A stretch of 64,000 nt of DNA, taken from the NCBI RefSeq assembly GCF_012295575.1, contig NZ_CP051180.1, positions 186,001-250,000 on the forward strand, read 5' to 3'. Position 1 is the first letter of the stretch. The number at the start of each line of letters is the position of its first letter. Source of the DNA: Ferrimonas lipolytica. GTDB taxonomy: Bacteria > Pseudomonadota > Gammaproteobacteria > Enterobacterales > Shewanellaceae. Below are positions 1 to 64,000 of this stretch, piece by piece. A program made the position numbers and the translations under genes. The notes below the pieces were generated by a model. It was given only the letters and a program-made list of their open reading frames with translations, searched no databases and was not told where the DNA came from.

Positions 1-767
1 AGCATGCCATTAGTGTTCCCTCTGCCGAGTACGCTGAGATTGGTGTGAAGGTTGATGGCGAGTATCGCCAACTCAATAGTAATGTGCTGCAGATTGAGAA
101 CGAGCTGTACGCTTCGATGCGCCCAAAACGTACCGCCGACAGCGGTGAAACGCCGTCAGATGCTCTAGCTCGCGGTGGTATTGAGTACGTTGAAGTACGT
201 GCCCTCGATATCAATCCGTTTGCTGCCGTAGGTATCGATCGCAGCCAAGTGCTGCTGCTGGATCTGTTCCTGCTTGATGGGTTACTGCTGCCAACCGAGC
301 CTTTGACTGAAGCCAGTGATGCGGAGAGTGCCGCTAATTTCGAAGATGTCGTGCTCGATGGCCGCCGCCCAGATAAAACCTTGCAGTATCGTGGTGAGCC
401 ACGGGCTCTGAGTGATTGGATGAGTGAGCTGTTTGAGCGTTGGGCTCAACTGGCGCCGATTCTGGATGCTGCTAATGGTGATAACCGCTACAGCGATGCG
501 CTGCAGCAGTGGCAGGGATGTGCGACTGATCCTACCCAAACACTATCTGCTAAGGTATTGGATATCAGCTTGCGAGAAGGCCATGGTCACTGGGCTGGTA
601 AATTGGCAGATAAGCATCGTGAAACCTTGCTCAATCGAGATTTTCAGCGTCTCACTGCTCAGCAGTTGGAGCAAGCGGTAGTAGATTCACATGCCCAGCA
701 AGCGGCAATCGAGGCGGCTGATAGCGGCAGTTTTGACCAGTTCTTAGTGGACTACTTCGCCCAATAA
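1..767 (+). CDS. gshA: Glutamate-cysteine ligase, C-terminal part (cut by window edge)
   Basis: Catalyses the first step of glutathione synthesis, joining glutamate and cysteine with ATP in the cytosol. The open frame runs in from the window edge (in-frame codons from position 3), so the GTG at 45 is not the true start; about half of the usual ~520-residue protein is present. The segments NSNVLQIENELY, PSDALARGGIEYVEVRALD and INPFAAVGI match the conserved core of the gammaproteobacterial GshA class, and the C-terminal part is colinear with the Escherichia coli protein. A strong intrinsic terminator follows 37 bases after the stop. The truncation is an artefact of the window. Confidence 0.95.
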   Translation, partial: HAISVPSAEYAEIGVKVDGEYRQLNSNVLQIENELYASMRPKRTADSGETPSDALARGGIEYVEVRALDINPFAAVGIDRSQVLLLDLFLLDGLLLPTEPLTEASDAESAANFEDVVLDGRRPDKTLQYRGEPRALSDWMSELFERWAQLAPILDAANGDNRYSDALQQWQGCATDPTQTLSAKVLDISLREGHGHWAGKLADKHRETLLNRDFQRLTAQQLEQAVVDSHAQQAAIEAADSGSFDQFLVDYFAQ

Positions 768-803
768 GAAGCCGATGACTGCAGTAACCATTGGCTGGAT
801 ATA

Positions 804-839
804 AAAATCCCCCGAGTGTTGAGCTCGGGGGATTTTTTT
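804..839 (+). terminator. Intrinsic terminator of gshA
   Basis: A GC-rich stem (ATCCCCCGAG paired with CTCGGGGGAT around a short loop) is followed by seven T residues. The T-tract directly abuts the first base of a MITE-like element at 840. Confidence 0.9.
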
Positions 840-1131
840 GGCTGTTTACCAACTAAGTGTTGTTCTAACCAATACCGTTAAGCATCGGCTAGGCGCGTCC
901 AGAGACCAGGGGGAAAGCGCTAACACCATTGATTTTCTGATGCATTGGAGTGATCCCGCGAAACATTTTGGACCGCGTTCTAAGGCAAAGGGAGGGGCCA
1001 AAGGGGGACGAAGCTCTCCCCTAATGCATACAAGAATGTGCCGTCGCCACCGCAACATCCTCCCCTAAAGCAGCGCAATCGGTACAGCCGAAGACTAAAG
1101 ATAAACTTCAGCAGTTAACTACGACACAGCC
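840..1131 (+). mobile_element. MITE-like element, copy 1 (292 bp)
   Basis: The outer 7 bp are GGCTGTT at the left and CACAGCC at the right, and the interior matches the other copies in this window, in the same orientation as those at 8031 and 37334. Flanks ATTTTTTT (832-839) and ATTTTTTA (1132-1139) agree at 7 of 8 positions, consistent with an aged 8-bp target duplication. The left flank is the T-tract of the gshA terminator. Short open frames inside have no start signals and recur with the repeat, so they are not regarded as genes. Confidence 0.8.
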
Positions 1132-1156
1132 ATTTTTTATGGCGTGTTTTTAGCTG

Positions 1157-1774
1157 TTAGGCTAGGGCGACCGAACCGCCTAAGGCTAAAAATACTACCG
1201 CACAGGCGCGATTAAAGCGTCGCTGTGAGGTTGGGTGTGCCAAGCTGTTGGCTAAGCGGCAACCGCCCATTGCAACCAGATTGAGGATAATAAAGTCCAC
1301 AGCGGTGAAGGTTAGGCACAACACTGTTAACTGTGGCAGCAGTGGTTGATCCGCATGTAGGAACTGGGGGAATAACGCAGCAAAGAAGATGAGCCCTTTG
1401 GGGTTACTGATACCAATCATCACCGTTTTCAGAAACAGCTTTAGCGGCTCACACTCTTGCTCGGCAAAACTGTTGCACGAACAATCGTTGGTTTTAGCGC
1501 GCCAAGCACTAACACCTAACCAGATCAGATAGGCAGCACCGGCAACCTTCAACATCTCAAACAGGACTGGTTGGCTACTCAGCAAAGCGCCTACCCCAGT
1601 GGCTGATAGAGCCATTACAATCAAACCCGCTAGATTGGAGCCTATAACGGTGAAAAGTGCCTTACCGTGACCATAGCGAACGCTGGTGGATAGCGTCATC
1701 AAGGTCATCGGCCCAGGGGCCGCCAACAACACCACAATGGTGGCTAGGTAGACAAGATACAGCTCTAACGACAT
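1157..1774 (-). CDS. LysE/RhtB-family amino-acid exporter
   Basis: A 205-residue inner-membrane protein with about six hydrophobic segments, the usual size for LysE/RhtB exporters. The N-terminus has the family hallmark APGPMTLMTLSTSVRYG, in which the APGP motif and a following G/R-rich stretch are characteristic; SNPKGLIFFAALFPQF in the second half is another family motif. Such proteins export amino acids or derivatives such as homoserine, threonine, leucine or lysine using the proton gradient; the substrate cannot be read from the sequence. It is monocistronic. Its 3' end lies 25 bases from a MITE-like element and I see no clear terminator of its own. Confidence 0.85.
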   Translation of the reverse strand: MSLELYLVYLATIVVLLAAPGPMTLMTLSTSVRYGHGKALFTVIGSNLAGLIVMALSATGVGALLSSQPVLFEMLKVAGAAYLIWLGVSAWRAKTNDCSCNSFAEQECEPLKLFLKTVMIGISNPKGLIFFAALFPQFLHADQPLLPQLTVLCLTFTAVDFIILNLVAMGGCRLANSLAHPTSQRRFNRACAVVFLALGGSVALA

Positions 1775-1977
1775 AAGTTATTCGCGCTTTGAAAAACGAA
1801 GGCCGCATTAGAACAGTGTGTTCACCATCTGTAAAGTGGATGAACTCCTAGTTTTTGCCGAAAAAACTGTCATATTTTATTGCCACGAAGGAACTCACAT
1901 TTTGGCTACTTAAGATGAGGTAAATCTCACTAAAAAGCGTTGAAATGTGATGTGTTGGGCAATTTTTTTTGCGAGAC

Positions 1978-2015
1978 AAAAAAAACGAGAAATGCCCTGC
2001 CAGGTCGTTTCTCGT
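1978..2015 (-). terminator. Minus-strand intrinsic terminator without an obvious gene
   Basis: ACGAGAAA (1985-1992) pairs with TTTCTCGT (2008-2015). Read on the minus strand the hairpin is followed by a run of eight T residues (A-tract 1978-1985). No minus-strand CDS lies upstream between 2015 and the SLT gene, so it would end either an antisense/small RNA or spurious transcription towards lysE. Confidence 0.5.
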
Positions 2016-2031
2016 AAAATCTTGGAGGATA

Positions 2032-2112
2032 ATGATGATGAACTGGAATTCCGGTTCATTATGTAGGACTCGGAGCCTTTCAATTAGTTCAATGAACAGG
2101 CACAATTTTTAA
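2032..2112 (+). CDS. Possible 26-residue small protein or leader peptide
   Basis: Three consecutive ATG codons follow TTGGAGGAT at ideal Shine-Dalgarno spacing; the frame ends in TAA 28 bases before the SLT lipoprotein gene. The peptide contains WNSGSLCRTRSLSISS and is not recognised. The first codons overlap a 9-bp hairpin (2038-2059, arms ATGAACTGG and CCGGTTCAT, loop AATT, one G-U pair), which could affect translation. It may be a small protein, a leader ORF for the downstream gene, or chance. The ribosome binding site is the main argument for expression. Confidence 0.3.
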   Translation: MMMNWNSGSLCRTRSLSISSMNRHNF

Positions 2113-2140
2113 ATTATTTTGCTTCAAGATATAGAACTGC

Positions 2141-2770
2141 GTGAAATACATACAAAAAATAAAAATTATTTGCAGCTCATTGGTGTTGGGAGTCCTGTTA
2201 ACTGGTTGTGCTACAGCGCCACCGCAAGACCCAGAAAACATCTGTAGCATTTTTAAGGAAAATCGAGATTGGTATGAAGCCTCGATTAACACCAAGGAAA
2301 AGTGGGGGGTTCCCGTCCACGTTCCTATTGCGATGATGTATCAAGAGAGCTCGTTTAAGCATAACGCCCGCCCGCCGATGGAGTACTTCCTTGGCTTTAT
2401 TCCTATTGGTCGCGCTTCAAGCGCCTATGGTTACGCTCAAGCAAAAACCATGACCTGGGATGATTACGTTCGTGAGACTGGCAACAGTTGGTCTAGCCGC
2501 AGCGACTTTGATGATGCTCACGACTTTATGGGTTGGTTTATCTATAAAACCAATAAGATTAATGGTGTGTCGAAGTGGGACGCTTATGGTCAATACCTTA
2601 ATTATCACGAAGGTTGGGGCGGTTATAAGCGTGGCAGCTACAACGCTAAGCCGTGGCTGGTAAAGGTATCCCGCAAGGTTGATGCTCGGGCTAAACGTTA
2701 CGCTGGCCAGTTCCGTCAGTGTGAAGAGGAGCTATCACACGGTTGGCTATGGCGCCTGTTCTTCGGCTGA
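2141..2770 (+). CDS. SLT-domain (lytic transglycosylase-like) lipoprotein
   Basis: A 209-residue protein starting at GTG, with a lipoprotein signal: hydrophobic segment then the lipobox LTGC at residues 20-23, predicting an acylated cysteine and envelope location. The mature part contains PIAMMYQESSFKHNARPP, matching the SLT/lysozyme-like fold in which the E of QESSF is the catalytic glutamate, followed by AYGYAQAKTMTWDDY (the GxxQ-type motif) and YLNYHEGWGGY. Proteins like this occur in Shewanella and Vibrio and are annotated as transglycosylase SLT-domain proteins; cleavage of peptidoglycan glycan strands is inferred from the family. A 26-codon ORF lies just upstream and a MITE-like element 22 bases downstream. 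Confidence 0.85.
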   Translation: MKYIQKIKIICSSLVLGVLLTGCATAPPQDPENICSIFKENRDWYEASINTKEKWGVPVHVPIAMMYQESSFKHNARPPMEYFLGFIPIGRASSAYGYAQAKTMTWDDYVRETGNSWSSRSDFDDAHDFMGWFIYKTNKINGVSKWDAYGQYLNYHEGWGGYKRGSYNAKPWLVKVSRKVDARAKRYAGQFRQCEEELSHGWLWRLFFG

Positions 2771-2791
2771 GCAATTAGAGCGACAAAAAAG

Positions 2792-3022
2792 GGCTGTGTC
2801 GTAGCTAGCTGTTGAAGTTTATCTTAAGCTTTCGGCTTCACCGATTGCGGTGTTTTTAGGTGACTATGTCGCGGTGGCGACGGCACCAAAAGGGGAGCTT
2901 CGCTGGACTGCTCCAATGCGGGAGAAGATCAATAGCGGTAGTGCTTTACCCTTGGTATCAAAACTTGCCTAGCCGCTGCTTTAACTGTATTCCAAAGAAC
3001 AACACTTAATTGGTACACAGCC
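2792..3022 (-). mobile_element. MITE-like element, copy 2 (231 bp, short form)
   Basis: Begins GGCTGTGTCG and ends ACACAGCC. It is flanked by a perfect 8-bp duplication, CAAAAAAG, at 2784-2791 and 3023-3030. It lacks about 55-60 internal bases present in the long copies; the copy at 8031 lacks the same region. The right duplication coincides with the T-tract (minus strand) of the dxs terminator. Confidence 0.88.
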
Positions 3023-3023
3023 C

Positions 3024-3061
3024 AAAAAAGGCCGCCCCAAGTATGCTCAGGGCGGCCTTTT
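3024..3061 (-). terminator. Intrinsic terminator of dxs
   Basis: On the minus strand a stem AAAGGCCGCCC/GGGCGGCCTTT (3027-3037 with 3050-3060) ends in a T-run (3024-3029). The MITE-like copy 2 is inserted directly at the end of the T-run. Confidence 0.85.
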
Positions 3062-3079
3062 GCTGTTTCAGCGGCGATG

Positions 3080-4951
3080 TTAGCTTTGCTTAAAGAACTC
3101 GGTTGCACGCTTGACGATGCCAGCAGCATCAATCTCAAGCACTGCGTGCATCTCTTCTTGCGAGCCCTGTTCAATAAAGCGGTCCGGCAAACCTAGCTGC
3201 AGTACTGGTTTAGCTACGCCTTGGGCCATCATCGATTCGATTACCGCAGTGCCAGCACCACCCATAATGGCGTTCTCTTCCAAGGTGATTAATTGGCTGT
3301 GGGATTCAGCAATCTGCTTCACCATCGCCTCATCAAGCGGCTTGATAAAGCGCATGTTGACCACGGTCGCGTCCAGCTGCTCTGCTGCCTCTAGGGCGTA
3401 CGCGAGCATAGTGCCAAAGCTAAAGATGGCTAAGCCACTTTGTCCTTGGCGACGGATCTCTGCTTTACCAATCTCCATTGCCGTCATCTGTGCTTGCAGT
3501 GGTGTACCCATACCGTTACCTCGAGGGTAGCGAACCGCAGCAGGGCTTTGCATCTTGTGGCCAGTGTACAGCATCTGACGACACTCATTTTCGTCGGCAG
3601 GTGCCATTAAGGTCAGATTAGGAATACAGCGTAGGAACGACATATCAAAAGCACCTTGGTGCGTTTGACCATCGGCACCCACCAATCCACCACGGTCGAT
3701 AGCAAACAATACCGGCAGATCCATAATACAAACATCATGGATCAGCTGGTCGTAGCCGCGTTGAAGGAAGGTCGAGTAGATCGCAACTACCGGGTTGAGC
3801 TTTTCACAGGCAAAACCGGCAGCCAGAGTTACCGCGTGCTGCTCAGCAATAGCGGCATCGAAGTACTGCTCCGGGAAACGTTGAGAAAACTCAACCATGC
3901 CCGAACCTTCACGCATTGCCGGAGTAATCGCTACCAAATCGCTGTCTTGTTCTGCCATATCGCAGAGCCAGTCACCAAATACTTTAGAGAAGGTCGGATG
4001 GCCCGGCTTAGATTTAGGCAGCTTCGACAGTTCTGGATCGAACTTAGGTACACCGTGATAGCTGATCGGATCCTGCTCTGCCGGGCTATAGCCTTTGCCC
4101 TTTTTGGTCATAATGTGCAGGATTTGCGGCCCTTTCAGGTTACGCATGTTGCTTAAGGTGCTCACCAAACCATCTACATCGTGACCATCAATTGGGCCGA
4201 TGTAGTTGAAGCCGAGCTCCTCAAACAGGGTGCCCGGAACCACCATGCCTTTTAAGTGCTCCTCGGCACGACGTGCCAGCTCCTTAATTGGTGGCATGGT
4301 ACTCAGTACCTTCTTCCCACCTTCGCGAATGGTGGTGTAAAGGCTACCGGACATGATCCGTGCCATGTGGTTATTAAGCGCACCAACGTTTTCCGAAATC
4401 GACATCTCGTTGTCGTTGATGATCACCAGCATATCTTTATGGATATCGCCCGCATGATTCATGCCTTCGAAGGCCATACCACCAGTTATGGCACCATCGC
4501 CAATAACCGCGACAACCTTACGGCCGAGGGCCTCTTTGTCGGCAGCAATTGCCATACCTAAGGCTGCACTGATAGAGGTACTAGAGTGGCCAACACTGAA
4601 GGTGTCGTATTCACTTTCTTCCCGCCATGGGAACGGATGGACCCCATCTTTTTGACGGATGGTGTGCATCTTATCGGCGCGGCCGGTCAGAATTTTATGC
4701 GGGTAGGCTTGATGGCCAACGTCCCACACCAATCGGTCGAATGGGGTGTTGTAGACGTAATGGAGGGCGATAGTCAGTTCTACCGTACCTAAACCAGAAG
4801 CCAAGTGGCCAGAAGAGCGTCCAACTGAGCGCAGCAAAAATTGGCGGACTTCGTCGGCCAACGGCGTCAATTGTTGAACTGGCAACTTGCGCAGTTGCTC
4901 CGGCGTAAGCGCCTCAGACAACAGCGGGAAATCGGAAAGGGCGTTGCTCAT
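3080..4951 (-). CDS. dxs: 1-deoxy-D-xylulose-5-phosphate synthase
   Basis: Condenses pyruvate and glyceraldehyde 3-phosphate to 1-deoxyxylulose 5-phosphate, the first step of the MEP isoprenoid pathway, using thiamine diphosphate and Mg2+. The 623-residue length is typical. Visible motifs are [15 protein letters not shown] near residue 75, the thiamine-diphosphate motif [17 protein letters not shown] near 150, the catalytic-glutamate segment [14 protein letters not shown] near 370, and the transketolase C-domain with VRYPRGNG. It follows ispA by 27 bases on the same strand, in the classic xseB-ispA-dxs order, so the three are likely co-transcribed. Confidence 0.98.
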
Positions 4952-4978
4952 TTCGATAGGGTTCGCATACTTAATTTA

Positions 4979-5866
4979 TTATTGGTCGCGCTCGATGATG
5001 TATCGAGCAAAACCTTCCAGTTGTTCGCTATTGTATGGCAATTTTGCGATTGCTGTCAGTGCGTCTTGATATAGATTCTGAGCTACATCACGTGCACCAT
5101 CCAATCCGAGTAGCGATGGATAGGTGCTTTTATCTGCAGCAAGGTCGGAACCTTGGGGCTTGCCGAGCTGTTCGGTATTACCCGTAATATCTAGAACATC
5201 ATCTTGAACTTGGAACGCTAAGCCAATCTTTTCAGCGTATTCGGTCAGCGATTGATAGTGCTCAACAGCGCATTGCGCAGTAGCTAAGGCGCCTAGCTCC
5301 ACACTAGCACGGATCAATGCGCCAGTTTTTAGCTGGTGCAAACGAGTCAGTTCTTGCTGTTCAATACGCTTACCGGTGCTGGCTAGATCGATCGCTTGGC
5401 CTCCACACATACCAAGATAGCCAGAGGCTTTTGCCAGCACTCTGATCATCGCAATGCGGTTGTGTTCAACCTCAACAGGCAATGGGCAGTTGGCCAGAAT
5501 TTCAAATGCCATGGTTTGCAGTGCATCACCGGCGAGAATAGCGGTAGCGTCATCAAAGGCGATATGAACCGTTGGTTGGCCCCGACGTAGGTCGTCGTTA
5601 TCCATTGCCGGTAGATCATCATGGATCAGTGAGTAAGCGTGAATGCACTCTACTGCCGCCGCAATGGGATCCAAGCTTTGCTCAGTGGCACCGAGCATAG
5701 TACCAGTGGCGTAAACCAGAAAGGGGCGCACCCGCTTACCACCTAATAAAGAAGCATAACGCATCGCTTCCAGTAGCTTGGGATCGGTAACTGGCAGCGC
5801 GGCTAACTGGCTTTCTAAGCTGTGATTAACCCGCTGTTGATAGTGGCTAATGGCCGTTTGCAACAT
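4979..5866 (-). CDS. ispA: Farnesyl diphosphate synthase
   Basis: A 295-residue short-chain trans-prenyltransferase that adds isopentenyl diphosphate to dimethylallyl and geranyl diphosphate to make farnesyl diphosphate, precursor of quinones and undecaprenyl lipids. Both aspartate-rich Mg2+-binding motifs are present: IHDDLPAMDNDDLRRG near residue 83 and FQVQDDVLDITG near 217, along with GGKRVRPFLVYA near 42. The start lies 2 bases after the xseB stop, indicating translational coupling, and dxs, which makes the upstream precursor, follows. Confidence 0.97.
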   Translation of the reverse strand: MLQTAISHYQQRVNHSLESQLAALPVTDPKLLEAMRYASLLGGKRVRPFLVYATGTMLGATEQSLDPIAAAVECIHAYSLIHDDLPAMDNDDLRRGQPTVHIAFDDATAILAGDALQTMAFEILANCPLPVEVEHNRIAMIRVLAKASGYLGMCGGQAIDLASTGKRIEQQELTRLHQLKTGALIRASVELGALATAQCAVEHYQSLTEYAEKIGLAFQVQDDVLDITGNTEQLGKPQGSDLAADKSTYPSLLGLDGARDVAQNLYQDALTAIAKLPYNSEQLEGFARYIIERDQ

Positions 5867-5868
5867 GG

Positions 5869-6120
5869 TTACTCCTCAGCTTGAAACGGGGTTAGCTCGG
5901 GTTGTCCCTGCTGCTCCGTTAAAACTGATACTTGTTGCTCGGCACTGTCTAACTTAGTTTGGCTCGCTCGCACCAAGCTGATGCCGCGCTCAAACTGAGC
6001 TAACGCCTTTTCCAAGGGCACGTCGCCGTGCTCTAGGTTAGCCACGATCTGCTCGAGTTCTTGTAAGGATTGCTCAAAGCTTAGATTTTCTGGTTTTTTC
6101 GCCACAATAGCTGTTCTCAT
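5869..6120 (-). CDS. xseB: Exodeoxyribonuclease VII small subunit
   Basis: An 83-residue helical protein, the usual length for XseB, which binds the large subunit XseA to form the single-strand exonuclease. The core LSFEQSLQELEQIVANLEHG followed by PLEKALAQFERGISLVR matches the family signature. It heads the xseB-ispA-dxs cluster, a conserved but functionally unrelated arrangement in gammaproteobacteria. The first ATG (6118-6120) is used; a slightly shorter start is possible since the first residues are not conserved. Confidence 0.95.
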   Translation of the reverse strand: MRTAIVAKKPENLSFEQSLQELEQIVANLEHGDVPLEKALAQFERGISLVRASQTKLDSAEQQVSVLTEQQGQPELTPFQAEE

Positions 6121-6198
6121 CCACGTTTGACCGCGCCAAAGGTACTGTTTTGACCCAGTAACTGCAATTAACTGTGTCCCAGCTTGTGAATTTAACCC

Positions 6199-6226
6199 TC
6201 AAGCTTGCGGGGGATCGTTCCGATAA
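6199..6226 (+). promoter_or_regulatory. Sigma28 (FliA)-like promoter for pomAB
   Basis: TCAAGCTT (6199-6206), a 12-base spacer and TCCGATAA (6219-6226) resemble the flagellar sigma28 consensus TAAAGTTT-N11-GCCGATAA. It lies about 80 bases before the pomA start, and stator genes are often under FliA control. This is by-eye consensus matching only. Confidence 0.5.
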
Positions 6227-6307
6227 GGAAACTATACCCGATTAATTCGACTGAGTGGTGACCTGAACCTACACCACCAGCAACAATAAGAAAAATTAGG
6301 AGCATCT

Positions 6308-7075
6308 GTGGATCTGGCAACGTTAATTGGCTTGATTGGTGCCTTTGCATTCGTGGTCATGGCCATGTTTGAAGGTGGCGATGTTGGAATTTTCTTGAGT
6401 GTTTCAAGTTTCTTTATTGTGTTCTGTGGCTCACTGTTTGTGGTGATGATGAAATACAACATGGGCCAGTTTTTCGGCTCAGTTAAAGTCGCCGCCAAGG
6501 CTTTCATGTTCAAAATCGACAAGCCCGATGAGTTGATTGAGCAATCGGTGGCGATGGCCGACTCCGCTCGCAAAGGCGGCTTTTTGGCACTCGAAGAGGT
6601 TGAAGTTTCTAACTCTTTCATGAAAAAGGCGATCGATCTTTTGGTTGATGGCCACGACGCTGATGTCGTCCGTGGGGCTTTGAGCAAAGACATTAGCTTA
6701 ACTATGGAACGCCATAACCTCGGTATTGATTTGTTCCGTAAGCTGGCTGATGTGGCGCCGGCAATGGGAATGATCGGTACCTTGATTGGGTTGGTTGCGA
6801 TGTTGAACAACATGGATGATCCAAAGTCGATTGGACCTGCGATGGCGATTGCATTGTTAACCACCTTATATGGCGCGATTTTGGCCAACATGGTAGCGAT
6901 GCCGATTGCCGATAAGCTGGAGCTGCGGATGAATGAAGAGATGCTTAACCGTCGCCTTATCATGGACGCGGTTTTGGCTATTCAAGACGGCCAAAACCCA
7001 CGGGTAATTGAAGGTTTCCTGAAGAACTACATAAAGGAAAAGTCCCGCGCCCTTGATGTATTGCAAGAGTCATAG
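6308..7075 (+). CDS. pomA: Sodium-type flagellar stator protein PomA (MotA family)
   Basis: A 255-residue inner-membrane protein forming, with PomB, the ion-conducting stator that drives flagellar rotation. The N-terminus MDLATLIGLIGAFAFVVMAM and the block VAPAMGMIGTLIGLVAML followed by AIALLTTLYGAILANM are the transmembrane regions typical of PomA; the cytoplasmic loop with ARKGGFLALEE and the segment around DGHDADVVRGAL is close to Vibrio PomA. The start is GTG at 6308, preceded by TTAGGAG. It is followed by pomB after 2 bases. Sodium rather than proton coupling is inferred from similarity to PomA and from PomB. Confidence 0.95.
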   Translation: MDLATLIGLIGAFAFVVMAMFEGGDVGIFLSVSSFFIVFCGSLFVVMMKYNMGQFFGSVKVAAKAFMFKIDKPDELIEQSVAMADSARKGGFLALEEVEVSNSFMKKAIDLLVDGHDADVVRGALSKDISLTMERHNLGIDLFRKLADVAPAMGMIGTLIGLVAMLNNMDDPKSIGPAMAIALLTTLYGAILANMVAMPIADKLELRMNEEMLNRRLIMDAVLAIQDGQNPRVIEGFLKNYIKEKSRALDVLQES

Positions 7076-7077
7076 CT

Positions 7078-8010
7078 ATGGAAGATATGCCGCAGAAGAA
7101 ACAGGCCGCAGGATCGCCAGCATGGATGGCGACCTTCGCCGATTTGATGTCGTTGTTGATGTGTTTCTTCGTGCTATTGCTCGCCTTTTCGGAGATGGAC
7201 GTGCTTAAGTTTAAGCAGGTTGCGGGCTCGATGAAGTACGCCTTTGGGGTACAGAACAAGATTGAAGTGACCGATATCCCCCGCGGCACCTCGGTCATTG
7301 CGATGGAGTTTCGTCCGGGACGGCCGGATCCAACCCCTATCGAGGTGTTGAATCAGCAAACCGTCGAGTTCACTGAAGACAGCCTCAACTACCAGCCCGG
7401 AGAGTCGTCACGAGTTGGCGGCATGGACGCCGGCGAACAACGTGAGCAGGGCGCATCTAAGTCCGCGAGCGAAGACACCGCCGCAATTAAAACAACCAGC
7501 ACCAGCGCCGACAATCTTGCGGGTAAACACCAAGATGAATTGGCTAAAAAGGTGGCCGATGAGCTGCAACAGCAGATCATTGATGGTGCCATTGAGGTGG
7601 AGTCTCTGGGCCAGCAGATCATTATTCGCATCCAAGAGCAGGGCGCCTTTCCCGCCGCTTCGGCGTTCCTTCAGCCTAAATTCCGCCCGGTGATCCGTAA
7701 GATTGGTGAGTTGCTTAATGATGTTCCAGGGATCATTACTATCTCCGGCCATACCGATACCGGCAAGATAAGTAACGAGCTGTATGGCTCTAACTGGGAA
7801 CTTTCCAGTCAACGGGCGGTGGCGGTAGCGCATGAAATCACCGAGGTTGATGGCTTCGAAGAGCAACGGATGAAGGTACAGGGATTGGCGGAATACCACC
7901 CTATCGCCGACAACGATACTTGGGCTGGCCGCAAGCGTAATCGCCGGGTTGAGATTGCCATTGAGCAAGGAAAGGCCAAGGAATCGGAGCCAATTTCAGT
8001 ACTACCGTAA
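7078..8010 (+). CDS. pomB: Flagellar stator protein PomB (MotB family)
   Basis: A 310-residue partner of PomA with one N-terminal transmembrane helix and a periplasmic OmpA-like domain that anchors the stator to peptidoglycan. Asp22 in ATFADLMSLLMCFFVLLL is the conserved ion-binding residue of the channel. The region after the helix (SEMDVLKFKQVAGSMKYAFG) is the plug/linker seen in PomB proteins. The C-terminal half contains ISGHTDTG and RKRNRRVEI, the OmpA/MotB peptidoglycan-binding signature. It is co-transcribed with pomA; the likely terminator is now separated from the stop by a MITE-like insertion. Confidence 0.95.
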   Translation: MEDMPQKKQAAGSPAWMATFADLMSLLMCFFVLLLAFSEMDVLKFKQVAGSMKYAFGVQNKIEVTDIPRGTSVIAMEFRPGRPDPTPIEVLNQQTVEFTEDSLNYQPGESSRVGGMDAGEQREQGASKSASEDTAAIKTTSTSADNLAGKHQDELAKKVADELQQQIIDGAIEVESLGQQIIIRIQEQGAFPAASAFLQPKFRPVIRKIGELLNDVPGIITISGHTDTGKISNELYGSNWELSSQRAVAVAHEITEVDGFEEQRMKVQGLAEYHPIADNDTWAGRKRNRRVEIAIEQGKAKESEPISVLP

Positions 8011-8030
8011 CCACGCTATTGGTATTTTTA

Positions 8031-8263
8031 GACTGTTATAGCAACTTAAGTGCTGTACTAACTAATACTGTTAAAGCAGCGGCTAGGCGTGTCCCGAGAC
8101 AAGCGGTTAAGCACTATCGCCATTGTTCTTCTGCTGCATTGGAGCAGTCCAGCGAAGCTCCCCTTGGGGGGCCGTCGCCACCGCGACATAGTCCCCTAAA
8201 AGCACCGCAGTCGGTGAAGCCGAAGGCTTAAGATAAACTTCAACAGCTAACTACGACACAGCC
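8031..8263 (+). mobile_element. MITE-like element, copy 3 (233 bp, short form)
   Basis: Flanked by a perfect 8-bp duplication TATTTTTA (8023-8030 and 8264-8271). The left end has decayed to GACTGTTATAGC while the right end keeps CGACACAGCC. It shares the internal deletion of copy 2, implying a short subfamily. It is inserted between the pomB stop and the presumed pomB terminator. Confidence 0.85.
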
Positions 8264-8573
8264 TATTTTTAGGGGACTTTTGTCCCCTTTGTTGCATTTC
8301 AGCTATGCTGCAAAGTAATACCAAATACGCTGAGTATCTGTGCACTTGGCTAAAGGTATACCCCTTCAGGCTAGGGCGTCAATTGATGCCATAGTGGCTC
8401 TAAAGCGAGATTGGTAAGGCACCATCAGTGTGGTATTCGCCGACTTAGAGGGCATCGCTTACAAAGGTTGACTCGTTGTTGTGTGAGCTTACAAGGGAGC
8501 AACTATTTAATGCACTTGGTATTGGCGCTAGTGTATACTCCCGCGCCTTAAATAACGCAGTGGCAGGTCCCTC
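8264..8573. other. Intergenic region before thiI
   Basis: About 310 bases without a gene. It begins with the target duplication and a hairpin (8271-8289), and ends with the thiI promoter region, where TATACT (8534-8539) is a good -10 candidate without a clear -35. I see nothing else. Confidence 0.5.
8271..8289 (+). terminator. Probable pomB terminator, displaced by the insertion
   Basis: AGGGGAC and GTCCCCT flank a TTTT loop and are followed by TTGTTGCATTT, a modest T-rich tail. Removing copy 3 would place it about 25 bases after pomB. Confidence 0.5.
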
Positions 8574-10028
8574 ATGAAATTTATCGTTAAGCTGCATCCG
8601 GAAGTGATGATCAAGTCAAAGTCGGTGCGAATCCGTTTCTCCAAGCTATTGGTGTCCAACATTCGCAATGTGTTGCGCAAGGTAGATCCGGAAGCAGCGG
8701 TAAGCTTTAACTGGGATCACATTGTGGTGAACAGCCGCAATGCCGATGAGCCAATGCGTGATGAGCTGGTTGAACGACTACAATCAATCCCAGGCATCGC
8801 GCACTTCTTTGAAGTGACTCAGTACCATTACGAAACCATTGATGACATCTATCAACACGCCCAGAAAGCGTTTGCTGAGCGTTTGGCCGGTAAAACCTTC
8901 TGCGTGCGGGTGAAGCGCTCTGGTAAGCAAGAGTTCAGCTCATTAGATGTAGAAAAATACGTTGGTGGCGGCCTTAACCAAAACACCGATGCCGCAGGCG
9001 TTAAGTTAAAAGATCCTGACATCACCGTTAGCATTCAAATTGAAGGTGATCTGGCCTATATCATCGAGCGTCGCCATAACGGTCTAGGCGGTATGCCACT
9101 GGCTACTCAAGAAGATGTGCTGTCGTTGATCTCCGGTGGTTTCGATTCTGGTGTCTCCAGCTTCTTAACTATCAAACGCGGTTGTCGTACTCACTACTGT
9201 TTCTTCAACCTCGGTGGTGCCGATCACGAGCGTGGCGTACAGGAAGTGGCGTACTACCTGTGGTCCAAATTTGGTAACTCCCATAAGGTTCGTTTCCTAT
9301 CGGTACCATTTGAGCAGGTTGTAGAAGAGATCCTTGAAAAGGTCGACAACGGTCAGATGGGCGTAGTACTGAAGCGGATGATGATGAAGGTCGCAGCCAC
9401 TTTGGCGGATCGTTACGATATTCCAGCCTTGGTGACCGGTGAGGCGATGGGGCAGGTATCGTCGCAAACTCTAACCAATCTCAACGTCATTGACCGCGCT
9501 ACCGAAAAGCTTATTCTGCGTCCTCTGATCAATTGGGATAAGCAAGACATCATCGACTTGTCACGCAAGATTGGTACCCTGCCATACGCTGAAGTTATGC
9601 CCGAATATTGTGGTGTGATCTCGCAGAAACCAACAGTTAAAGCAGTACTTGCTAAGATTGAAGCTGAAGAAGCTAAATTCTCAGAAGGGTTGGTAGAGCG
9701 CGTGGCACAAGAAACGCAATACTTTGATATTCGTGATTTGGCCAACATCGGTAAAACCGCTGCGGTTGAGATCGATACCGTTGCGGCACCAGATGCTGGC
9801 GATATCGTTCTGGATATTCGGGCACCTGAAGAGGAAGAGGAAGCGCCTCTGAACATCGAAGGTACCGAAGTTACCGTGTTGCCATTCTTTAAACTGGCGA
9901 GCAAGTTTACCGGCTTGGATCAGGATAAAACCTACTTGCTGTACTGTGACCGTGGTGTGATGAGTAAGCTGCAGGCGCTGTACCTGAAAGAGCAGGGCCA
10001 CAATAACGTTAAGGTATACCGTCCATAA
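8574..10028 (+). CDS. thiI: tRNA uracil 4-sulfurtransferase
   Basis: ThiI transfers sulfur to uridine 8 of tRNAs and contributes sulfur for the thiamine thiazole ring. The 484-residue protein has the expected order: an N-terminal ferredoxin-like plus THUMP region, the PP-loop ATPase motif SGGFDSGVSS near residue 188, the cysteine Cys346 in PEYCGVISQKP, and a C-terminal rhodanese domain with catalytic Cys458 in LLYCDRGV. The presence of the rhodanese domain marks the gammaproteobacterial form. A strong terminator follows. Confidence 0.98.
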   Translation: MKFIVKLHPEVMIKSKSVRIRFSKLLVSNIRNVLRKVDPEAAVSFNWDHIVVNSRNADEPMRDELVERLQSIPGIAHFFEVTQYHYETIDDIYQHAQKAFAERLAGKTFCVRVKRSGKQEFSSLDVEKYVGGGLNQNTDAAGVKLKDPDITVSIQIEGDLAYIIERRHNGLGGMPLATQEDVLSLISGGFDSGVSSFLTIKRGCRTHYCFFNLGGADHERGVQEVAYYLWSKFGNSHKVRFLSVPFEQVVEEILEKVDNGQMGVVLKRMMMKVAATLADRYDIPALVTGEAMGQVSSQTLTNLNVIDRATEKLILRPLINWDKQDIIDLSRKIGTLPYAEVMPEYCGVISQKPTVKAVLAKIEAEEAKFSEGLVERVAQETQYFDIRDLANIGKTAAVEIDTVAAPDAGDIVLDIRAPEEEEEAPLNIEGTEVTVLPFFKLASKFTGLDQDKTYLLYCDRGVMSKLQALYLKEQGHNNVKVYRP

Positions 10029-10044
10029 CGACGCCATTAACGAC

Positions 10045-10073
10045 AAAGGGCAGCCACTAGGCTGCCCTTTTTT
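10045..10073. terminator. Intrinsic terminator between thiI and the GNAT gene
   Basis: AAAGGGCAGCC and GGCTGCCCTTT form an 11-bp stem around ACTA, followed by T residues on the plus strand and flanked by A residues; it can serve both convergent genes. Confidence 0.9.
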
Positions 10074-10090
10074 GATCGTAATCTTAATAG

Positions 10091-10633
10091 TTATTGCGGC
10101 TTATGCCACTGGCTCAGATCCATATCGTAGCGGCGAATTTGAAAATCAAACACCCCTTCAGTCAATTGATACTGCTTGGTGAAGTTGAAACCCAATTTCT
10201 CAATAATGCGAGTTGAGCCAGTATTCTCTGCCACCGCTTCAGCAAACACCTGCTTTAACCCTAAGATCTTTTGGCCGTAGTGCATCGCTGCCACAGCGGC
10301 TTCGTAACCTAAGCCTTGGCCCCAGTAGGCCGGTAGCATCCGATAACCAAGATCGGCTTTGCCCTCTTCAGCGATAAACTTCCAGCCACAAAAGCCAATT
10401 AGCTTATTGTCGCCTTTGTGGATCAGCGCGTAGCGGGCATAACCGTACTGCTCGTACTCCGCTAGCCAGATATCATTGAGTACCCGTTCGGCATCTTCCA
10501 ACGAAGCAATGGTGCCGGCATCGCCGGTATAACGGGTAACATCTTCGTCGCTTGAAAATGCCAGTACATCTTGTAAATCGGCTGAGGTAAAGCGACGCAT
10601 GCCAAGTCGCTCTGTTTCAATTAGATAGGCCAT
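10091..10633 (-). CDS. GNAT-family N-acetyltransferase
   Basis: About 180 residues of the RimJ/RimL-like GNAT branch. The N-terminus IETERLGMRRFTSADLQDV is typical, the acetyl-CoA-binding region is LPAYWGQGLGYEAAVAAM (Q-x-x-G-x-G/A type loop), and NTGSTRIIEKLGF is the usual C-terminal motif. Substrate is unknown; relatives acetylate protein N-termini or small amines. The ATG at 10631-10633 is chosen over one 12 bases upstream because GGAGTGGATA directly precedes it. It is a single gene converging on thiI. Confidence 0.85.
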   Translation of the reverse strand: MAYLIETERLGMRRFTSADLQDVLAFSSDEDVTRYTGDAGTIASLEDAERVLNDIWLAEYEQYGYARYALIHKGDNKLIGFCGWKFIAEEGKADLGYRMLPAYWGQGLGYEAAVAAMHYGQKILGLKQVFAEAVAENTGSTRIIEKLGFNFTKQYQLTEGVFDFQIRRYDMDLSQWHKPQ

Positions 10634-10800
10634 TATCCACTCCATGATTGATGGGCCAGTGCAGCAAATTCAGCACCCAATTAACATCAACCATACGGCA
10701 ATCGCGATAATAACGAAATCACGTAGATCTGGGCTATACGCCTGTGGCTGTAGTTGTTACTGTTTAGGGTCGAGTTTACCGGTGGTCTAGGGAGTAGAAG

Positions 10801-11853
10801 ATGCCATATCGTAATGATGATGTTCGAATTAATGAGATTAAGGAACTGTTGCCCCCGGTAGCCATTTTGGAGCGTTTTCCTGCAACCGAAGCCGCCGCAG
10901 CAACGGTATTGGCTGGGCGTACTGCCATTCACAATATTCTGGCGGGACAAGATGACCGGCTACTCGTGGTGGTTGGTCCCTGTTCCATTCACGATCCGGT
11001 TGCGGCGCTGGAGTATGGTCAACGTTTGCTGGCGCTACGTCATAAATACCGCGATACCTTGGAGATTGTTATGCGGGTCTATTTTGAAAAGCCGCGGACA
11101 ACTGTTGGTTGGAAAGGACTTATTAACGATCCCGGTATGGACGATAGCTTTCGCATCAACGATGGCCTGCGCACTGCACGTAAGCTGTTGTTAGAGCTTA
11201 ATGATTCAGGTATGCCAACCGCCGGTGAATACTTAGATATGATCACCCCGCAGTATGTTGCTGATTTAATGTGTTGGGGCGCGATTGGGGCGCGCACGAC
11301 CGAGAGTCAGGTGCACCGCGAGCTCGCCTCTGGCCTTTCTTGTCCGGTTGGTTTTAAAAATGGCACCGACGGCACCACCGGCATTGCGATAGATGCCATT
11401 CGCGCTGCCAGTGCACCGCACCATTTCTTGTCGGTAACCAAGTTTGGCCACAGCGCCATCGTATCGACCAGCGGCAATGAAGATTGCCATATCATTTTAC
11501 GTGGTGGTAAAGCGCCAAACTACAGTAGTGAAGATGTACAACAGCTCACTTCGCAGCTAATCAAGGCTGGTTTGCCGGCGAACATCATGATTGACCTAAG
11601 CCATGCTAACAGCGCCAAACAATACCAACGGCAAATGGTAGTAGGTGCCGATGTGTGTCAGCAGTTAGTTGCTGGTGAGAAGGCGATCTTTGGGGTAATG
11701 GTTGAATCTCACTTAGTCGCAGGGCGGCAAGATCTTGTTGTTGGAGAGCCACTTACCTATGGCCAAAGTGTCACTGATGGTTGCATCGGCTGGGAAGACA
11801 GCGAAGAGTTAATGGCACAGCTGGCTGAAGCAGTTGCCCAGCGTCGCGGTTAA
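10801..11853 (+). CDS. aroG: 3-deoxy-7-phosphoheptulonate synthase, AroG type
   Basis: Condenses phosphoenolpyruvate and erythrose 4-phosphate to DAHP, the entry step of aromatic amino-acid synthesis. The 350-residue length, N-terminal NDDVRINEIKELLPPVA, the VVGPCSIHDPVAA metal/substrate motif, and GARTTESQVHRELASGLS match type I-alpha enzymes closely related to the phenylalanine-regulated AroG of Escherichia coli; feedback specificity is inferred from that similarity. AGGGAGTAGAAG before the ATG is a good ribosome binding site. No attenuator is visible upstream. Confidence 0.95.
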   Translation: MPYRNDDVRINEIKELLPPVAILERFPATEAAAATVLAGRTAIHNILAGQDDRLLVVVGPCSIHDPVAALEYGQRLLALRHKYRDTLEIVMRVYFEKPRTTVGWKGLINDPGMDDSFRINDGLRTARKLLLELNDSGMPTAGEYLDMITPQYVADLMCWGAIGARTTESQVHRELASGLSCPVGFKNGTDGTTGIAIDAIRAASAPHHFLSVTKFGHSAIVSTSGNEDCHIILRGGKAPNYSSEDVQQLTSQLIKAGLPANIMIDLSHANSAKQYQRQMVVGADVCQQLVAGEKAIFGVMVESHLVAGRQDLVVGEPLTYGQSVTDGCIGWEDSEELMAQLAEAVAQRRG

Positions 11854-11862
11854 CAACGGACG

Positions 11863-12753
11863 TTAGCTTACGGACTCCAGCAGTGTTAACTGCTTATAAA
11901 GCCGCTGATGATGGTGTAGTTCAAGTTTGAAATACTGCGCCTGTTGCAGTAGGTAACCACTAATGGCCGGCAGCTCTGTCGGCCGCTCAGCATCTAAATC
12001 CTGTAAGGTAGAGCAGCGGTTGGCGGCGGTTGCAGTAGCGATGGCTAAGATCCGTTGTTGGCATGCTGCGGCACTTTCGTGCATTCCTAAATATTGGCCC
12101 AGCTGCACAATTTCATTGCACAGCGCCGCTATCTCTTGCTGATACTTTGGTGCTAACAAGGCGCCATTGGCGACGCGATCACGTCCACACAACGGGTTGA
12201 TTACCGCATTAACGCTTAACTTGCGCCACAGTACGGTGGTGATGTCATCACTTTGGCTAAACTCGAGCGCTTGCAAGCAGCTTGGTAGCGCAGGTGTTGA
12301 TTGTTCAAGTTGACCAGCGACTCGGGTGCCAAGCCCCCGCTGAGCTACGCGATATTGACCGAGTCGCTGAGCGCCATCGCTGACGCTGCCGACCCAAATA
12401 TTGTGTGCCGGCTGTTGCGCTGCCAGTTGGTGCTGCGGGCCCATGCCATTGTGTAGCAACACTATTGGTGTTGAGTTTGGTAACCAGCTCAACAGCGGAG
12501 CGACCGCATCGAGGCACTGTTGGGCCTTGGTAAATACCAATATGGCATCGACGGCAGCAGGCATATCACTGGGTTGTATCGTCACTGTATGTTGCAACGC
12601 ATTACCATCAAGCAGCTCAAGTGTTAGTGATAGCTGTTGAGTGGAGGTAAGCGGACGTGCAAGTAGCAGCGGGGTGATCCCCTGCTGCTGTAATAGCCCA
12701 GCGTAAAGCTGCGCCATCGCGCCACAACCTAAGAGGGCAACCGACGCGGCCAT
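11863..12753 (-). CDS. panE: 2-dehydropantoate 2-reductase (ketopantoate reductase)
   Basis: Reduces ketopantoate to pantoate with NADPH for pantothenate and CoA synthesis. The 296-residue protein has the N-terminal Rossmann motif ALLGCGAMAQLYAGLL, the HNGMG segment near residue 100 and LWRKLSVNAVINPL near 176, in which the lysine is catalytic in the family, plus the C-terminal TELPAISGYLL motif. The 5' end overlaps the VanZ-like gene by 25 bases, suggesting coupled translation. The glycine pattern of the nucleotide site is slightly divergent (GCGAMA). Confidence 0.88.
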   Translation of the reverse strand: MAASVALLGCGAMAQLYAGLLQQQGITPLLLARPLTSTQQLSLTLELLDGNALQHTVTIQPSDMPAAVDAILVFTKAQQCLDAVAPLLSWLPNSTPIVLLHNGMGPQHQLAAQQPAHNIWVGSVSDGAQRLGQYRVAQRGLGTRVAGQLEQSTPALPSCLQALEFSQSDDITTVLWRKLSVNAVINPLCGRDRVANGALLAPKYQQEIAALCNEIVQLGQYLGMHESAAACQQRILAIATATAANRCSTLQDLDAERPTELPAISGYLLQQAQYFKLELHHHQRLYKQLTLLESVS

Positions 12754-13109
12754 TGCTGTACCAACAGAAGAATGAGGTAGAAGGTAAGGGCTCCGGCTAG
12801 ATCAGCACCAAGATCGAGCCACTCAGCACTGCGGTAGGGCAGGAAGTATTGCACCACCTCAATTAGAGCTGCGTAAGCGGTTAGCCACACCATCTGCCAC
12901 CGTCGGCGTAAGCCACTGGCAAGTTGCAACAATGAAGCCAAGCCAAGAAAAGCACCAAAGTGACTGATCTTATCAAGATTAGGGATCGAGATCCGTGTGC
13001 CTACCGGTTGGGAGAACACAAAGTACGACACCAGCACGAGCGCAATCAACAATAGGCCACGGCCTAACCAGCGTTGGGTTCGAGTAGGTTGGGAAAAAAA
13101 TTCTAGCAT
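12729..13109 (-). CDS. VanZ-like small membrane protein
   Basis: A 126-residue protein with about four hydrophobic segments. The motif NLDKISHFGAFLGLASLL followed by a short basic loop and LIEVVQYFLPYRSAEWLDLGAD matches the VanZ-like family (D/K-H-F and E..Q...R..E..D pattern). Function of these chromosomal proteins is unknown; the family name derives from a teicoplanin-resistance accessory gene and does not imply resistance here. It overlaps panE and is the first gene of that two-gene unit. Confidence 0.75.
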   Translation of the reverse strand: MLEFFSQPTRTQRWLGRGLLLIALVLVSYFVFSQPVGTRISIPNLDKISHFGAFLGLASLLQLASGLRRRWQMVWLTAYAALIEVVQYFLPYRSAEWLDLGADLAGALTFYLILLLVQQWPRRLPS

Positions 13110-13247
13110 GCGCTGATGGTACGCAAAGCACCGATCTGTGTCACTGTTTTCCCTACCATTGGTAGTGATATTGTTGTGCCAATCCTGTTCTTCGGCAAAA
13201 TTGAGTTAGACTAGCAAAAATTGCAAAAATACCGTTTGGGAGCCCCA

Positions 13248-13733
13248 ATGCCATCATTTGATATTATCTCTGAAGTTGACACCGTTAACGTTCGTAACGC
13301 TGTTGAGAACGCTAACCGCGAGCTGGCGACACGATTCGACTTTCGCGGGGTGGAAGCCAGCTACGAACAGAAAGAGCTGGTGGTAACCATCAAGGCGGAA
13401 GCGGAGTTTCAAATCAGTCAAATGGAAACCATGCTGCGCGGCAACCTAGCTAAGCAACAGGTGGATGCCAAAGCGATGGAGCTAGCTAAAAAATGCGAGT
13501 TTAGCGGCAAAACTGCAAGCCGTCAGTGCACCTTTAAGCAGGGCATTGAGAAAGACTACGCTAAGAAGATCGTTAAGCAGATTAAAGACGCCAAGTTAAA
13601 GGTGCAGGCTTCTATCCAAGGCGATAAAGTTCGTGTAACTGGCAAGAAGCGCGATGATCTGCAAGGGGTCATGGCGTTGCTTCGTAGTGGTGAGCAAGAT
13701 CAGCCGTTGCAGTTTGACAACATGCGCGATTAA
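13248..13733 (+). CDS. yajQ: YajQ-family nucleotide-binding protein
   Basis: A 161-residue cytosolic protein of the YajQ family (UPF0234), with two ferredoxin-like domains; some members bind cyclic di-GMP and act with transcription factors, others bind nucleic acid. The start [11 protein letters not shown] at 13248 is preceded by GGGAGCCCCA and matches family N-termini; an in-frame upstream codon at 13221 lacks a ribosome binding site. [19 protein letters not shown] and the C-terminal FDNMRD are conserved. An intrinsic terminator follows. Confidence 0.95.
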
Positions 13734-13753
13734 TTTACTGCGGCAACTAATCT

Positions 13754-13780
13754 AAAAGAGGAGCTACGGCTCCTTTTTTA
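13754..13780 (+). terminator. Intrinsic terminator of yajQ
   Basis: AGGAGC and GCTCCT flank TACG (13759-13774) and are followed by five T residues. Confidence 0.85.
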
Positions 13781-13850
13781 TTTGAAATTTTTGGAGGTGG
13801 GGTACGTTATTCTTCAACGGTAGCAGCGTAACGTTCAATCTGAAGCGAGC

Positions 13851-14600
13851 TTAACCGTCCCCCATGCTTGGCGCTATTTGTTCGTCTCGCAATGGGTCTT
13901 GGCAGATCATGGTTTGTTGCTCGGTGGAGATGGCTAGGTCATGGAGCAGGCCGGCAAGAATAAGTTCGGTCCGTGCCGGAGTGTCATGCCAATTAAGTCG
14001 TTCTAACAGCAGGTCACACTCAGTCAGCAGTTCAAGGCAGTGGATATGAAACCCTGCTCGGCGCATCAACTCATTCATACCGACAGAAACGGCACCGCGC
14101 TGAAAGATGTGCAGCAGTTTGTTGACGTAGATGATCTCCTCGTCACTGCAGTCGAGATCACCGGCGATAACGGCGCCGTGCCAAAGGTGTTGATTGCAGC
14201 GTTGAATGTGGGCAAAGTTTTTCTGTAGATGGCTGATGGTGTCGTTACAGGCGTGTTCTAAGACGTAGCGATTAGCAATGACGAAGCTTAAACACAGGTG
14301 CGGCACTGTGGCATACCAAGAACGCACGATATCGAACATCACTTTTGAAAGGATCTTTTCACGCCAGCTAAGGTTGGGATTATCAGCAATGGATTCAGCG
14401 TATGCGATGATGTCGTTAACGTTGCTTATCGCAATCCAACACAGCAGATCCTCTTTAGTGGGAAACAGTTGGTAGAGGGTGCTTTTGGAGCAGCCAGCAA
14501 TGGTTGCTAGCTCTGAAAAACGGAAGCTAGTAATACCATTGGTCTCAATTAATGAGTGCGCATGGGTGATGATGCGCTGTTGCAGCTCAGTTAACTCCAT
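13851..14600 (-). CDS. TetR/AcrR-family transcriptional regulator
   Basis: A 249-residue regulator with an N-terminal helix-turn-helix, FRFSELATIAGCSKSTLYQLF followed by PTKEDLL, at about residues 25-52. The ligand-binding part is longer than average for TetR proteins and not recognisable. It lies immediately downstream of the arylsulfotransferase gene on the same strand, separated by a terminator-like hairpin, so it probably has its own promoter in the 80-base gap; control of that neighbour is plausible but unproven. Confidence 0.85.
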   Translation of the reverse strand: MELTELQQRIITHAHSLIETNGITSFRFSELATIAGCSKSTLYQLFPTKEDLLCWIAISNVNDIIAYAESIADNPNLSWREKILSKVMFDIVRSWYATVPHLCLSFVIANRYVLEHACNDTISHLQKNFAHIQRCNQHLWHGAVIAGDLDCSDEEIIYVNKLLHIFQRGAVSVGMNELMRRAGFHIHCLELLTECDLLLERLNWHDTPARTELILAGLLHDLAISTEQQTMICQDPLRDEQIAPSMGDG

Positions 14601-14611
14601 CCATATAGGTT

Positions 14612-14653
14612 ATCAAATCAAACAAGGGCTACCATCGATTAATGGCAGCCCTG
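14612..14653 (-). terminator. Intrinsic terminator of the arylsulfotransferase gene
   Basis: AGGGCTACCAT (14626-14636) pairs with ATGGCAGCCCT (14643-14653) with one mismatch; on the minus strand the tail is TGTTTGATTTG. It sits just before the TetR gene. Confidence 0.65.
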
Positions 14654-14683
14654 AGTCTCAGTTCGAACTAAAGTTCGATAAAA

Positions 14684-16474
14684 TTACTTCATCATATCGT
14701 CGATACGAATTACCTGAGCACGGTAACCTGTTTTAAACATCTGGTTACCATCGATATCGATGCGAACCGCAGGTTCCTTCTCGCCGTAGCGGTGTTCAAC
14801 CAAGATAGACTTGGTGACACCAGTATCTTCATCCCACTTCATGTTGCCCATACCACCGCCTTTACCGAACATGCCAGGTGATGCGAAGTAGCTCATCAGG
14901 CTGTCTTTATCGGCTTGGTATTTCACGATGGAAGTCACCGGTGCGTAACCTTCAGAGCCCAGTTCTTTACCATATTCCCATACCTGCTCTACGGTCATCT
15001 TCTGTGGATCAACCTTGTACTCTACCGAGCGAGAGTACTTCATGCTTGGCATTGCTGGTTGTTCTAAGTGGCGACCATCACCGTTATCAAATACGGTTAG
15101 GGTACCTTTTTCTGGCACCATGTAGGCGGTGTGCTGAGTCCAAGTAAAGTCAAAATCGCCTTCACATTGACCAGCGTCGGTACAAGAGATTGCTTTGCCT
15201 TTAGAGTCTACTGGTTGCAGCAGTTTCTTCGCTAAAGCATCGTTCCAGCCTTCGCGAGCAGCCAGAATCCACTTAACTTGTTTGTCGCGGCCAATTTTAA
15301 CCACTGCAGATTGGTGACGTGAACTAATGATGATCGAATCATCCTTTGGATCGTAATCTACCGAGTTTACGTGAGCCCAGTTACGGCCAACGCCAGTGCC
15401 AGGAATATCGCCGTAAGGGGCGGTTTTAAGGTCTTCTGCGGTTACCTGGTGGCCAGATTGTTCCACATCAATGTTCAAACATACTGCACCAGCATCCAAC
15501 GACAGCAAGGCTGCTTCGCGATTCGGATCTAAAATATCAGCCAGATCCCAGTGATCAACCAGTTTGCCGTTAGGGTCTACCTCAATGATTTGGTCGCGAA
15601 TGGTGTTAACCAGTTTGCCGTTTGGTGCTTTATAGTCTTTGCTGGCAACACGGATAAAGAAGTTGCCGTTAGCGCCTTCAAGTGCCTCGTGAGTAGCATC
15701 GATAAACTCACCAGGTAGGTGGTGCTCTGAGATCATCCGACCCATCACGGTCATGTGTTTCCAGGTTTGACCTTGAACCCATGCCATGTTGCCGTCTTTG
15801 GTTACGTTCATGCCCATGGCATAACCGGTACCGTAGTAATCGTCAGAGTTGTGGGTGGTGTATGGGTTCAGGTACCAACGGATCTCACCGGCGGTATCGA
15901 TCATAAAGAAGCCTGGAGTCCCTTCCCATGCCATCGCACCCGGTGCATGCAAGTTGTTGTGCGCCATCTTCGCTTGTTTGCCGTCTTTACCGGTCCAAGA
16001 GAGGAAGTAGATGCGGTCTTTAAAGTCAGCGTCGACGTGGTGAACGTCGGTGATTGGTGCTTTTGCCCACATATCTTGACCAAAGCCCATGTCGATATCG
16101 GGTGTCAGAATTTTGTAGTCGTAGCTTTTGCGTTTACCGTCTTCGGTGAAGTTAACGGTGACGGTGTTCAAGTAGTCGGGATATAAACCAAAGATAGGTA
16201 CGCCACCTTCATCAAGCAGACGCATATCTTCAACCGGATAGCTAATTTTAACACCATCATCTTTAGGTTGAATGGTTACCTTAACATCAGAGATCTTATG
16301 GCCACGTAAAGTTACCAAAGCAGTCAGTGGCGCGTTCTCGTAAGGGTTGTTGATCACAACGCCCAATGGCGATCCCTTGGTTGGCCGAACTTTCAATCCA
16401 TCAACACTGCCGGCGTTAGCATTCAAGGTTGCTAATAACAGTGACGTTGCGAGTAAACTTAATTTAGTTTTCAT
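14684..16474 (-). CDS. assT: Periplasmic arylsulfate sulfotransferase
   Basis: Transfers sulfate between phenolic donors and acceptors without PAPS, through a sulfohistidine intermediate. The 596-residue protein has a Sec signal (cleavage near ANA-GS, residue 20-22), an N-terminal beta-sandwich and a beta-propeller body. Key residues known from Escherichia coli AssT are present: the candidate sulfo-histidine His448 in TWTQHTAYM, His368/Asn370 in WAHVNSVDYD and Arg386 in SSRHQSAV, and a cysteine pair Cys431/Cys437 positioned for the disulfide beside the active site. No dsbL/dsbI partner genes lie nearby, unlike in uropathogenic E. coli. Physiological substrate unknown. Confidence 0.93.
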   Translation of the reverse strand: MKTKLSLLATSLLLATLNANAGSVDGLKVRPTKGSPLGVVINNPYENAPLTALVTLRGHKISDVKVTIQPKDDGVKISYPVEDMRLLDEGGVPIFGLYPDYLNTVTVNFTEDGKRKSYDYKILTPDIDMGFGQDMWAKAPITDVHHVDADFKDRIYFLSWTGKDGKQAKMAHNNLHAPGAMAWEGTPGFFMIDTAGEIRWYLNPYTTHNSDDYYGTGYAMGMNVTKDGNMAWVQGQTWKHMTVMGRMISEHHLPGEFIDATHEALEGANGNFFIRVASKDYKAPNGKLVNTIRDQIIEVDPNGKLVDHWDLADILDPNREAALLSLDAGAVCLNIDVEQSGHQVTAEDLKTAPYGDIPGTGVGRNWAHVNSVDYDPKDDSIIISSRHQSAVVKIGRDKQVKWILAAREGWNDALAKKLLQPVDSKGKAISCTDAGQCEGDFDFTWTQHTAYMVPEKGTLTVFDNGDGRHLEQPAMPSMKYSRSVEYKVDPQKMTVEQVWEYGKELGSEGYAPVTSIVKYQADKDSLMSYFASPGMFGKGGGMGNMKWDEDTGVTKSILVEHRYGEKEPAVRIDIDGNQMFKTGYRAQVIRIDDMMK

Positions 16475-16711
16475 GATCCACCTTCACTTTCAAACAGATG
16501 ATTTAAGAGTCGGTAGCTATTTTCGCAATTGCTGAATTGGCTGCAGTGACGCTCTTCTCGGTGGCGGAGTACATGGTGTTTTCAGAAATTTAGATCTTGT
16601 TAACGAACCCTATTTAAGCAGCTTAAAACGTTGACCAATGGTGACTTTGCAACAGACAAAGTAGCCTCAACGTGGCGCTTGATGCTGAGAATCGTTCGAC
16701 GGTGCAGTAAC

Positions 16712-18073
16712 TTAGCTGGCGGGATTGAGCTTGGCTGCTGTGCTCTCACGCCGCATTGCCAACGCAATCAATAACAATACCGGCAGGCCCATTAGGCTTA
16801 CGGCGATAAAGAAGCCAACGTAGCCAAGACTGTCAACCATCACACCAGAGAAGCCGGCGACGAACTTGGGGAACAGCAGCATCATTGACGATAACAGCGC
16901 ATATTGGGTGGCGCTATAGGCGATGTTAGTAAGGCTAGAAAGGTAGGCGATAAAGGCGCTAGTGGCGATCCCCGCACTAAAGTTATCAGCGGAGATAGCC
17001 AAGGTTAGCAACGGAATGTTGTGTCCAACCACCGCCTGCCAAGCAAACAGTAGGTTAGTGCTTGCTACCAATAAACCGCCTAAGAATAGAACCTTCATGG
17101 TGCCGTAGCGATAAACCAAGGCACCGCCAACCGCGGCTCCCACTAAGGTCATAAGTACGCCGTAGATCTTGGAGATAGCAGCAATTTCAGCCTTGCTAAA
17201 GCCCATATCAACATAGAACACATTGGCCATCACCCCCATGACGATATCGGAGATACGGTAGGTCGCAATGAGCGCCAAGATCAGCAGCGCTTGCTTGCCG
17301 TAACGACTAAAGAAATCCTGAAATGGCGCAACAAATACTCCATATATCCACGCCACTGGTGCAGGCAGGTGAGCAAAACGAGCGTTGAGCTGTTGTTGCA
17401 GTTGTTCCGCTTGGCTGCGGTCGACATCGGGCTCAGCGCTCAATAGCGTCGCCGCGACGCCAACTAGCATAGTGACCGCCATCGCTAGATAGGCCGCATG
17501 CCAGGCTGCCACGTGATAAACGTTGGGGTCGGGGTCGGCCCAAGCGGCAATGGCGAGTGCACCGGCGCCGGAGAAGATCATCGCTAAGCGATACCCCATC
17601 TGATAAGCGGCTGCTAATGCGGCCTGCATCTTTTCTGGTGCCGCTTCAATTCGGAAAGCGTCAACGGCGATGTCTTGGGTTGCCGATGCGAATGCCACCA
17701 CCAATGCGAGCAAGGCTAACTGCTGCAGATTTTGCTGTGGATCAGAGAACGACATAGCCGCCAACGCCGCAATCAGGATGCTTTGCGCCAATATCAGCCA
17801 CGCCCGGCGTCGGCCTAACCAGCGGGTTAAGCCGGGAATGGGAACCCGATCAACCAGCGGTGCCCAGAGAAATTTAATGCTGTAAGTAAGCGCTATCCAA
17901 CTAAGAAAGCCAATGGTAGAGCGTTCTATGCCTGCTTCACGTAGCCAAAAAGAGAGGGTGCCAAACACCAGTGCTAGTGGTAGCCCAGATGAAAAGCCAA
18001 GGGTAAATAGCGTCAACACCCGTTTATGGGCGTATACCGACCAAGCGGCAAACCGGTGGGAGAGGGAAGTCAC
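16712..18073 (-). CDS. ampG: AmpG-family muropeptide permease
   Basis: A 453-residue major-facilitator transporter with about 12-14 membrane segments that imports anhydro-muropeptides from the periplasm for cell-wall recycling. LFTLGFSSGLPLALVFGTLSF at the N-terminus, APLVDRVPIP and FASATQDIAVDAFRIE are characteristic of AmpG. Its neighbours, a cyclophilin gene and yajG upstream and bolA nearby, recall the ampG-yajG-bolA neighbourhood of enterobacteria. In bacteria with inducible AmpC this permease supplies the inducing signal; no ampC or ampR is in this window. Confidence 0.92.
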   Translation of the reverse strand: MTSLSHRFAAWSVYAHKRVLTLFTLGFSSGLPLALVFGTLSFWLREAGIERSTIGFLSWIALTYSIKFLWAPLVDRVPIPGLTRWLGRRRAWLILAQSILIAALAAMSFSDPQQNLQQLALLALVVAFASATQDIAVDAFRIEAAPEKMQAALAAAYQMGYRLAMIFSGAGALAIAAWADPDPNVYHVAAWHAAYLAMAVTMLVGVAATLLSAEPDVDRSQAEQLQQQLNARFAHLPAPVAWIYGVFVAPFQDFFSRYGKQALLILALIATYRISDIVMGVMANVFYVDMGFSKAEIAAISKIYGVLMTLVGAAVGGALVYRYGTMKVLFLGGLLVASTNLLFAWQAVVGHNIPLLTLAISADNFSAGIATSAFIAYLSSLTNIAYSATQYALLSSMMLLFPKFVAGFSGVMVDSLGYVGFFIAVSLMGLPVLLLIALAMRRESTAAKLNPAS

Positions 18074-18089
18074 GAGATCCTTTGCGACA

Positions 18090-18139
18090 TAAAACAGTTT
18101 GTTAAGCTCAGACTACCTTGATGGGTCTGAGCTTAACAA
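18090..18139 (-). terminator. Long perfect hairpin between the cyclophilin gene and ampG
   Basis: TTGTTAAGCTCAGAC (18099-18113) and its exact complement (18125-18139) form a 15-bp stem with an 11-base loop. On the minus strand it is followed by TGTTTTATG, a modest T-rich tail, fitting termination after the cyclophilin gene with partial read-through to ampG. Confidence 0.65.
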
Positions 18140-18153
18140 GAGCAACTCTGGCA

Positions 18154-18735
18154 TCACTCTGGACGTAGGGTCACTTTTTTTAGAATAAGTGGCTCGACTG
18201 GCACATTGGGAGCACCTAACTCAGCACTGAACTTGGTAGCAACCGCTCCCAATTGCTGCAATATATCTTCGCCTTCGGTGATCTCACCAAATACCGCATA
18301 ACCCCAACGACGAGACGATGGATCAAGGTTGTAGTTGTCATTGAGGTTGAAGTAGAACTGGTTGGTGGCGCTGTGCGGTTCATTGCTACGGGCCATGGCA
18401 ATGGTTCCTAAGCTGTTGGTTAAGCCGCTGCCGGACTCATTCACCAGTTGATCACGCTCAGGCACATCATTGAGGTCAGGATCGTAACCTCCGCCTTGCA
18501 CCACAAAGTCGGCAATCACCCGATGGAAGATGGTGTTGTCGTAGGCGCCGTCAACGGCATAGCGGAGGAAGTTGTCAACGGTGAGGGGGGCACGGCTGCG
18601 ATCTAGTTCAACCACCAAGGTGCCTTTACTGGTTTCAAATTCAACCGTTGGGAATAGGTTGTCTTGTTGGATGTCGTTAGCCGCATTGGCCAATAATGGC
18701 AGCATCAGTGTAAATGCCATTAAAAATCGTTTCAT
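18154..18735 (-). CDS. Periplasmic cyclophilin-type peptidyl-prolyl isomerase
   Basis: A 193-residue cyclophilin with a signal peptide (MKRFLMAFTLMLPLLANA, cleaved near residue 18), so it acts in the periplasm on proline bonds during protein folding. Family motifs are FHRVIADFVVQGGGYD (active-site Arg/Phe/Gln), GTIAMARSNEPHSATNQFYFN and WGYAVFGEITEG. It resembles PpiA/PpiB-like enzymes; which paralogue is not resolved. Its start overlaps the yajG stop in an ATGA arrangement, so the two are co-translated. Confidence 0.92.
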   Translation of the reverse strand: MKRFLMAFTLMLPLLANAANDIQQDNLFPTVEFETSKGTLVVELDRSRAPLTVDNFLRYAVDGAYDNTIFHRVIADFVVQGGGYDPDLNDVPERDQLVNESGSGLTNSLGTIAMARSNEPHSATNQFYFNLNDNYNLDPSSRRWGYAVFGEITEGEDILQQLGAVATKFSAELGAPNVPVEPLILKKVTLRPE

Positions 18736-19304
18736 TGGACCACTCCTTGGTTGATGAATTGATGGATCTCTTGGTCATTAATCACCGCCTGTAATAGCTG
18801 CTGAACTCGAGCGTTAAGCTCCGACTCCATCTGCGCGGCATCTGCTGCCATAACCCCTTTAAAACTGCCCTTGGCAACGAAGCGTTTGGTCAGCTCCTGT
18901 TTGGGTTTGATCAGCTTAACCGTTACCGCCGCAATACTGCTGCCTTTGTGCTCTAAAGTCTCTTGGGCAACGTCGACCTGTAACTTGTCTAACTGCAGCT
19001 GCAATTGGGTGGTAGCGTCGCCGCTAACTTGGTAGCCCAACTGGGTGAAACCGGTAGCGATGGCGTTCTGCATCAACATGCGCGGGTTGTTGCCTGCGGT
19101 AACCAGTTGTGCCGGTTCTCCCTCCTTACGAACTCGAGCCAAGTAGGTTTCAGTTCGTAAATCTTGGCTGCTGATGGCGATGGCTTGCGGTGCCACTTGG
19201 CTGTGTTGCAGGTTACTGGTGTCGATAGGCTGCAATACCAAATTAGTCGGCTGTGTGGCACAACCACCGAGGATCACACTAAGGACTAAAAGCAGTTTTT
19301 TCAT
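18732..19304 (-). CDS. yajG: YajG-family lipoprotein
   Basis: A roughly 190-residue lipoprotein with signal MKKLLLVLSVILGGCA and a lipobox ending in Cys. The body, with LQPIDTSNLQ, the segment DLRTETYLARVRKEGEPA and a C-terminal QQLLQAVIND region, corresponds to the YajG family, whose role is unknown but which is a conserved neighbour of ampG. The ATG at 19302-19304 is preferred over a TTG four codons upstream. Coupled with the downstream cyclophilin gene. Confidence 0.85.
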   Translation of the reverse strand: MKKLLLVLSVILGGCATQPTNLVLQPIDTSNLQHSQVAPQAIAISSQDLRTETYLARVRKEGEPAQLVTAGNNPRMLMQNAIATGFTQLGYQVSGDATTQLQLQLDKLQVDVAQETLEHKGSSIAAVTVKLIKPKQELTKRFVAKGSFKGVMAADAAQMESELNARVQQLLQAVINDQEIHQFINQGVVQ

Positions 19305-19315
19305 TGAGTTACTCA

Positions 19316-19352
19316 AAATAGAAGAACGCGGGCAGGATAGCAGAGCCCGCGT
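19316..19352 (-). terminator. Intrinsic terminator of rlmG
   Basis: ACGCGGGC (19326-19333) pairs with GCCCGCGT (19345-19352); on the minus strand the tail is TCTTCTATTTTG. It lies between rlmG and yajG. Confidence 0.75.
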
Positions 19353-19366
19353 GATGAGGATATTGT

Positions 19367-20497
19367 TCAGTAATCGATCTCTTGACGACGCTTCTGCGCT
19401 TCCAAAATCACAAATTTGGCGTTTGAGGCGATGGTGTCGTAACCACCAAACAGGCGTGTTAGCTTGATGTGGTAGGCCAGGTGGCGGTTACCAACAATGC
19501 GCAGCTTGCCGCCAGTCTTGAGTACCCGCTTTGCGTCGCGGAACATCTGCCAGGCGATATGGTCGGTGACCGCTTGCTGCTGGTGGAATGGAGGGTTACA
19601 CAGCACCAGATCAACGCTGCCACCATCGACACCAGAGAGACAATCGTTCCACAGGTACTCGATACGATCGTTGTATTGGGTGGTATTGAGCTTACAAGCC
19701 TCCAAACCGTGCCAAGATTCGTCGGTGGCAATGATGTCGCAATTGGGGTTTTTCTGCGCCATAGCTGCGGTGAGCACGCCGTTGCCACAACCTAGGTCGA
19801 TCATGGTGCCGCCACATTTAGGCAGATTATCTAGTAGCACTCGAGCGCCAATATCTAACCGTTGGCTGCCGTAGGTGTTGGGTAGATTGTGAACGGTTTG
19901 GTTGATCTCATCACAGTGCCAGCTGTTCAACAGCGGTTGACCGCTGTTACGCTCGCAGCTCACGCCGTAAATTAGGCGCGCTTTTTTCACCGCGCGGGAT
20001 GGGCGGACCTCATCCAATAGCTGACGGGTGAGATCTGGCAGCGTGGTTGGCATATCTTTTTGGCGAGCGGCGATAACCACTGGGATACCGGCGGGTAAGT
20101 ATTGGTTGAGCCAATCCAGTTGGTTGGTCAGTAGGCGGAGGTTGCGCGGCAACTTAATGATCACGCCCACTGGGGCATCAACGCCTTTTAGTTGTTCTAC
20201 TTGCTGGTGGAGCTCGTCGAGCGGCTCAAAGCCGTTCAACTCAAGATTTTGTTCTAGTGCTTGGTGAGCAACAAAGGACTCATTGATCCAGCGCAATGGT
20301 CTGTCGCTGTCGTCGGCGCGTAAGCCACAGGCGATGGCACCGAAATGGTCGTTAAAGATCCAGATCTCGCCAGCATCAAATTGGTGTTGAGCGATAACCA
20401 GCTCGTCGGCGGCATCCCACGCTTGTAATTGTTGCTCGGCAACCGGTGGGAAACGCTCAAGGCTGAGCTCAATGTCGTTGACTACAAAAGGGGTCAT
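19367..20497 (-). CDS. rlmG: 23S rRNA (guanine-N2)-methyltransferase RlmG
   Basis: Methylates guanine 1835 of 23S rRNA using S-adenosylmethionine. The protein of 376 residues has the two-domain RlmC/RsmC-like layout: an N-terminal non-catalytic half (LERFPPVAEQQLQAWDAADE) and a C-terminal methyltransferase with SAM motif DLGCGNGVLTAAMA and catalytic NPPFHQQQ. The internal ATG at 20497 is chosen because relatives begin near this point; the longer frame to 20536 would overlap the divergent alkB start. Neither start has a strong ribosome binding site. Confidence 0.92.
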   Translation of the reverse strand: MTPFVVNDIELSLERFPPVAEQQLQAWDAADELVIAQHQFDAGEIWIFNDHFGAIACGLRADDSDRPLRWINESFVAHQALEQNLELNGFEPLDELHQQVEQLKGVDAPVGVIIKLPRNLRLLTNQLDWLNQYLPAGIPVVIAARQKDMPTTLPDLTRQLLDEVRPSRAVKKARLIYGVSCERNSGQPLLNSWHCDEINQTVHNLPNTYGSQRLDIGARVLLDNLPKCGGTMIDLGCGNGVLTAAMAQKNPNCDIIATDESWHGLEACKLNTTQYNDRIEYLWNDCLSGVDGGSVDLVLCNPPFHQQQAVTDHIAWQMFRDAKRVLKTGGKLRIVGNRHLAYHIKLTRLFGGYDTIASNAKFVILEAQKRRQEIDY

Positions 20498-20534
20498 GAT
20501 AGATGGCCGTGGCAAAAGAGTAATTTTCGCAAAC

Positions 20535-21125
20535 ATGACGATGCAAGAACAGCGCCTATTTGATGATAGTGGACGATTGTTGGCAAGTTACTGGAAAAAT
20601 TGGCTGCCAGTAGCCCAACAGCGGCAATTATGGCCACAATTGCAACAGTTACCGTGGCAGCAGCCGCTGTTGCAGATGTTTGGTAAACGTCACCGCATCC
20701 CTCGACAGCAATGCTATCTGGGGCAGCCGGGTTGTGCTTATCGCTACAGCGGTATGTTGCTTGAGCCAGAACCCTTTGATGAGACGTTGACGCAACTAAC
20801 CCATCGGTTAAATGACTTTGGTGGCTGGCGCTTCAATGCGGTGTTAGCAAATCATTATCGAGATGGCAACGATAAGATGGGCTGGCACCGAGATAATGAA
20901 CCGGAATTAGGCTCCACTCCGGACCTCGCCATTGTCTCTTTGGGGCAGAGTCGCAGCCTACGTTTGCGGTGGCAAATTGGGCCATCGAAAGGGATTACCT
21001 TAACCGCTGGTAGTTTATTGTGGTTGCCTGCTGGGGTTTACCATTCGCTCGGTAGCAGTACCGCTCAACAGGCACGGATAAGTTTAACCTTTCGTCAGGT
21101 TATTCCGCACTATCATCGGCGTTGA
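20535..21125 (+). CDS. AlkB-family 2-oxoglutarate/Fe(II) dioxygenase
   Basis: An oxidative demethylase-like protein of about 196 residues. The Fe(II) facial triad is visible as MGWHRDNE (His-x-Asp) and GVYHSLGS (distal His), and the 2-oxoglutarate-binding arginine pattern ARISLTFR is present. SLGQSRSLRLR is also conserved. It resembles the ALKBH2/3-like bacterial group that repairs alkylated bases. The start at 20535 is divergent from rlmG with only 37 bases between, so promoters must overlap. Symbol withheld because several AlkB-like paralogues exist. Confidence 0.85.
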   Translation: MTMQEQRLFDDSGRLLASYWKNWLPVAQQRQLWPQLQQLPWQQPLLQMFGKRHRIPRQQCYLGQPGCAYRYSGMLLEPEPFDETLTQLTHRLNDFGGWRFNAVLANHYRDGNDKMGWHRDNEPELGSTPDLAIVSLGQSRSLRLRWQIGPSKGITLTAGSLLWLPAGVYHSLGSSTAQQARISLTFRQVIPHYHRR

Positions 21126-21191
21126 GGTTGCGGTATAACCAGCCCATCAATGACAAAATTTGAGCGCCGATGTGGCGTTAAGGAGCCCCCA

Positions 21192-21488
21192 ATGTCAATG
21201 AAGCAAACTATTACCGAAAAAGTAACCGAGGCATTGGCGACCACTCACTTGGACGTGATCAATGAAAGCCATATGCACCGTGGCCCAGCGCAAGACAGTC
21301 ACTATAAATTAATTGTGGTCAGCGACCGTTTTGAAGGTGAGCGATTACTTGCTCGCCATCGCCGTATTAACGCCATTTTAGCGAATGAACTTAGCGGTGA
21401 ATTACACGCCTTAGCACTGCATACCTATACCCCAACTGAGTGGGCAGAGCAGCAGGGAGCGCCACGTACCCCAAGTTGTGTTAGCTAA
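21192..21488 (+). CDS. bolA: BolA-family protein
   Basis: A 98-residue protein with the BolA fold. VTEALATTHLDVINESHMH and the helix-turn-like FEGERLLARHRRINAIL followed by ELHALALHTYTPTEW are the classic BolA signature. BolA partners with monothiol glutaredoxins in iron-sulfur trafficking and influences cell shape and motility in gammaproteobacteria. AAGGAGCCCCC precedes the ATG at 21192, deciding the start over an upstream in-frame codon at 21150. Confidence 0.92.
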   Translation: MSMKQTITEKVTEALATTHLDVINESHMHRGPAQDSHYKLIVVSDRFEGERLLARHRRINAILANELSGELHALALHTYTPTEWAEQQGAPRTPSCVS

Positions 21489-21497
21489 TAGGCGTAG

Positions 21498-21549
21498 TTG
21501 AGGTGGTATCGGTATAGGCCGATGCCATCAGCCAATCGATACCCCTCAA
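21498..21549. promoter_or_regulatory. Inverted repeat after bolA
   Basis: TTGAGGTGGTATCG (21498-21511) pairs with CGATACCCCTCAA (21537-21549) with a one-base bulge, around a 25-base loop. A weak T-rich stretch (ACTTTTGTC) follows. It may terminate bolA or be an operator before the TRAP operon. Confidence 0.4.
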
Positions 21550-21656
21550 GCCCTAGTACTTTTGTCTAACAGACACGCTTCCGCAGTCGGAAACGGTTCC
21601 TTTTCTTCTACCATACTGTTAATACTTTGTTACCTCTCTCAAATTAACAGTCCTAA

Positions 21657-22169
21657 ATGTCAGAACCTTATACCGCTTTTAGCCCACTGGATCGGATCAG
21701 TCATTGGCTTGGGCAGCTGTGTGGCTACCTTCTTTTGTTGATGGTGCTGCTGGCTGGCTTGGTGGTGGTGTTGCGCTACGGCTTTGCCATTGGCTCCATT
21801 GCGTTGCAGGAGGCGGTGCTCTATCTGCACGGGGCGGTATTTACCATTGGCGCAGGGTATACCCTATTGCATCAAGGCCATGTGCGAGTTGATATCTTCT
21901 ATCGGCATTGGTCGACGCGGCGTAAAGCGTTGGTCGATCTAGCTGGTTATCTACTGCTGTTGCTGCCGATTGCGCTGTTTTTCGGTTTCACTAGCTGGAA
22001 TTACGTTATGGTGAGTTGGGCACGCTGGGAGGGGTCTGGCGAAGCCGGTGGTTTGCCGTTGGTATATCTACAAAAGTCGCTGCTGCTGGCGTTGGTGGTT
22101 GGTTTAATCCTACAAGCCGTGGCGGAGATAAGTCGCTGTATAATGACGTTGCGAGGTGCTAAGTCATGA
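21657..22169 (+). CDS. TRAP transporter small permease (DctQ type)
   Basis: A 170-residue four-helix membrane protein, the small subunit of a tripartite ATP-independent periplasmic transporter. ALQEAVLYLHGAVFTIGAGY followed by HVRVDIFYRHWSTRRKALVDL is the typical DctQ motif. The next gene encodes the large permease with a 4-base ATGA overlap, followed by the binding protein, giving a complete dctQMP operon. TRAP systems use the sodium gradient, which fits the Na+ pump encoded downstream. Confidence 0.93.
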   Translation: MSEPYTAFSPLDRISHWLGQLCGYLLLLMVLLAGLVVVLRYGFAIGSIALQEAVLYLHGAVFTIGAGYTLLHQGHVRVDIFYRHWSTRRKALVDLAGYLLLLLPIALFFGFTSWNYVMVSWARWEGSGEAGGLPLVYLQKSLLLALVVGLILQAVAEISRCIMTLRGAKS

Positions 22170-23530
22170 TGGCCATCGCTCTGTTTGTATGTGTCTGCGT
22201 CATCCTACTCAGTGGTTTTCCAGTTGCTTTTGCTTTAGCGGGAACCGCGCTGTGGTTTGCCCTTATCGGTGCAGCTACTGGTCATTTCGATGCCGCTTTT
22301 CTCGGCGCCTTACCTAATCGTTTATTCGGTATTCTCAATAACCAAACCCTAATGGCGGTGCCGTTGTTTGTGATGATGGGGCTGGTATTGGAACGCTCCA
22401 AATTAGCAGAGCAACTGCTCGACTCGATGGGGCAATTGTTTGGCCGAGTTCGTGCCGGTTTGGCTATCTCGGTGTTGTTGGTGGGGATGTTGCTGGCGGC
22501 CAGTACCGGTATTGTCGGTGCGACCGTGGTGACCATGGGGTTGCTGTCACTGCCGGCGATGTTAAAGCGCGGCTACGATCCGGCTTTCGCCTCTGGTGCC
22601 ATCTGTGCCACCGGCACCTTAGGGCAAATCATTCCACCGTCGATCGCTTTGGTGTTGCTCGGTGATGTGCTCTCCAGTGCCTATCAACAAGCACAGCTAA
22701 ATATGGGCAGCTTCTCTCCTAAGACTGTCTCGGTTGGCGATCTGTTTGCCGGTGCCATTGTGCCGGGGGTTTGTTTAGTGGGGTTATATATTATCTACAC
22801 CCTGTGGCTTGCTTACCGTCATCCCGATAAATTTGAGCCGATACAAGCGGTGCCCCTGGACCGCAAACTATTGCTCAACGTCTTGTCGGCGTTGGTGCCT
22901 CCTATCGGTTTGATCCTGCTGGTATTAGGTTCGATTCTCATGGGGGTAGCGACGCCAACCGAAGCCGCTGCTGTAGGGGCCTTAGGGGCGATCATCTTGG
23001 CGTTGTTACGGCGCCAACTGAGCTGGGTACGGATGAAAGATGTGCTGCAGGAGACGGTGAAGGTGACCTGCATGGTGTTTATGATCCTTATCGGTGCAGC
23101 ACTGTTCTCGTTAGTTTTTCGCGGCCTTGGCGGTGAAGACCTTATCCATCAGGCGCTGTCCGACCTGCCTGGTGGAGTGATTGGCGCAACCGTTATTGTC
23201 ATGCTGGTTATCTTCCTACTTGGCTTTATTCTCGATTTTATTGAAATCACCTTTGTGGTGGTGCCGATGGTGGCGCCAACCCTGTTGATGCTCGGGCTTG
23301 ATCCCGTCTGGCTAGGGATCATGATTGGTCTAAATCTGCAGACCTCGTTTTTAACCCCCCCCTTTGGCTTTGCGTTGTTTTATTTGCGCGGAGTTGCTCC
23401 ACCAGAACTTACTAGCGGCATGTTGTACCGAGGCGTTGCCCCGTTTATCGCCATTCAGCTGTTAATGATGCTGTTGCTCGCATTCTGGCCAGGATTGGCC
23501 ACCTGGTTGCCACAGCAAATCTACGGTTAA
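22166..23530 (+). CDS. TRAP transporter large permease (DctM type)
   Basis: A 454-residue membrane protein with about 12 hydrophobic segments that carries solute and Na+ through the inner membrane. SGFPVAFALAGTALWFALIG, the motif MAVPLFVMMGLVLERS and the block GTLGQIIPPSIALVLLGD are hallmarks of DctM subunits. Its ATG overlaps the dctQ stop. A 21-base gap containing AAGGAG leads to the binding-protein gene. Confidence 0.95.
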   Translation: MMAIALFVCVCVILLSGFPVAFALAGTALWFALIGAATGHFDAAFLGALPNRLFGILNNQTLMAVPLFVMMGLVLERSKLAEQLLDSMGQLFGRVRAGLAISVLLVGMLLAASTGIVGATVVTMGLLSLPAMLKRGYDPAFASGAICATGTLGQIIPPSIALVLLGDVLSSAYQQAQLNMGSFSPKTVSVGDLFAGAIVPGVCLVGLYIIYTLWLAYRHPDKFEPIQAVPLDRKLLLNVLSALVPPIGLILLVLGSILMGVATPTEAAAVGALGAIILALLRRQLSWVRMKDVLQETVKVTCMVFMILIGAALFSLVFRGLGGEDLIHQALSDLPGGVIGATVIVMLVIFLLGFILDFIEITFVVVPMVAPTLLMLGLDPVWLGIMIGLNLQTSFLTPPFGFALFYLRGVAPPELTSGMLYRGVAPFIAIQLLMMLLLAFWPGLATWLPQQIYG

Positions 23531-23551
23531 TTTATTAAGGAGAACTAACTA

Positions 23552-24652
23552 ATGCGTACATGGAAACGATTGAGTCTCGGCTTGGCGTTAATGAGCTTGC
23601 TCGGCTGTGCCCCGGAACAGCAATCACAACCTAACTCGGCGGCCCCAGCCGCTGAGGTAAAAACCTATGAGTGGAAGTTGGTTACGACCTGGCCAAAGAA
23701 CTTCCCTGGGCTTGGGGTCGCGCCAGAAAACTTCGCGAAAAAAGTGGAAGCGATGTCTGCTGGGCGTTTGAAGGTAAAGGTCTACGGTGCCGGTGATTTA
23801 GTACCGGCGTTTGAGGTGTTCGATACAGTGAGTCAAGGTACCGCCGAGATGGGCCACAGTGCCGCGTACTACTGGAAAGGTAAGGTGCCAGCGGCGCAGG
23901 TCTTTACCACCATCCCATTTGGCATGAATGCGCAACAGATGAACGGCTGGTTGAATCAAGGTGGCGGTTTAGAGCTGTGGCAAGAGCTCTATCAACCATT
24001 TGGGTTGATCCCAATGCCTGGCGGCAACAGCGGCGTGCAGATGGGCGGTTGGTTTAATAAAGAGATCAATTCGCTGGCGGATCTGGAGGGACTTAAGATG
24101 CGCTTGCCTGGTTTAGGCGGCGAAGTGTTGTCCCGTCTTGGGGGAGTACCGGTTACCCTGCCTGGAGGCGAGTTATTCACCGCCCTGCAAACCGGTGCCA
24201 TTGATGCCACTGAATGGGTTGGTCCATACAATGATCTCGCGTTTGGGCTGCACAAAGCGGCAAAGTTTTATTACTACCCTGGTTGGCATGAGCCTGGCAC
24301 GGCGCTGGAGTTTATGATCAACGAACAGGCTTTCAAATCGCTACCTGCCGATCTACAAGAGATTGTAGTTACCGCTGCGCAAGCGGTGAACCAAGCTATG
24401 TTGGATGAGTACACCACCCGCAATATCGAAGCACTGCGCAGCCTAACTGAAGATCACGGCATCGAATTAAAGCCGTGGCCACCGGAAGTGCTGGCGGCGC
24501 TGCGCGCTGCTTCGACTGAAGTGATGGCGGAGCAAGCGGCGAAGGATCCGGCGATGAAGAAGGTGCTGGAGGCCTATCAAACCTACGCCAATGGGGTGCG
24601 CAATTATCACCGAATCTCAGAAAATGCCTACGACCAAATGATTAATCAGTAG
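23552..24652 (+). CDS. TRAP transporter substrate-binding protein (DctP family, TakP-like)
   Basis: A 366-residue extracytoplasmic binding protein. The N-terminus MSLLGCAPE contains a lipobox, so it is probably a lipoprotein. YEWKLVTTWPKNFPGLGVAP, GRLKVKVYGAGDLVPAFEVFD and ATEWVGPYND with YYYPGWHEPGT match the TRAP subfamily that includes the 2-oxoacid binder TakP; the E of ATEWVGPYND and the Gln/Arg region (RLPGLGG) are at the known ligand positions. A monocarboxylate or 2-oxo acid is the most likely ligand, by family inference only. A terminator follows. Confidence 0.92.
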   Translation: MRTWKRLSLGLALMSLLGCAPEQQSQPNSAAPAAEVKTYEWKLVTTWPKNFPGLGVAPENFAKKVEAMSAGRLKVKVYGAGDLVPAFEVFDTVSQGTAEMGHSAAYYWKGKVPAAQVFTTIPFGMNAQQMNGWLNQGGGLELWQELYQPFGLIPMPGGNSGVQMGGWFNKEINSLADLEGLKMRLPGLGGEVLSRLGGVPVTLPGGELFTALQTGAIDATEWVGPYNDLAFGLHKAAKFYYYPGWHEPGTALEFMINEQAFKSLPADLQEIVVTAAQAVNQAMLDEYTTRNIEALRSLTEDHGIELKPWPPEVLAALRAASTEVMAEQAAKDPAMKKVLEAYQTYANGVRNYHRISENAYDQMINQ

Positions 24653-24674
24653 CAAAAGTGTTCGCTGCAAATTG

Positions 24675-24703
24675 ACCCCGCCTCTCAGCGGGGTTAGTTT
24701 TTA
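24675..24703 (+). terminator. Intrinsic terminator of the TRAP operon
   Basis: ACCCCGC (24675-24681) and GCGGGGT (24688-24694) form the stem, followed by TAGTTTTTA. Confidence 0.85.
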
Positions 24704-24732
24704 TGGGCATACGGAATTATGGAGAGAACCCA

Positions 24733-25242
24733 ATGCCACTGTTAGACAGTTTTACCGTGGATCACACAAAGATGGAGGCACCGGCGGTTCGTGTTGCCAA
24801 ATCGATGCAAACCCCCAAAGGGGATGTGATTACCGTGTTCGATCTGCGCTTTTGTTTGCCCAACGCGGAGATCTTAACGGAGCGTGGTATTCATACCCTT
24901 GAGCACCTCTTTGCTGGTTTTATGCGTGTGCACCTCAATCAGGGTGAGCAGGAGATCATCGATCTATCGCCAATGGGTTGTCGCACCGGTTTTTATATGA
25001 GCTTGATTGGCACTCCAACCGAAGCCGAAGTAGCCGCCGCGTGGCAAGCGAGCATGAAGGATGTACTGGCGGTGGAGCGACAAGAGCAGATCCCTGAGCT
25101 GAATGAATACCAGTGTGGCACCTACGAGATGCATTCCCTCGATGAAGCTAAAGCCATTGCGACCGACATCCTCGCTCGTGGCATCGGCGTCAATCGTAAC
25201 GATGCGTTAGCGTTATCGGCGGAACAACTGCAACAGTTGTAA
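24733..25242 (+). CDS. luxS: S-ribosylhomocysteine lyase
   Basis: Cleaves S-ribosylhomocysteine to homocysteine and DPD, the precursor of autoinducer-2, as part of the activated methyl cycle. The 169-residue protein has the metal-binding set His54 and His58 in HTLEHLFAG and Cys128 in QCGTYEMHS, plus catalytic Cys83 in MGCRTGFYM. The start at 24733 follows GGAGAGAACCC and matches the usual [13 protein letters not shown]-terminus; an in-frame upstream codon at 24703 lies in the preceding terminator and is rejected. Confidence 0.98.
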
Positions 25243-25261
25243 TCAGTTAATCGCTTGTTCT

Positions 25262-25298
25262 AAGGCCTGTGATATCGATGATGTCGCGGGCCTTTTTA
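25262..25298 (+). terminator. Intrinsic terminator of luxS
   Basis: AAGGCC at 25262 pairs with GGCCTTTTTA around 25290, with an imperfect internal stem and T-tail. A decayed MITE-like end begins directly after it at 25299. Confidence 0.6.
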
Positions 25299-25345
25299 GG
25301 TTGTGTCGAAGCTGACTGTTAAGGCTTGCCTCAAGTCTACGACGA
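25299..25345 (-). mobile_element. Decayed MITE-like end fragment
   Basis: GGTTGTGTCGAAGCTGACTG and the following bases to TCAAG align with the left end of the minus-oriented copies (GGCTGTGTCGTAGTTAGCTG...). Only about 47 bases are recognisable. It starts right at the luxS terminator T-tract, as other copies do. Confidence 0.5.
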
Positions 25346-25390
25346 TAACGACTAATGTGGTTTAACGTGACGATATTGCGATGATGCTAG

Positions 25391-25432
25391 CACCAGCACC
25401 AGCACCAGCACCAGCACCAGCACCAGCACCAG
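25391..25432. repeat. Hexanucleotide microsatellite (CACCAG)7
   Basis: Seven perfect tandem copies of CACCAG. Frames across it encode Ala-Pro on the plus strand and Gly-Ala on the minus strand, but neither frame has convincing coding features. Hexamer changes would not shift a reading frame. Confidence 0.95.
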
Positions 25433-25648
25433 CAAGTGTTGTATCTATTCGATACATGTGCCCATCTATGCTCTGGCTTGCAGTCCAAACGAGTTCACTT
25501 AATGGTCGTATCCAACGAAAACACAGCAGCGCTAGTATTTCATTTTTTCTGTGTGGGCTAGCATGCGTTCTAACGGTGTTAAACTGAGTTAAGGTTATCG
25601 GCGATCCCGTTTTCATCATTCATAACGTCGGTAATTGTCCATTTCTAT

Positions 25649-25941
25649 GGCGGTGTCACAGTTAAGTGTTGAGGTTTATATCAAGCCTTCGGCTCTAGCG
25701 GTTGCAGTACTCTTAAGGGGTTATGTCGCGGTGGCAACGGCACATTCCTGTATGCATTAGCGGGGAGCTTCGCCCCCTTTGGAATGCCCCCTTGCCTTAG
25801 GTCGCACTCCAAAGCGCTTCGCTGGGCTGCTCCAATGCGGCAGAAGGTCAACGGCGGTAGTGCTTAACCCCTTATATCGGCGCTCGCCTAGCCGGTGCTT
25901 TAACTGTATTAGAAACAACAACAGTTAATTGGTACACAGCC
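25649..25941 (-). mobile_element. MITE-like element, copy 4 (293 bp)
   Basis: A full-length long-form copy, starting GGCGGTGTCACAG (one change in the conserved GGCTGTG end) and ending GGTACACAGCC. Its immediate flanks (ATTTCTAT left, TTTTTAAT right) do not match, because a partial second copy follows in tandem; the left flank loosely matches ATTTTATA after that partial copy. Confidence 0.85.
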
Positions 25942-26105
25942 TTTTTAATCCCCCTTGCTTTAGGTCACAGTCCCCAAACGCTTCGCTGGGCTGCTCCAAT
26001 ACGGCAGAAGGTCAACGGCGGCAGTGCTTAACCCCTTGTATCGGCGCTCGTCTAGCCGGTGCTTTAACAGCCTTGGAAAGAACAACACTTAGTTGGTACA
26101 CAGCC
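25942..26105 (-). mobile_element. Partial tandem copy of the MITE-like element (right half)
   Basis: About 160 bases, beginning near AATCCCCCTTGCTTTAGG, repeat the right half of copy 4 and end in GTTGGTACACAGCC. The left half is missing. Arrangement suggests recombination between two copies or insertion next to an existing one. Confidence 0.8.
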
Positions 26106-26584
26106 ATTTTATAGTACGACAACTTGAGGCTGTGATGTCGCTTGTGGCAATGCGACTAAGCTCAGTCAATTAACCTACTTGGCTGACGTTTGTACAACTC
26201 CAGCTGGGATAGTGAACAGTACAAATTTCTCGTTAATGCAGCTTTTCCCAGCACTGTTTTCTTTAATTGTACTCATTCCCTAGTGATTGCTTTTAAAGGG
26301 ATAAAGTCTCACAAACGATGAAAAAAGAACCATCTTGAAACTTTTGTTAATTGAAATGTGCATTTCTGTAGGTGAACCTTGTATTTTTCGTGGCTCAGAT
26401 TGCTGGCTTGGGTTATGATGCGCCCGAGTCGCCGTGACGCGGGTCGCAAAAAGATAAAAAGTTTGCGCTTGAGGTGTGCAGGTGTCATCAAGGGCTTGAA
26501 CCTCGTTCTCCCTTAACACTTTCCTTCCTTAATCTCCTCAGCGTACCGGCACATGGACTTCACAGCAAAGCAGTGCAAGTGAGT
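26106..26584. other. Leader region before the nqr operon
   Basis: About 480 AT-rich bases without a convincing gene. It must hold the nqr promoter; TATGAT near 26415 is a possible -10, without a clear -35. Frames here on both strands lack ribosome binding sites and family resemblance. Confidence 0.4.
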
Positions 26585-27925
26585 ATGATTACAATAAATA
26601 AAGGATTGGATTTGCCCCTCGCCGGCAAACCAGAACAAGTAATTCAGGATGGCCCAACAGTCACTCGGGTTGCGATTTTAGGTGAAGAGTACATTGGCAT
26701 GCGCCCCACCATGAAGGTGAAAGTGGGCGATACCGTCAAAAAAGGTCAGACGATCTTTGAAGACAAGAAAAACCCAGGGGTGTTATTTACCGCCCCAGCC
26801 AGTGGCACAGTCTCCGAAGTCAACCGTGGTGCTCAACGAGTATTGCAGTCGGTAGTTATCGACATTCAAGGGGACGATGCAGTTGCATTTGAATCCTTTG
26901 ATGCAAACCAGTTAGGTCAACTTGGTCGCCAAGTCGTGCAGGACAATTTAGTTAATAGTGGTTTATGGACCGCCCTGCGAACCCGCCCATTTGATAAAAT
27001 TCCTGCCGTAGGTTCCGTTCCTGCCGGAATCTTTGTTACCGCAATCGATACGAGCCCGTTAGCCGCTGATCCCAATGTTATTCTCGCTGAGAAAACCGAA
27101 GCGTTTACTCAGGGTTTGCAGGTATTGACACGTTTAACCGACGGTAAAGTGCATCTGTGCCATGGTGCGACGTCACCGTTGCCAAATGCGATTGCTGGAG
27201 TTGAGTCTCATTCGTTCGGTGGTAAACACCCAGCCGGTTTGGTGGGCACCCATATCCATCATGTGTTGCCAGTAAGTGCAACTCGCATGGTGTGGCATAT
27301 CAACTACCAAGACGTTATTGCCATTGGTCAGCTGTTCACTACCGGTCAGCTGCATAGCCAACGGGTTATCTCGTTTGCTGGACCTGTCGTTAAACAACCA
27401 TGTTTGGTTCGCTCTCATGTTGGTGCCGATCTGAGTCAGATCGCCAAAGGCCAATTAACCCAGTCACACGTTCGATTGGTATCTGGTTCTGCACTGCACG
27501 GCCGTACCGCCGAAGGTAAAGTGTGCTTTTTGGGCCGCTATCACCAACAGTTGACGGTACTAGAGCAGGGCGATGAGAAAGAGCTGTTTGGTTGGGTTAT
27601 GCCAGGCTCAAATAAACACTCATTTACCCGTACATTCCTGTCTCATTTAAGCCCAAGCAAGCTGTTTAACATGACTACCAGTACCGGTGGTTCGAAGCGT
27701 GCCATGGTGCCAATCGGTAACTATGAGCGGGTTATTCCGTTAGACATGTTGCCAACCTTGTTATTACGAGACCTCATTGCCCGTGATACCGACGGCGCTC
27801 AGAAGCTTGGTTGTCTCGAGTTGGCTGAGGAAGATCTGGCTCTGTGTACCTATGTTTGCCCTGGCAAATACGATTACGGGGTACAGCTACGTGCGTGCCT
27901 AGATATTATCGAGAGGGAAGGCTAA
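26585..27925 (+). CDS. nqrA: Na+-translocating NADH:quinone reductase subunit A
   Basis: Cytoplasmic-side subunit of the six-subunit Na+-NQR respiratory pump; binds quinone. The 446-residue protein starts [18 protein letters not shown] at 26585, matching Vibrio NqrA; the in-frame extension to 26474 resembles nothing and lacks a ribosome binding site. [34 protein letters not shown] and the C-terminal [12 protein letters not shown] are family motifs. The stop overlaps the nqrB start (TAATG), so translation is coupled through the operon. Confidence 0.96.
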
Positions 27926-29151
27926 TGGGTTTAAAAAACTTCATTGAGCGTATTGAGCCGGACTTCGAGAAGGGCGGTAAATACGAAAAGTGGTATGCCC
28001 TATATGAAGCGGCGGCAACCATCTTGTACACCCCAGGTAGTACTACCCGTGGTGGTACTCACGTTCGCGATAACATCGATTTGAAGCGAATGATGATCAC
28101 CGTGTGGTTGTGTACCTTCCCTGCCATGTTTTTCGGTATGTACAACGTCGGTCTGCAGGCGCAAGAAGCCTTGGCAGCCGGCTTTGCAAGCCCGAATGTA
28201 TGGCAGGTGTCCCTGTTTGAAGCCTTAGGTGGGCAGATGGGGGCAGGTCTTGGCATCGGTGGCTTGATGTTCTATGGCGCCTGCTTCTTCCTGCCAATCT
28301 ATGCGGTGACCTTCGCCGTTGGTGGTTTCTGGGAAGTGGTTTTTGCCTCAGTTCGTAAACACGAGATTAACGAAGGCTTCTTCGTAACCTCGGTGCTGTT
28401 TGCGCTAACGCTGCCAGCAACCATTCCACTGTGGCAGGTTGCCCTTGGTATCACCTTTGGTGTTGTGGTTGCCAAAGAGCTGTTCGGCGGCACCGGTCGT
28501 AACTTCCTAAACCCAGCGTTGGCGGGTCGCGCCTTCCTGTTCTTCGCCTACCCAGCGCAGATCTCCGGTGATGAAGTTTGGGTCGCTGCAGATGGCTTTT
28601 CCGGCGCTACCATGTTGAGTCAAGCGGCTTCTGGTGCGGTTGATTTCGCTAACTACGGTTGGATGCAAGCGTTCTCCGATCCGCAATGGTGGAACAGCTT
28701 TTACGGCTTCATCGGTGGCAGTGTTGGTGAAACCAGCACCTTAGCTCTGGCTATTGGTGGTTTGGTTATTATGTACACCCGCATCGCCTCATGGCGCATC
28801 GTCGGTGGTGTGATGGTCGGCATGATTGCCCTTACCAGTTTGTTTAATGCCATCGGCTCTGATAGCAACTACATGTTCAATGTGCCGTGGACGTGGCACA
28901 TGGTTATGGGTGGTTTCGCCTTCGGTATGTTCTTTATGGCGACCGACCCAGTATCGGCGTCATTTACCAACCAAGGTAAATGGGCATACGGCATCTTGAT
29001 TGGCGTCATGGTGGTGTTAATCCGTGTGGTTAACCCGGCGTATCCTGAAGGGATGATGCTCGCAATCCTGTTCGCCAACCTGTGGGCGCCACTGTTCGAT
29101 TACTTTGTGGCACAGGCCAACATCAAGCGGAGAGAGGCACGTAATGTCTAA
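27925..29151 (+). CDS. nqrB: Na+-NQR subunit B
   Basis: A 408-residue membrane subunit carrying covalent FMN, riboflavin and the main sodium path. Thr229 in [10 protein letters not shown] lies in the Dxx(S/T)GAT flavinylation motif used by Apb[16 protein letters not shown] and [20 protein letters not shown] are conserved NqrB segments, and about ten hydrophobic helices are present. The ATG at 27925 overlaps the nqrA stop by one base, and the 3' end overlaps nqrC by 8 bases. Confidence 0.97.
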
Positions 29152-29920
29152 ATCCAATGACTCTTTTGGCAAAACCGTAGGCGTAGTTTTAGGACTGTGT
29201 CTGGTGTGTTCACTGGTGGTATCCGGTACCGCAGTAGCGTTAAAGCCACAGCAGCTGCAAAACAAGCTGCAAGATAAGCAAAAGTACATTCTGGAAGCGG
29301 CTGGTATTGAAGTAGAGGGTGGCGATATCGCGACTACCTACAACAAGTACATTGAACCTCGTTTGGTTAATTTCGGCAGCGGGGATTACGTCGATGGCGT
29401 TGACCCGGTGTTGTATGACCAACGTAAAGCTGCCCGTGCCCCAGAAACTTCGACTAAACCAGCCAATGACATCGCCTCGATTAGCCGCCGTGCTAATGAT
29501 GGTGTGTTGTATTTGGTCAAAGGAGAAAACGGTGATGTTGAAACCGTTATCTTGCCAATCCACGGTTATGGTCTGTGGTCAACCATGTACGGCTTCTTAG
29601 CATTAGAAAGCGATCTCAATACCATCCAAGCGTTGGTGTACTACGAACAGGGTGAAACACCTGGTCTGGGTGCCGAGGTTGAGAATCCGAAGTGGAAAGC
29701 TAAGTGGCCTGAAAAGGTAGCCTTCGATAAGGCTGGCAATGTTGCCATCAAGGTAGTTAAAGGCGGCGCTAAAGTGGGTGACATCCACGGTGTGGATGGT
29801 CTCGCAGGCGCAACACTAACCAGTAACGGCGTGACCAACAGTCTCGTATTCTGGTTGGGTGCTGAAGGGTATGGCAACTTTATTGCTAAGGCTCGCAATG
29901 GAGGTCTGAACAATGGCTAG
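29144..29920 (+). CDS. nqrC: Na+-NQR subunit C
   Basis: A 258-residue subunit with one N-terminal membrane helix and a periplasmic FMN domain. Thr224 in [12 protein letters not shown] fits the flavinylation motif and corresponds to Vibrio Thr225. [18 protein letters not shown] and [19 protein letters not shown] are family hallmarks. Start at 29144 follows AGAGAGGCACGTA; it overlaps nqrB and its stop overlaps the nqrD start by 8 bases. Confidence 0.97.
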
Positions 29921-30548
29921 TCAGCAGCAGTCATTAAAAGAGGTTCTGGTTGGTCCTATTTGGTCCAATAACCCAATTGCACTGCAGGTGTTGGGAGTGT
30001 GTTCTGCCTTGGCAGTAACCACACGGATGGAAACCGCTTTGGTAATGTCGTTGGCATTAACCGTGGTAACCGCTTTCTCTAACCTGTTTATCTCGATGAT
30101 GCGTAACCACATTCCATCGAGCGTACGGATCATCGTGCAGATGACCATTATCGCCTCGTTGGTAATCGTAGTTGACCAAGTATTGAAGGCTTATGCCTTT
30201 GAGATTTCGAAGCAGCTCTCGGTGTTTGTTGGCTTGATCATCACCAACTGTATTGTGATGGGACGAGCGGAAGCGTACGCGATGAAGTCGCCACCACTGC
30301 CAGCCTTCGTTGATGGTATTGGCAACGGTTTAGGCTACTCGGTAATTTTGCTTACCGTTGGCTTTTTCCGTGAACTGTTAGGTAACGGAACCCTGTTTGG
30401 TATCGAGATCTTCACCAAGGTCTCTGAAGGGGGTTGGTATTACCCGAACGGTTTGATGTCATTCCCACCAAGCGCATTCTTCTTGATTGGCTTCATCATC
30501 TGGGCGATTCGCACCTGGAAGCCAGATCAAGTTGAGCCAAAGGAGTAA
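29913..30548 (+). CDS. nqrD: Na+-NQR subunit D
   Basis: A 211-residue integral membrane subunit with about six helices, homologous to NqrE and to RnfE. Cys30 in LGVCSALAV and the cysteine in [12 protein letters not shown] are the residues that, together with two in NqrE, hold the intramembrane 2Fe-2S centre. Family motifs [20 protein letters not shown] and [12 protein letters not shown] are intact. Nine bases separate it from nqrE, with GTAAGGAGGC as ribosome binding site of the latter. Confidence 0.97.
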
Positions 30549-30557
30549 GGAGGCGCT

Positions 30558-31166
30558 ATGGAACATTACATTAGCCTATTCGTACGGGCGATATTCATCG
30601 AAAACATGGCGCTGAGCTTCTTCTTGGGGATGTGTACATTCTTGGCGGTGTCTAAGAAAGTGTCCACCGCCATTGGCCTTGGCATCGCCGTGATTGTGGT
30701 GCTGACATTAGCAGTACCGGTAAACCAGCTTATCTATTCCAACATTCTTGCTCCGGGCGCATTAGCTTGGGCAGGCATGCCAGAAGCGGATTTAAGTTTC
30801 CTTAACTTTATTACCTTTATCGGTGTGATTGCGGCATTGGTACAGATTTTGGAAATGACCCTCGATAAGTACTTCCCACCGCTATACAACGCATTGGGGA
30901 TCTTCCTGCCGTTGATAACCGTTAACTGTGCAATCTTTGGTGCCGTATCCTTTATGGCCAACAAAGATTACAACTTTGGTGAGTCGGTAGTGTTTGGTTT
31001 AGGTGCAGGTGTTGGTTGGGCACTAGCACTGGTGTTGCTCGCCTCGATCCGTGAAAAGATGAAGTACTCCGATGTGCCAGATGGGTTACGTGGCTTAGGT
31101 ATTACCTTTGTTACCGCCGGCCTGATGGCGTTGGGCTTTATGTCCTTTTCCGGGGTGTCGCTGTAA
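30558..31166 (+). CDS. nqrE: Na+-NQR subunit E
   Basis: A 202-residue membrane subunit, pseudo-symmetric partner of NqrD. Cys26 in [11 protein letters not shown] and the cysteine in [14 protein letters not shown] contribute to the shared 2Fe-2S centre. [15 protein letters not shown] is nearly invariant in NqrE and distinguishes it from RnfA. It is preceded by a strong AAGGAGG site. Confidence 0.97.
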
Positions 31167-31201
31167 GCGACGCTAACGTAGAGAAGTTAAAGGAATAGTC
31201 G

Positions 31202-32425
31202 ATGGAAATTATACTCGGCGTTGCCATGTTTACCGCGATTGTGATCGCGCTGGTTTTCGTTATTTTATTTGCGAAATCCAAATTAGTACCAGACGGCGAC
31301 GTAACCATCAGTATCAATGGTGATGGCGACAAAGCGATTACCACTTCGCCTGGCGATAAGCTGTTGGGCGCACTGGCGGGCAATGGCATCTTCATCTCAT
31401 CTGCCTGTGGTGGTGGTGGTTCATGTGGTCAGTGTCGCGTTAAAGTGCACTCAGGTGGTGGCGATATTTTGCCAACAGAAACCAGCCACGTGAACAAGCG
31501 TGAAGCCCGTGAAGGCTGTCGTTTGGCCTGTCAGGTAGCGGTTAAGCAAGACATGGATATCGAACTGCCAGAAGAGGTGTTCGGCGTTAAGCAGTGGGAG
31601 TGCGAGGTTATCTCTAACGATAACAAAGCCACCTTTATTAAAGAGCTTAAGCTTGGCATCCCAGATGGCGAATCAGTGCCTTTCCGTGCTGGTGGTTACA
31701 TCCAAATCGAAGCCCCTGCACACCATGTTAAGTACGCCGATTTTGACGTACCGAAAGAGTATCGTGGCGATTGGGAACATTTCGGCTTCTTCAAGCTGGA
31801 GTCTAAAGTTGATGAGCCAACCTTGCGTGCTTACTCAATGGCAAACTACCCAGAAGAGGAAGGAATCATCATGTTGAACGTGCGGATCGCCTCGCCGCCG
31901 CCGCGCAACCTTGAGCTGCCACCGGGTAAGATGTCGTCGTACATCTGGAGCCTAAAAGCGGGTGATAAGGTGATGATCTCCGGTCCATACGGTGAGTTCT
32001 TTGCCAAAGACACTGAAGCGGAGATGGTGTTTGTCGGTGGTGGTGCTGGTATGGCTCCAATGCGTTCACATATATTTGACCAGCTTAAGCGTCTTAACTC
32101 TAAGCGTAAGATCTCATTTTGGTACGGTGCACGTTCTGAACGTGAGATGTTCTATGTTGAAGATTTTGATGGCCTTGCGGCTGGAAATGACAACTTTGAA
32201 TGGCACGTGGCGCTTTCCGACCCTCAGCCAGAGGATAACTGGGAAGGTTACACCGGCTTTATTCATAACGTCTTGTTTGAAGAGTATCTGAAGAATCACG
32301 AAGCCCCAGAGGATTGTGAATTCTACATGTGTGGTCCACCGATGATGAACGCGGCTGTGATTAACATGCTGAAAGAATTAGGTGTTGAAGACGAAAACAT
32401 TATGTTAGATGATTTCGGTGGATAA
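31202..32425 (+). CDS. nqrF: Na+-NQR subunit F, NADH-oxidising
   Basis: The electron entry subunit, 407 residues: an N-terminal membrane anchor (1-25), a 2Fe-2S ferredoxin domain with Cys69, Cys75, Cys78 and Cys110, an FAD domain with the RAYSMANYP motif, and an NADH-binding domain with [15 protein letters not shown] and [11 protein letters not shown]. The C-terminal DDFGG is typical. All ligands are intact, so the encoded pump looks functional. Confidence 0.97.
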
Positions 32426-32447
32426 GACCTAACTCATACGGATATTG

Positions 32448-33479
32448 ATGACATATCAAAACGTTACCAAATGGCTGGCCTTAATCGGGCTGGCCATTTT
32501 TGTTTCAGGCTGCACCCCATCAGCACAAGTGGTGAAGATTGAAGGAAGTACCATGGGCACCAGCTATCACATTAGCTGGGTTGGCGATGCGGCACAGGCA
32601 CAGCAACTGCAAACAAAGATCGATGACCGTTTAGTAGCGGTGAATCAGTCGATGTCACATTGGCAGCCGGATTCGTTGATTAGCCGATTTAATCATTACG
32701 ACAGTACCGAGCCGATGACCATCGATCATGACTTTGCGACGGTGATGGCTGAGTCGATCTGGTTAGCGGAGCAAACCGAGCGAGCACTGGATGTCACCAT
32801 CGCACCAATTATCGATTTGTGGGGGTTTGGCCCTCAAGGGCAGGTAGAGCAAGCTCCAAGTCCTCGCGAGATTGCCATGGCGCAGGCGCTCTCTGGCATC
32901 AATAAAGTTAGCCTTAATGATCTCGCCTTGAGCAAGAGTGAGCCGTTATTAACTCTTAATCTATCAGCTATCGCTAAAGGTTTTGGGGTTGATGTTGTGG
33001 CCGATCTGCTCGAGCAACATCAGATCGGCAGTTATATGGTGGAGATTGGCGGTGAGTTACGTCTGCGCGGTACGAAGCCGGCAGGCAAGCCGTGGCGGAT
33101 TGCGATTGAACGACCAGATCCCGCTGGTCGAGAGCTATTTCAAGTGATTGAACCGGGTAACATGGCAGTGGCGACATCGGGTGACTATCGCAACTTTTTT
33201 GAAGAAAATGGGACCCGTTTTTCTCACCTAATTGATCCACGCAGCGGTGCACCGATCACCAATCGTTTGGCTTCGGTTACCGTCCTTAGCCCCTCTTGCA
33301 TGCGAGCTGATGGCTTTGCTACTGCATTTAGCATTATGGGTACTGAAGCCAGTTTGGCTTACGCCAATGAGCATAAGATGCCAGTAATGCTGATTGAAAA
33401 GAGCATTAGTGGGCAATTCAATACCTTTTATTCAGACGCTTTTAAAACCTATGTTAATGACAGTGAAACCGCTCAATAA
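32448..33479 (+). CDS. apbE: FAD:protein FMN transferase
   Basis: Attaches FMN to threonines of NqrB and NqrC, so its place directly after nqrF makes functional sense. The protein of about 343 residues has a lipobox (FVSGCTPS), hence is probably anchored facing the periplasm. GSTMGTSYHISWVGD, LSAIAKGFGVDVVADLL and GNMAVATSGDYRNFF with DPRSGAPITN are ApbE signatures. ATG at 32448 is used; a TTG one codon earlier is also possible. Only 22 bases separate it from nqrF. Confidence 0.95.
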   Translation: MTYQNVTKWLALIGLAIFVSGCTPSAQVVKIEGSTMGTSYHISWVGDAAQAQQLQTKIDDRLVAVNQSMSHWQPDSLISRFNHYDSTEPMTIDHDFATVMAESIWLAEQTERALDVTIAPIIDLWGFGPQGQVEQAPSPREIAMAQALSGINKVSLNDLALSKSEPLLTLNLSAIAKGFGVDVVADLLEQHQIGSYMVEIGGELRLRGTKPAGKPWRIAIERPDPAGRELFQVIEPGNMAVATSGDYRNFFEENGTRFSHLIDPRSGAPITNRLASVTVLSPSCMRADGFATAFSIMGTEASLAYANEHKMPVMLIEKSISGQFNTFYSDAFKTYVNDSETAQ

Positions 33480-33647
33480 AACGATTTGCTGCTGATGAAT
33501 TGACCGTTTTAATTGGTGTTAGCGGTTGTGGTTGTCAGGATAGGTGACTCGCTTCACAGATCGCTAATGAATGTTATTCTAAGCGGTACTTGTTAAGGTT
33601 AGCGACAGCGTATCATTGCCTCGATCCTACGCAGTGAGAACGTGTGA

Positions 33648-34772
33648 ATGAAGAAACTAATGCCGCTGTACCATTTGATTGCGACTGAGTCGTCAGCGGA
33701 AGATACCTTTAGAGCGGCCACCAGCTGGTTGTTTGCGCAATACCCGAAACTGTCACGTCTATGCGTGGCCTCGGTCGAAGGGGACGAGGTTTACAGTTTC
33801 TTTGTGCATGACCGGCTTGCCGGCTCTGATGACGATATCTTTTATCAGAGCCGTTTATCGGTGTCGCGAGCATTGGCGGAAATTGCGCAAGGAGATGGCT
33901 TCGAGTGCATTAACGATCTCCAGCCGTTAGCGCAACATCATAGTCAACTGAACAAGCTGTATCAGCGTGGCCACCGCAGCAGCTTTACCTTTGCGATTAA
34001 GGCCAACCAACAGTTGATTGGCTATCTGTTTCTGAACAGTGATCAGCTCGCTGCGTTTGAGCAAAGCCATCACCTTGATGAGTATTTGCAGATCGCGCAG
34101 CTGCTGACTCAGGTAAAGATCTATCTTTACCGCCGAATTACCATGCTCCGTTCCGGCTTGGGGTTAACCCTCAAGATGGGCCATGCTCGCGACCCTGAAA
34201 CCGAAGCGCACCTCGAGCGCATGAGCGCCTATAGCGTACTTATTGCCAGCCACATGGCCCAGCAACAGTTGCTCAATAATACCGATGTGGTTACAGTGCG
34301 CCGTTATGCTCGTTACCACGATATTGGCAAGTATCAGATTCAAGACGATATCTTATTTAGCACCGAACGCTTTACTCCAGAGCAACGGGCGATTATGAAT
34401 CAACACTGTCAGTATGGCGTGGATATTATTAATCATGTCGAACTGGGCATGGGGGTCGATGATCTCAATATGCTGCGCCGACTTAAGAACATCATTCTGC
34501 ACCACCACGAACGATTTGACGGCAAAGGTTACCCCCATGGTCTCAAGGGCAAAGAGATCCCGATTGAAGCCCGAATCGTTACCGTTGCCGATGTATTCGA
34601 CGCGCTATTGAGTGATCGCAAATACAAAGGTGCATGGCCCTTTAATAGTGCTTGTCAGTTCCTTAAAGACAACAGCGGTACCATGTTTGACCCGGATTGC
34701 GTTGACGCTTTGCTTGCGCAATTGGATGAGGTTGATGCCATCCGTGAACGTTATGTCGATGAGCTGGAGTAA
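33648..34772 (+). CDS. HD-GYP domain protein (probable cyclic di-GMP phosphodiesterase)
   Basis: A 374-residue cytosolic protein. Residues 1-165 resemble a GAF-like sensory domain; 170-365 form an HD-GYP domain with the metal motif YHDIGK (His224-Asp225), ILHHHERFDGKGYP with GYP at 294-296, and ARIVTVADVFDALLSDR. Such enzymes hydrolyse cyclic di-GMP to GMP, favouring motility. All catalytic residues appear present. Ribosome binding is weak (GTGAGAA). It is monocistronic and sits 78 bases before dinB, whose promoter begins within the gap. Confidence 0.9.
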   Translation: MKKLMPLYHLIATESSAEDTFRAATSWLFAQYPKLSRLCVASVEGDEVYSFFVHDRLAGSDDDIFYQSRLSVSRALAEIAQGDGFECINDLQPLAQHHSQLNKLYQRGHRSSFTFAIKANQQLIGYLFLNSDQLAAFEQSHHLDEYLQIAQLLTQVKIYLYRRITMLRSGLGLTLKMGHARDPETEAHLERMSAYSVLIASHMAQQQLLNNTDVVTVRRYARYHDIGKYQIQDDILFSTERFTPEQRAIMNQHCQYGVDIINHVELGMGVDDLNMLRRLKNIILHHHERFDGKGYPHGLKGKEIPIEARIVTVADVFDALLSDRKYKGAWPFNSACQFLKDNSGTMFDPDCVDALLAQLDEVDAIRERYVDELE

Positions 34773-34793
34773 CAGCGTTAGCCACTTTGATTG

Positions 34794-34822
34794 ATGACAG
34801 CTTTGGCAGCCACTGTTATAGT
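34794..34822 (+). promoter_or_regulatory. Sigma70 promoter of dinB
   Basis: ATGACA (34794-34799), a 17-base spacer and TATAGT (34817-34822) each differ from consensus by one base. The LexA box lies immediately downstream, across the expected start of transcription. Confidence 0.7.
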
Positions 34823-34824
34823 AA

Positions 34825-34840
34825 CTGTGTTTTTATACAG
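34825..34840 (+). promoter_or_regulatory. LexA (SOS) box upstream of dinB
   Basis: CTGTGTTTTTATACAG fits the gammaproteobacterial SOS box CTGT-N8-ACAG exactly. It ends 10 bases before the dinB start and overlaps the predicted transcription start, so LexA binding would block dinB. Confidence 0.85.
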
Positions 34841-34850
34841 GTATGGTGAC

Positions 34851-35891
34851 GTGGCTCGAAAGATAATTCATGTAGACATGGACTGCTTCTACGCTGCGGT
34901 AGAGGTAAGAGACCATCCAGAATTGGCAGGTAAACCAGTAGCCGTCGGCGGCCCTGCTGGTGGCCGAGGGGTGCTCTCAACCTGTAATTATCAAGCTCGT
35001 GAATTCGGGGTGCGCAGTGCTATGCCCAGTGGTGAAGCGCTCCGCCGTTGCCCTAACTTAATTATTGTTCCCGGCCGAATGCAGGTCTATCAACAAATCT
35101 CGCAGCAGATCCGCGCTATTTTTGCCAAATACACTGATCTGATTGAACCTCTTTCCCTTGATGAGGCATTTTTAGATGTATCGGACTGCACTTTACACCG
35201 TGGCAGCGCGACCCTCATTGCCAAGCAGATCCGCGCCGAGATTCTTGCCGCTACAGGGCTAACCGCCTCGGCAGGCATAGCCAACTGTAAGTTTATCGCC
35301 AAGATCGCCTCCGATGAAAACAAACCCAATGGCCAGTTTGTTGTGCTGCCCAGCGAAACGGAGGCCTTCGCAGCGCAATTGCCACTTCGAAAGATCCCTG
35401 GCGTTGGCCCTAAAACGGCAGAAAGATTAACCGCTCGAGGGCTTAATGTCGGTGCTGATGTACTTAAGCACCAACCGGAGCAACTAGCGCAATGGCTTGG
35501 TAAGTTTGGTCCGGTACTGCACCAACGAGCCCAAGGCATCGATAACCGCGCAGTAGTCAGTCATCGCGAGCGTAAATCGGTCGGAGTAGAAACTACCCTG
35601 TTTGAAGATCTTGGCAGTGAAACCGAGTGCCTGCATGAGCTGCACAAGTTGTTACCAAAGCTCAGTCAGCGGTTAGGCACCAAGCGCTTTAAGGGGCTTA
35701 ATTTGAAGCTTAAATTCAGTGATTTTCAACAAACCACTGTTTCTTGCCAAGCACACCAATTAGAAGAGAACACCTTACGTGCCTTATTGCATACTGGTTA
35801 TCAGCGCGGTGAGGGGAGAGGAGTCCGGTTGGTGGGGATCAGTGTGACACTGGACGATGCCAAGACGCAGCAATTAAGTTTATTGATGTAG
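34851..35891 (+). CDS. dinB: DNA polymerase IV
   Basis: A Y-family translesion polymerase of about 346 residues. The start is GTG at 34851, giving ARKIIHVDMDCFYAAVE, which matches family N-termini; a longer in-frame version from 34791 would run through the promoter and LexA box and is rejected. Catalytic carboxylates are in HVDMDCFYAAVE and PLSLDEAFLDVS (SLDEAFLD), followed by the helix-hairpin-helix IPGVGPKTAERL and little-finger domain. Expression is presumably SOS-induced. A terminator follows. Confidence 0.97.
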   Translation: MARKIIHVDMDCFYAAVEVRDHPELAGKPVAVGGPAGGRGVLSTCNYQAREFGVRSAMPSGEALRRCPNLIIVPGRMQVYQQISQQIRAIFAKYTDLIEPLSLDEAFLDVSDCTLHRGSATLIAKQIRAEILAATGLTASAGIANCKFIAKIASDENKPNGQFVVLPSETEAFAAQLPLRKIPGVGPKTAERLTARGLNVGADVLKHQPEQLAQWLGKFGPVLHQRAQGIDNRAVVSHRERKSVGVETTLFEDLGSETECLHELHKLLPKLSQRLGTKRFKGLNLKLKFSDFQQTTVSCQAHQLEENTLRALLHTGYQRGEGRGVRLVGISVTLDDAKTQQLSLLM

Positions 35892-35924
35892 CTTGATCGT
35901 GCACAGCTCTATTGCTGAAACAAC

Positions 35925-35968
35925 AACACCGCATCAATCATCTCAGCGAGTAATGCGGTGTTATTTTT
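35925..35968 (+). terminator. Intrinsic terminator of dinB
   Basis: AACACCGCAT (35925-35934) pairs perfectly with ATGCGGTGTT (35953-35962), followed by ATTTTTG. Confidence 0.85.
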
Positions 35969-35994
35969 GCTGTTCGAAGTAATGCGGCTAGCTA

Positions 35995-36528
35995 TTATTC
36001 ACCGTAGTTTTCGAACATCTTTTCGACGACGTAGCTGATGCGCTCATCTTCCTGAGCGGCGTTATTGCCTTCTTGAATCGCAGCGGATGCGGTTCCTACC
36101 CAGACAGCCTTGCGAGTTTTCATATCGATAAGGGCGATAACTAGTCCGCCTTTAGGTACATTTTTTAGCTCATCAATATTTTTGGTATCGTCGTGGACGG
36201 TTTCGGTGTGCAGCATGTCGACACCGATGCTGTATACAACACCCAGCTCAGCTGCGAATTTATTCTCTTTCAAACCACGTTCACGTAACTCTTTGTTGAT
36301 CAGAAAACGCAGTTCGGAATCTAAATCATAGTTACGTTTTTTCCATTGTTTGTTGTAGTCGTGCAAAGCCGTTTTACCCAGTACCCACTTATAGCTTGAG
36401 TAGGATGCCAAGTTCGCATCCTGCGCCGTGGCAGACTTGGTTTTGATATCTTGATGTAAGCTGGTTGAAGCACAACCTGACAATGCAACTGCACCGATGA
36501 GTAATACCGCTTTTATTAGATTTTTCAT
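35995..36528 (-). CDS. DUF4136-type lipoprotein
   Basis: A 177-residue lipoprotein with signal MKNLIKAVLLIGAVALSGCA and lipobox ending at Cys19. The body (YSSYKWVLGKTALHDYN, RFLINKELRERGLKE, GGLVIALIDMKTRKAVWVGTA) fits the DUF4136 family: secreted proteins of unknown function with a conserved W and a terminal KAVWxG strand. The ATG at 36528 is preceded by TTGAGGAATGT, deciding it over a start 33 bases upstream. Confidence 0.8.
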   Translation of the reverse strand: MKNLIKAVLLIGAVALSGCASTSLHQDIKTKSATAQDANLASYSSYKWVLGKTALHDYNKQWKKRNYDLDSELRFLINKELRERGLKENKFAAELGVVYSIGVDMLHTETVHDDTKNIDELKNVPKGGLVIALIDMKTRKAVWVGTASAAIQEGNNAAQEDERISYVVEKMFENYGE

Positions 36529-36589
36529 ACATTCCTCAATATAAGTGCTTGTTAACTTCATGCTTATTTAAGGGTATATGGAGGTTGCT

Positions 36590-36661
36590 ATGCAACAATT
36601 ATTTAACTGTTTTGTAAACTTCGAAGTTTTGTTCAGCTTGGCAACAGCAATGCCTCGGTGA
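36590..36661 (+). CDS. Possible 23-residue small ORF
   Basis: ATG at 36590 is preceded by TGGAGGTTGCT, a good Shine-Dalgarno sequence, and the frame (MQQLFNCFVNFEVLFSLATA and three more residues) is hydrophobic. No resemblance recognised and it may be chance in an AT-rich gap. Confidence 0.18.
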   Translation: MQQLFNCFVNFEVLFSLATAMPR

Positions 36662-36811
36662 TAACGCACGAATCTTATTAATTCGACGAGTTTGTTCTTG
36701 TTCAATTTAAGGTGAAAAGGCGCTATTACATAGGCAACTTATGTTGTTGCTGTCCTGATTTGTAATAGGATATCGATACATTGCACTGTTTGATTACTTA
36801 GGAATATAACG

Positions 36812-37288
36812 ATGGCTTTTCAACTGGCTCTTACCGAGATTGGTGAATTGGCGTTTGCACTGCATTCAGCTCCAGGCCTCGATGGCGCTATCGCCGCTGA
36901 TATAGCGCTGCTAAAGCAAGCTGGTGTCGGTGTGGTGGTAACTACCTTGACCAGCGAAGAACTGCATCGGTTTCAACTGACCGCCTTAGGCAGCACCGTC
37001 CAAAATGCAGATATGGTATGGCTGCACTTACCCGTAGTTGATAAGTCTCTGCCGGCGGAAAGGTTTGCAGCGGGTTGGGCTGATGCATTAGAGCAGTTGC
37101 AACAAAGCGCTGCCGCGGGCGAACGGATCTCGGTACATTGTCGTGGTGGTACTGGCCGCACGGGGCTCGTAGCTGCCAAGATCGCGTTAGCATTGGATGC
37201 TGAGTTTGATGCCACCGTTGCCGCCATTCGTGCGGCTCGTCCGGGGGCATTAAGCGCTGAGGCTCAGTTGACTTACCTTAAAGGTTAA
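36812..37288 (+). CDS. Dual-specificity/tyrosine phosphatase-like protein
   Basis: A 158-residue protein with the Cys-based phosphatase loop HCRGGTGRTG: Cys110 nucleophile and Arg116, with candidate general acid Asp77 in HLPVVDKSLP. The fold resembles the CDKN3-like/dual-specificity group found sporadically in proteobacteria. Substrate is unknown (phosphotyrosine protein or small phosphate). The gene is monocistronic with a terminator 22 bases after the stop. Confidence 0.82.
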   Translation: MAFQLALTEIGELAFALHSAPGLDGAIAADIALLKQAGVGVVVTTLTSEELHRFQLTALGSTVQNADMVWLHLPVVDKSLPAERFAAGWADALEQLQQSAAAGERISVHCRGGTGRTGLVAAKIALALDAEFDATVAAIRAARPGALSAEAQLTYLKG

Positions 37289-37310
37289 GGCTGACTATAG
37301 AGCAGTTAAT

Positions 37311-37332
37311 AAGGGGCTATGGCCCCTTTTGT
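37311..37332 (+). terminator. Intrinsic terminator of the phosphatase gene
   Basis: AAGGGGC and GCCCCTTTT form a short strong stem around TATG. Its T-tract is the left flank of MITE-like copy 5. Confidence 0.75.
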
Positions 37333-37333
37333 C

Positions 37334-37623
37334 GGCTGTGTACCAATTAACTATTGTTGTTGCCAATGCAGTTAAAGTACCGGCTAGGCGAGTTTTGATA
37401 CAAGGGGAAAGCACTACCGCCGTTGATCTTTTGCCACATTGGAGCAGTCCAGCGAAGCGTTTTGGACTACGACCTAAGGCAAGGGGGATAGCAAAGGGGG
37501 CGAAGTTTCCCCTAATGTATACAAGAATGTGCTGTCGCCGCAGCGACATCGTCCCCTAAAAGCAGCGCAATCGGTGAAGCCGAAGGCTTAAGATAAACTT
37601 CAACAGCTAACTACGACACAGCC
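37334..37623 (+). mobile_element. MITE-like element, copy 5 (290 bp)
   Basis: Starts GGCTGTGTACC and ends CGACACAGCC, plus-oriented like copies 1 and 3. Flanks CTTTTGTC (37326-37333) and CTTTTGTT (37624-37631) match at 7 of 8 bases. The left flank is the T-tract of the preceding terminator. Confidence 0.88.
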
Positions 37624-37711
37624 CTTTTGTTTGGCACTGTCGTTTAGTCTTACCCGACTGGAGCCCTCTCATCGCTTCACTGGCTCTACTGATGACGCAT
37701 TAATTAGTAAA

Positions 37712-37728
37712 TGGTAACTTTATTACCA
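37712..37728. promoter_or_regulatory. Palindrome upstream of the helicase gene
   Basis: TGGTAACTTTATTACCA is a perfect 6+6 dyad with a 5-base centre, and TTTGGCCAAA, a perfect 10-base palindrome, lies at 37750-37759. Both fall in the 212-base promoter region of the helicase gene and could be operators. Confidence 0.35.
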
Positions 37729-37835
37729 AAGGTGGTGATTCGTCTAAACTTTGGCCAAATTCAATTGTTTGCTCATACTTAAAACGTTTACTGTGACTGT
37801 CATACTTTTATCTCTTTCCTGCCAAAAGGCTGCCC

Positions 37836-40800
37836 ATGAGCCCAATTGCCAACCAACTCGAGCTAACCCGTAAAGAACTGCTGGATATGGGGCTGCGCGG
37901 CAACCCGCTGCTGAGCTTTCGCCATAGCTCGGCGCGTACGCTTGAGGTTATCGATGAAAAGTCGTTAGAGCTGTTCCACACCTTGGTGACGCAGGGGAAA
38001 AACATGGGGTTTGCACCGCTGCCGAGCGCACTGACACCAGAGGAGGATAAACCTACTCCAACAGCGGCGGCGGTGGCTGACTATCTGCAGCAACAGAAGG
38101 GCGAGCAACGTCATCAAGACAGCTTAATGCAGACCAGATTCCAACCGGATATCCTCGATCGCAAGCTGCTCAAAATCGAAACCGAAGCCAAGACCTTTAT
38201 TGAGGAGCAGGGCATCGATATCCTCTACATTGGCTTGGGTTTTGTCCATTGGTATGAAGACGATAACAGCGATAAAGTCCGCCGAGCACCGCTGTTGTTG
38301 GTGCCGGTTGAGCTCAGTCGAGGCAGTGCCGCTGAACGATTTAAGTTGACCTATACCGGCGCTGAACTGGGACCCAATCTAACCCTTGGGGCCAAGCTGC
38401 GGCAGGATTTTGGGATAGAGTTACCAAGCTTCGATAGCCTGGAAGAAGCTACTGAGCTGTTTCATTACTTTGTTGAGGTGTCGCAAGCTATTGCCATCCA
38501 ACCACGATGGCAACTGGTGCAAGATGAAGTAGCGCTGGGTTTCTTTTCGTTTGGTAAGTTCCAGATGTATCAAGATCTGGACGACAGCAATTGGCCCGAA
38601 GGAAAACAGGCGGCGCAATCAACGGTACTACAGCAACTGTTTGGCGAAGGCTTCCCCCATGCAGAGCAGTATCAAGCGGATCATCAGGACAATGAGCAAC
38701 CCCTGCCTCTAGCACGGCACGAACAACTTCATTTGGTGAAAGACTCCGACTCAAGCCAAACCGCGGCGGTGGAAATGGTGCGCTCTGGCAGCAGCATGGT
38801 GATCCAAGGCCCCCCCGGTACTGGTAAGTCGCAAACCATTACTAATATCATTGCTCAGGCGATTTCGGACAACAAAACCGTGTTGTTTGTCTCGGAGAAG
38901 ATGGCCGCACTTGAGGTGGTAAAGCGTCGCCTAGATGACACCCATTTAGGAGATGCGGTGCTTGAGTTGCATTCCCATAAAAGCAATAAGAAAAGTGTAC
39001 TTGGCTCGTTGGCGCAAACCTTAACCCAAGGTCAGCCACAGATCCCAGAACGTCACAATGAGTTGAAACGATTACAGCAGGTACGTAGCCAGTTAGATGA
39101 GTACTGTCAGCAGGTGAACCTGCCCGTACTCGATAGCGGTGTGAGCTATATCGAAGCTTTGGGACGTTCGTTAAAGGTTAGCGAGTTGGCTTCCGGTCGA
39201 GTGCTGCCCGAGTTCGACTTTGGGTTAATGAAGCGGTGGAGTAAAAGCCAATACCTTGAGCAACTGGCGGCGGTAAAGCGGCTGGTTACGCTACTCACCC
39301 AACTGGGTGTACCAGCCGACGGGCCCTTTGCCGCAACGCAATTGCGGAACTACTCACCAGTAGAGCAGGAGAAAGTTACCGCGCTGCTTAGCCACGCACA
39401 GGGCAATCTCAATGCTACCATGGCAGTTGCCGAGCAGTTAGCTAATGGCATGAGTTTGCCGGTACCGCACCAACTGTCTGATTGTCATGCATTGATGGCT
39501 GCTGCCAAACGTGCACTGAAGGCTCCGGATCTCGATGGCATTAATCTCAGCACCGAGCAATGGCAGCTACATCGTGAAGAGATTGAGCAACTCATTGGTG
39601 CTGGTAAACAATTAGCTGAGCTTAGGGTCAAACATCAACAACGTTTTATCGATGCCGCTTGGCAACAACAGTTACTGCCATTACGTACTGTCCTTGCTGC
39701 TAAAGGCAGCAGCTGGTTTCGTTGGTTCTCTGGTGATTACCGCGCCGCCAAAAATCAGCTAGCGGGAATGTTAACCGGCCCGCTTAGTGGGAAACCCAGT
39801 CAGTGGTTGGGTTGGATTGATGACCTAATGGCCTACCAACAAGCACAGCAACAATTTGAGCAACTACAAGCGTTGGCGCAGCGTTTGTTTGGCAGTCAAT
39901 GGCAAGGGCAGCAAAGCGATTGGAGCACGCTAACGAAACTGAGCGAGTGGATTGTTGAAACCTTCCGGCAGATAGGCGCCGGAGCTATTCCCGCAGGGTT
40001 GATGCCGTTTCTTACTGGCGGTAATGATCTCAGTGCCTATCAACCGTTGCTCGATAGCATGGAGCAGCAATGCCAGCAATTTGCTGCACCATTTCAGCAA
40101 CTGCTGCAACGGCTGCAACTGTCGGCTGAGGCGTTGGATTTTGATGCTACTTTTGGTGAACTCGCCGATCGCATCAACCAGTTCGGTGATCACAGCGACA
40201 GCCTCTATCAGATGACCACCTTCAACCGTATGCGCGATGAGTTCGCGGCGGCAGAGCTGGCGGTCGTCACCGACGTAGCCTTTAGCTGGCAAGGTGAGCC
40301 CGAGACCATTGCTCTAGGGTTGCAGAAAAGCTATTTCTCAGGCTTGGTAAACACCGCTTATGAGCAGCGACAAGCGATCAATCACTTCGATCGCAACGCC
40401 CATGAGCAAGTACTGGCTGAATTCCGTCGATTGGACTCCGCATTATTTAGCTTTGCCCAAGAACACCTAGTCAACGAGCTCTATCAGCGCCTGCCAGCGT
40501 CACACGCCAAAGGAGAGGTCGAAACTATTCGACGTGAGATGAATAAAAAGCGGCGGCAGATGCCGATCCGCCGTTTGTTGGATAGGGCGGGGCGAGCAGT
40601 TCAGCAGATTAAGCCGGTGTTTATGATGAGCCCAATGTCGATAGCAACCTACCTCAAGCCCGGTGCGGTTGAGTTTGATCTGGTGGTGTTCGATGAAGCC
40701 TCACAGGTGAAGGTTGCTGATGCCCTTGGTGCCATTCGTCGTGGCAAACAGGTCGTGGTGGTGGGGGACACTAAACAGATGCCACCTACCGACTTCTTTG

Positions 40801-42569
40801 GTCAAGGATTTGATAGCGGTGACGAGGACGAGGGCGATAACCTTACTGCCGATATCGAATCGATTCTTGGCCTATTTTTGGCTCAAGGAGCGCCAGAGTC
40901 GATGCTGCGTTGGCACTATCGCTCCCGTCACGAGTCACTGATTGCGGTGTCGAACCAAGAGTTCTATGACAACAAACTGATGGTATTCCCAAGCCCCGGC
41001 GTCAACCCCAACGCCTCTGGCTTAAGCCATAACCATCTGCCTGATTGCCCCTACGATCGCGGCGGTTCACGTACCAACCCGCAGGAAGCACAGGCGGTGG
41101 TTGAGGCGGTCTTGCACCATGCCCGCACCAAGCCGCAGCTCACCCTTGGTGTGGTGGCGTTTAGCGTGGCTCAACGTGATGCCATTTTGAACCTTCTCGA
41201 CCAAGCTCGGCGCAGTGCCCCAGAGTGCGAAACCTTCTTTGCTGACAATCCAGAAAATGAGCTGTTCTTTGTTAAAAACCTCGAGAATGTGCAGGGGGAT
41301 GAACGGGACGTGATCTTTATTAGCCTTGGTTACGGCCGCACTAATGCCGGTAATATGAGTATGAACTTTGGCCCACTTAACCGTGATGGTGGCGAGCGAC
41401 GTTTAAACGTATTGATCTCGCGGGCACGGCAAGCGATGAATGTATTCTCTAACTTTACCGCCGACGATCTTAAAACCGACAGCAGCAGCCCTTTTGGTAT
41501 CCGCGCGCTCAAAAATTTCCTGCATTACGCCAATACAGGGGTGTTAGTTGAGCGGGAAGAGACTGGCAAAGCACCGGACTCACCCTTTGAAGAACAAGTT
41601 ATCAGCGCTATCCGTGGCTTAGGCTATGAGATTGAACCTCAGGTTGGATGCTCTGGTTTCTATATCGATATTGCTGTGCGCGACCCAGCTAAACCCGGCC
41701 GTTATATCTTAGCGGTAGAGTGTGATGGTGCGACCTATCACGGCTCCCGTGAAGCGCGAGATCGAGATCGGATCCGGCAAGCGGTACTGGCAGGGCTCGG
41801 CTGGCGCTTCCACCGGATCTGGAGTACCGATTGGTTCCGCAATGCCCATAAGCAAACCGTCAAACTGCAGCAGTCAATTGAGCAAGCTGTTGCTTATTAT
41901 GGCGCCCTTGATAACGACCAAACTCAGGCCGCGGCGATAGAACCAATATTGGCGACGGTCAAACCGCAACAGCCCGAGCCAATCAAAGCGGACGTGACTC
42001 GGGTAGCGGTTGATCCAAACAGCGATAGCAGCATTCATTATAAATCGGTTGGTGGCGATGACTTAGCGCGTTTCCCTCAGCCGGACTTGTACGACGCGGA
42101 TAGCGAACAGCTCGGGCAAGCGCTCCTAACGGTGGTGCAAACTGAAGGGCCGTTGCACATCAAACGTCTGCTGCAGGTAACCTGTGATGCTTACGGTCTT
42201 GGGCGTGCTGGCGCTAAGATCCAGCGCACGGTGGAAGCGGCACTGCGGACCGTCGGCAATCAGATTCGTTGTGAAGGGCACTTCTTACAGCTGCCAGAAC
42301 AACCGATTGCAGTGCGCAATCGCGCCAAACTTGAAAGCAATGAACGCAAGTTTGAATGGGTAGCTCCAGCGGAGATTCAGCAAGCGCTACTGATGGCAGT
42401 TGAGAGTAGCCATAGCCTTAATGATGAAGATGCCATAGCCACCGTGGTTGAACTGCTTGGCTTTGGCCGTGCTACCGCTAAGGTGAAAGCACAGGTGCAG
42501 ATTGAACTCGATGCACTGCTTCAGTCACACCAACTGAAACGTGATGGCATGGATTTGCTGATTGGTTGA
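37836..42569 (+). CDS. DUF4011-SF1 helicase-nuclease protein (candidate defence gene)
   Basis: A 1577-residue multidomain protein. Residues ~1-280 match the DUF4011 N-terminal region (LELTRKELLDMGLRGNPLLSF). An SF1 helicase follows: Walker A GPPGTGKSQTITN near 325, a ~600-residue helical insertion, Walker B VVFDEASQVKVADALGAIRR near 952, VVVGDTKQMPP, and motifs NVQGDERDVIFISLGYGR and RLNVLISRAR. Residues ~1249-1345 form a Vsr/DUF559-like endonuclease with FYIDIAV and AVECDGATYHG (D...ExDG). A DUF3320-like region and C-terminal tail follow. Proteins with this architecture have been proposed as single-gene anti-phage systems; function here is inferred. It stands alone, with its own terminator. 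Confidence 0.85.
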   Translation: MSPIANQLELTRKELLDMGLRGNPLLSFRHSSARTLEVIDEKSLELFHTLVTQGKNMGFAPLPSALTPEEDKPTPTAAAVADYLQQQKGEQRHQDSLMQTRFQPDILDRKLLKIETEAKTFIEEQGIDILYIGLGFVHWYEDDNSDKVRRAPLLLVPVELSRGSAAERFKLTYTGAELGPNLTLGAKLRQDFGIELPSFDSLEEATELFHYFVEVSQAIAIQPRWQLVQDEVALGFFSFGKFQMYQDLDDSNWPEGKQAAQSTVLQQLFGEGFPHAEQYQADHQDNEQPLPLARHEQLHLVKDSDSSQTAAVEMVRSGSSMVIQGPPGTGKSQTITNIIAQAISDNKTVLFVSEKMAALEVVKRRLDDTHLGDAVLELHSHKSNKKSVLGSLAQTLTQGQPQIPERHNELKRLQQVRSQLDEYCQQVNLPVLDSGVSYIEALGRSLKVSELASGRVLPEFDFGLMKRWSKSQYLEQLAAVKRLVTLLTQLGVPADGPFAATQLRNYSPVEQEKVTALLSHAQGNLNATMAVAEQLANGMSLPVPHQLSDCHALMAAAKRALKAPDLDGINLSTEQWQLHREEIEQLIGAGKQLAELRVKHQQRFIDAAWQQQLLPLRTVLAAKGSSWFRWFSGDYRAAKNQLAGMLTGPLSGKPSQWLGWIDDLMAYQQAQQQFEQLQALAQRLFGSQWQGQQSDWSTLTKLSEWIVETFRQIGAGAIPAGLMPFLTGGNDLSAYQPLLDSMEQQCQQFAAPFQQLLQRLQLSAEALDFDATFGELADRINQFGDHSDSLYQMTTFNRMRDEFAAAELAVVTDVAFSWQGEPETIALGLQKSYFSGLVNTAYEQRQAINHFDRNAHEQVLAEFRRLDSALFSFAQEHLVNELYQRLPASHAKGEVETIRREMNKKRRQMPIRRLLDRAGRAVQQIKPVFMMSPMSIATYLKPGAVEFDLVVFDEASQVKVADALGAIRRGKQVVVVGDTKQMPPTDFFGQGFDSGDEDEGDNLTADIESILGLFLAQGAPESMLRWHYRSRHESLIAVSNQEFYDNKLMVFPSPGVNPNASGLSHNHLPDCPYDRGGSRTNPQEAQAVVEAVLHHARTKPQLTLGVVAFSVAQRDAILNLLDQARRSAPECETFFADNPENELFFVKNLENVQGDERDVIFISLGYGRTNAGNMSMNFGPLNRDGGERRLNVLISRARQAMNVFSNFTADDLKTDSSSPFGIRALKNFLHYANTGVLVEREETGKAPDSPFEEQVISAIRGLGYEIEPQVGCSGFYIDIAVRDPAKPGRYILAVECDGATYHGSREARDRDRIRQAVLAGLGWRFHRIWSTDWFRNAHKQTVKLQQSIEQAVAYYGALDNDQTQAAAIEPILATVKPQQPEPIKADVTRVAVDPNSDSSIHYKSVGGDDLARFPQPDLYDADSEQLGQALLTVVQTEGPLHIKRLLQVTCDAYGLGRAGAKIQRTVEAALRTVGNQIRCEGHFLQLPEQPIAVRNRAKLESNERKFEWVAPAEIQQALLMAVESSHSLNDEDAIATVVELLGFGRATAKVKAQVQIELDALLQSHQLKRDGMDLLIG

Positions 42570-42594
42570 TTCTGCTTTACCAGCATTACCTAGT

Positions 42595-42624
42595 CAAAAT
42601 GCCAAGGTTATCCTTGGCATTTTG
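42595..42624 (+). terminator. Intrinsic terminator of the helicase gene
   Basis: CAAAATGCCAAGG and CCTTGGCATTTTG form a 13-bp perfect stem around TTAT, with T residues in the descending arm. Confidence 0.8.
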
Positions 42625-42642
42625 ACGCTATGTAGCAGGTAA

Positions 42643-42815
42643 TTGTTGTTTTCAATTCGGTTAAAACAGCGGCTAGGTGGAGGCCAGACAAAAACAATAG
42701 CGCACCATTGCCTTGGTAGTCCCAGTGCTTTAGGTACGGTAACCACCAAGGCATAACCCAGTTAAAGCAATATGGTTGCTATCGCCGTAGCCTCAACAGC
42801 TAATCCCAATAGTTA
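42643..42815 (+). mobile_element. Strongly decayed MITE-like copy
   Basis: Segments such as TTGTTGTTTTCAATTCGGTT, AAACAGCGGCTAGGTGGAGG and, near the end, CCTCAACAGCTAATCCCAAT align in order with the plus-oriented copies, but the middle is replaced or eroded. It contains a local inverted repeat GCCTTGGT/ACCAAGGC (42710, 42745). Ends and target duplication are not recognisable. Confidence 0.45.
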
Positions 42816-42837
42816 TTCGCAACAGAAGCTATTGTTG

Positions 42838-43123
42838 GGCTGTGTCATAGTTAAGTGTTGAGGTTTATATCAAGCCTTCGGCCCGATTTCGATGCTTTAG
42901 GGGAGGATGTCGCGGTGGCGACAGCACATTCTTGTATGCATTAGGAGGGAGCTTTGCCCCCTTTGGAATCCCCCTTTGCCTTAGGTCGCACTCCAAAACG
43001 CTTCGCTGAACTGCTCCGATGCGGCAGAAAATCAACGGCGGTAGTGTTTACCCTTGTATCGCGACTCGCCTAGCCAGTGCTTTAACAGCATTGGAATGAA
43101 CAACACTTAGTTGGTACACAGCC
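42838..43123 (-). mobile_element. MITE-like element, copy 6 (286 bp)
   Basis: Starts GGCTGTGTCATAG and ends GGTACACAGCC, with a perfect 8-bp duplication TATTGTTG at 42830-42837 and 43124-43131. Long form, minus-oriented. It lies between the helicase gene and the ahpC promoter region. Confidence 0.9.
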
Positions 43124-43194
43124 TATTGTTGTGCCTAGTGCTGCAGCGTGGCTATTCGAAATAGCGTTTTAAAATAAGGCTATTAATCGAACAA

Positions 43195-43242
43195 ATAGAT
43201 CGTAATCGAATTTACCTATTGTTGCTATAGATCATAATCGTT
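43195..43242 (+). promoter_or_regulatory. OxyR-like direct repeats before ahpC
   Basis: ATAGATCGTAATCG (43195) recurs as ATAGATCATAATCG (43227), 32 bases apart, with a CTAT at 43216 in helical phase. ATAGnT...A spacing resembles OxyR half-sites, and ahpC is a classic OxyR target. Consensus is incomplete. Confidence 0.35.
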
Positions 43243-43328
43243 TTGTTGTTTTGTTTCGGCGGGGCATTATAGCTCCATCAACACGACATAGTGTGCAACG
43301 AAAACAAAACTTTAGAAGGGACAAACCG

Positions 43329-43886
43329 ATGATCAACACTCAAATTAAGCCATTCTCCGCTACCGCTTTCAAGCAGGGCGAATTTGTCGATATCACTGAG
43401 CAAGACGTTAAAGGCAAGTGGTCAGTGTTCTTTTTCTACCCTGCGGATTTCACCTTTGTATGTCCTACTGAGCTTGGCGACTTGGCCGACCACTATCAAG
43501 AGCTGCAGAGCCGCGGCGTAGAGGTTTACTCAGTATCCACTGATACTCATTTCACTCATAAAGCGTGGCACGATTCGTCTGACACCATCGGTAAGATCAA
43601 CTACTTCATGGTTGGCGATCAGACTGGCACCATCACTAACAACTTTAACGTGATGCGTGAAGGCCAAGGTCTAGCAGACCGCGCGACCTTCCTCGTAGAC
43701 CCAGAAGGCGTTATCCAAGCGATGGAGATCACCGCTGAAGGCATTGGCCGAAACGCTGAAGATCTGATGCGCAAGGTGAAAGCAGCCCAGTACGTTGCTA
43801 ATAACCCAGGTGAAGTATGCCCAGCAGCATGGAAAGAGGGTGAAGAAACTCTGGCGCCATCACTGGATCTAGTTGGCAAAATCTAA
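43329..43886 (+). CDS. ahpC: Alkyl hydroperoxide reductase subunit C (2-Cys peroxiredoxin)
   Basis: Reduces hydrogen peroxide and organic hydroperoxides in the cytosol, reduced in turn by AhpF. The 185-residue protein has peroxidatic Cys45 in [10 protein letters not shown] and resolving Cys164 in GEVCPAAW, matching the enterobacterial type. The ATG at 43329 follows AGAAGGGACAAACC and begins the canonical MINTQIKPF; an upstream in-frame start at 43251 is rejected. ahpF follows after a 178-base gap holding a hairpin pair. Confidence 0.97.
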
Positions 43887-43935
43887 TTAAGCCAACGCGC
43901 TTGAAAGCGCACAAGGAACCGTAACGATTCCGTAA

Positions 43936-43985
43936 GCATACTCTAGCCCTAACGCTCATGTGGCTGGGGTATGCGCCCCTTTTTA
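43936..43985 (+). promoter_or_regulatory. Competing hairpins between ahpC and ahpF (terminator/antiterminator-like)
   Basis: Hairpin A pairs GCATACTCTAGCC (43936-43948) with GGCTGGGGTATGC (43962-43974). Hairpin B pairs GGGG (43966-43969) with CCCC (43976-43979) and is followed by five T residues. They share bases 43966-43974 and cannot coexist, so the region could set the AhpC:AhpF ratio. Confidence 0.45.
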
Positions 43986-44064
43986 TATCGACCAATTTAC
44001 TCTTTTTTCTTATTTGCTTTGCGCATTGCCGCAATCCGTATCTCAATTTGCAATAGGTGCTCCA

Positions 44065-45657
44065 ATGTTAGATCAAGCCATGAAGCAGCAACTTAAAACC
44101 TACCTCGGCAACGTAAAAAACAGTGTAGTTTTGCGTTTGTGTCTTGATGACAGCGACACTGCAACTAAGCTGGAGTCGTTAGCTAGCGATATCGCTTCGT
44201 TGAGCAGCCATATTGAGGTTGTGCGCGACAATGATGCCAGTCAGCGCCAACCGATGATGTTGGTTGAGAACCCAGATAAGGGCACCTCAATTGGCTTTGC
44301 TGGGCTGCCGATGGGACACGAATTTACCTCGCTGGTGCTGGCACTGCTCCACAGTGGCGGTCATCCCATTAAGTTGGATGAGGACACTATTGCCCAGATT
44401 GCTGAGCTTAATGTGCCATTAGAGGTGGAGATCTTTATCTCACTCTCCTGTCAGAACTGTCCAGAGGTCGTACAGGCATTCAATATGATGGCGGCAATTA
44501 ATCCATTGGTGAAAACCACTATGATTGACGGTGCCGCTTTCCAAGGTGAAGTCAAAGCGCGCGATATCATGGCAGTACCAAGCGTATTCATTAACGGGGA
44601 GTTGTTCGGCCAAGGACGGATGTCATTAGCGGAGATCCTCAATAAAGTCGACACCGGCGCCGCTAAGAGGAAAGCCGCTCAGTTGAATCAACAAGCGCCA
44701 TTTGACGTGTTAGTGGTTGGTGGTGGTCCTGCTGGTTCTTCTGCTGCTATCTACGCCGCGCGTAAAGGCATTCGTACCGGGGTGGTGGCCGAGCGCTTTG
44801 GTGGTCAGGTGCAAGATACCATGGCCATTGAGAACTTTATCTCAATAAAAGCCACTACCGGACCGAAGCTGGTGGCAAGCCTAGAAGAGCACGTTAAAGA
44901 GTACGGTGTTGAAGTGATTACCGAACAACGCGCCGCTAACATTATCGGCGCAGAAGAGACTGCCGATGGTTACATTCACGTCGAGTTAGAAAGCGGTGCA
45001 GTCCTAAAATCCCGCAGTGTGATCACCAGTACTGGGGCACGCTGGCGCGAGATGAATGTACTGGGTGAACAGGAGTATCGTAACAAGGGGGTGGCTTACT
45101 GCCCGCACTGCGATGGTCCACTATTTAAAGGCAAGCGAACTGCCGTAATTGGTGGCGGTAACTCTGGCATTGAAGCGGCTCTCGACTTAGCTGGTATCGT
45201 TGAGCACGTCACCGTCTTGGAGTTTGCAGATACCTTGCGTGCCGACAAAGTACTTATCGACAAAGCGCAGGCTACAGCCAACATCGACATTATCACCATG
45301 GCTCAAACCACAGAAGTGCTGGGCGATGGCAACCGCGTTACCGCTCTTGAGTATAAGGATCGCAACAGCGGCGAGGTTAAGCAGATTGAGTTGGCAGGGA
45401 TTTTTGTGCAAATTGGCTTGGTGCCAAACAGTGAGTGGTTGAAGGAGTCAAAGGTCGCCCTGTCTGGCCGTGGTGAGATTGAGATTGATGGCCACGGTGC
45501 TACAAGTTTAAGCGGAGTTTTTGCCGCCGGGGACGTTACCACAGTGCCGTACAAGCAGATTATTATCGCTATGGGTGAAGGCGCCAAAGCCAGCTTAGGA
45601 GCCTTTGATTACCTAATCCGTACTCCGGCGCCAACAGAGCAATCTGCAGCAGCGTAG
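44065..45657 (+). CDS. ahpF: Alkyl hydroperoxide reductase subunit F
   Basis: A 530-residue FAD-disulfide reductase that passes electrons from NADH to AhpC. The N-terminal third is the tandem thioredoxin-like domain with active CxxC in [10 protein letters not shown] (about Cys129/Cys132). The C-terminal two thirds are thioredoxin-reductase-like, with FAD motif [19 protein letters not shown], redox CPHCDGP near 346 and a [16 protein letters not shown] signature. Start at 44065 follows ATAGGTGCTCC; the upstream in-frame region is part of the intergenic hairpins. A terminator follows. Confidence 0.97.
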
Positions 45658-45679
45658 CTACTATACCGATTCGACTTGT

Positions 45680-45704
45680 CGCCGCCCAACAGGGCGGCGT
45701 TTTT
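45680..45704 (+). terminator. Intrinsic terminator of ahpF
   Basis: CGCCGCCC and GGGCGGCG form an 8-bp stem around AACA, followed by five T residues. Confidence 0.9.
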
Positions 45705-45880
45705 GTGTCTACTGGTTTTGATAATCGGTTGGATTTAGCGTGGCTTGGTTAGCGGGCTAACGGCCGTAGCTAAATGTAAAATCATGTAAATCAGAGCTCG
45801 AATTGAGGTCGCGTTAACCCAGTGTTAACCCCCTCGCTAATTATGATGGCAGCACTTGAAATGATAGTGAGTCGTCCATC

Positions 45881-47227
45881 ATGACCTACCAACTCACCGC
45901 TGTGGCACTAATCCTGTTGTTACTTAGCGGTTGTCAAAGCTTCAGCGCCGATGATCACCGCGAGGCGATCGAACAAGCGCAAGCCCAATTGCCAGCGTGG
46001 CAAAGCCAGAATGACTCGGCGCAAACGGCTACCGAGTTATCGCAGCTATTAAGCGATCCTCAATTAGATCAGCTGATTGCGGCGTCCCAAGCTGCCAACC
46101 CGAGTTTGCAGCAAACCCTGTTGTCACTGCAGATAGCCTATGCGCAACAGCAGCTTACGCGCGGCGATAGGTTGCCCAGCGTCGATTTGGGCTTAGCTAC
46201 CAGTGACGGCGAAGATGGCAGCAGCAACAGCGCTGAGCTAAGTGTCAGTTGGGAACTGGATCTGTGGCGCAAGCTGGCGGACGCGGACAGTGCTGCCAAG
46301 ATGGATCTTGCAAGCAACGAAGCGAGCTGGCAGCAAGCGCAAGACCTGTTGGTAGCCAATGTGATGCGCGGTTATCTCAATTACGCTCAGCAGCAGCAAT
46401 TGGTCGTGCTGGAGCAGCAGCGGTTGCAGCTGTTACAAAGCAATGAGGCGGTTATCCTAGAGCGCTACCGCGTTGGTTTAGGTGACTTGGAAGCGTTAGA
46501 TAACGCTAAAACCAGCACCGCCACCACCCAAGCCACTATTGCGCTGTATCAACAACAGTTGGCCAACAGCATCCGCACCTTGCAACAGCTCACCGGCGAT
46601 AGCGAGCTGAGCGTGGCAGGTACCAGCACTTACCCGCACGTGAGCCAACCATTAGCCACCTTACCAATTCAGGATCTAAGCCGTCGTCCCGACTTGCAAG
46701 CGGCGTACTTCAATACTCAATCGGCCTACTACAGCAGCAAGGTGGCATATAAATCGATGCTGCCAAGCATTAGCCTACAAGCGGCACTGACCGACAGCGC
46801 CAATTCCATGCAGGATGCACTGTTTACCAGCCCAGCGTGGAGCCTATTAGGTCAGCTTACGGCTCCCTTGTATCAAGGGGGGCAACTTAAAGCACAGGCT
46901 GAAATCGCTGAATTGGAATCCGCCCAAAGTTACTGGGCCTACCGTGAAATATTGCTGGCAGCGGTGTTGGAAGTTGATGAAGCCATCGACAACGAACGTA
47001 ACCTTAGTGCGCAGATCGCTCATCTCGATACTGCCGTGCGAAGCGCGACTCGCAGCAGCGATAGTTATCTCAAAAAATACCGTCAGGGTCTGGTTGATAT
47101 CGTTGATTTATTGAGCGTGCAACAACAGCAGTTTGATGTTGAAAGTCAGCAGATCCAAGCCACTTATAATCACCTCGTTAACCGCATCGATCTGGGCCTC
47201 GCGCTAGGTCTAGGAGTAAACCAATGA
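45881..47227 (+). CDS. RND efflux outer-membrane lipoprotein (TolC/OprM-like)
   Basis: A 448-residue outer-membrane channel with a lipobox (LLSGCQS near residue 18). The two repeated helical halves typical of the NodT/OprM group are visible: DPQLDQLIAASQAANPSLQQ, then ELDLWRKLADADSAAK in the first half and LSRRPDLQAAYFN in the second. It opens a five-gene operon with 1-4 base overlaps: channel, adaptor, RND pump, response regulator, sensor kinase. Substrate is unknown. Confidence 0.92.
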   Translation: MTYQLTAVALILLLLSGCQSFSADDHREAIEQAQAQLPAWQSQNDSAQTATELSQLLSDPQLDQLIAASQAANPSLQQTLLSLQIAYAQQQLTRGDRLPSVDLGLATSDGEDGSSNSAELSVSWELDLWRKLADADSAAKMDLASNEASWQQAQDLLVANVMRGYLNYAQQQQLVVLEQQRLQLLQSNEAVILERYRVGLGDLEALDNAKTSTATTQATIALYQQQLANSIRTLQQLTGDSELSVAGTSTYPHVSQPLATLPIQDLSRRPDLQAAYFNTQSAYYSSKVAYKSMLPSISLQAALTDSANSMQDALFTSPAWSLLGQLTAPLYQGGQLKAQAEIAELESAQSYWAYREILLAAVLEVDEAIDNERNLSAQIAHLDTAVRSATRSSDSYLKKYRQGLVDIVDLLSVQQQQFDVESQQIQATYNHLVNRIDLGLALGLGVNQ

Positions 47228-48384
47228 AACTGAAACTTTTGCCTATCGCCGTTACTATAGCCTGTGGTGTAGCACTGTTTAGTGCGGTGGCATACAACGG
47301 TTTTCAGATGGAAAATCATCAACAGCAACGAGCCCCTAAGCCAGTAGTGGTTGCGCCCAGTGTTGCAGTATCAGTAGTTAGCGCCGACAGCTATACCTCC
47401 GTCGTACAAGGCTACGGCGAAGCGCTGCCGCAATATCAATTAACTCTAACTGCCCAAAGTAGCGGGCAAGTTTTGACCTTGGCGGATGCCTTTGCCAGCG
47501 GTAATCAGGTTAAAGCGGGGCAGTTGCTGGCTAAGGTGGAAGACAGCAATTACCAGCAAGCGGTGAGCGATGCCAACAAGGCGGTAGCGGATGCCAAGTT
47601 GGCACTGTTAGAGGAGCAGCGCCAAGGCGATCAAGCAAGAAAAGATTGGCAACACTCTGGGCTTGAGGGCGAACCTGACTCCCCATTGGTGTTGCGTCAG
47701 CCACAGTTAGCCGCGGCGGAAGCAACCCTAGAACAAGCGCTACGACAGCTGGCTAGCGCTAAGGTGGATCTGGCTAATACCGAGATCCGCGCTCCATTCG
47801 ATGCGGTTATCGTTAGCCGCGATATACAACTTGGTAGCTACCTGCAACAAGGCAACAGCGTGGCGATGCTATACAGCACCGACGTTGCCGAAATCCGCGT
47901 CCCGTTGTCACAGGTACAGTGGCAGGCATTAGGGCAGTTGCAATTAGGGCCGGAGCATAAGGTGGCGCTTAGTAGTAGCGATGGTCATGAGCAGTGGCAG
48001 GGTTATGCCGCCCGGATTGAACAACATCTTAATAGCAGTGATCGTCAGCGCTCTTTAGTGGTTGCTGTCGATGAGCCATTAGCACTGGCATCGCCATTAC
48101 ACGCTGGTACCTTCGTTACCGCCACTATTACTGGGCAAGAGCGCAGCAACCTGTGGCAGCTGCCTACAACCGCAATCTCCCAAGATGACGCCATTTGGAT
48201 GGTGACTGACGCGCAAACCATTGTGCCGCAAGCGGCCGAGGTGGTGTTTGCTGATCAAAGCTGGGTGTATTTGACACCATCTACCGTGGACGGCACTGCG
48301 CAGATCGTACAGCGTCCGCTGAATAATTACCTCAGCGGCATGCGGATTAATGCCGTCAGCGACTCGGAACAGGAGCAGCAGTAA
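47224..48384 (+). CDS. RND efflux periplasmic adaptor
   Basis: A 386-residue membrane-fusion protein joining the RND pump to the outer-membrane channel. It has an N-terminal hydrophobic anchor (residues 5-25), a lipoyl-like half site around ASGNQVKAGQLLAKVEDSNY, an alpha-hairpin (~95-165) and a second lipoyl motif ANTEIRAPFDAVIVSRDIQLG with SYLQQGNSV, then a beta-barrel. Its start overlaps the channel stop (ATGA) and its stop overlaps the pump start by one base. Confidence 0.93.
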   Translation: MKLKLLPIAVTIACGVALFSAVAYNGFQMENHQQQRAPKPVVVAPSVAVSVVSADSYTSVVQGYGEALPQYQLTLTAQSSGQVLTLADAFASGNQVKAGQLLAKVEDSNYQQAVSDANKAVADAKLALLEEQRQGDQARKDWQHSGLEGEPDSPLVLRQPQLAAAEATLEQALRQLASAKVDLANTEIRAPFDAVIVSRDIQLGSYLQQGNSVAMLYSTDVAEIRVPLSQVQWQALGQLQLGPEHKVALSSSDGHEQWQGYAARIEQHLNSSDRQRSLVVAVDEPLALASPLHAGTFVTATITGQERSNLWQLPTTAISQDDAIWMVTDAQTIVPQAAEVVFADQSWVYLTPSTVDGTAQIVQRPLNNYLSGMRINAVSDSEQEQQ

Positions 48385-51300
48385 TGACTGAAGGCCATAA
48401 CGATTCAACCCCAAGTAGGCCAGCTCCGGTGGGCCCGAAGCCAAACGGTTTGATCTCTTGGTTTGCCGCTAACTCCGTCGCGGCCAACCTATTGTTGGTC
48501 GGTGTGCTGGTACTTGGACTGTTGACTGTCGGTGATATCCGTAAAGAGGCGTTTCCGTCGCTTGAACCAAGCCGGGTAACGGTATCGGTTACTTACGACA
48601 GCGGTGACGCTCAGCAAGCAGAAGAAGGCATTGCCATCAAGATTGAGGATGCTATCGAATCGGTTGCGGGGATCAAGCGGATCACCTCAACCTCTAATGC
48701 CAGTGGTAGTACGGTCGTGATTGAGAAAACCTCGAGCTACGACCTTGATCTGTTGATGGATGACGTCAAGACCAAGGTCGATGCCATCTACAACTTCCCT
48801 GCGGATGCCGAGAATGCGGTAATCGAGAAAGCGACCCGTCAGGACCACGCGATTACGGTGCAACTGTATGGCGACTCTGATCGTCGTACTCTGCAGGCGT
48901 TGGCGGAAGAGTTAAAGATCGATCTGTTAGCTAAAAACGGCATCAGTGAAGTGGAGTTTCAGGGCAAAGCTGAGCCGATGATCTCCATTGAAGTCGATGA
49001 AAACAGGCTGCAATCCTACAACCTAACCTTGACTGATATCGCCACCGCAGTGAATGCCGAGTCGGGTACGGCTATCGGCACCAGCTTGCGTAATGGCGAC
49101 AAAGTGGTGCGTTTGAAGGCCGCAGAACAAAGCTATCGGGTCACTGACTTTGCCAATATTGTTGTGCACAGCAGCGCTGAGGGTGGGGTGATCTTCCTTG
49201 GCGATATCGCTGATATCAGTCAGCAGTTCGAAGACGAACCCTATGTGATGTCGCGCTTTGCTGGGCAAGCGGCGATCGCGATTGAGATTGTAATGGATGA
49301 ACTTGGCGACGTTACTGACATCGTCGCTCAAGCAAACGAGGTGGTGACCGATTGGCACGATCGAGGTTTGTTACCCGCCGGCGTTGAGTTGGTTACTTGG
49401 TACGACAAAAGTGATTTGATCACCGATCGTCTGTCGTTGCTAACGCAAAATGCCATAACCGGTATTGCGATGGTGTTTATCGTATTGGCGCTGTTTTTGA
49501 ACCTGCGAGTGGCGTTTTGGGTAGCGATGGGCCTGCCATTTGTATTCTGCGGCACCCTGTTTTTCCTCGGCGATAACTACGCCGGCATGAGCCTCAACGA
49601 AATGACTACCTTCGGCTTTATCATGGCCTTGGGAATCGTGGTCGACGATGCGGTGGTTGTCGGCGAGAGTATCTATAGTGAGCGGCGTCGTTATGGCGAT
49701 AGCTTACATAACACTATTGGCGGCACCATGCGGGTAGCCGTACCAACCCTGTTTGGCGTACTTACCACTGTAGCGGCGTTTTACGCGCTCAGTAACGTTG
49801 AAGGTCAAATGGGCAAATTGTACGCCCAGTTTGCTACTGTGGTAACCATCTGCTTGTTGCTGTCGGTGGTGGAGTCGAAGTTGATTTTGCCAAGCCACTT
49901 GGCTCACTTGGATACCCACAAAAAGGTAAACCCTGGAATCTTAGGGTTGTGGAACCGTATCCAACATGGCTGTGATATGGGCTTACAATGGTTCTCGGAT
50001 AACATCTATCGTCGCGTTATAAGCTGGGTACTGCAGTTGCGCTACGCAGTTATCTTGGGCTTTATCACCCTATTTGTGCTGGTGGTTGGCTTGCCGTTAA
50101 CCGGTAAGGTTAAGGTGGGATTCTTCCCTGATATTCCCGGAGACACCATTGTCGCCAGCGTTAGCATGCAAACCGATGCCGGTTATGGCCTATTAGAGGA
50201 TCACCTGTTGACTCTGCAACAGCAGGCACTGATTGTTGATAATGAGATGAGCGATGCCAACAGTAGCGGCATTGATGCGCTGCAGCTATTGGCGGAAAGC
50301 GACAGTAGTGGTCAGGTCACCATCGAACTGAGCGACGACGCCAACTACAGTTCCCGTGAATTTGTAAAACAATGGCAGCAATTGGCGGGTAACCCAGAAG
50401 GGGTTAAGAAACTAAAATTTGTTACCGCGTTTGAGGGCTTGGATAACTTTAAAGTTGAGCTGAAGGCGAGTGATTTTGACATCTTGACCGCGGCAGGGGG
50501 GGAGTTCCGTCAAGCATTGGGTGAGATCCAAGGCGTTAGCGGCATTGATGATAACCTCAGCTCTAAGGAGCCGCAGTTCCGCTTTGAGTTAACCCAACAA
50601 GGACGTGCTTTAGGCTTTACCACCTCGGATCTATCCCGTCAGATCTTACAAACCTTCGGTGGTGAGATTGTGCAGCGTTACCAGCTCGATCGCGATGAGG
50701 TAAAGGTGCGTATTCGATACCCAGAGCAACAGCGACAAACCTTGGCCGACGTTAACGCCGCTAAATTGCGTGCACCGGATGGCACCATCGTGGCATTGAC
50801 CGATGTGGTGGTGATTCGCCAAGAGATGGAGTTATCGGAGCGTACCCGTATCGACTCGCAAAGTGCGGTATATCTAACAGCATCGTTAGATAAGGAGCAG
50901 CTTGCCTCGAACGCGTTGGTGGCGCAATTGCAGCGGGATCTGGTGCCACAGCTGCAAGCCAACTACCCAAGCCTGAGCATCCATTTTGCCGGTGAGGCGG
51001 AAGCGCAACAAGAGTCCAGTGAGTCAATGGCAAAGATGTTCTTAATGGCGTTGCTGGGAATCTACGCGTTGTTGGCTATTCCGTTGCGTTCTTACGTGCA
51101 ACCCATGTTGATCATGACCGCAATCCCGTTTGGTATCGTTGGTGCGATTTTGGGCCATTGGTTTAATGATCTAACCATCAGCTTGCTCTCTTTGAATGGG
51201 ATCTTGGCGCTCAGTGGCGTGGTGGTAAACGACAGTTTGTTGTTGGTGTCTCGTTACAACGAATTGCGCAAAGACTTGCACATTAAGGAAGCGATAACCG

Positions 51301-51557
51301 AGGCCTGTACAGGCCGCTTACGAGCGGTACTATTGACTTCGGTAACCACCTTTGCAGGCTTGGCGCCACTGCTGAGCGAAACCTCAATGCAGGCTCAGTT
51401 TCTTATCCCAGCGGCTGCGTCTTTGGGTTATGGTATTCTGTTTGCAACGGTCATTACGCTGGTGCTTATTCCTTCTTTATTATTGATTCAAGAAGAGATT
51501 AAGGCTCTGCCTAAGCGTTTTCTGAACAAGCCGGCACATACCGAGGAGTACGCTTAG
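48384..51557 (+). CDS. RND-family efflux pump permease
   Basis: A 1057-residue AcrB-like inner-membrane transporter with 12 expected helices and two large periplasmic loops. The N-terminus WFAANSVAANLLLVGVLVLG is typical of a subgroup near AcrB/MdtBC. GIVVDDAVVVGESIYSERRR in TM4 carries the proton-relay aspartate pair. The second half contains the matching PFGIVGAILGHW and ALSGVVVNDSLLLVSRYNE. It exports drugs, detergents or metabolites using the proton gradient; specificity cannot be read. Confidence 0.95.
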   Translation: MTEGHNDSTPSRPAPVGPKPNGLISWFAANSVAANLLLVGVLVLGLLTVGDIRKEAFPSLEPSRVTVSVTYDSGDAQQAEEGIAIKIEDAIESVAGIKRITSTSNASGSTVVIEKTSSYDLDLLMDDVKTKVDAIYNFPADAENAVIEKATRQDHAITVQLYGDSDRRTLQALAEELKIDLLAKNGISEVEFQGKAEPMISIEVDENRLQSYNLTLTDIATAVNAESGTAIGTSLRNGDKVVRLKAAEQSYRVTDFANIVVHSSAEGGVIFLGDIADISQQFEDEPYVMSRFAGQAAIAIEIVMDELGDVTDIVAQANEVVTDWHDRGLLPAGVELVTWYDKSDLITDRLSLLTQNAITGIAMVFIVLALFLNLRVAFWVAMGLPFVFCGTLFFLGDNYAGMSLNEMTTFGFIMALGIVVDDAVVVGESIYSERRRYGDSLHNTIGGTMRVAVPTLFGVLTTVAAFYALSNVEGQMGKLYAQFATVVTICLLLSVVESKLILPSHLAHLDTHKKVNPGILGLWNRIQHGCDMGLQWFSDNIYRRVISWVLQLRYAVILGFITLFVLVVGLPLTGKVKVGFFPDIPGDTIVASVSMQTDAGYGLLEDHLLTLQQQALIVDNEMSDANSSGIDALQLLAESDSSGQVTIELSDDANYSSREFVKQWQQLAGNPEGVKKLKFVTAFEGLDNFKVELKASDFDILTAAGGEFRQALGEIQGVSGIDDNLSSKEPQFRFELTQQGRALGFTTSDLSRQILQTFGGEIVQRYQLDRDEVKVRIRYPEQQRQTLADVNAAKLRAPDGTIVALTDVVVIRQEMELSERTRIDSQSAVYLTASLDKEQLASNALVAQLQRDLVPQLQANYPSLSIHFAGEAEAQQESSESMAKMFLMALLGIYALLAIPLRSYVQPMLIMTAIPFGIVGAILGHWFNDLTISLLSLNGILALSGVVVNDSLLLVSRYNELRKDLHIKEAITEACTGRLRAVLLTSVTTFAGLAPLLSETSMQAQFLIPAAASLGYGILFATVITLVLIPSLLLIQEEIKALPKRFLNKPAHTEEYA

Positions 51558-52234
51558 TGTTGAACCTGTTGGTGGTTGAGGATGACCTCGATTTGGCGGC
51601 ATCGCTAATCGATTATCTCGAGCTCGAGGAGATGCAGTGTGACCATGCAGCCAATGGTTTGGCTGCCCTGGAGCTTATCAATAGCAACAATTACGATGTG
51701 ATTGTGCTCGATCTCAATCTACCCAAACTGGATGGTTTACAGGTCTGCCAACAGATGCGAGCTGCGGGTAACGATTCCCCAGTATTGATGCTCACTGCTC
51801 GCGACAGTTTGGACGACAAGGTTAACGGCTTTCAATCTGGCACTGACGATTACTTGGTGAAGCCTTTCGCAATGGAGGAGTTAGTGGTGCGGGTGCTGGC
51901 GCTATCGAAGCGTCGCAGCGGTCAAACGACCAAGCTTATTATTGCCGATCTGCAGATGGATTTGAGCCTTAAGCAAGTGCACCGAGGACAACGAGCACTG
52001 AAGTTGACTCCCACCGGTTATAAATTGCTGCAAGCCCTGATGCGGGTTGCCCCAGAGCCCCTTAGCCGTGAAGCGTTGATGAAAGCAGTGTGGGGCGACG
52101 ATCAACCGGACAGTAACAGCTTAAAAGTGCATCTACATAAACTGCGCAAGCAGGTAGACCTAGAGGGTGAACTATTGCTGACCATTCCCAACGTTGGCTT
52201 TGCGCTGCGCCAAGAGGTAACTGATGCGCCGTAG
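51557..52234 (+). CDS. OmpR-family response regulator
   Basis: A 225-residue regulator. The receiver domain has acidic ED at residues 8-9, phospho-acceptor Asp52 in IVLDLNLPKLDG and Lys in DYLVKPF near 102; a winged-helix DNA-binding domain follows (LTPTGYKLLQALMR, NSLKVHLHKLRKQVD). Start GTG overlaps the pump stop. With the downstream kinase it forms a two-component system within the efflux operon and probably controls it. Confidence 0.93.
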   Translation: MLNLLVVEDDLDLAASLIDYLELEEMQCDHAANGLAALELINSNNYDVIVLDLNLPKLDGLQVCQQMRAAGNDSPVLMLTARDSLDDKVNGFQSGTDDYLVKPFAMEELVVRVLALSKRRSGQTTKLIIADLQMDLSLKQVHRGQRALKLTPTGYKLLQALMRVAPEPLSREALMKAVWGDDQPDSNSLKVHLHKLRKQVDLEGELLLTIPNVGFALRQEVTDAP

Positions 52235-53474
52235 CTTGAAGATCTATCTGATTGGGGTACTTTTACTACTTGGAACCTTGGTGTCGGTCACCTTGTCGGT
52301 GGTGGCACTGAAATACTTTACCGGTGGTATGGATTCACTGCAAAGCCATAACATGCTTACCAGCGCTCGTGAGGCGGAGCGCCGTGGTGTCGATGACCGC
52401 TATTTCTTGCAGTACCATGTAACCCGCGACTGGGCCAAAGTGCCGGCGGAGGTAAAGCAACTTATCCCGGCAATACCTAGCGAACCCTTTCTGTTAACTA
52501 AGAAGTTTGTTGATGGTCCTTGGGCACTCGCACCGAGTCGTGGTGCCTTCGTATTGATGGTGGACGGCAACGATGGCGTGCGCCGTTATGTCTCCATGCT
52601 GCTCAAACCTGAACGGCTTGAGCCGTTAACCAAAAATAGTCTGTTTGCTTTTGGCACCAACCCGCTTTTGGTGATTGTTGGCTTTGGTGTAGCTGGAGTA
52701 GTGTTGTTTGGTTTGGTGCTGTGGGGGCTGATGCGGCAGATCACTCAGCCGGTTCAAAGGTTGGGTAATTGGGCTAAATCCCTTGGTACAGACGAACGTA
52801 ATCAAATCACTCCAGATTTTCAATATCGTGAGCTCAATGGGCTGGCGAGTATCATCAAAACAGGGGTGATTGCGGTGCAAGATAGCACCGAGCGTGAGCG
52901 GGAGTTTTTGCGTCACGCCAGCCACGAACTACGTACTCCGATTACCGTAGTGAGGGCTAATAGTGCCATGCTTGGTAAGCTTACCAGCGATGCTAATAGC
53001 AAACAGGGGCGGGCCCAACAGCGGATAGAACGTGCCGGTAAAACCATGAGCGATCTGGTGGAAACGCTGTTGTGGATGAGTCGGGAGCAGCAGCTGCAAG
53101 CACCGCAGCCGGTAGCCATTGGTCTACTTATCCAAGAGCTCATCGATGAGCTGGATTATCTACGCCAGAAACAAAAGGTTGAACTGCAGATCGATATTGA
53201 TGACAGCCAGCTCCTGCTTGCTCAAACCCCATGCCGAATCGTTATCTCCAACCTGATCCGCAACGCCTTTCAACACACTGCGGAAGGCACGGTAACGGTG
53301 ACGCAAAGGGGCAATGAATTGTCGATTAGCAACCCGATTGGCGTCGGTGAAACCAATGACGTTGGCTTTGGTTTGGGGTTGAAACTAAGCCGTAAACTAG
53401 TTGAGCAATACCAATGGCAGTTATCTGAGCTCGTCGATGACCAGTGGCATACAGTCGAACTAACCTTCGCTTAA
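52224..53474 (+). CDS. Sensor histidine kinase
   Basis: A 416-residue membrane kinase: TM1 at about 7-27, a ~115-residue periplasmic sensor, TM2 near 142-168, a HAMP-like linker, the H-box LRHASHELRTPITVV (phosphorylated His near 234), an N-box NLIRNAFQHT, and a G2 box FGLGLKLSRKL. It lacks an obvious D/G1 motif of usual length, as seen in some short HATPase domains. Starts 11 bases inside the response-regulator gene and is its presumed partner. Confidence 0.92.
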   Translation: MRRSLKIYLIGVLLLLGTLVSVTLSVVALKYFTGGMDSLQSHNMLTSAREAERRGVDDRYFLQYHVTRDWAKVPAEVKQLIPAIPSEPFLLTKKFVDGPWALAPSRGAFVLMVDGNDGVRRYVSMLLKPERLEPLTKNSLFAFGTNPLLVIVGFGVAGVVLFGLVLWGLMRQITQPVQRLGNWAKSLGTDERNQITPDFQYRELNGLASIIKTGVIAVQDSTEREREFLRHASHELRTPITVVRANSAMLGKLTSDANSKQGRAQQRIERAGKTMSDLVETLLWMSREQQLQAPQPVAIGLLIQELIDELDYLRQKQKVELQIDIDDSQLLLAQTPCRIVISNLIRNAFQHTAEGTVTVTQRGNELSISNPIGVGETNDVGFGLGLKLSRKLVEQYQWQLSELVDDQWHTVELTFA

Positions 53475-53557
53475 CGGCAACGTTTGTTGGTTCTGCGTCT
53501 GTTTATCCTGCTCTTGGTCATGCCTTCTCATCCCCTGAAGTCGGCACCAACTGCATC

Positions 53558-53761
53558 CATTTATTCCAGCAGCAATTAGTCGTTGAAGACAGTGACTCCA
53601 GTTCATTGACCGAGGCGGGGCAGAACATTAAAGGGTTTGGCCTTGCCCTTAAGACCGTGAATCAAGTTTGTAACCGCATAGGCTGCTGGCAGTGGCAACT
53701 CGATAATCGAACTGCCGACAATGGCAGTTTAGCCGTGCTGCGTTTTGTCACCGATAATTGA
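53558..53761 (+). pseudogene. C-terminal fragment of a second histidine kinase
   Basis: After the kinase stop, a different frame encodes LFQQQLVVEDSDSSSLTEAG followed by NIKGFGLALKTVNQVCNR and a strand-rich end to a stop at 53761. IKGFGLALKTV is a G2-box plus following helix, and LDNRTADNGSLAVLRF resembles the last strands of a HATPase domain. There is no plausible start or catalytic core, so it looks like the remnant of another kinase gene, possibly left by recombination or duplication. Confidence 0.5.
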
Positions 53762-53781
53762 TGAGCTCAGGATAGCGGCCA

Positions 53782-53811
53782 AAGCGACAGCCATTGGTTG
53801 CGCTGTCGCTT
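53782..53811. terminator. Hairpin between the kinase fragment and add
   Basis: AAGCGACAGC (53782-53791) pairs with GCTGTCGCTT (53802-53811), a perfect 10-bp stem. T-tails are weak on both strands. It lies between convergent genes and probably ends add transcription. Confidence 0.5.
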
Positions 53812-53832
53812 GAGCATACAACCCAATCGGTT

Positions 53833-54828
53833 TTACTGCTTTTTCGCTTGTAGCGCCTTACGATCGCAGTTGGAGATAAAGGCCATCTGCAATCCATTTT
53901 TCTGGACTTGGATTAGCTGGGCGTCACTCAAGCCGATACCCTCTTTGGCCATCTGGTATTCAAATGGGATTGAGTTAGCTGAGACACCAGGATCGTCGGT
54001 GTTAAGGCTAGCGATGATTCCGTGCCCTAAGAACTGCTTTAATGGGTGGACATTATAATCGGCAACGGTATTGGCGTGCACATTTGAGGTAGGACAAGAT
54101 TCAATGCCGATGTTGTTGTCGCGGATGAAATCGAGCAGTTTTGGATCCTCAGGTGCACGGGTAGCGTGGCCAAGGCGAGTTGCGCCAAGCTCATTAAGCG
54201 CCTGCCAAATGGAACTGGTTGGGCCCGGTTCACCGGCGTGGATGGTAACGCCAAGATCGGCATTACGAACGCGTTTGAAGTGTTCGACAAACAGATCTCC
54301 AGGGAAGCCCTCTTCGTCACCGGCTAGATCGCAGGCGACAAAGTGATCGCGCTGGGAAAGGATAGCGTCGAGCTCACTATGACAGGCCTGCTGGCCATCG
54401 CCACGGCACAAAATCCCGATAAGATTGATCATAATATCGTTATCGCGGGCACCAGCTTGTACCCCATCAATTACTGCTTCCACAACCCCCTGCATTGGCA
54501 GTTTGTGCGGCCCAGCCATATAGGCTGGCGAGAAACGCAGCTCACCATAATCAACCCCATTGGCAGCAACATCGACGGCATTTTCGTAGGCAACTCGGCG
54601 AACGGCATCCAAATCGCCCAATACGGCCACTTGGTAATCCAGTTTCGCCAGCAGCGCTTCCACTGAAGGGCAGCGATCGATCACCTGAAGGTAGGGCCGT
54701 AGAGTCGGCATGTCGTAGGCGGGCAGGGCGACATTAAACTGTTGGGCCAGCTCGAGTACGGTTTGCGGGCGAACGGAGCCATCAAGGTGGCGGTGAAGAT
54801 CGGTTAAGATTAACGAGTTATTAGTCAT
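53833..54828 (-). CDS. add: Adenosine deaminase
   Basis: Deaminates adenosine and deoxyadenosine to inosine forms for purine salvage. The 331-residue metal enzyme has DLHRHLDGSVRP (zinc histidines), GVTIHAGEPG (zinc His and catalytic Glu), LGHATRAPED and SLNTDDPGVS (zinc and catalytic Asp). The proline in HAGEPG and length match the main bacterial Add group rather than the adenine deaminase-like proteins. Monocistronic. Confidence 0.96.
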   Translation of the reverse strand: MTNNSLILTDLHRHLDGSVRPQTVLELAQQFNVALPAYDMPTLRPYLQVIDRCPSVEALLAKLDYQVAVLGDLDAVRRVAYENAVDVAANGVDYGELRFSPAYMAGPHKLPMQGVVEAVIDGVQAGARDNDIMINLIGILCRGDGQQACHSELDAILSQRDHFVACDLAGDEEGFPGDLFVEHFKRVRNADLGVTIHAGEPGPTSSIWQALNELGATRLGHATRAPEDPKLLDFIRDNNIGIESCPTSNVHANTVADYNVHPLKQFLGHGIIASLNTDDPGVSANSIPFEYQMAKEGIGLSDAQLIQVQKNGLQMAFISNCDRKALQAKKQ

Positions 54829-55031
54829 TAGTTGGCTTTTTATTTTTAGATAGGGGGGCTACCACTAGCGATACCCCCTGTTGTAGGTAGTACGCCGAGC
54901 GACTAGGCGCAACGATTAGCCATCCTTGGAGCCGCTTAGGGTAAATAAAAAAGAGTAACGATAACAGTGGTATAGTTAATAATAATGAAGGCGGTGCCCA
55001 ACCCAATGGGCACGCTGGCGGTTGGCAGTGG

Positions 55032-55925
55032 TTATGCCGCGCTGGTTTGGTGGTTGCTGGCGTCGTTACTGTGTTTGGTTATCCAGTCACTTGCCAGTGG
55101 CCACAATGCTGCTGCTTGGCGACTAAAGAACTGCATATGACCGATGGTTTTTAGACCGTGCTCAGCGGGAACTAGGGTCACGGTAGACGCGTTGCTTAAG
55201 GGAAAGACCCTAAGCATCTCGGCCACATTGGCGCTGTTGGCGATATCGTCGTCGCTGGCGTGAACATACTGTATTGGTAACTTGAGGCTATCAAAATGGT
55301 GGTGCTTGACCTCATTACCAAAGGCCATCTTGATATAGCCGCGGCCGTTACAGAATCTACGCCACTGTTGGGCAACACCTTTAGGGAGAGGCTCGCCCAT
55401 GCCAACCCATTGCGACTTAGTATGGCCAAACAATAGGTTATTTAGCGGGATAAACAGGTTCATAAAGTAGTGGGCGGTGACAATGAATGGCAGCTGCATA
55501 TTGCGCAGACTGCCGGATGAACTGGCAAAGGCAAACACCGACTTTAGTTGGTGACAATTGTCCATTAAACCAACCAGTTGGCCGCCAGCACTGTGGCCAA
55601 TTAAGTGATGTGGCGCCTCAGGTAATAGGCGTTGCAGTTCCTTCAGGGCGGCAGTCATATCCAGTTGCCCCCACTGCACAATGGTTGCTCTGCTCTTGCT
55701 TACATCCCCTACGAGTGACTCACCAATGCCACGGTTATCGAAGCTCAATACGCCGATCCCTTTGCTGGCCAAATAGCAGCAAAAGTGGAAGTAGAACTGG
55801 CGCTTTATTCCAGTGGCTGGTGCCAAGATGACCCCGGCGATTGTGGGTTGTTGTGGAGCAAAGTAGCTGGCGGCTAAAGTAACGCCATCAGCGCATGTGA
55901 GAGTGATAGATTTTGGTTCCTGCAC
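55032..55925 (-). CDS. Alpha/beta hydrolase
   Basis: A 297-residue alpha/beta-fold hydrolase with nucleophile motif GHSAGGQLVG near residue 113, an early VLSFDNRGIGES segment, Asp candidate in YVHASDDDIANS and a terminal His in TIGHMQFFSR. The NGRGYIKMAFG region is seen in a group of uncharacterised cytosolic hydrolases. No signal peptide. Substrate unknown; esterase or lipase-like activity is a family inference. Confidence 0.82.
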   Translation of the reverse strand: MQEPKSITLTCADGVTLAASYFAPQQPTIAGVILAPATGIKRQFYFHFCCYLASKGIGVLSFDNRGIGESLVGDVSKSRATIVQWGQLDMTAALKELQRLLPEAPHHLIGHSAGGQLVGLMDNCHQLKSVFAFASSSGSLRNMQLPFIVTAHYFMNLFIPLNNLLFGHTKSQWVGMGEPLPKGVAQQWRRFCNGRGYIKMAFGNEVKHHHFDSLKLPIQYVHASDDDIANSANVAEMLRVFPLSNASTVTLVPAEHGLKTIGHMQFFSRQAAALWPLASDWITKHSNDASNHQTSAA

Positions 55926-56130
55926 AGCGAATTGTTCCGTTTCAATTAAGTCACCTGCATCACAACATCGCAGTTTCAGCTCAATTGTTCAAACCCGCGA
56001 CTGGCAATCCGGTTACTTTTATCGACTGCTAGTCTGCATGAGCTTAAGGGTCACAATCGATATGGGGCGGATGGTCGGCCGAGGCTGCTATTTGGCGCTA
56101 AGCCGACACTGACCGGAGTAATAGGCGAAG

Positions 56131-57297
56131 TTAACGTTTTAAGATAAACATCTGATAGCCGTACTCTCCGATGAACTGGTGGTATACCGCGAGCTCTTTT
56201 CTTATATCCGCTGCCGCCTTTGAGTTCGCCAATGGCTCCGGCACCTCGTTAAGGCGCTGCTCTAACGGCTGGTAGTAGTTGCGCCACGCTTGCTCACTTA
56301 GGCTGAAATGCGCCAAAAGTTGGTAGCCTGCAGCGTTTATCTGCTGTAACCGTTGTTGCAGATTGCACATATCAGGGTAATCGCTGCCTAGGTGTTGTTT
56401 GGCTGCTGGGCTTGGCTTATCTGTCAGCCACACCATGTCACTGACAACCATGATGCCATCATCTTTCAGTAATGACCGCCACTGTTGCAACGCCTTGATG
56501 AATCCCATGATGTAGGCACTGCCTTCGGACCAAATTAGATCGAAGCTAGAGGCGGCAAATGGCAGCTCGGTCATGCTGGCACACTGAGTTTGGACACGCC
56601 CAATGATCTGTTGTGCGGCCAGACTTTGCTTAAGCCGTTCAAGCGCCGGCTCTTCGTTATCTACTGCGGTGATTGTCGCCTCACTGTGTTTCGCCAGTAC
56701 AGCGGTGGCTAAGCCGTTACCGCAACCTATCTCGAGGATATGCTTTGGCGGCTGTGGTAGCAGTTGTAATGCGGTGAGGGTGTCGTTGCTATCACCTGGC
56801 CCCCAGCGAGTCAGAGTTTCGAAAATTTCCATAAAATCAGCCATGTAGCGTTCGTGATCGTTCATATCTTTTGATAACCATTTGAGCCGCAGTGCTTCTT
56901 TTTCGTCGAAACCCTGCTGCATTAACCAATTGAGGTGGGCATCTGGCGCTTGTTGGCTAACCTGTTGGTGCCAACTGCTTTGCTCGCCTTCCCCCAGTAA
57001 TGCTGCCAGCAGTGTTCGTGACTGCTGTTTAGCGGCGATCTCTTCATCTAACTGTGCCAATCGTTGTCGCAGTAACTGCCGATCTATCTTGGCGTCGAGG
57101 CAGGCTTTGCACTCTTTTAGGGTCAACCCGGCCGCTTGTAAGCGTTGCAGTAACTTCAATCGTTGTAGATCTTGGTCGCTGTAAACCCGATAGCCGTTGT
57201 CGAGGCGCCGTCCTTGCAGCAACTGTTGTTTCTCGTAATAAAGCAAAGTAGTACGGGTTAAACCAACGGCGTTTGCCAGTTCTGTTATTCGGTACAT
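56131..57297 (-). CDS. MerR-type regulator fused to a SAM methyltransferase
   Basis: A 388-residue fusion. Residues 1-100 are a MerR DNA-binding domain (MYRITELANAVGLTRTTLLY, then DNGYRVYSDQDLQRL) with a coiled coil to about 125. Residues ~185-300 form a class I methyltransferase with SAM motif HILEIGCGNGLATAVLAKHS, acidic loop AVDNEE and DLIWSEGSAYIMGF, as in small-molecule methyltransferases. It may sense and methylate the same compound, as in drug-responsive MerR proteins. ATG at 57297 gives the standard MerR N-terminus; a GTG at 57330 is possible. No clear target operon adjoins. Confidence 0.8.
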   Translation of the reverse strand: MYRITELANAVGLTRTTLLYYEKQQLLQGRRLDNGYRVYSDQDLQRLKLLQRLQAAGLTLKECKACLDAKIDRQLLRQRLAQLDEEIAAKQQSRTLLAALLGEGEQSSWHQQVSQQAPDAHLNWLMQQGFDEKEALRLKWLSKDMNDHERYMADFMEIFETLTRWGPGDSNDTLTALQLLPQPPKHILEIGCGNGLATAVLAKHSEATITAVDNEEPALERLKQSLAAQQIIGRVQTQCASMTELPFAASSFDLIWSEGSAYIMGFIKALQQWRSLLKDDGIMVVSDMVWLTDKPSPAAKQHLGSDYPDMCNLQQRLQQINAAGYQLLAHFSLSEQAWRNYYQPLEQRLNEVPEPLANSKAAADIRKELAVYHQFIGEYGYQMFILKR

Positions 57298-57544
57298 TGC
57301 CAACGTTGACTGATGAATTGATACGACCACTGTAAACCGTAGAGCTATAGACAGGTCAATGCCATTTTCAGATAAAAGGAGTGATTATCTATGGTGTTCA
57401 CCGTTGTTGAGGGAGAGATCATGGCATTAGGGCAGTAACGGCCACTGATGATAAATAACTGCGCTGCGGCAACTTCAGTTACAGTAAAAGCATAACTGTA
57501 ACGCCAGAAAGCTATCGTTAACGCTTGCTGTAGAGATCTCTCAA

Positions 57545-58366
57545 ATGAATAGCGAACCAGAGCAGCATATCGACTCAATTATGTTGGCTGAGTACTTCAG
57601 TCGCATCGGTTTAGATAACAAAGTGGATCTAACACTTGCAGGCTTAACCCGTTTGCACCGCTATCAACATAGGTCGATTCCATTTGAAAATTTGGATGTG
57701 ATTGCTGGGTTGCCCATTAAGATAGAAGCAGGCGCAATACATAAAAAGTTGGTTCAGGATAAGCGTGGTGGTTATTGCCAAGAGTTGAACGGGTTGCTGT
57801 ATAACGTCGCCAGTGCACTCGGGTTTGAGGCACGGGTGTTGTTGGGACGGGTGCATTTAGGCAAGGAGCCTTCCGGCCGAGGTCATCGCGTTACAATGGT
57901 GACCATCGATAAGCAGCAGTGGTTGGTTGATTGTGGCAATGGTGCGTTTACCCCCCGCGCACCATTACCGATTGTGATGGGGCAAGAGCTAAAAACAGAC
58001 ATACAAACCTTTCGCTTTGTTGCAGATGAGCACTTTGGCTATCTACTACAGCTTAAAAGCTCGGGCAACTGGAGCAGCATCTACAGCCTTGATATGAGCC
58101 ACGTATGCCAAAGCGATCTTGAGTACGGCAATCATTACACCTCGACCTCGCCATACTCACTGTTCACCCGCAATAGCATGGCGGTACTGCCCATTGAGAA
58201 TGGTACCGTTACGCTATTTAATCGAACCTTAAGGGTTACTGAAAAGGGCCACACTACGGTAATAATTCTGGCGGATGAAGACGCCTATCTGCAGGCATTA
58301 GCCGACTACTTCGGGTTGTCTACCAACGTAAGCTACAGCAGCATTGAGCCATACTTGAATCGATAA
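57545..58366 (+). CDS. Arylamine N-acetyltransferase
   Basis: A 273-residue NAT-family enzyme that moves acetyl from acetyl-CoA to arylamines or hydrazines. The catalytic triad is visible: Cys78 in RGGYCQELNGLL, His114 in GRGHRVTMV and Asp129 in WLVDCGNGAF. HRYQHRSIPFENLDV near residue 38 is also typical. No ribosome binding site stands out before the ATG (TCTCAA). It is divergent from the MerR-methyltransferase gene with 247 bases between. Confidence 0.92.
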   Translation: MNSEPEQHIDSIMLAEYFSRIGLDNKVDLTLAGLTRLHRYQHRSIPFENLDVIAGLPIKIEAGAIHKKLVQDKRGGYCQELNGLLYNVASALGFEARVLLGRVHLGKEPSGRGHRVTMVTIDKQQWLVDCGNGAFTPRAPLPIVMGQELKTDIQTFRFVADEHFGYLLQLKSSGNWSSIYSLDMSHVCQSDLEYGNHYTSTSPYSLFTRNSMAVLPIENGTVTLFNRTLRVTEKGHTTVIILADEDAYLQALADYFGLSTNVSYSSIEPYLNR

Positions 58367-58450
58367 CAACGCGATTTAGCTAAGGCTTTAGCTAGCGGAA
58401 CGTATCCGCTAGCCAAGTATTGCTGTCAGCACTGACTGAATCAGTGTGGT

Positions 58451-58936
58451 TTACTCATACTCAGAAGAGTAGGTTTCTGCGTAAGAGTGAGAGTACAGCT
58501 CAAACAGGTTACCAAACGGGTCTTCTAGATAAACCATCTTAGCTTGTTTGCTGTCATCTTCCGGGTGGTAGCGCATGATATCCATCCGTACCTTGCCGCC
58601 AAACTTGGTGGTGCGTTCAATCACACCTTCGAAGTCATCGGTTTCAAGAGAGAAGTGGAAAATACCAATCTTGTTGAAATCGACGATGTGGCGCTGTTCG
58701 CGATTCTTCATCTCAAACAGTTCAACCCCAATACCATCAGTGGTCAGTAGATGGGCAATATTAAAGCCTTCAAAACCTTCACCAAAAACCGCTACACACA
58801 TTCTACCGATGGCGGTTTCCTGCTCCTCTTGTACGCGGCTTTTACCCATTACCACCTTTAAGCCTAGTGCGTTAGTGTAAAATTCAACGGCTTGGTCCAT
58901 GTCGCCAACCATAATGCCTACGTGACTCATTTTCAT
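58451..58936 (-). CDS. VOC-family (glyoxalase-like) protein
   Basis: A 161-residue protein with paired beta-alpha-beta-beta-beta modules of the vicinal oxygen chelate superfamily. Metal-ligand candidates are His5 in MSHVGIMVGDMDQAVEFY, His in GIFHFSLETDDFEG and Glu in FELYSHSY. DPFGNLFELYSHSY is a typical C-terminal motif. Function could be glyoxalase I, dioxygenase or an epimerase-like reaction; not resolved. An AT-rich region upstream presumably holds the promoter. Confidence 0.85.
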   Translation of the reverse strand: MKMSHVGIMVGDMDQAVEFYTNALGLKVVMGKSRVQEEQETAIGRMCVAVFGEGFEGFNIAHLLTTDGIGVELFEMKNREQRHIVDFNKIGIFHFSLETDDFEGVIERTTKFGGKVRMDIMRYHPEDDSKQAKMVYLEDPFGNLFELYSHSYAETYSSEYE

Positions 58937-59179
58937 AATTGATTCCTCATAACCGAGTGCTTCACTGCGGTGTTGTTTGTTTCGATGAGGTCATTATGGG
59001 AGCAATGGGGAATAATCTGAAATTATCAAATATTATTAGTTTAATAATGTGTAGTGATGATTTGAGGGTGATGAATCCAACGTTAGCATCGTGGTTAGTC
59101 TGTTGGTGTTATTGCAGTTGGCATTGCGATTGAGTTGCCTTATGGTAGCGACCAATTAAACAAGGCTCTAAGGTGAATC

Positions 59180-59395
59180 ATGACCCCGTTTGAAATATCA
59201 AGAATTGAAACCGCCTCTGGGGTGTATCGGATCAGCGGTAGCTACGATCTTTCTGGGCGGGCACTGCAGTTTGATTTTACTGCTGCGGCAGTTATGGCGA
59301 CTGACGGTTGGGAGGAGCTCAACGTCAAATCCAAGGGGGGCTTGGCGCGCTTACAAAAACTGATACCGGAGCTATTACTGCACCTAGAGGTGTGA
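59180..59395 (+). CDS. Small protein of unknown function (71 residues)
   Basis: ATG is preceded by TAAGGTGAATC, a fair ribosome binding site. The composition is soluble and balanced (RISGSYDLSGRALQFDFTAA, EELNVKSKGGLARLQKLIPE), which favours a real protein, but no family is recognised. It ends 20 bases before one arm of a hairpin interrupted by MITE-like copy 7. Confidence 0.55.
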   Translation: MTPFEISRIETASGVYRISGSYDLSGRALQFDFTAAAVMATDGWEELNVKSKGGLARLQKLIPELLLHLEV

Positions 59396-59410
59396 GTTCT
59401 GCTTGGTAAT

Positions 59411-59755
59411 AAAAACGGCGCCGGCAAGTTAGTTAAATTAGGCTGTGTCGTAGTTAGCTGTTGAAGTTTATCTTAAGCCTTCGGCTTCACCGATTTCGGT
59501 GCTTTGGGGGAGGATGTCGCGATGGCAACGGCACATTCTTGTATGCATTAGCGGGGAGCTTCGCCCCCTTTGGAATCCCCCCTTGCCTTAGGTCGCAGTC
59601 CAAAGCGCTTCGCTGGACTGCTCCAATGCGGCAGCAGATCAACGGCGGTAGTGCTTAACCCCTTGTATCGGCGCTCGTCTAGCCGGTGCTTTAACTGTAT
59701 TAGAAACAACAACACTTAATTGGTACACAGCCTTAAATTAACCTGCCGGCGCCGT
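59411..59755 (-). terminator. Terminator hairpin split by MITE-like copy 7
   Basis: ACGGCGCCGGCA (59415-59426) and TGCCGGCGCCGT (59744-59755) are perfectly complementary, with five A residues at 59411-59415 giving a T-tail on the minus strand. They belong to one terminator downstream of the CoA-transferase genes; copy 7 lies in the loop. Without the element the loop would be about 17 bases. Confidence 0.75.
59441..59732 (-). mobile_element. MITE-like element, copy 7 (292 bp)
   Basis: Starts GGCTGTGTCGTAG and ends GGTACACAGCC, with a perfect 8-bp duplication TTAAATTA (59433-59440 and 59733-59740). Minus-oriented long form and among the best-preserved copies. It is inserted in the loop of a terminator hairpin. 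Confidence 0.92.
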
Positions 59756-59778
59756 TGTAGTATCTAGTGGAGTAAATA

Positions 59779-60435
59779 TTAGACGTCCATCTCCGGTACC
59801 AATTCTGGCACCACTAATGGACCACCAGTTTTGCTCACGATCTCATCCACTGACACCCCAGGAGCGCGCTCGATAAGGTGGAATTTACCATCTCTGATCT
59901 CGATATAAGCCAAGTCGGTGACAACCTTATTGATGCAAGCTGCGCCAGTGAGGGGCAGAGTACAATCAGACAATAATTTGGAGTTACCGTGTTTGTCGGC
60001 GTGAGTCATGGTAACGATGATGTTGTCGGCACCGGCAACCAAATCCATGGCACCACCCATGCCTTTGATCAGCTTGCCGGGGATCATCCACGAGGCGATA
60101 TTGCCATGCACATCAACCTCAAAGGCCCCCAGCACGGTAAGATCAACATGGCCACCACGGATCATCGCAAAAGACTCAGCTGAGTCGAAGATTGATGCGC
60201 CGGTAATCGCAGTAACCGTTTGTTTACCTGCGTTGATCATATCCGCATCCACTTCAGCATCGGTTGGGAATGGCCCCATCCCCAACAAGCCATTTTCCGA
60301 TTGCAGCATCACTTCCATGCCGGCTGGAACATAGTTAGCTACCAAGGTGGGAATGCCAATGCCAAGGTTAACGTAATAGCCGTCTTGTAACTCTTGTGCC
60401 ACGCGTTTAGCCAGTTGTTCACGAGTTAATGCCAT
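59779..60435 (-). CDS. 3-oxoacid CoA-transferase subunit B
   Basis: A 218-residue beta subunit of an acetoacetate/3-oxoacid CoA-transferase. VNLGIGIPTLVANYVPAG and the active-site SENGLLGMGPFP (Glu forms the thioester intermediate) match AtoA/ScoB-type subunits. In leucine degradation HMG-CoA lyase releases acetoacetate, which this enzyme activates by CoA transfer, so its place beside hmgL fits; in Shewanella-type liu clusters these genes are sometimes called liuG/liuF. It follows subunit A by 24 bases with AAGGAGCAAG. Confidence 0.93.
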   Translation of the reverse strand: MALTREQLAKRVAQELQDGYYVNLGIGIPTLVANYVPAGMEVMLQSENGLLGMGPFPTDAEVDADMINAGKQTVTAITGASIFDSAESFAMIRGGHVDLTVLGAFEVDVHGNIASWMIPGKLIKGMGGAMDLVAGADNIIVTMTHADKHGNSKLLSDCTLPLTGAACINKVVTDLAYIEIRDGKFHLIERAPGVSVDEIVSKTGGPLVVPELVPEMDV

Positions 60436-60459
60436 CAGTCTTGCTCCTTATGCGCGGGG

Positions 60460-61161
60460 TTATTGGGCGCGAACGGTACGTTGTTCGATCCGTTTTTCGA
60501 AACTACCTTGAATCAGACGGTCGACGTAAATTCCCGGAGTGTGGATCTCAGTTGGGTTGAGTTCGCCCGGTTCGACGATCTGTTCCACCTCAACCACGGT
60601 GATTTTGCCTGCGGTTGCGGCCAGTGGATTGAAGTTTTGGGCGGTGTGGCGGTAAACCACATTGCCAAAACGATCCGCTTTCCAGCCCTTCACTATGGCA
60701 AAGTCACCGGTAATCGATTCTTCCAAAATGTAGTTACGGCCATGGAACTGACGTACCTCCTTGCCTTCACCTACTGGCGTACCATAGCCGGTAGCGGTGA
60801 AGAAGGCGGGAATACCAGCTCCGCCGGCGCGCATCTTCTCTGCTAGTGTTCCCTGCGGGGTTAGCTCAACTTCAAGCTCACCGGATAACAACTGCTGTTC
60901 AAATAGGGCGTTTTCACCCACGTAAGAGGCGATCATCTTTCTGATCTGACGGTCTTCCAGCAGTAGCCCAAGGCCAAAGCCATCAACCCCAGCGTTGTTG
61001 GATACTACCGTTAGGCCAGTGGTGCCCAGCTGTTTAATATGCCCGATCAACCCTTCAGGGATGCCGCACAGGCCAAAGCCTCCGGCGATAACCGTCATGT
61101 TATTTTGCAACCCTGCTAACGCCTCGGCGTAGCTGGTTACTACCTTGTCGAATCCTGCCAT
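60460..61161 (-). CDS. 3-oxoacid CoA-transferase subunit A
   Basis: A 233-residue alpha subunit, partner of the downstream B subunit. [20 protein letters not shown] and [20 protein letters not shown] are characteristic of AtoD/ScoA subunits. The ATG at 61161 is chosen because GAAGGAAACCAACC precedes it; the in-frame upstream extension runs into the 96-bp repeats and is rejected. The repeat array separates it from hmgL, so it may be transcribed through the array or from a promoter nearby. Confidence 0.93.
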
Positions 61162-61189
61162 TGGTTGGTTTCCTTCGAGTGTTACTTGT

Positions 61190-62085
61190 ATGTTCGGTCG
61201 CTCGTGAGCGCCCCTACGATGATGCTGCATGTTGTTGGCAGGGGACGATGCGTCTTACCGTTACCAAAGTTTTTTATATGTCAGCCAGTTTGGTCGCTCG
61301 TGAGCGCCCCTACGATGGTGCTGCATGTTGTTGGTAGGGGAAGATGCGTCTTACCGTTACCAAAGTTTGTTATATGTCAGCCAATTTGGTCGCTCGTGAG
61401 AGCCCCTACGATGATCCTGCATGTTGTTGGCAGGGGCCGACGCGTCTTACCGTTACCAAAGTTTGTTATATGTCAGCCAGTTTGGTCACTCGTGAGCGCC
61501 CCTACGATGATGCTGCATGTTGTTGGCAGGGGACGATGCGTCTTACCGTTACCAAAGTTTTTTATATGTCAGCCAGTTTGGTCGCTCGTGAGCGCCCCTA
61601 CGATGATGCTGCATGTTGTTGGCAGGGGAAGATGCGTCTTATCGTTACCAACGTTTGTTATATGTCAGCCAGTTTGGTCGCTCGTGAGCGCCCCTACGAT
61701 GGTGCTGCATGTTGTTGGTAGGGGAAGATGCTTCTTACCGTTACCAAAGTTTTTTATATGTCAGCCAGTTTGGTCGCTCGTGAGCGCCCCTACGATGATG
61801 CTGCATGTTGTTGGCAGGGGACGATGCGTCTTACCGTTACCAACGTTTGTTATATGTCAGCCAGTTTGGTCGCTCGTGAGCGCCCCTACGATGATGCTGC
61901 ATGTTGTTGGCAGGGGACGATGCGTCTTACCGTTACCAAAGTTTGTTATATGTCAGCCAGTTTGGTCGCTCGTGAGCGCCCCTACGATGGTGCTGCATGT
62001 TGTTGGTAGGGGAAGATGCGTCTTACCGTTACCAAAGTTTGTTATATGTCAGTCAGTTTGGTCGCTCGTGATCGCCCCTACGATG
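61190..62085. repeat. Tandem array of 96-bp repeats, about 9.3 units
   Basis: The phrase GGTCGCTCGTGAGCGCCCC recurs at 61196 and then every 96 bases up to 62060, ten occurrences in all, the last unit being partial. Units are about 90-99% alike, with two sub-types (GATGATGCT with GGCAGGGG, and GATGGTGCT with GGTAGGGG in units 2, 6 and 9). Each carries a CGCTCGTGAGCG palindrome. As 96 is a multiple of 3 and the unit lacks stops in two plus-strand frames, long open frames arise by chance. The array fills the space between hmgL and the CoA-transferase genes. Confidence 0.95.
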
Positions 62086-62977
62086 TTTTTTTGCGCAACG
62101 CTTGACCAACCTTGGAGCCATTCTTTCGACCTAATCGTTGGCTGATGTCATTGCCGACGGCGACCAATTTGGTGAGGTCAACACCGTGGCTTAAGCCGAG
62201 TCCATTGAGCATATAAACCAGATCTTCAGTGGCGAGATTACCGCTGGCACCGGTGGCGTAAGGGCAGCCACCAAGGCCAGCGACAGAACTGTCGATGGTG
62301 CTTACTCCAAGTTCTAAGCAAGCGGCTACATTGGCTAATGCTTGGCCGTAGGTGTCGTGAAAATGCAGCGCCAAGGCGCTGATTGGCACCTGTGCTGCTA
62401 CTGCTTCCACCATCGCGGCAGCTTGGTCTGGCGTGCCAGTGCCAATAGTGTCGCCAAGAGATACTTCATAGCAGCCAGCTTCAAACAGCACCTGTGCCAC
62501 TTCTGCAACACGGGCAGGGGCGATGGCACCTTCATATGGGCAACCTAAAGTGCAGGAGACATAGCCGCGTACCCTGATGTTATGTTGCCGTGCGGCAGCG
62601 AGTACTGGTTCGAAACGTTCAATTGATTCAATGATGGAGCAGTTGATGTTCTTCTGGCTGAAGCTTTCTGAGGCGGACGCAAACACCGCTACTTGGTCAA
62701 CCCCAGCAGCCAGCGCTGCTTCAAACCCTTTGATGTTCGGCGTCAGCGCCGAATAGATAACCCCAGCCTGGCGATCGATGCTGGCAAAAAGTTTATCGGC
62801 ATCGGCCATCTTCGGTACCCATTTGGGTGAAACAAAGCTAGCCGCTTCGATATGAGACAAACCAGTGCCAGCGAGCGCGTTCACCAAGGTAATGCGATCG
62901 CTTAGGGTCGATAGGGGTTCATTCTGCAAGCCGTCGCGCGGCCCCACCTCCACAATTTGGATTCGTTGTGGTCTCAT
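62078..62977 (-). CDS. hmgL: Hydroxymethylglutaryl-CoA lyase
   Basis: Cleaves HMG-CoA to acetoacetate and acetyl-CoA, the last step of leucine catabolism. The 299-residue protein has [12 protein letters not shown] (metal and catalytic residues), [16 protein letters not shown] with metal histidines and the active-site loop [19 protein letters not shown] with catalytic cysteine. Also known as mvaB/liuE. Its start overlaps the carboxylase stop (ATGA). The final codons and TAG stop coincide with the edge of the 96-bp repeat array, so the C-terminus may have been altered by the array. Confidence 0.96.
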
Positions 62978-64000
62978 GCGCTGGCCTCCTGCTCGGTGGC
63001 AGTTAATTCAATCAGGGCTACGCCGTCGTTAACCAAGTCGCCGCTGTCAAAGGGCAGCTTGCTAACCACCGAGTCGCTTGGGGCTTTGATGGTGTACTCC
63101 ATCTTCATCGCCTCCATTACTACCAAGGCTTGACCGGCGTGAACCTGCTGACCTAACGCCACAAGGTTTGCGATAAAGGTGCCATTCATCGGTGCTTGCA
63201 GTGACTTTTCACCGCCGTTGCCTGCGGCCTCAGCTTGATGTTGATATGGGCGAAATACAATGGCGCCATCACTCAACTGCAGACTGATACCATCGTTGTC
63301 TTGATGATAACCAAAGCGCGAGATCTCACCGTTGTGCTCTAGCTCTACTTGGTCGACATCGACCATCAGCTGCAGTTTACGGTCGTGGCTGTCACGCCAA
63401 TACTGGCCGCTAAGATGAGTTAGCTCTACCAGATGATGAACGTCGTGATTGTCACTGAACTGCAGCCGAACCGTTGCAGCGGCATTGAGACGCCAACCGG
63501 CATTGATGCTGCTATTACCACCTTGTTGCTGCAGCTGAATTAAGGCGGCGATGCTGGCGGCCAAGCTATGATCGCTGCGGCTTAGCAACTGCTGCTGATG
63601 GCGAGCTAAAAAGGCGGTGTCTAGGTCGGCGGCGGCAAACTGTGGATGACGAATCACCTTGGCCAAATACGGTAGGTTATGGCTTAACCCCAGCAGCTGG
63701 CAGTTGTCGAGCATCTGCCCCATTCGTGCTAACGCCTGGTTACGGTTATCGCCACAGCTGATCAATTTAGCCAACATTGGATCGTAGTAGGCGGTGATGT
63801 GGTCCCCTGCGGCAATGCCGCTGTCGATGCGCATGCCATCGCCCACCGGCCAACTGAGTTTCTTGATGGTGCCGGTAGCGGGCATAAAGTCACGCTGAGG
63901 ATCTTCGGCGTAGAGGCGCACCTCAAAGGCATGGCCTTGCACTGTTATCTCTGCTTGTTGCAGAGGCAGCGGGTTGTTGGCCGCCACCATCAGTTGCCAC
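62974..64000 (-). CDS. Methylcrotonyl-CoA carboxylase biotin-containing subunit, C-terminal part
   Basis: The 5' part lies beyond the window; codons continue to the last base (WQL before [10 protein letters not shown]), so this is a partial gene. It contains the biotin-carboxylase C-domain ([43 protein letters not shown]), a linker and a biotinyl domain with [15 protein letters not shown], whose lysine carries biotin. The neighbouring hmgL and CoA-transferase genes point to 3-methylcrotonyl-CoA carboxylase (liuD/mccA) rather than propionyl-CoA carboxylase. Confidence 0.92.

Follow-up and report, generated by a model that had tools for sequence, protein, structure and literature searches.

A stretch of 64,000 nucleotides, called here the window (positions 186001-250000 of a single-contig genome of 4,133,133 bp, genus Ferrimonas), holds a family of short repeats with inverted ends, and the question that it raises is which mobile element produced them and what decided where they landed. 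A sequence-only reading had proposed a MITE family with 8-bp target duplications. The seven main copies that it had described are all present with the ends given, their duplications being perfect at 2792, 8031, 42838 and 59441 and matching in 7/8 positions at 840 and 37334, while the seventh copy (25649) reaches 5/8. As to the partial copies, those claimed at 25942 and 42643 were recovered by profile (25939-26105 and 42627-42703), but the candidate at 25299 gave no profile match at E 1e-3. By eye, an end-like GGTTGTGTC lies at 25299 directly after a hairpin-like stretch plus TTTTTA. The copies are the following:

840..1131, minus strand: MITE copy, 292 bp; duplication ATTTTTTT/ATTTTTTA (7/8); hairpin CCCCCGAGTGTTGAGCTCGGGGG directly before it.
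2792..3022, plus strand: MITE copy, internally deleted, 231 bp; perfect duplication CAAAAAAG; adjoins hairpin GCCGCCCTGAGCATACTTGGGGCGGC in the minus-strand reading.
8031..8263, minus strand: MITE copy, internally deleted, 233 bp; perfect duplication TATTTTTA; on the 5' (gene-proximal) side of hairpin GGGGACTTTTGTCCCC.
25649..25941, plus strand: MITE copy, 293 bp; flank match only 5/8; no hairpin called beside it.
25939..26105, plus strand: partial MITE, profile positions 126-292, E 9e-38; joined to the copy at 25649.
37334..37623, minus strand: MITE copy, 290 bp; duplication CTTTTGTC/CTTTTGTT (7/8); after short hairpin GGGGCTATGGCCCC, score 15.
42627..42703, minus strand: decayed MITE fragment, profile positions 205-291, E 2e-5.
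42838..43123, plus strand: MITE copy, 286 bp; perfect duplication TATTGTTG; no hairpin called beside it.
59441..59732, plus strand: MITE copy, 292 bp; perfect duplication TTAAATTA; by eye in the loop of ACGGCGCCGGCA...TGCCGGCGCCGT.

The full form of the element is close to 292 bp, near-palindromic, with ends GGCTGTGT...ACACAGCC, and most copies match the profile on both strands, which means that its two strands are similar in sequence. With 231-293 bp between their inverted ends, the window copies are too short to encode a transposase. The motif GGCTGTGTNNNANTTA, with up to 2 mismatches, has 18 matches in the window; 5.1 would be expected, and none of 100 shuffles gave more than 11. RNA folding of one copy was better than that of its shuffles (z -3.3); an Rfam search of the window gave no match, nor did the comparison of one copy with plasmid and phage records.

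The family extends well beyond the window. The end motif GGCTGTGTNNNANYTA occurs exactly 161 + 165 times (326) in the 4.13-Mb genome, the reversed-pattern control giving 0. In a spaced sample (window plus 38 stretches, 824 kb) the profile recovered 71 merged stretches, including 39 full-length ones, which scales to ~196 full copies (roughly 200) and ~356 stretches per genome. More stretches and the loci with the highest scores were then included, partly picked where ends were listed, so that the enlarged set (189 profile stretches, ~1.65 Mb) is not an unbiased measure of density; it provided 119 full-length copies with flanks which, together with the two internally deleted window copies added by hand, made 121. 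The flanking 8-mers of these were identical in 41 copies, matched at 7/8 in 27 and at 6/8 in 22, whereas 14,520 mispaired flank pairs gave 0.34%, 2.8% and 7.8%, respectively; at least 6/8 was thus reached by 90/121 copies, compared with 10.9% of the mispaired pairs. Moreover, identical flanks of length 7, 8 and 9 were found in 4/39, 12/39 and 1/39 copies, so that length 8 stands out. The proposal of a MITE family with inverted ends, 8-bp duplications and no transposase gene of its own therefore held when copies were counted and their flanks compared across the genome.

The same reading had considered that the parent could not be named, and had suggested that a full IS with the same ends be sought elsewhere in the genome. 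Such an IS was found, as one decayed full-length copy, and its ends and 8-bp duplication place the candidate parent in the IS1595 family (PF12762). The search was aimed at this family. PF12762, the IS1595 transposase, has a single match in the genome, decayed with stops (28.4 bits, cut-off 27), inside a 1,029-bp element (L031:1402-2430) with ends GGCTGTGTCTTAATTAGCTGTTG and GGCTGTGTTTGAGTTAACTGTTG, flanked by TATTAAAA/TATTAAAG as a 7/8 duplication. When inverted-end pairs 450-3000 bp apart with a duplication of at least 7/8 were looked for in the window, L031 and the 20-kb stretches, only this element and a MITE triplet were obtained. The MITE ends match the remnant over 21/24 bp (blastn E 0.001) and 19/23 bp (E 0.2), and the outermost ~24 bp of the consensus MITE resemble both ends of IS1595 elements from its own genome and from the genus; outside these ~24 bp, no other similarity between MITE and remnant was found. 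These end matches are short, one of them with a weak E-value, and the interior of the MITE does not come from the IS.

An intact element of 1,023 bp with like ends and the duplication CTTTTTTG occurs in F. futtsuensis, whose records agree at 100% with the transposase loci of G008, a member of the genus. The transposase of this element is an open frame of 315 aa (PF12762, 42.9 bits), on which the N-terminal zinc ribbon model PF12760 scores 21 bits, under the curated 25.4. The duplication is 8/8 at two sites, one flank there being cut to 10 nt by the end of a contig. At E 1e-40, a class-wide search found the transposase in 2/369 genomes, one of them the own, and comparison with PDB chains by sequence gave no match at E 1; the nearest plasmid relative with an ISfinder-style name is ISAchd1-like. 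The MITEs thus share with the IS1595 family the ends GGCTNTGT... and the duplication of 8 bp, the length found for both, and differ from it in that the window elements lack the DDE transposase (PF12762) which the parent carries. Taken together, the derivation of the MITEs from a related IS is supported. The best pairwise identity among MITEs has a median of 90.6% and a maximum of 95.9% (118/121 copies with a match of at least 200 bp); since no compared pair exceeds 96% and the transposase is broken, this seems to be an old family that is no longer active here. Being left with a decayed transposase as the sole one found, it is probably immobile in this genome.

The answer to where the copies landed came from the duplicated 8-mers, which are often the T-tract of a rho-independent-like terminator, starting at the hairpin foot. 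In the window, a hairpin abuts the copies at 840, 2792 and 8031, a weak one is present at 37334, the copy at 59441 lies in a loop, and 42838 and 25649 have none. The scoring took in hairpins closed by a G-C pair up to 45 nt away on each side, with a score cut-off of 16, which leaves the hairpin at 37334 outside the counts; the loop position of 59441 was not counted as hairpin-adjacent either. The test set comprised the 90 copies whose flanks agree in 6/8 positions or more, the other 31/121 (<6/8) being left out. A hairpin was present in 53/90; its foot lay no more than 1 nt from the duplication in 35/90 and directly at it (distance 0) in 21/90, with distances that scatter past 2 nt. In a composition-matched control (random intergenic 8-mers of matched A and T content, 100 draws) the means were 22.2 for any hairpin, 8.6 for a foot within 1 nt (maximum 15) and 4.6 for a foot exactly at 0 (maximum 10); a simpler test for perfect stems gave 38/90 against a control of 5.0 (maximum 12, 100 draws). 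The preference is independent of the duplication cut-off: the foot is within 1 nt in 15/41 copies at 8/8, 10/27 at 7/8, 10/22 at 6/8 and 13/31 of the dropped copies. Among the 37 copies whose hairpin foot is at most 2 nt away, T makes up 79% of the 8-mer letters (235/296) when the reading starts at the hairpin, and the MITE points either way relative to the hairpin (20:17). Since 55/90 copies have no scored hairpin within 1 nt, the preference is partial.

Autonomous IS1595 elements of other genomes, together with the remnant in L031, were scored in the same way, with controls drawn from their own flank DNA, coding included. The 25 sites were 12 loci of 28, those whose duplication matches in 6/8 positions or more (L161, L163, L166, L167, L169-L171, L173-L176, L178), plus 10 plasmid sites, L031 and the Telluria loci L211 and L219. 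The other loci were the far ends of the F. futtsuensis insertions (L162, L164), unmatched flanks (L168, L179) and regions with no usable end pair (L165, L172, L177, L180-L188). The plasmid sites came from 14 regions out of 57 records, of which 10 gave sites, L079, L194 and L197 had no end pair, and L077 was left out with unmatched flanks (although its right flank 8-mer has a hairpin at a distance of 2 nt). Over these 25 sites, drawn from several genera, the hairpin foot was at most 2 nt away in 9 (control mean 0.44, maximum 3, 300 draws), and Telluria antibiotica alone contributed 6/8 (control mean 0.43, maximum 3, 300 draws). Both F. futtsuensis sites are at terminator-like hairpins, the foot including the first base of CTTTTTTG, and one Telluria terminator was hit twice, as hairpin-ATTTTTTT-IS-ATTTTTTT-IS-ATTTTTTT. 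At L166 the hairpin is 5 nt off. The Telluria site L176, scored as a miss (d = -7, the stem running into the A-tract), looks by eye like a terminator. Only 1/10 plasmid-borne relatives with a matched duplication has a hairpin beside it; the IS1595 remnant of the own genome has none, and for the F. kyonanensis element, of which a single flank is visible, none exceeds the cut-off. Given the other 9/10 plasmid relatives, the remnant and the F. kyonanensis flank, the preference either is incomplete or belongs to only some members of IS1595.

As for gene context, in which genes are long ORFs rather than annotation, the hairpin-adjacent copies are intergenic in 34/37 cases, with 1 called inside a gene and 2 unplaceable, and the hairpin-side gene is transcribed toward the hairpin in 32/36, pointing away in 4/36. 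None of the 34 intergenic hairpin-adjacent copies is in a divergent gap. The closest relative found, G010 (identity of 78% and 83% in the two conserved blocks that are longest within the first 12 kb), is comparable at 4 of the 7 main-copy sites (840, 2792, 8031, 59441). Its gaps gave no profile match at E 1; all four hold a strong hairpin, three with an adjoining A- or T-tract. The idea that relatives would show empty sites was accordingly borne out in so far as the element is missing at these four, but the single 8-mer is not comparable at such divergence.

The explanation which we favour, and hold to be likely, is that these repeats are MITEs of an IS1595-family IS, with a preference for the 8 bp directly after the foot of a terminator-like hairpin, usually T-rich when read from there. 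An IS1595 transposase would have acted in trans on the short MITE end pairs; the junction of hairpin and T-tract would be recognised by the transposase or by its target complex, possibly with help from a host factor, an 8-bp staggered cut would be made there, and the element would be joined across the stagger. With the T-tract duplicated, hairpin and T-tract remain on one side of the new copy, and the upstream gene should still terminate. Landing in terminators thus probably does little harm, and such safe landing, together with the loss of damaging insertions, would let copies reach about 200. The signal may be the DNA hairpin, the GC-bordered A/T-tract or a paused polymerase.

A rival account would dispense with hairpins: the transposase would prefer A/T-tracts, and terminators would simply be where T-tracts lie in the genome. 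For ISApl4, of the IS1016 subgroup of IS1595, AT-rich 8-bp duplications are reported (PMC12561309), and T-tracts alone do enrich hairpins, both in the composition-matched control (8.6/90) and among other occurrences of the same 8-mers (12.5/89 expected within 1 nt). Nevertheless, plain AT-rich integration was rejected because these identical 8-mers predict 12.5 copies and 35 were counted, and this excess, the sharp register at the hairpin foot and the Telluria sites (6/8 against 0.43, with a control that is laxer in that its flank DNA includes coding) make this account unlikely. In the genome analysed, insertions favour 8 bp at the foot of predicted terminator-like hairpins beyond what AT-richness gives. 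Another view is that insertion was random and only the harmless copies at gene 3' ends survived. In fact, copies are depleted in divergent gaps (10/113 copies against 186/813 gaps), 1/121 is called inside a gene, and the joined flanks fall within an ORF of at least 100 aa in 11/115. Selection for 3' gaps, however, explains neither the near single-nucleotide register to the hairpin foot nor the two Telluria IS1595 copies at one junction, with ATTTTTTT three times; as a substitute for targeting it is improbable, and it may act in addition.

That the repeats might be functional host elements (terminators, RNA or nucleoid sites) and not transposon derivatives is suggested by their near-palindromic form, the folding of the one copy and their mostly intergenic position, but the 8-bp duplications in many copies, the IS1595-like ends, the insertion in either orientation to the hairpin (20:17) and the four comparable sites without MITE, all in G010, leave it highly improbable. 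A further version of the targeting explanation, rather doubtful at present, holds that the IS1595 transposase captures terminating transcription complexes, the target being the act of termination itself. The 8-bp cut would then coincide with the U-tract that makes up the RNA-DNA hybrid of the terminating polymerase, the hairpin foot lying at its upstream edge. The register of 0 to 1 nt, the T-rich strand and the direction of the hairpin-side genes (32/36) speak for it; contrary to it, the copy at 8031 is on the gene-proximal side of its hairpin, that at 59441 lies in a loop, and 4/36 genes point away.

Part of this is familiar. An IS1595-derived MITE with AT-rich 8-bp duplications is of an ordinary kind, and hairpin or terminator targeting is already known for IS1272/TnSha1 and group IIC introns. 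The latter are not known to have a DDE transposase or inverted repeats, and the primary paper on their hairpin recognition is reportedly Robart 2007. According to a review, these introns recognise DNA hairpins, e.g. gene terminators, and differ from the present case as retroelements using intron RNA and short IBS motifs (PMC3898094). IS1272/TnSha1 (IS1182 family) shows no primary sequence specificity and goes for hairpins, of which several are terminators; its insertion is blunt, with the hairpin partly deleted and no duplication (PMC4923244), whereas the MITEs have an 8-bp duplication and a hairpin left whole beside the copy, unlike an IS1272-type insertion. Within IS1595 itself, the accessible passages of a genome survey describe the family as overrepresented between genes and, in Beta- and Gammaproteobacteria, at a preferred distance of 500-550 bp to the closest gene (PMC9208149); such a preference is not a terminator rule, and those passages contain none. 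ISApl4 has A/T-rich 8-bp duplications and most mapped sites in non-coding DNA, as the MITEs do, but also many insertions inside genes, and the word 'terminator' is absent from that text (PMC12561309). No placement of IS1595 at terminator hairpins was stated in the literature searched, which covered few subscription papers and is not proof; the 2009 paper of Siguier and others may discuss targets.

With these results, a high-copy bacterial MITE gains a named parent family, and a target rule of near single-nucleotide register which is common to some autonomous IS1595 elements of other genera. Landing in a T-tract and duplicating it would explain how hundreds of copies can be carried without harm to the host. 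Moreover, the system offers a testable case of whether a target is chosen by a DNA hairpin or by a terminating polymerase, and, if the capture of termination were true, IS1595 elements would be transposons that target the act of termination.

Three MITE copies stand in tandem at L087:9390-10299, a stretch of the genome carrying the window (G000:909390-910299), where AAATAAAA is found between neighbouring copies every time and TTTTTGTT at both outer flanks. This triplet looks like either a composite which was mobilised as a single unit or one place which was struck repeatedly. In Telluria antibiotica, two full-length IS1595 copies lie in tandem at a single terminator-like hairpin (stretch L219, G406:C42), with ATTTTTTT occurring three times.

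A diverged repeat family, related to the MITE, is present in G010, the closest relative found (loci L032 and L034-L039). These repeats and the MITE have interior sequence in common (75-83%), and some of them, such as those at L037 and L038, are by eye also located at terminators.

The window itself contains the following features:

25389-25440, CACCAG units repeated in a short tandem array
37836-42569, ProA-like gene (anti-phage protein; NF058533, 1465 bits, slightly below the cut-off of 1500)
45881-47227, ORF with matches to outer-membrane efflux families

The CACCAG-unit repeat is present in G010 too (contig C33), and the ProA-like gene has a MITE copy on each side. Judging from the family matches of the ORF listed, the ORF run at 45881-53474 may represent an RND-type efflux operon.
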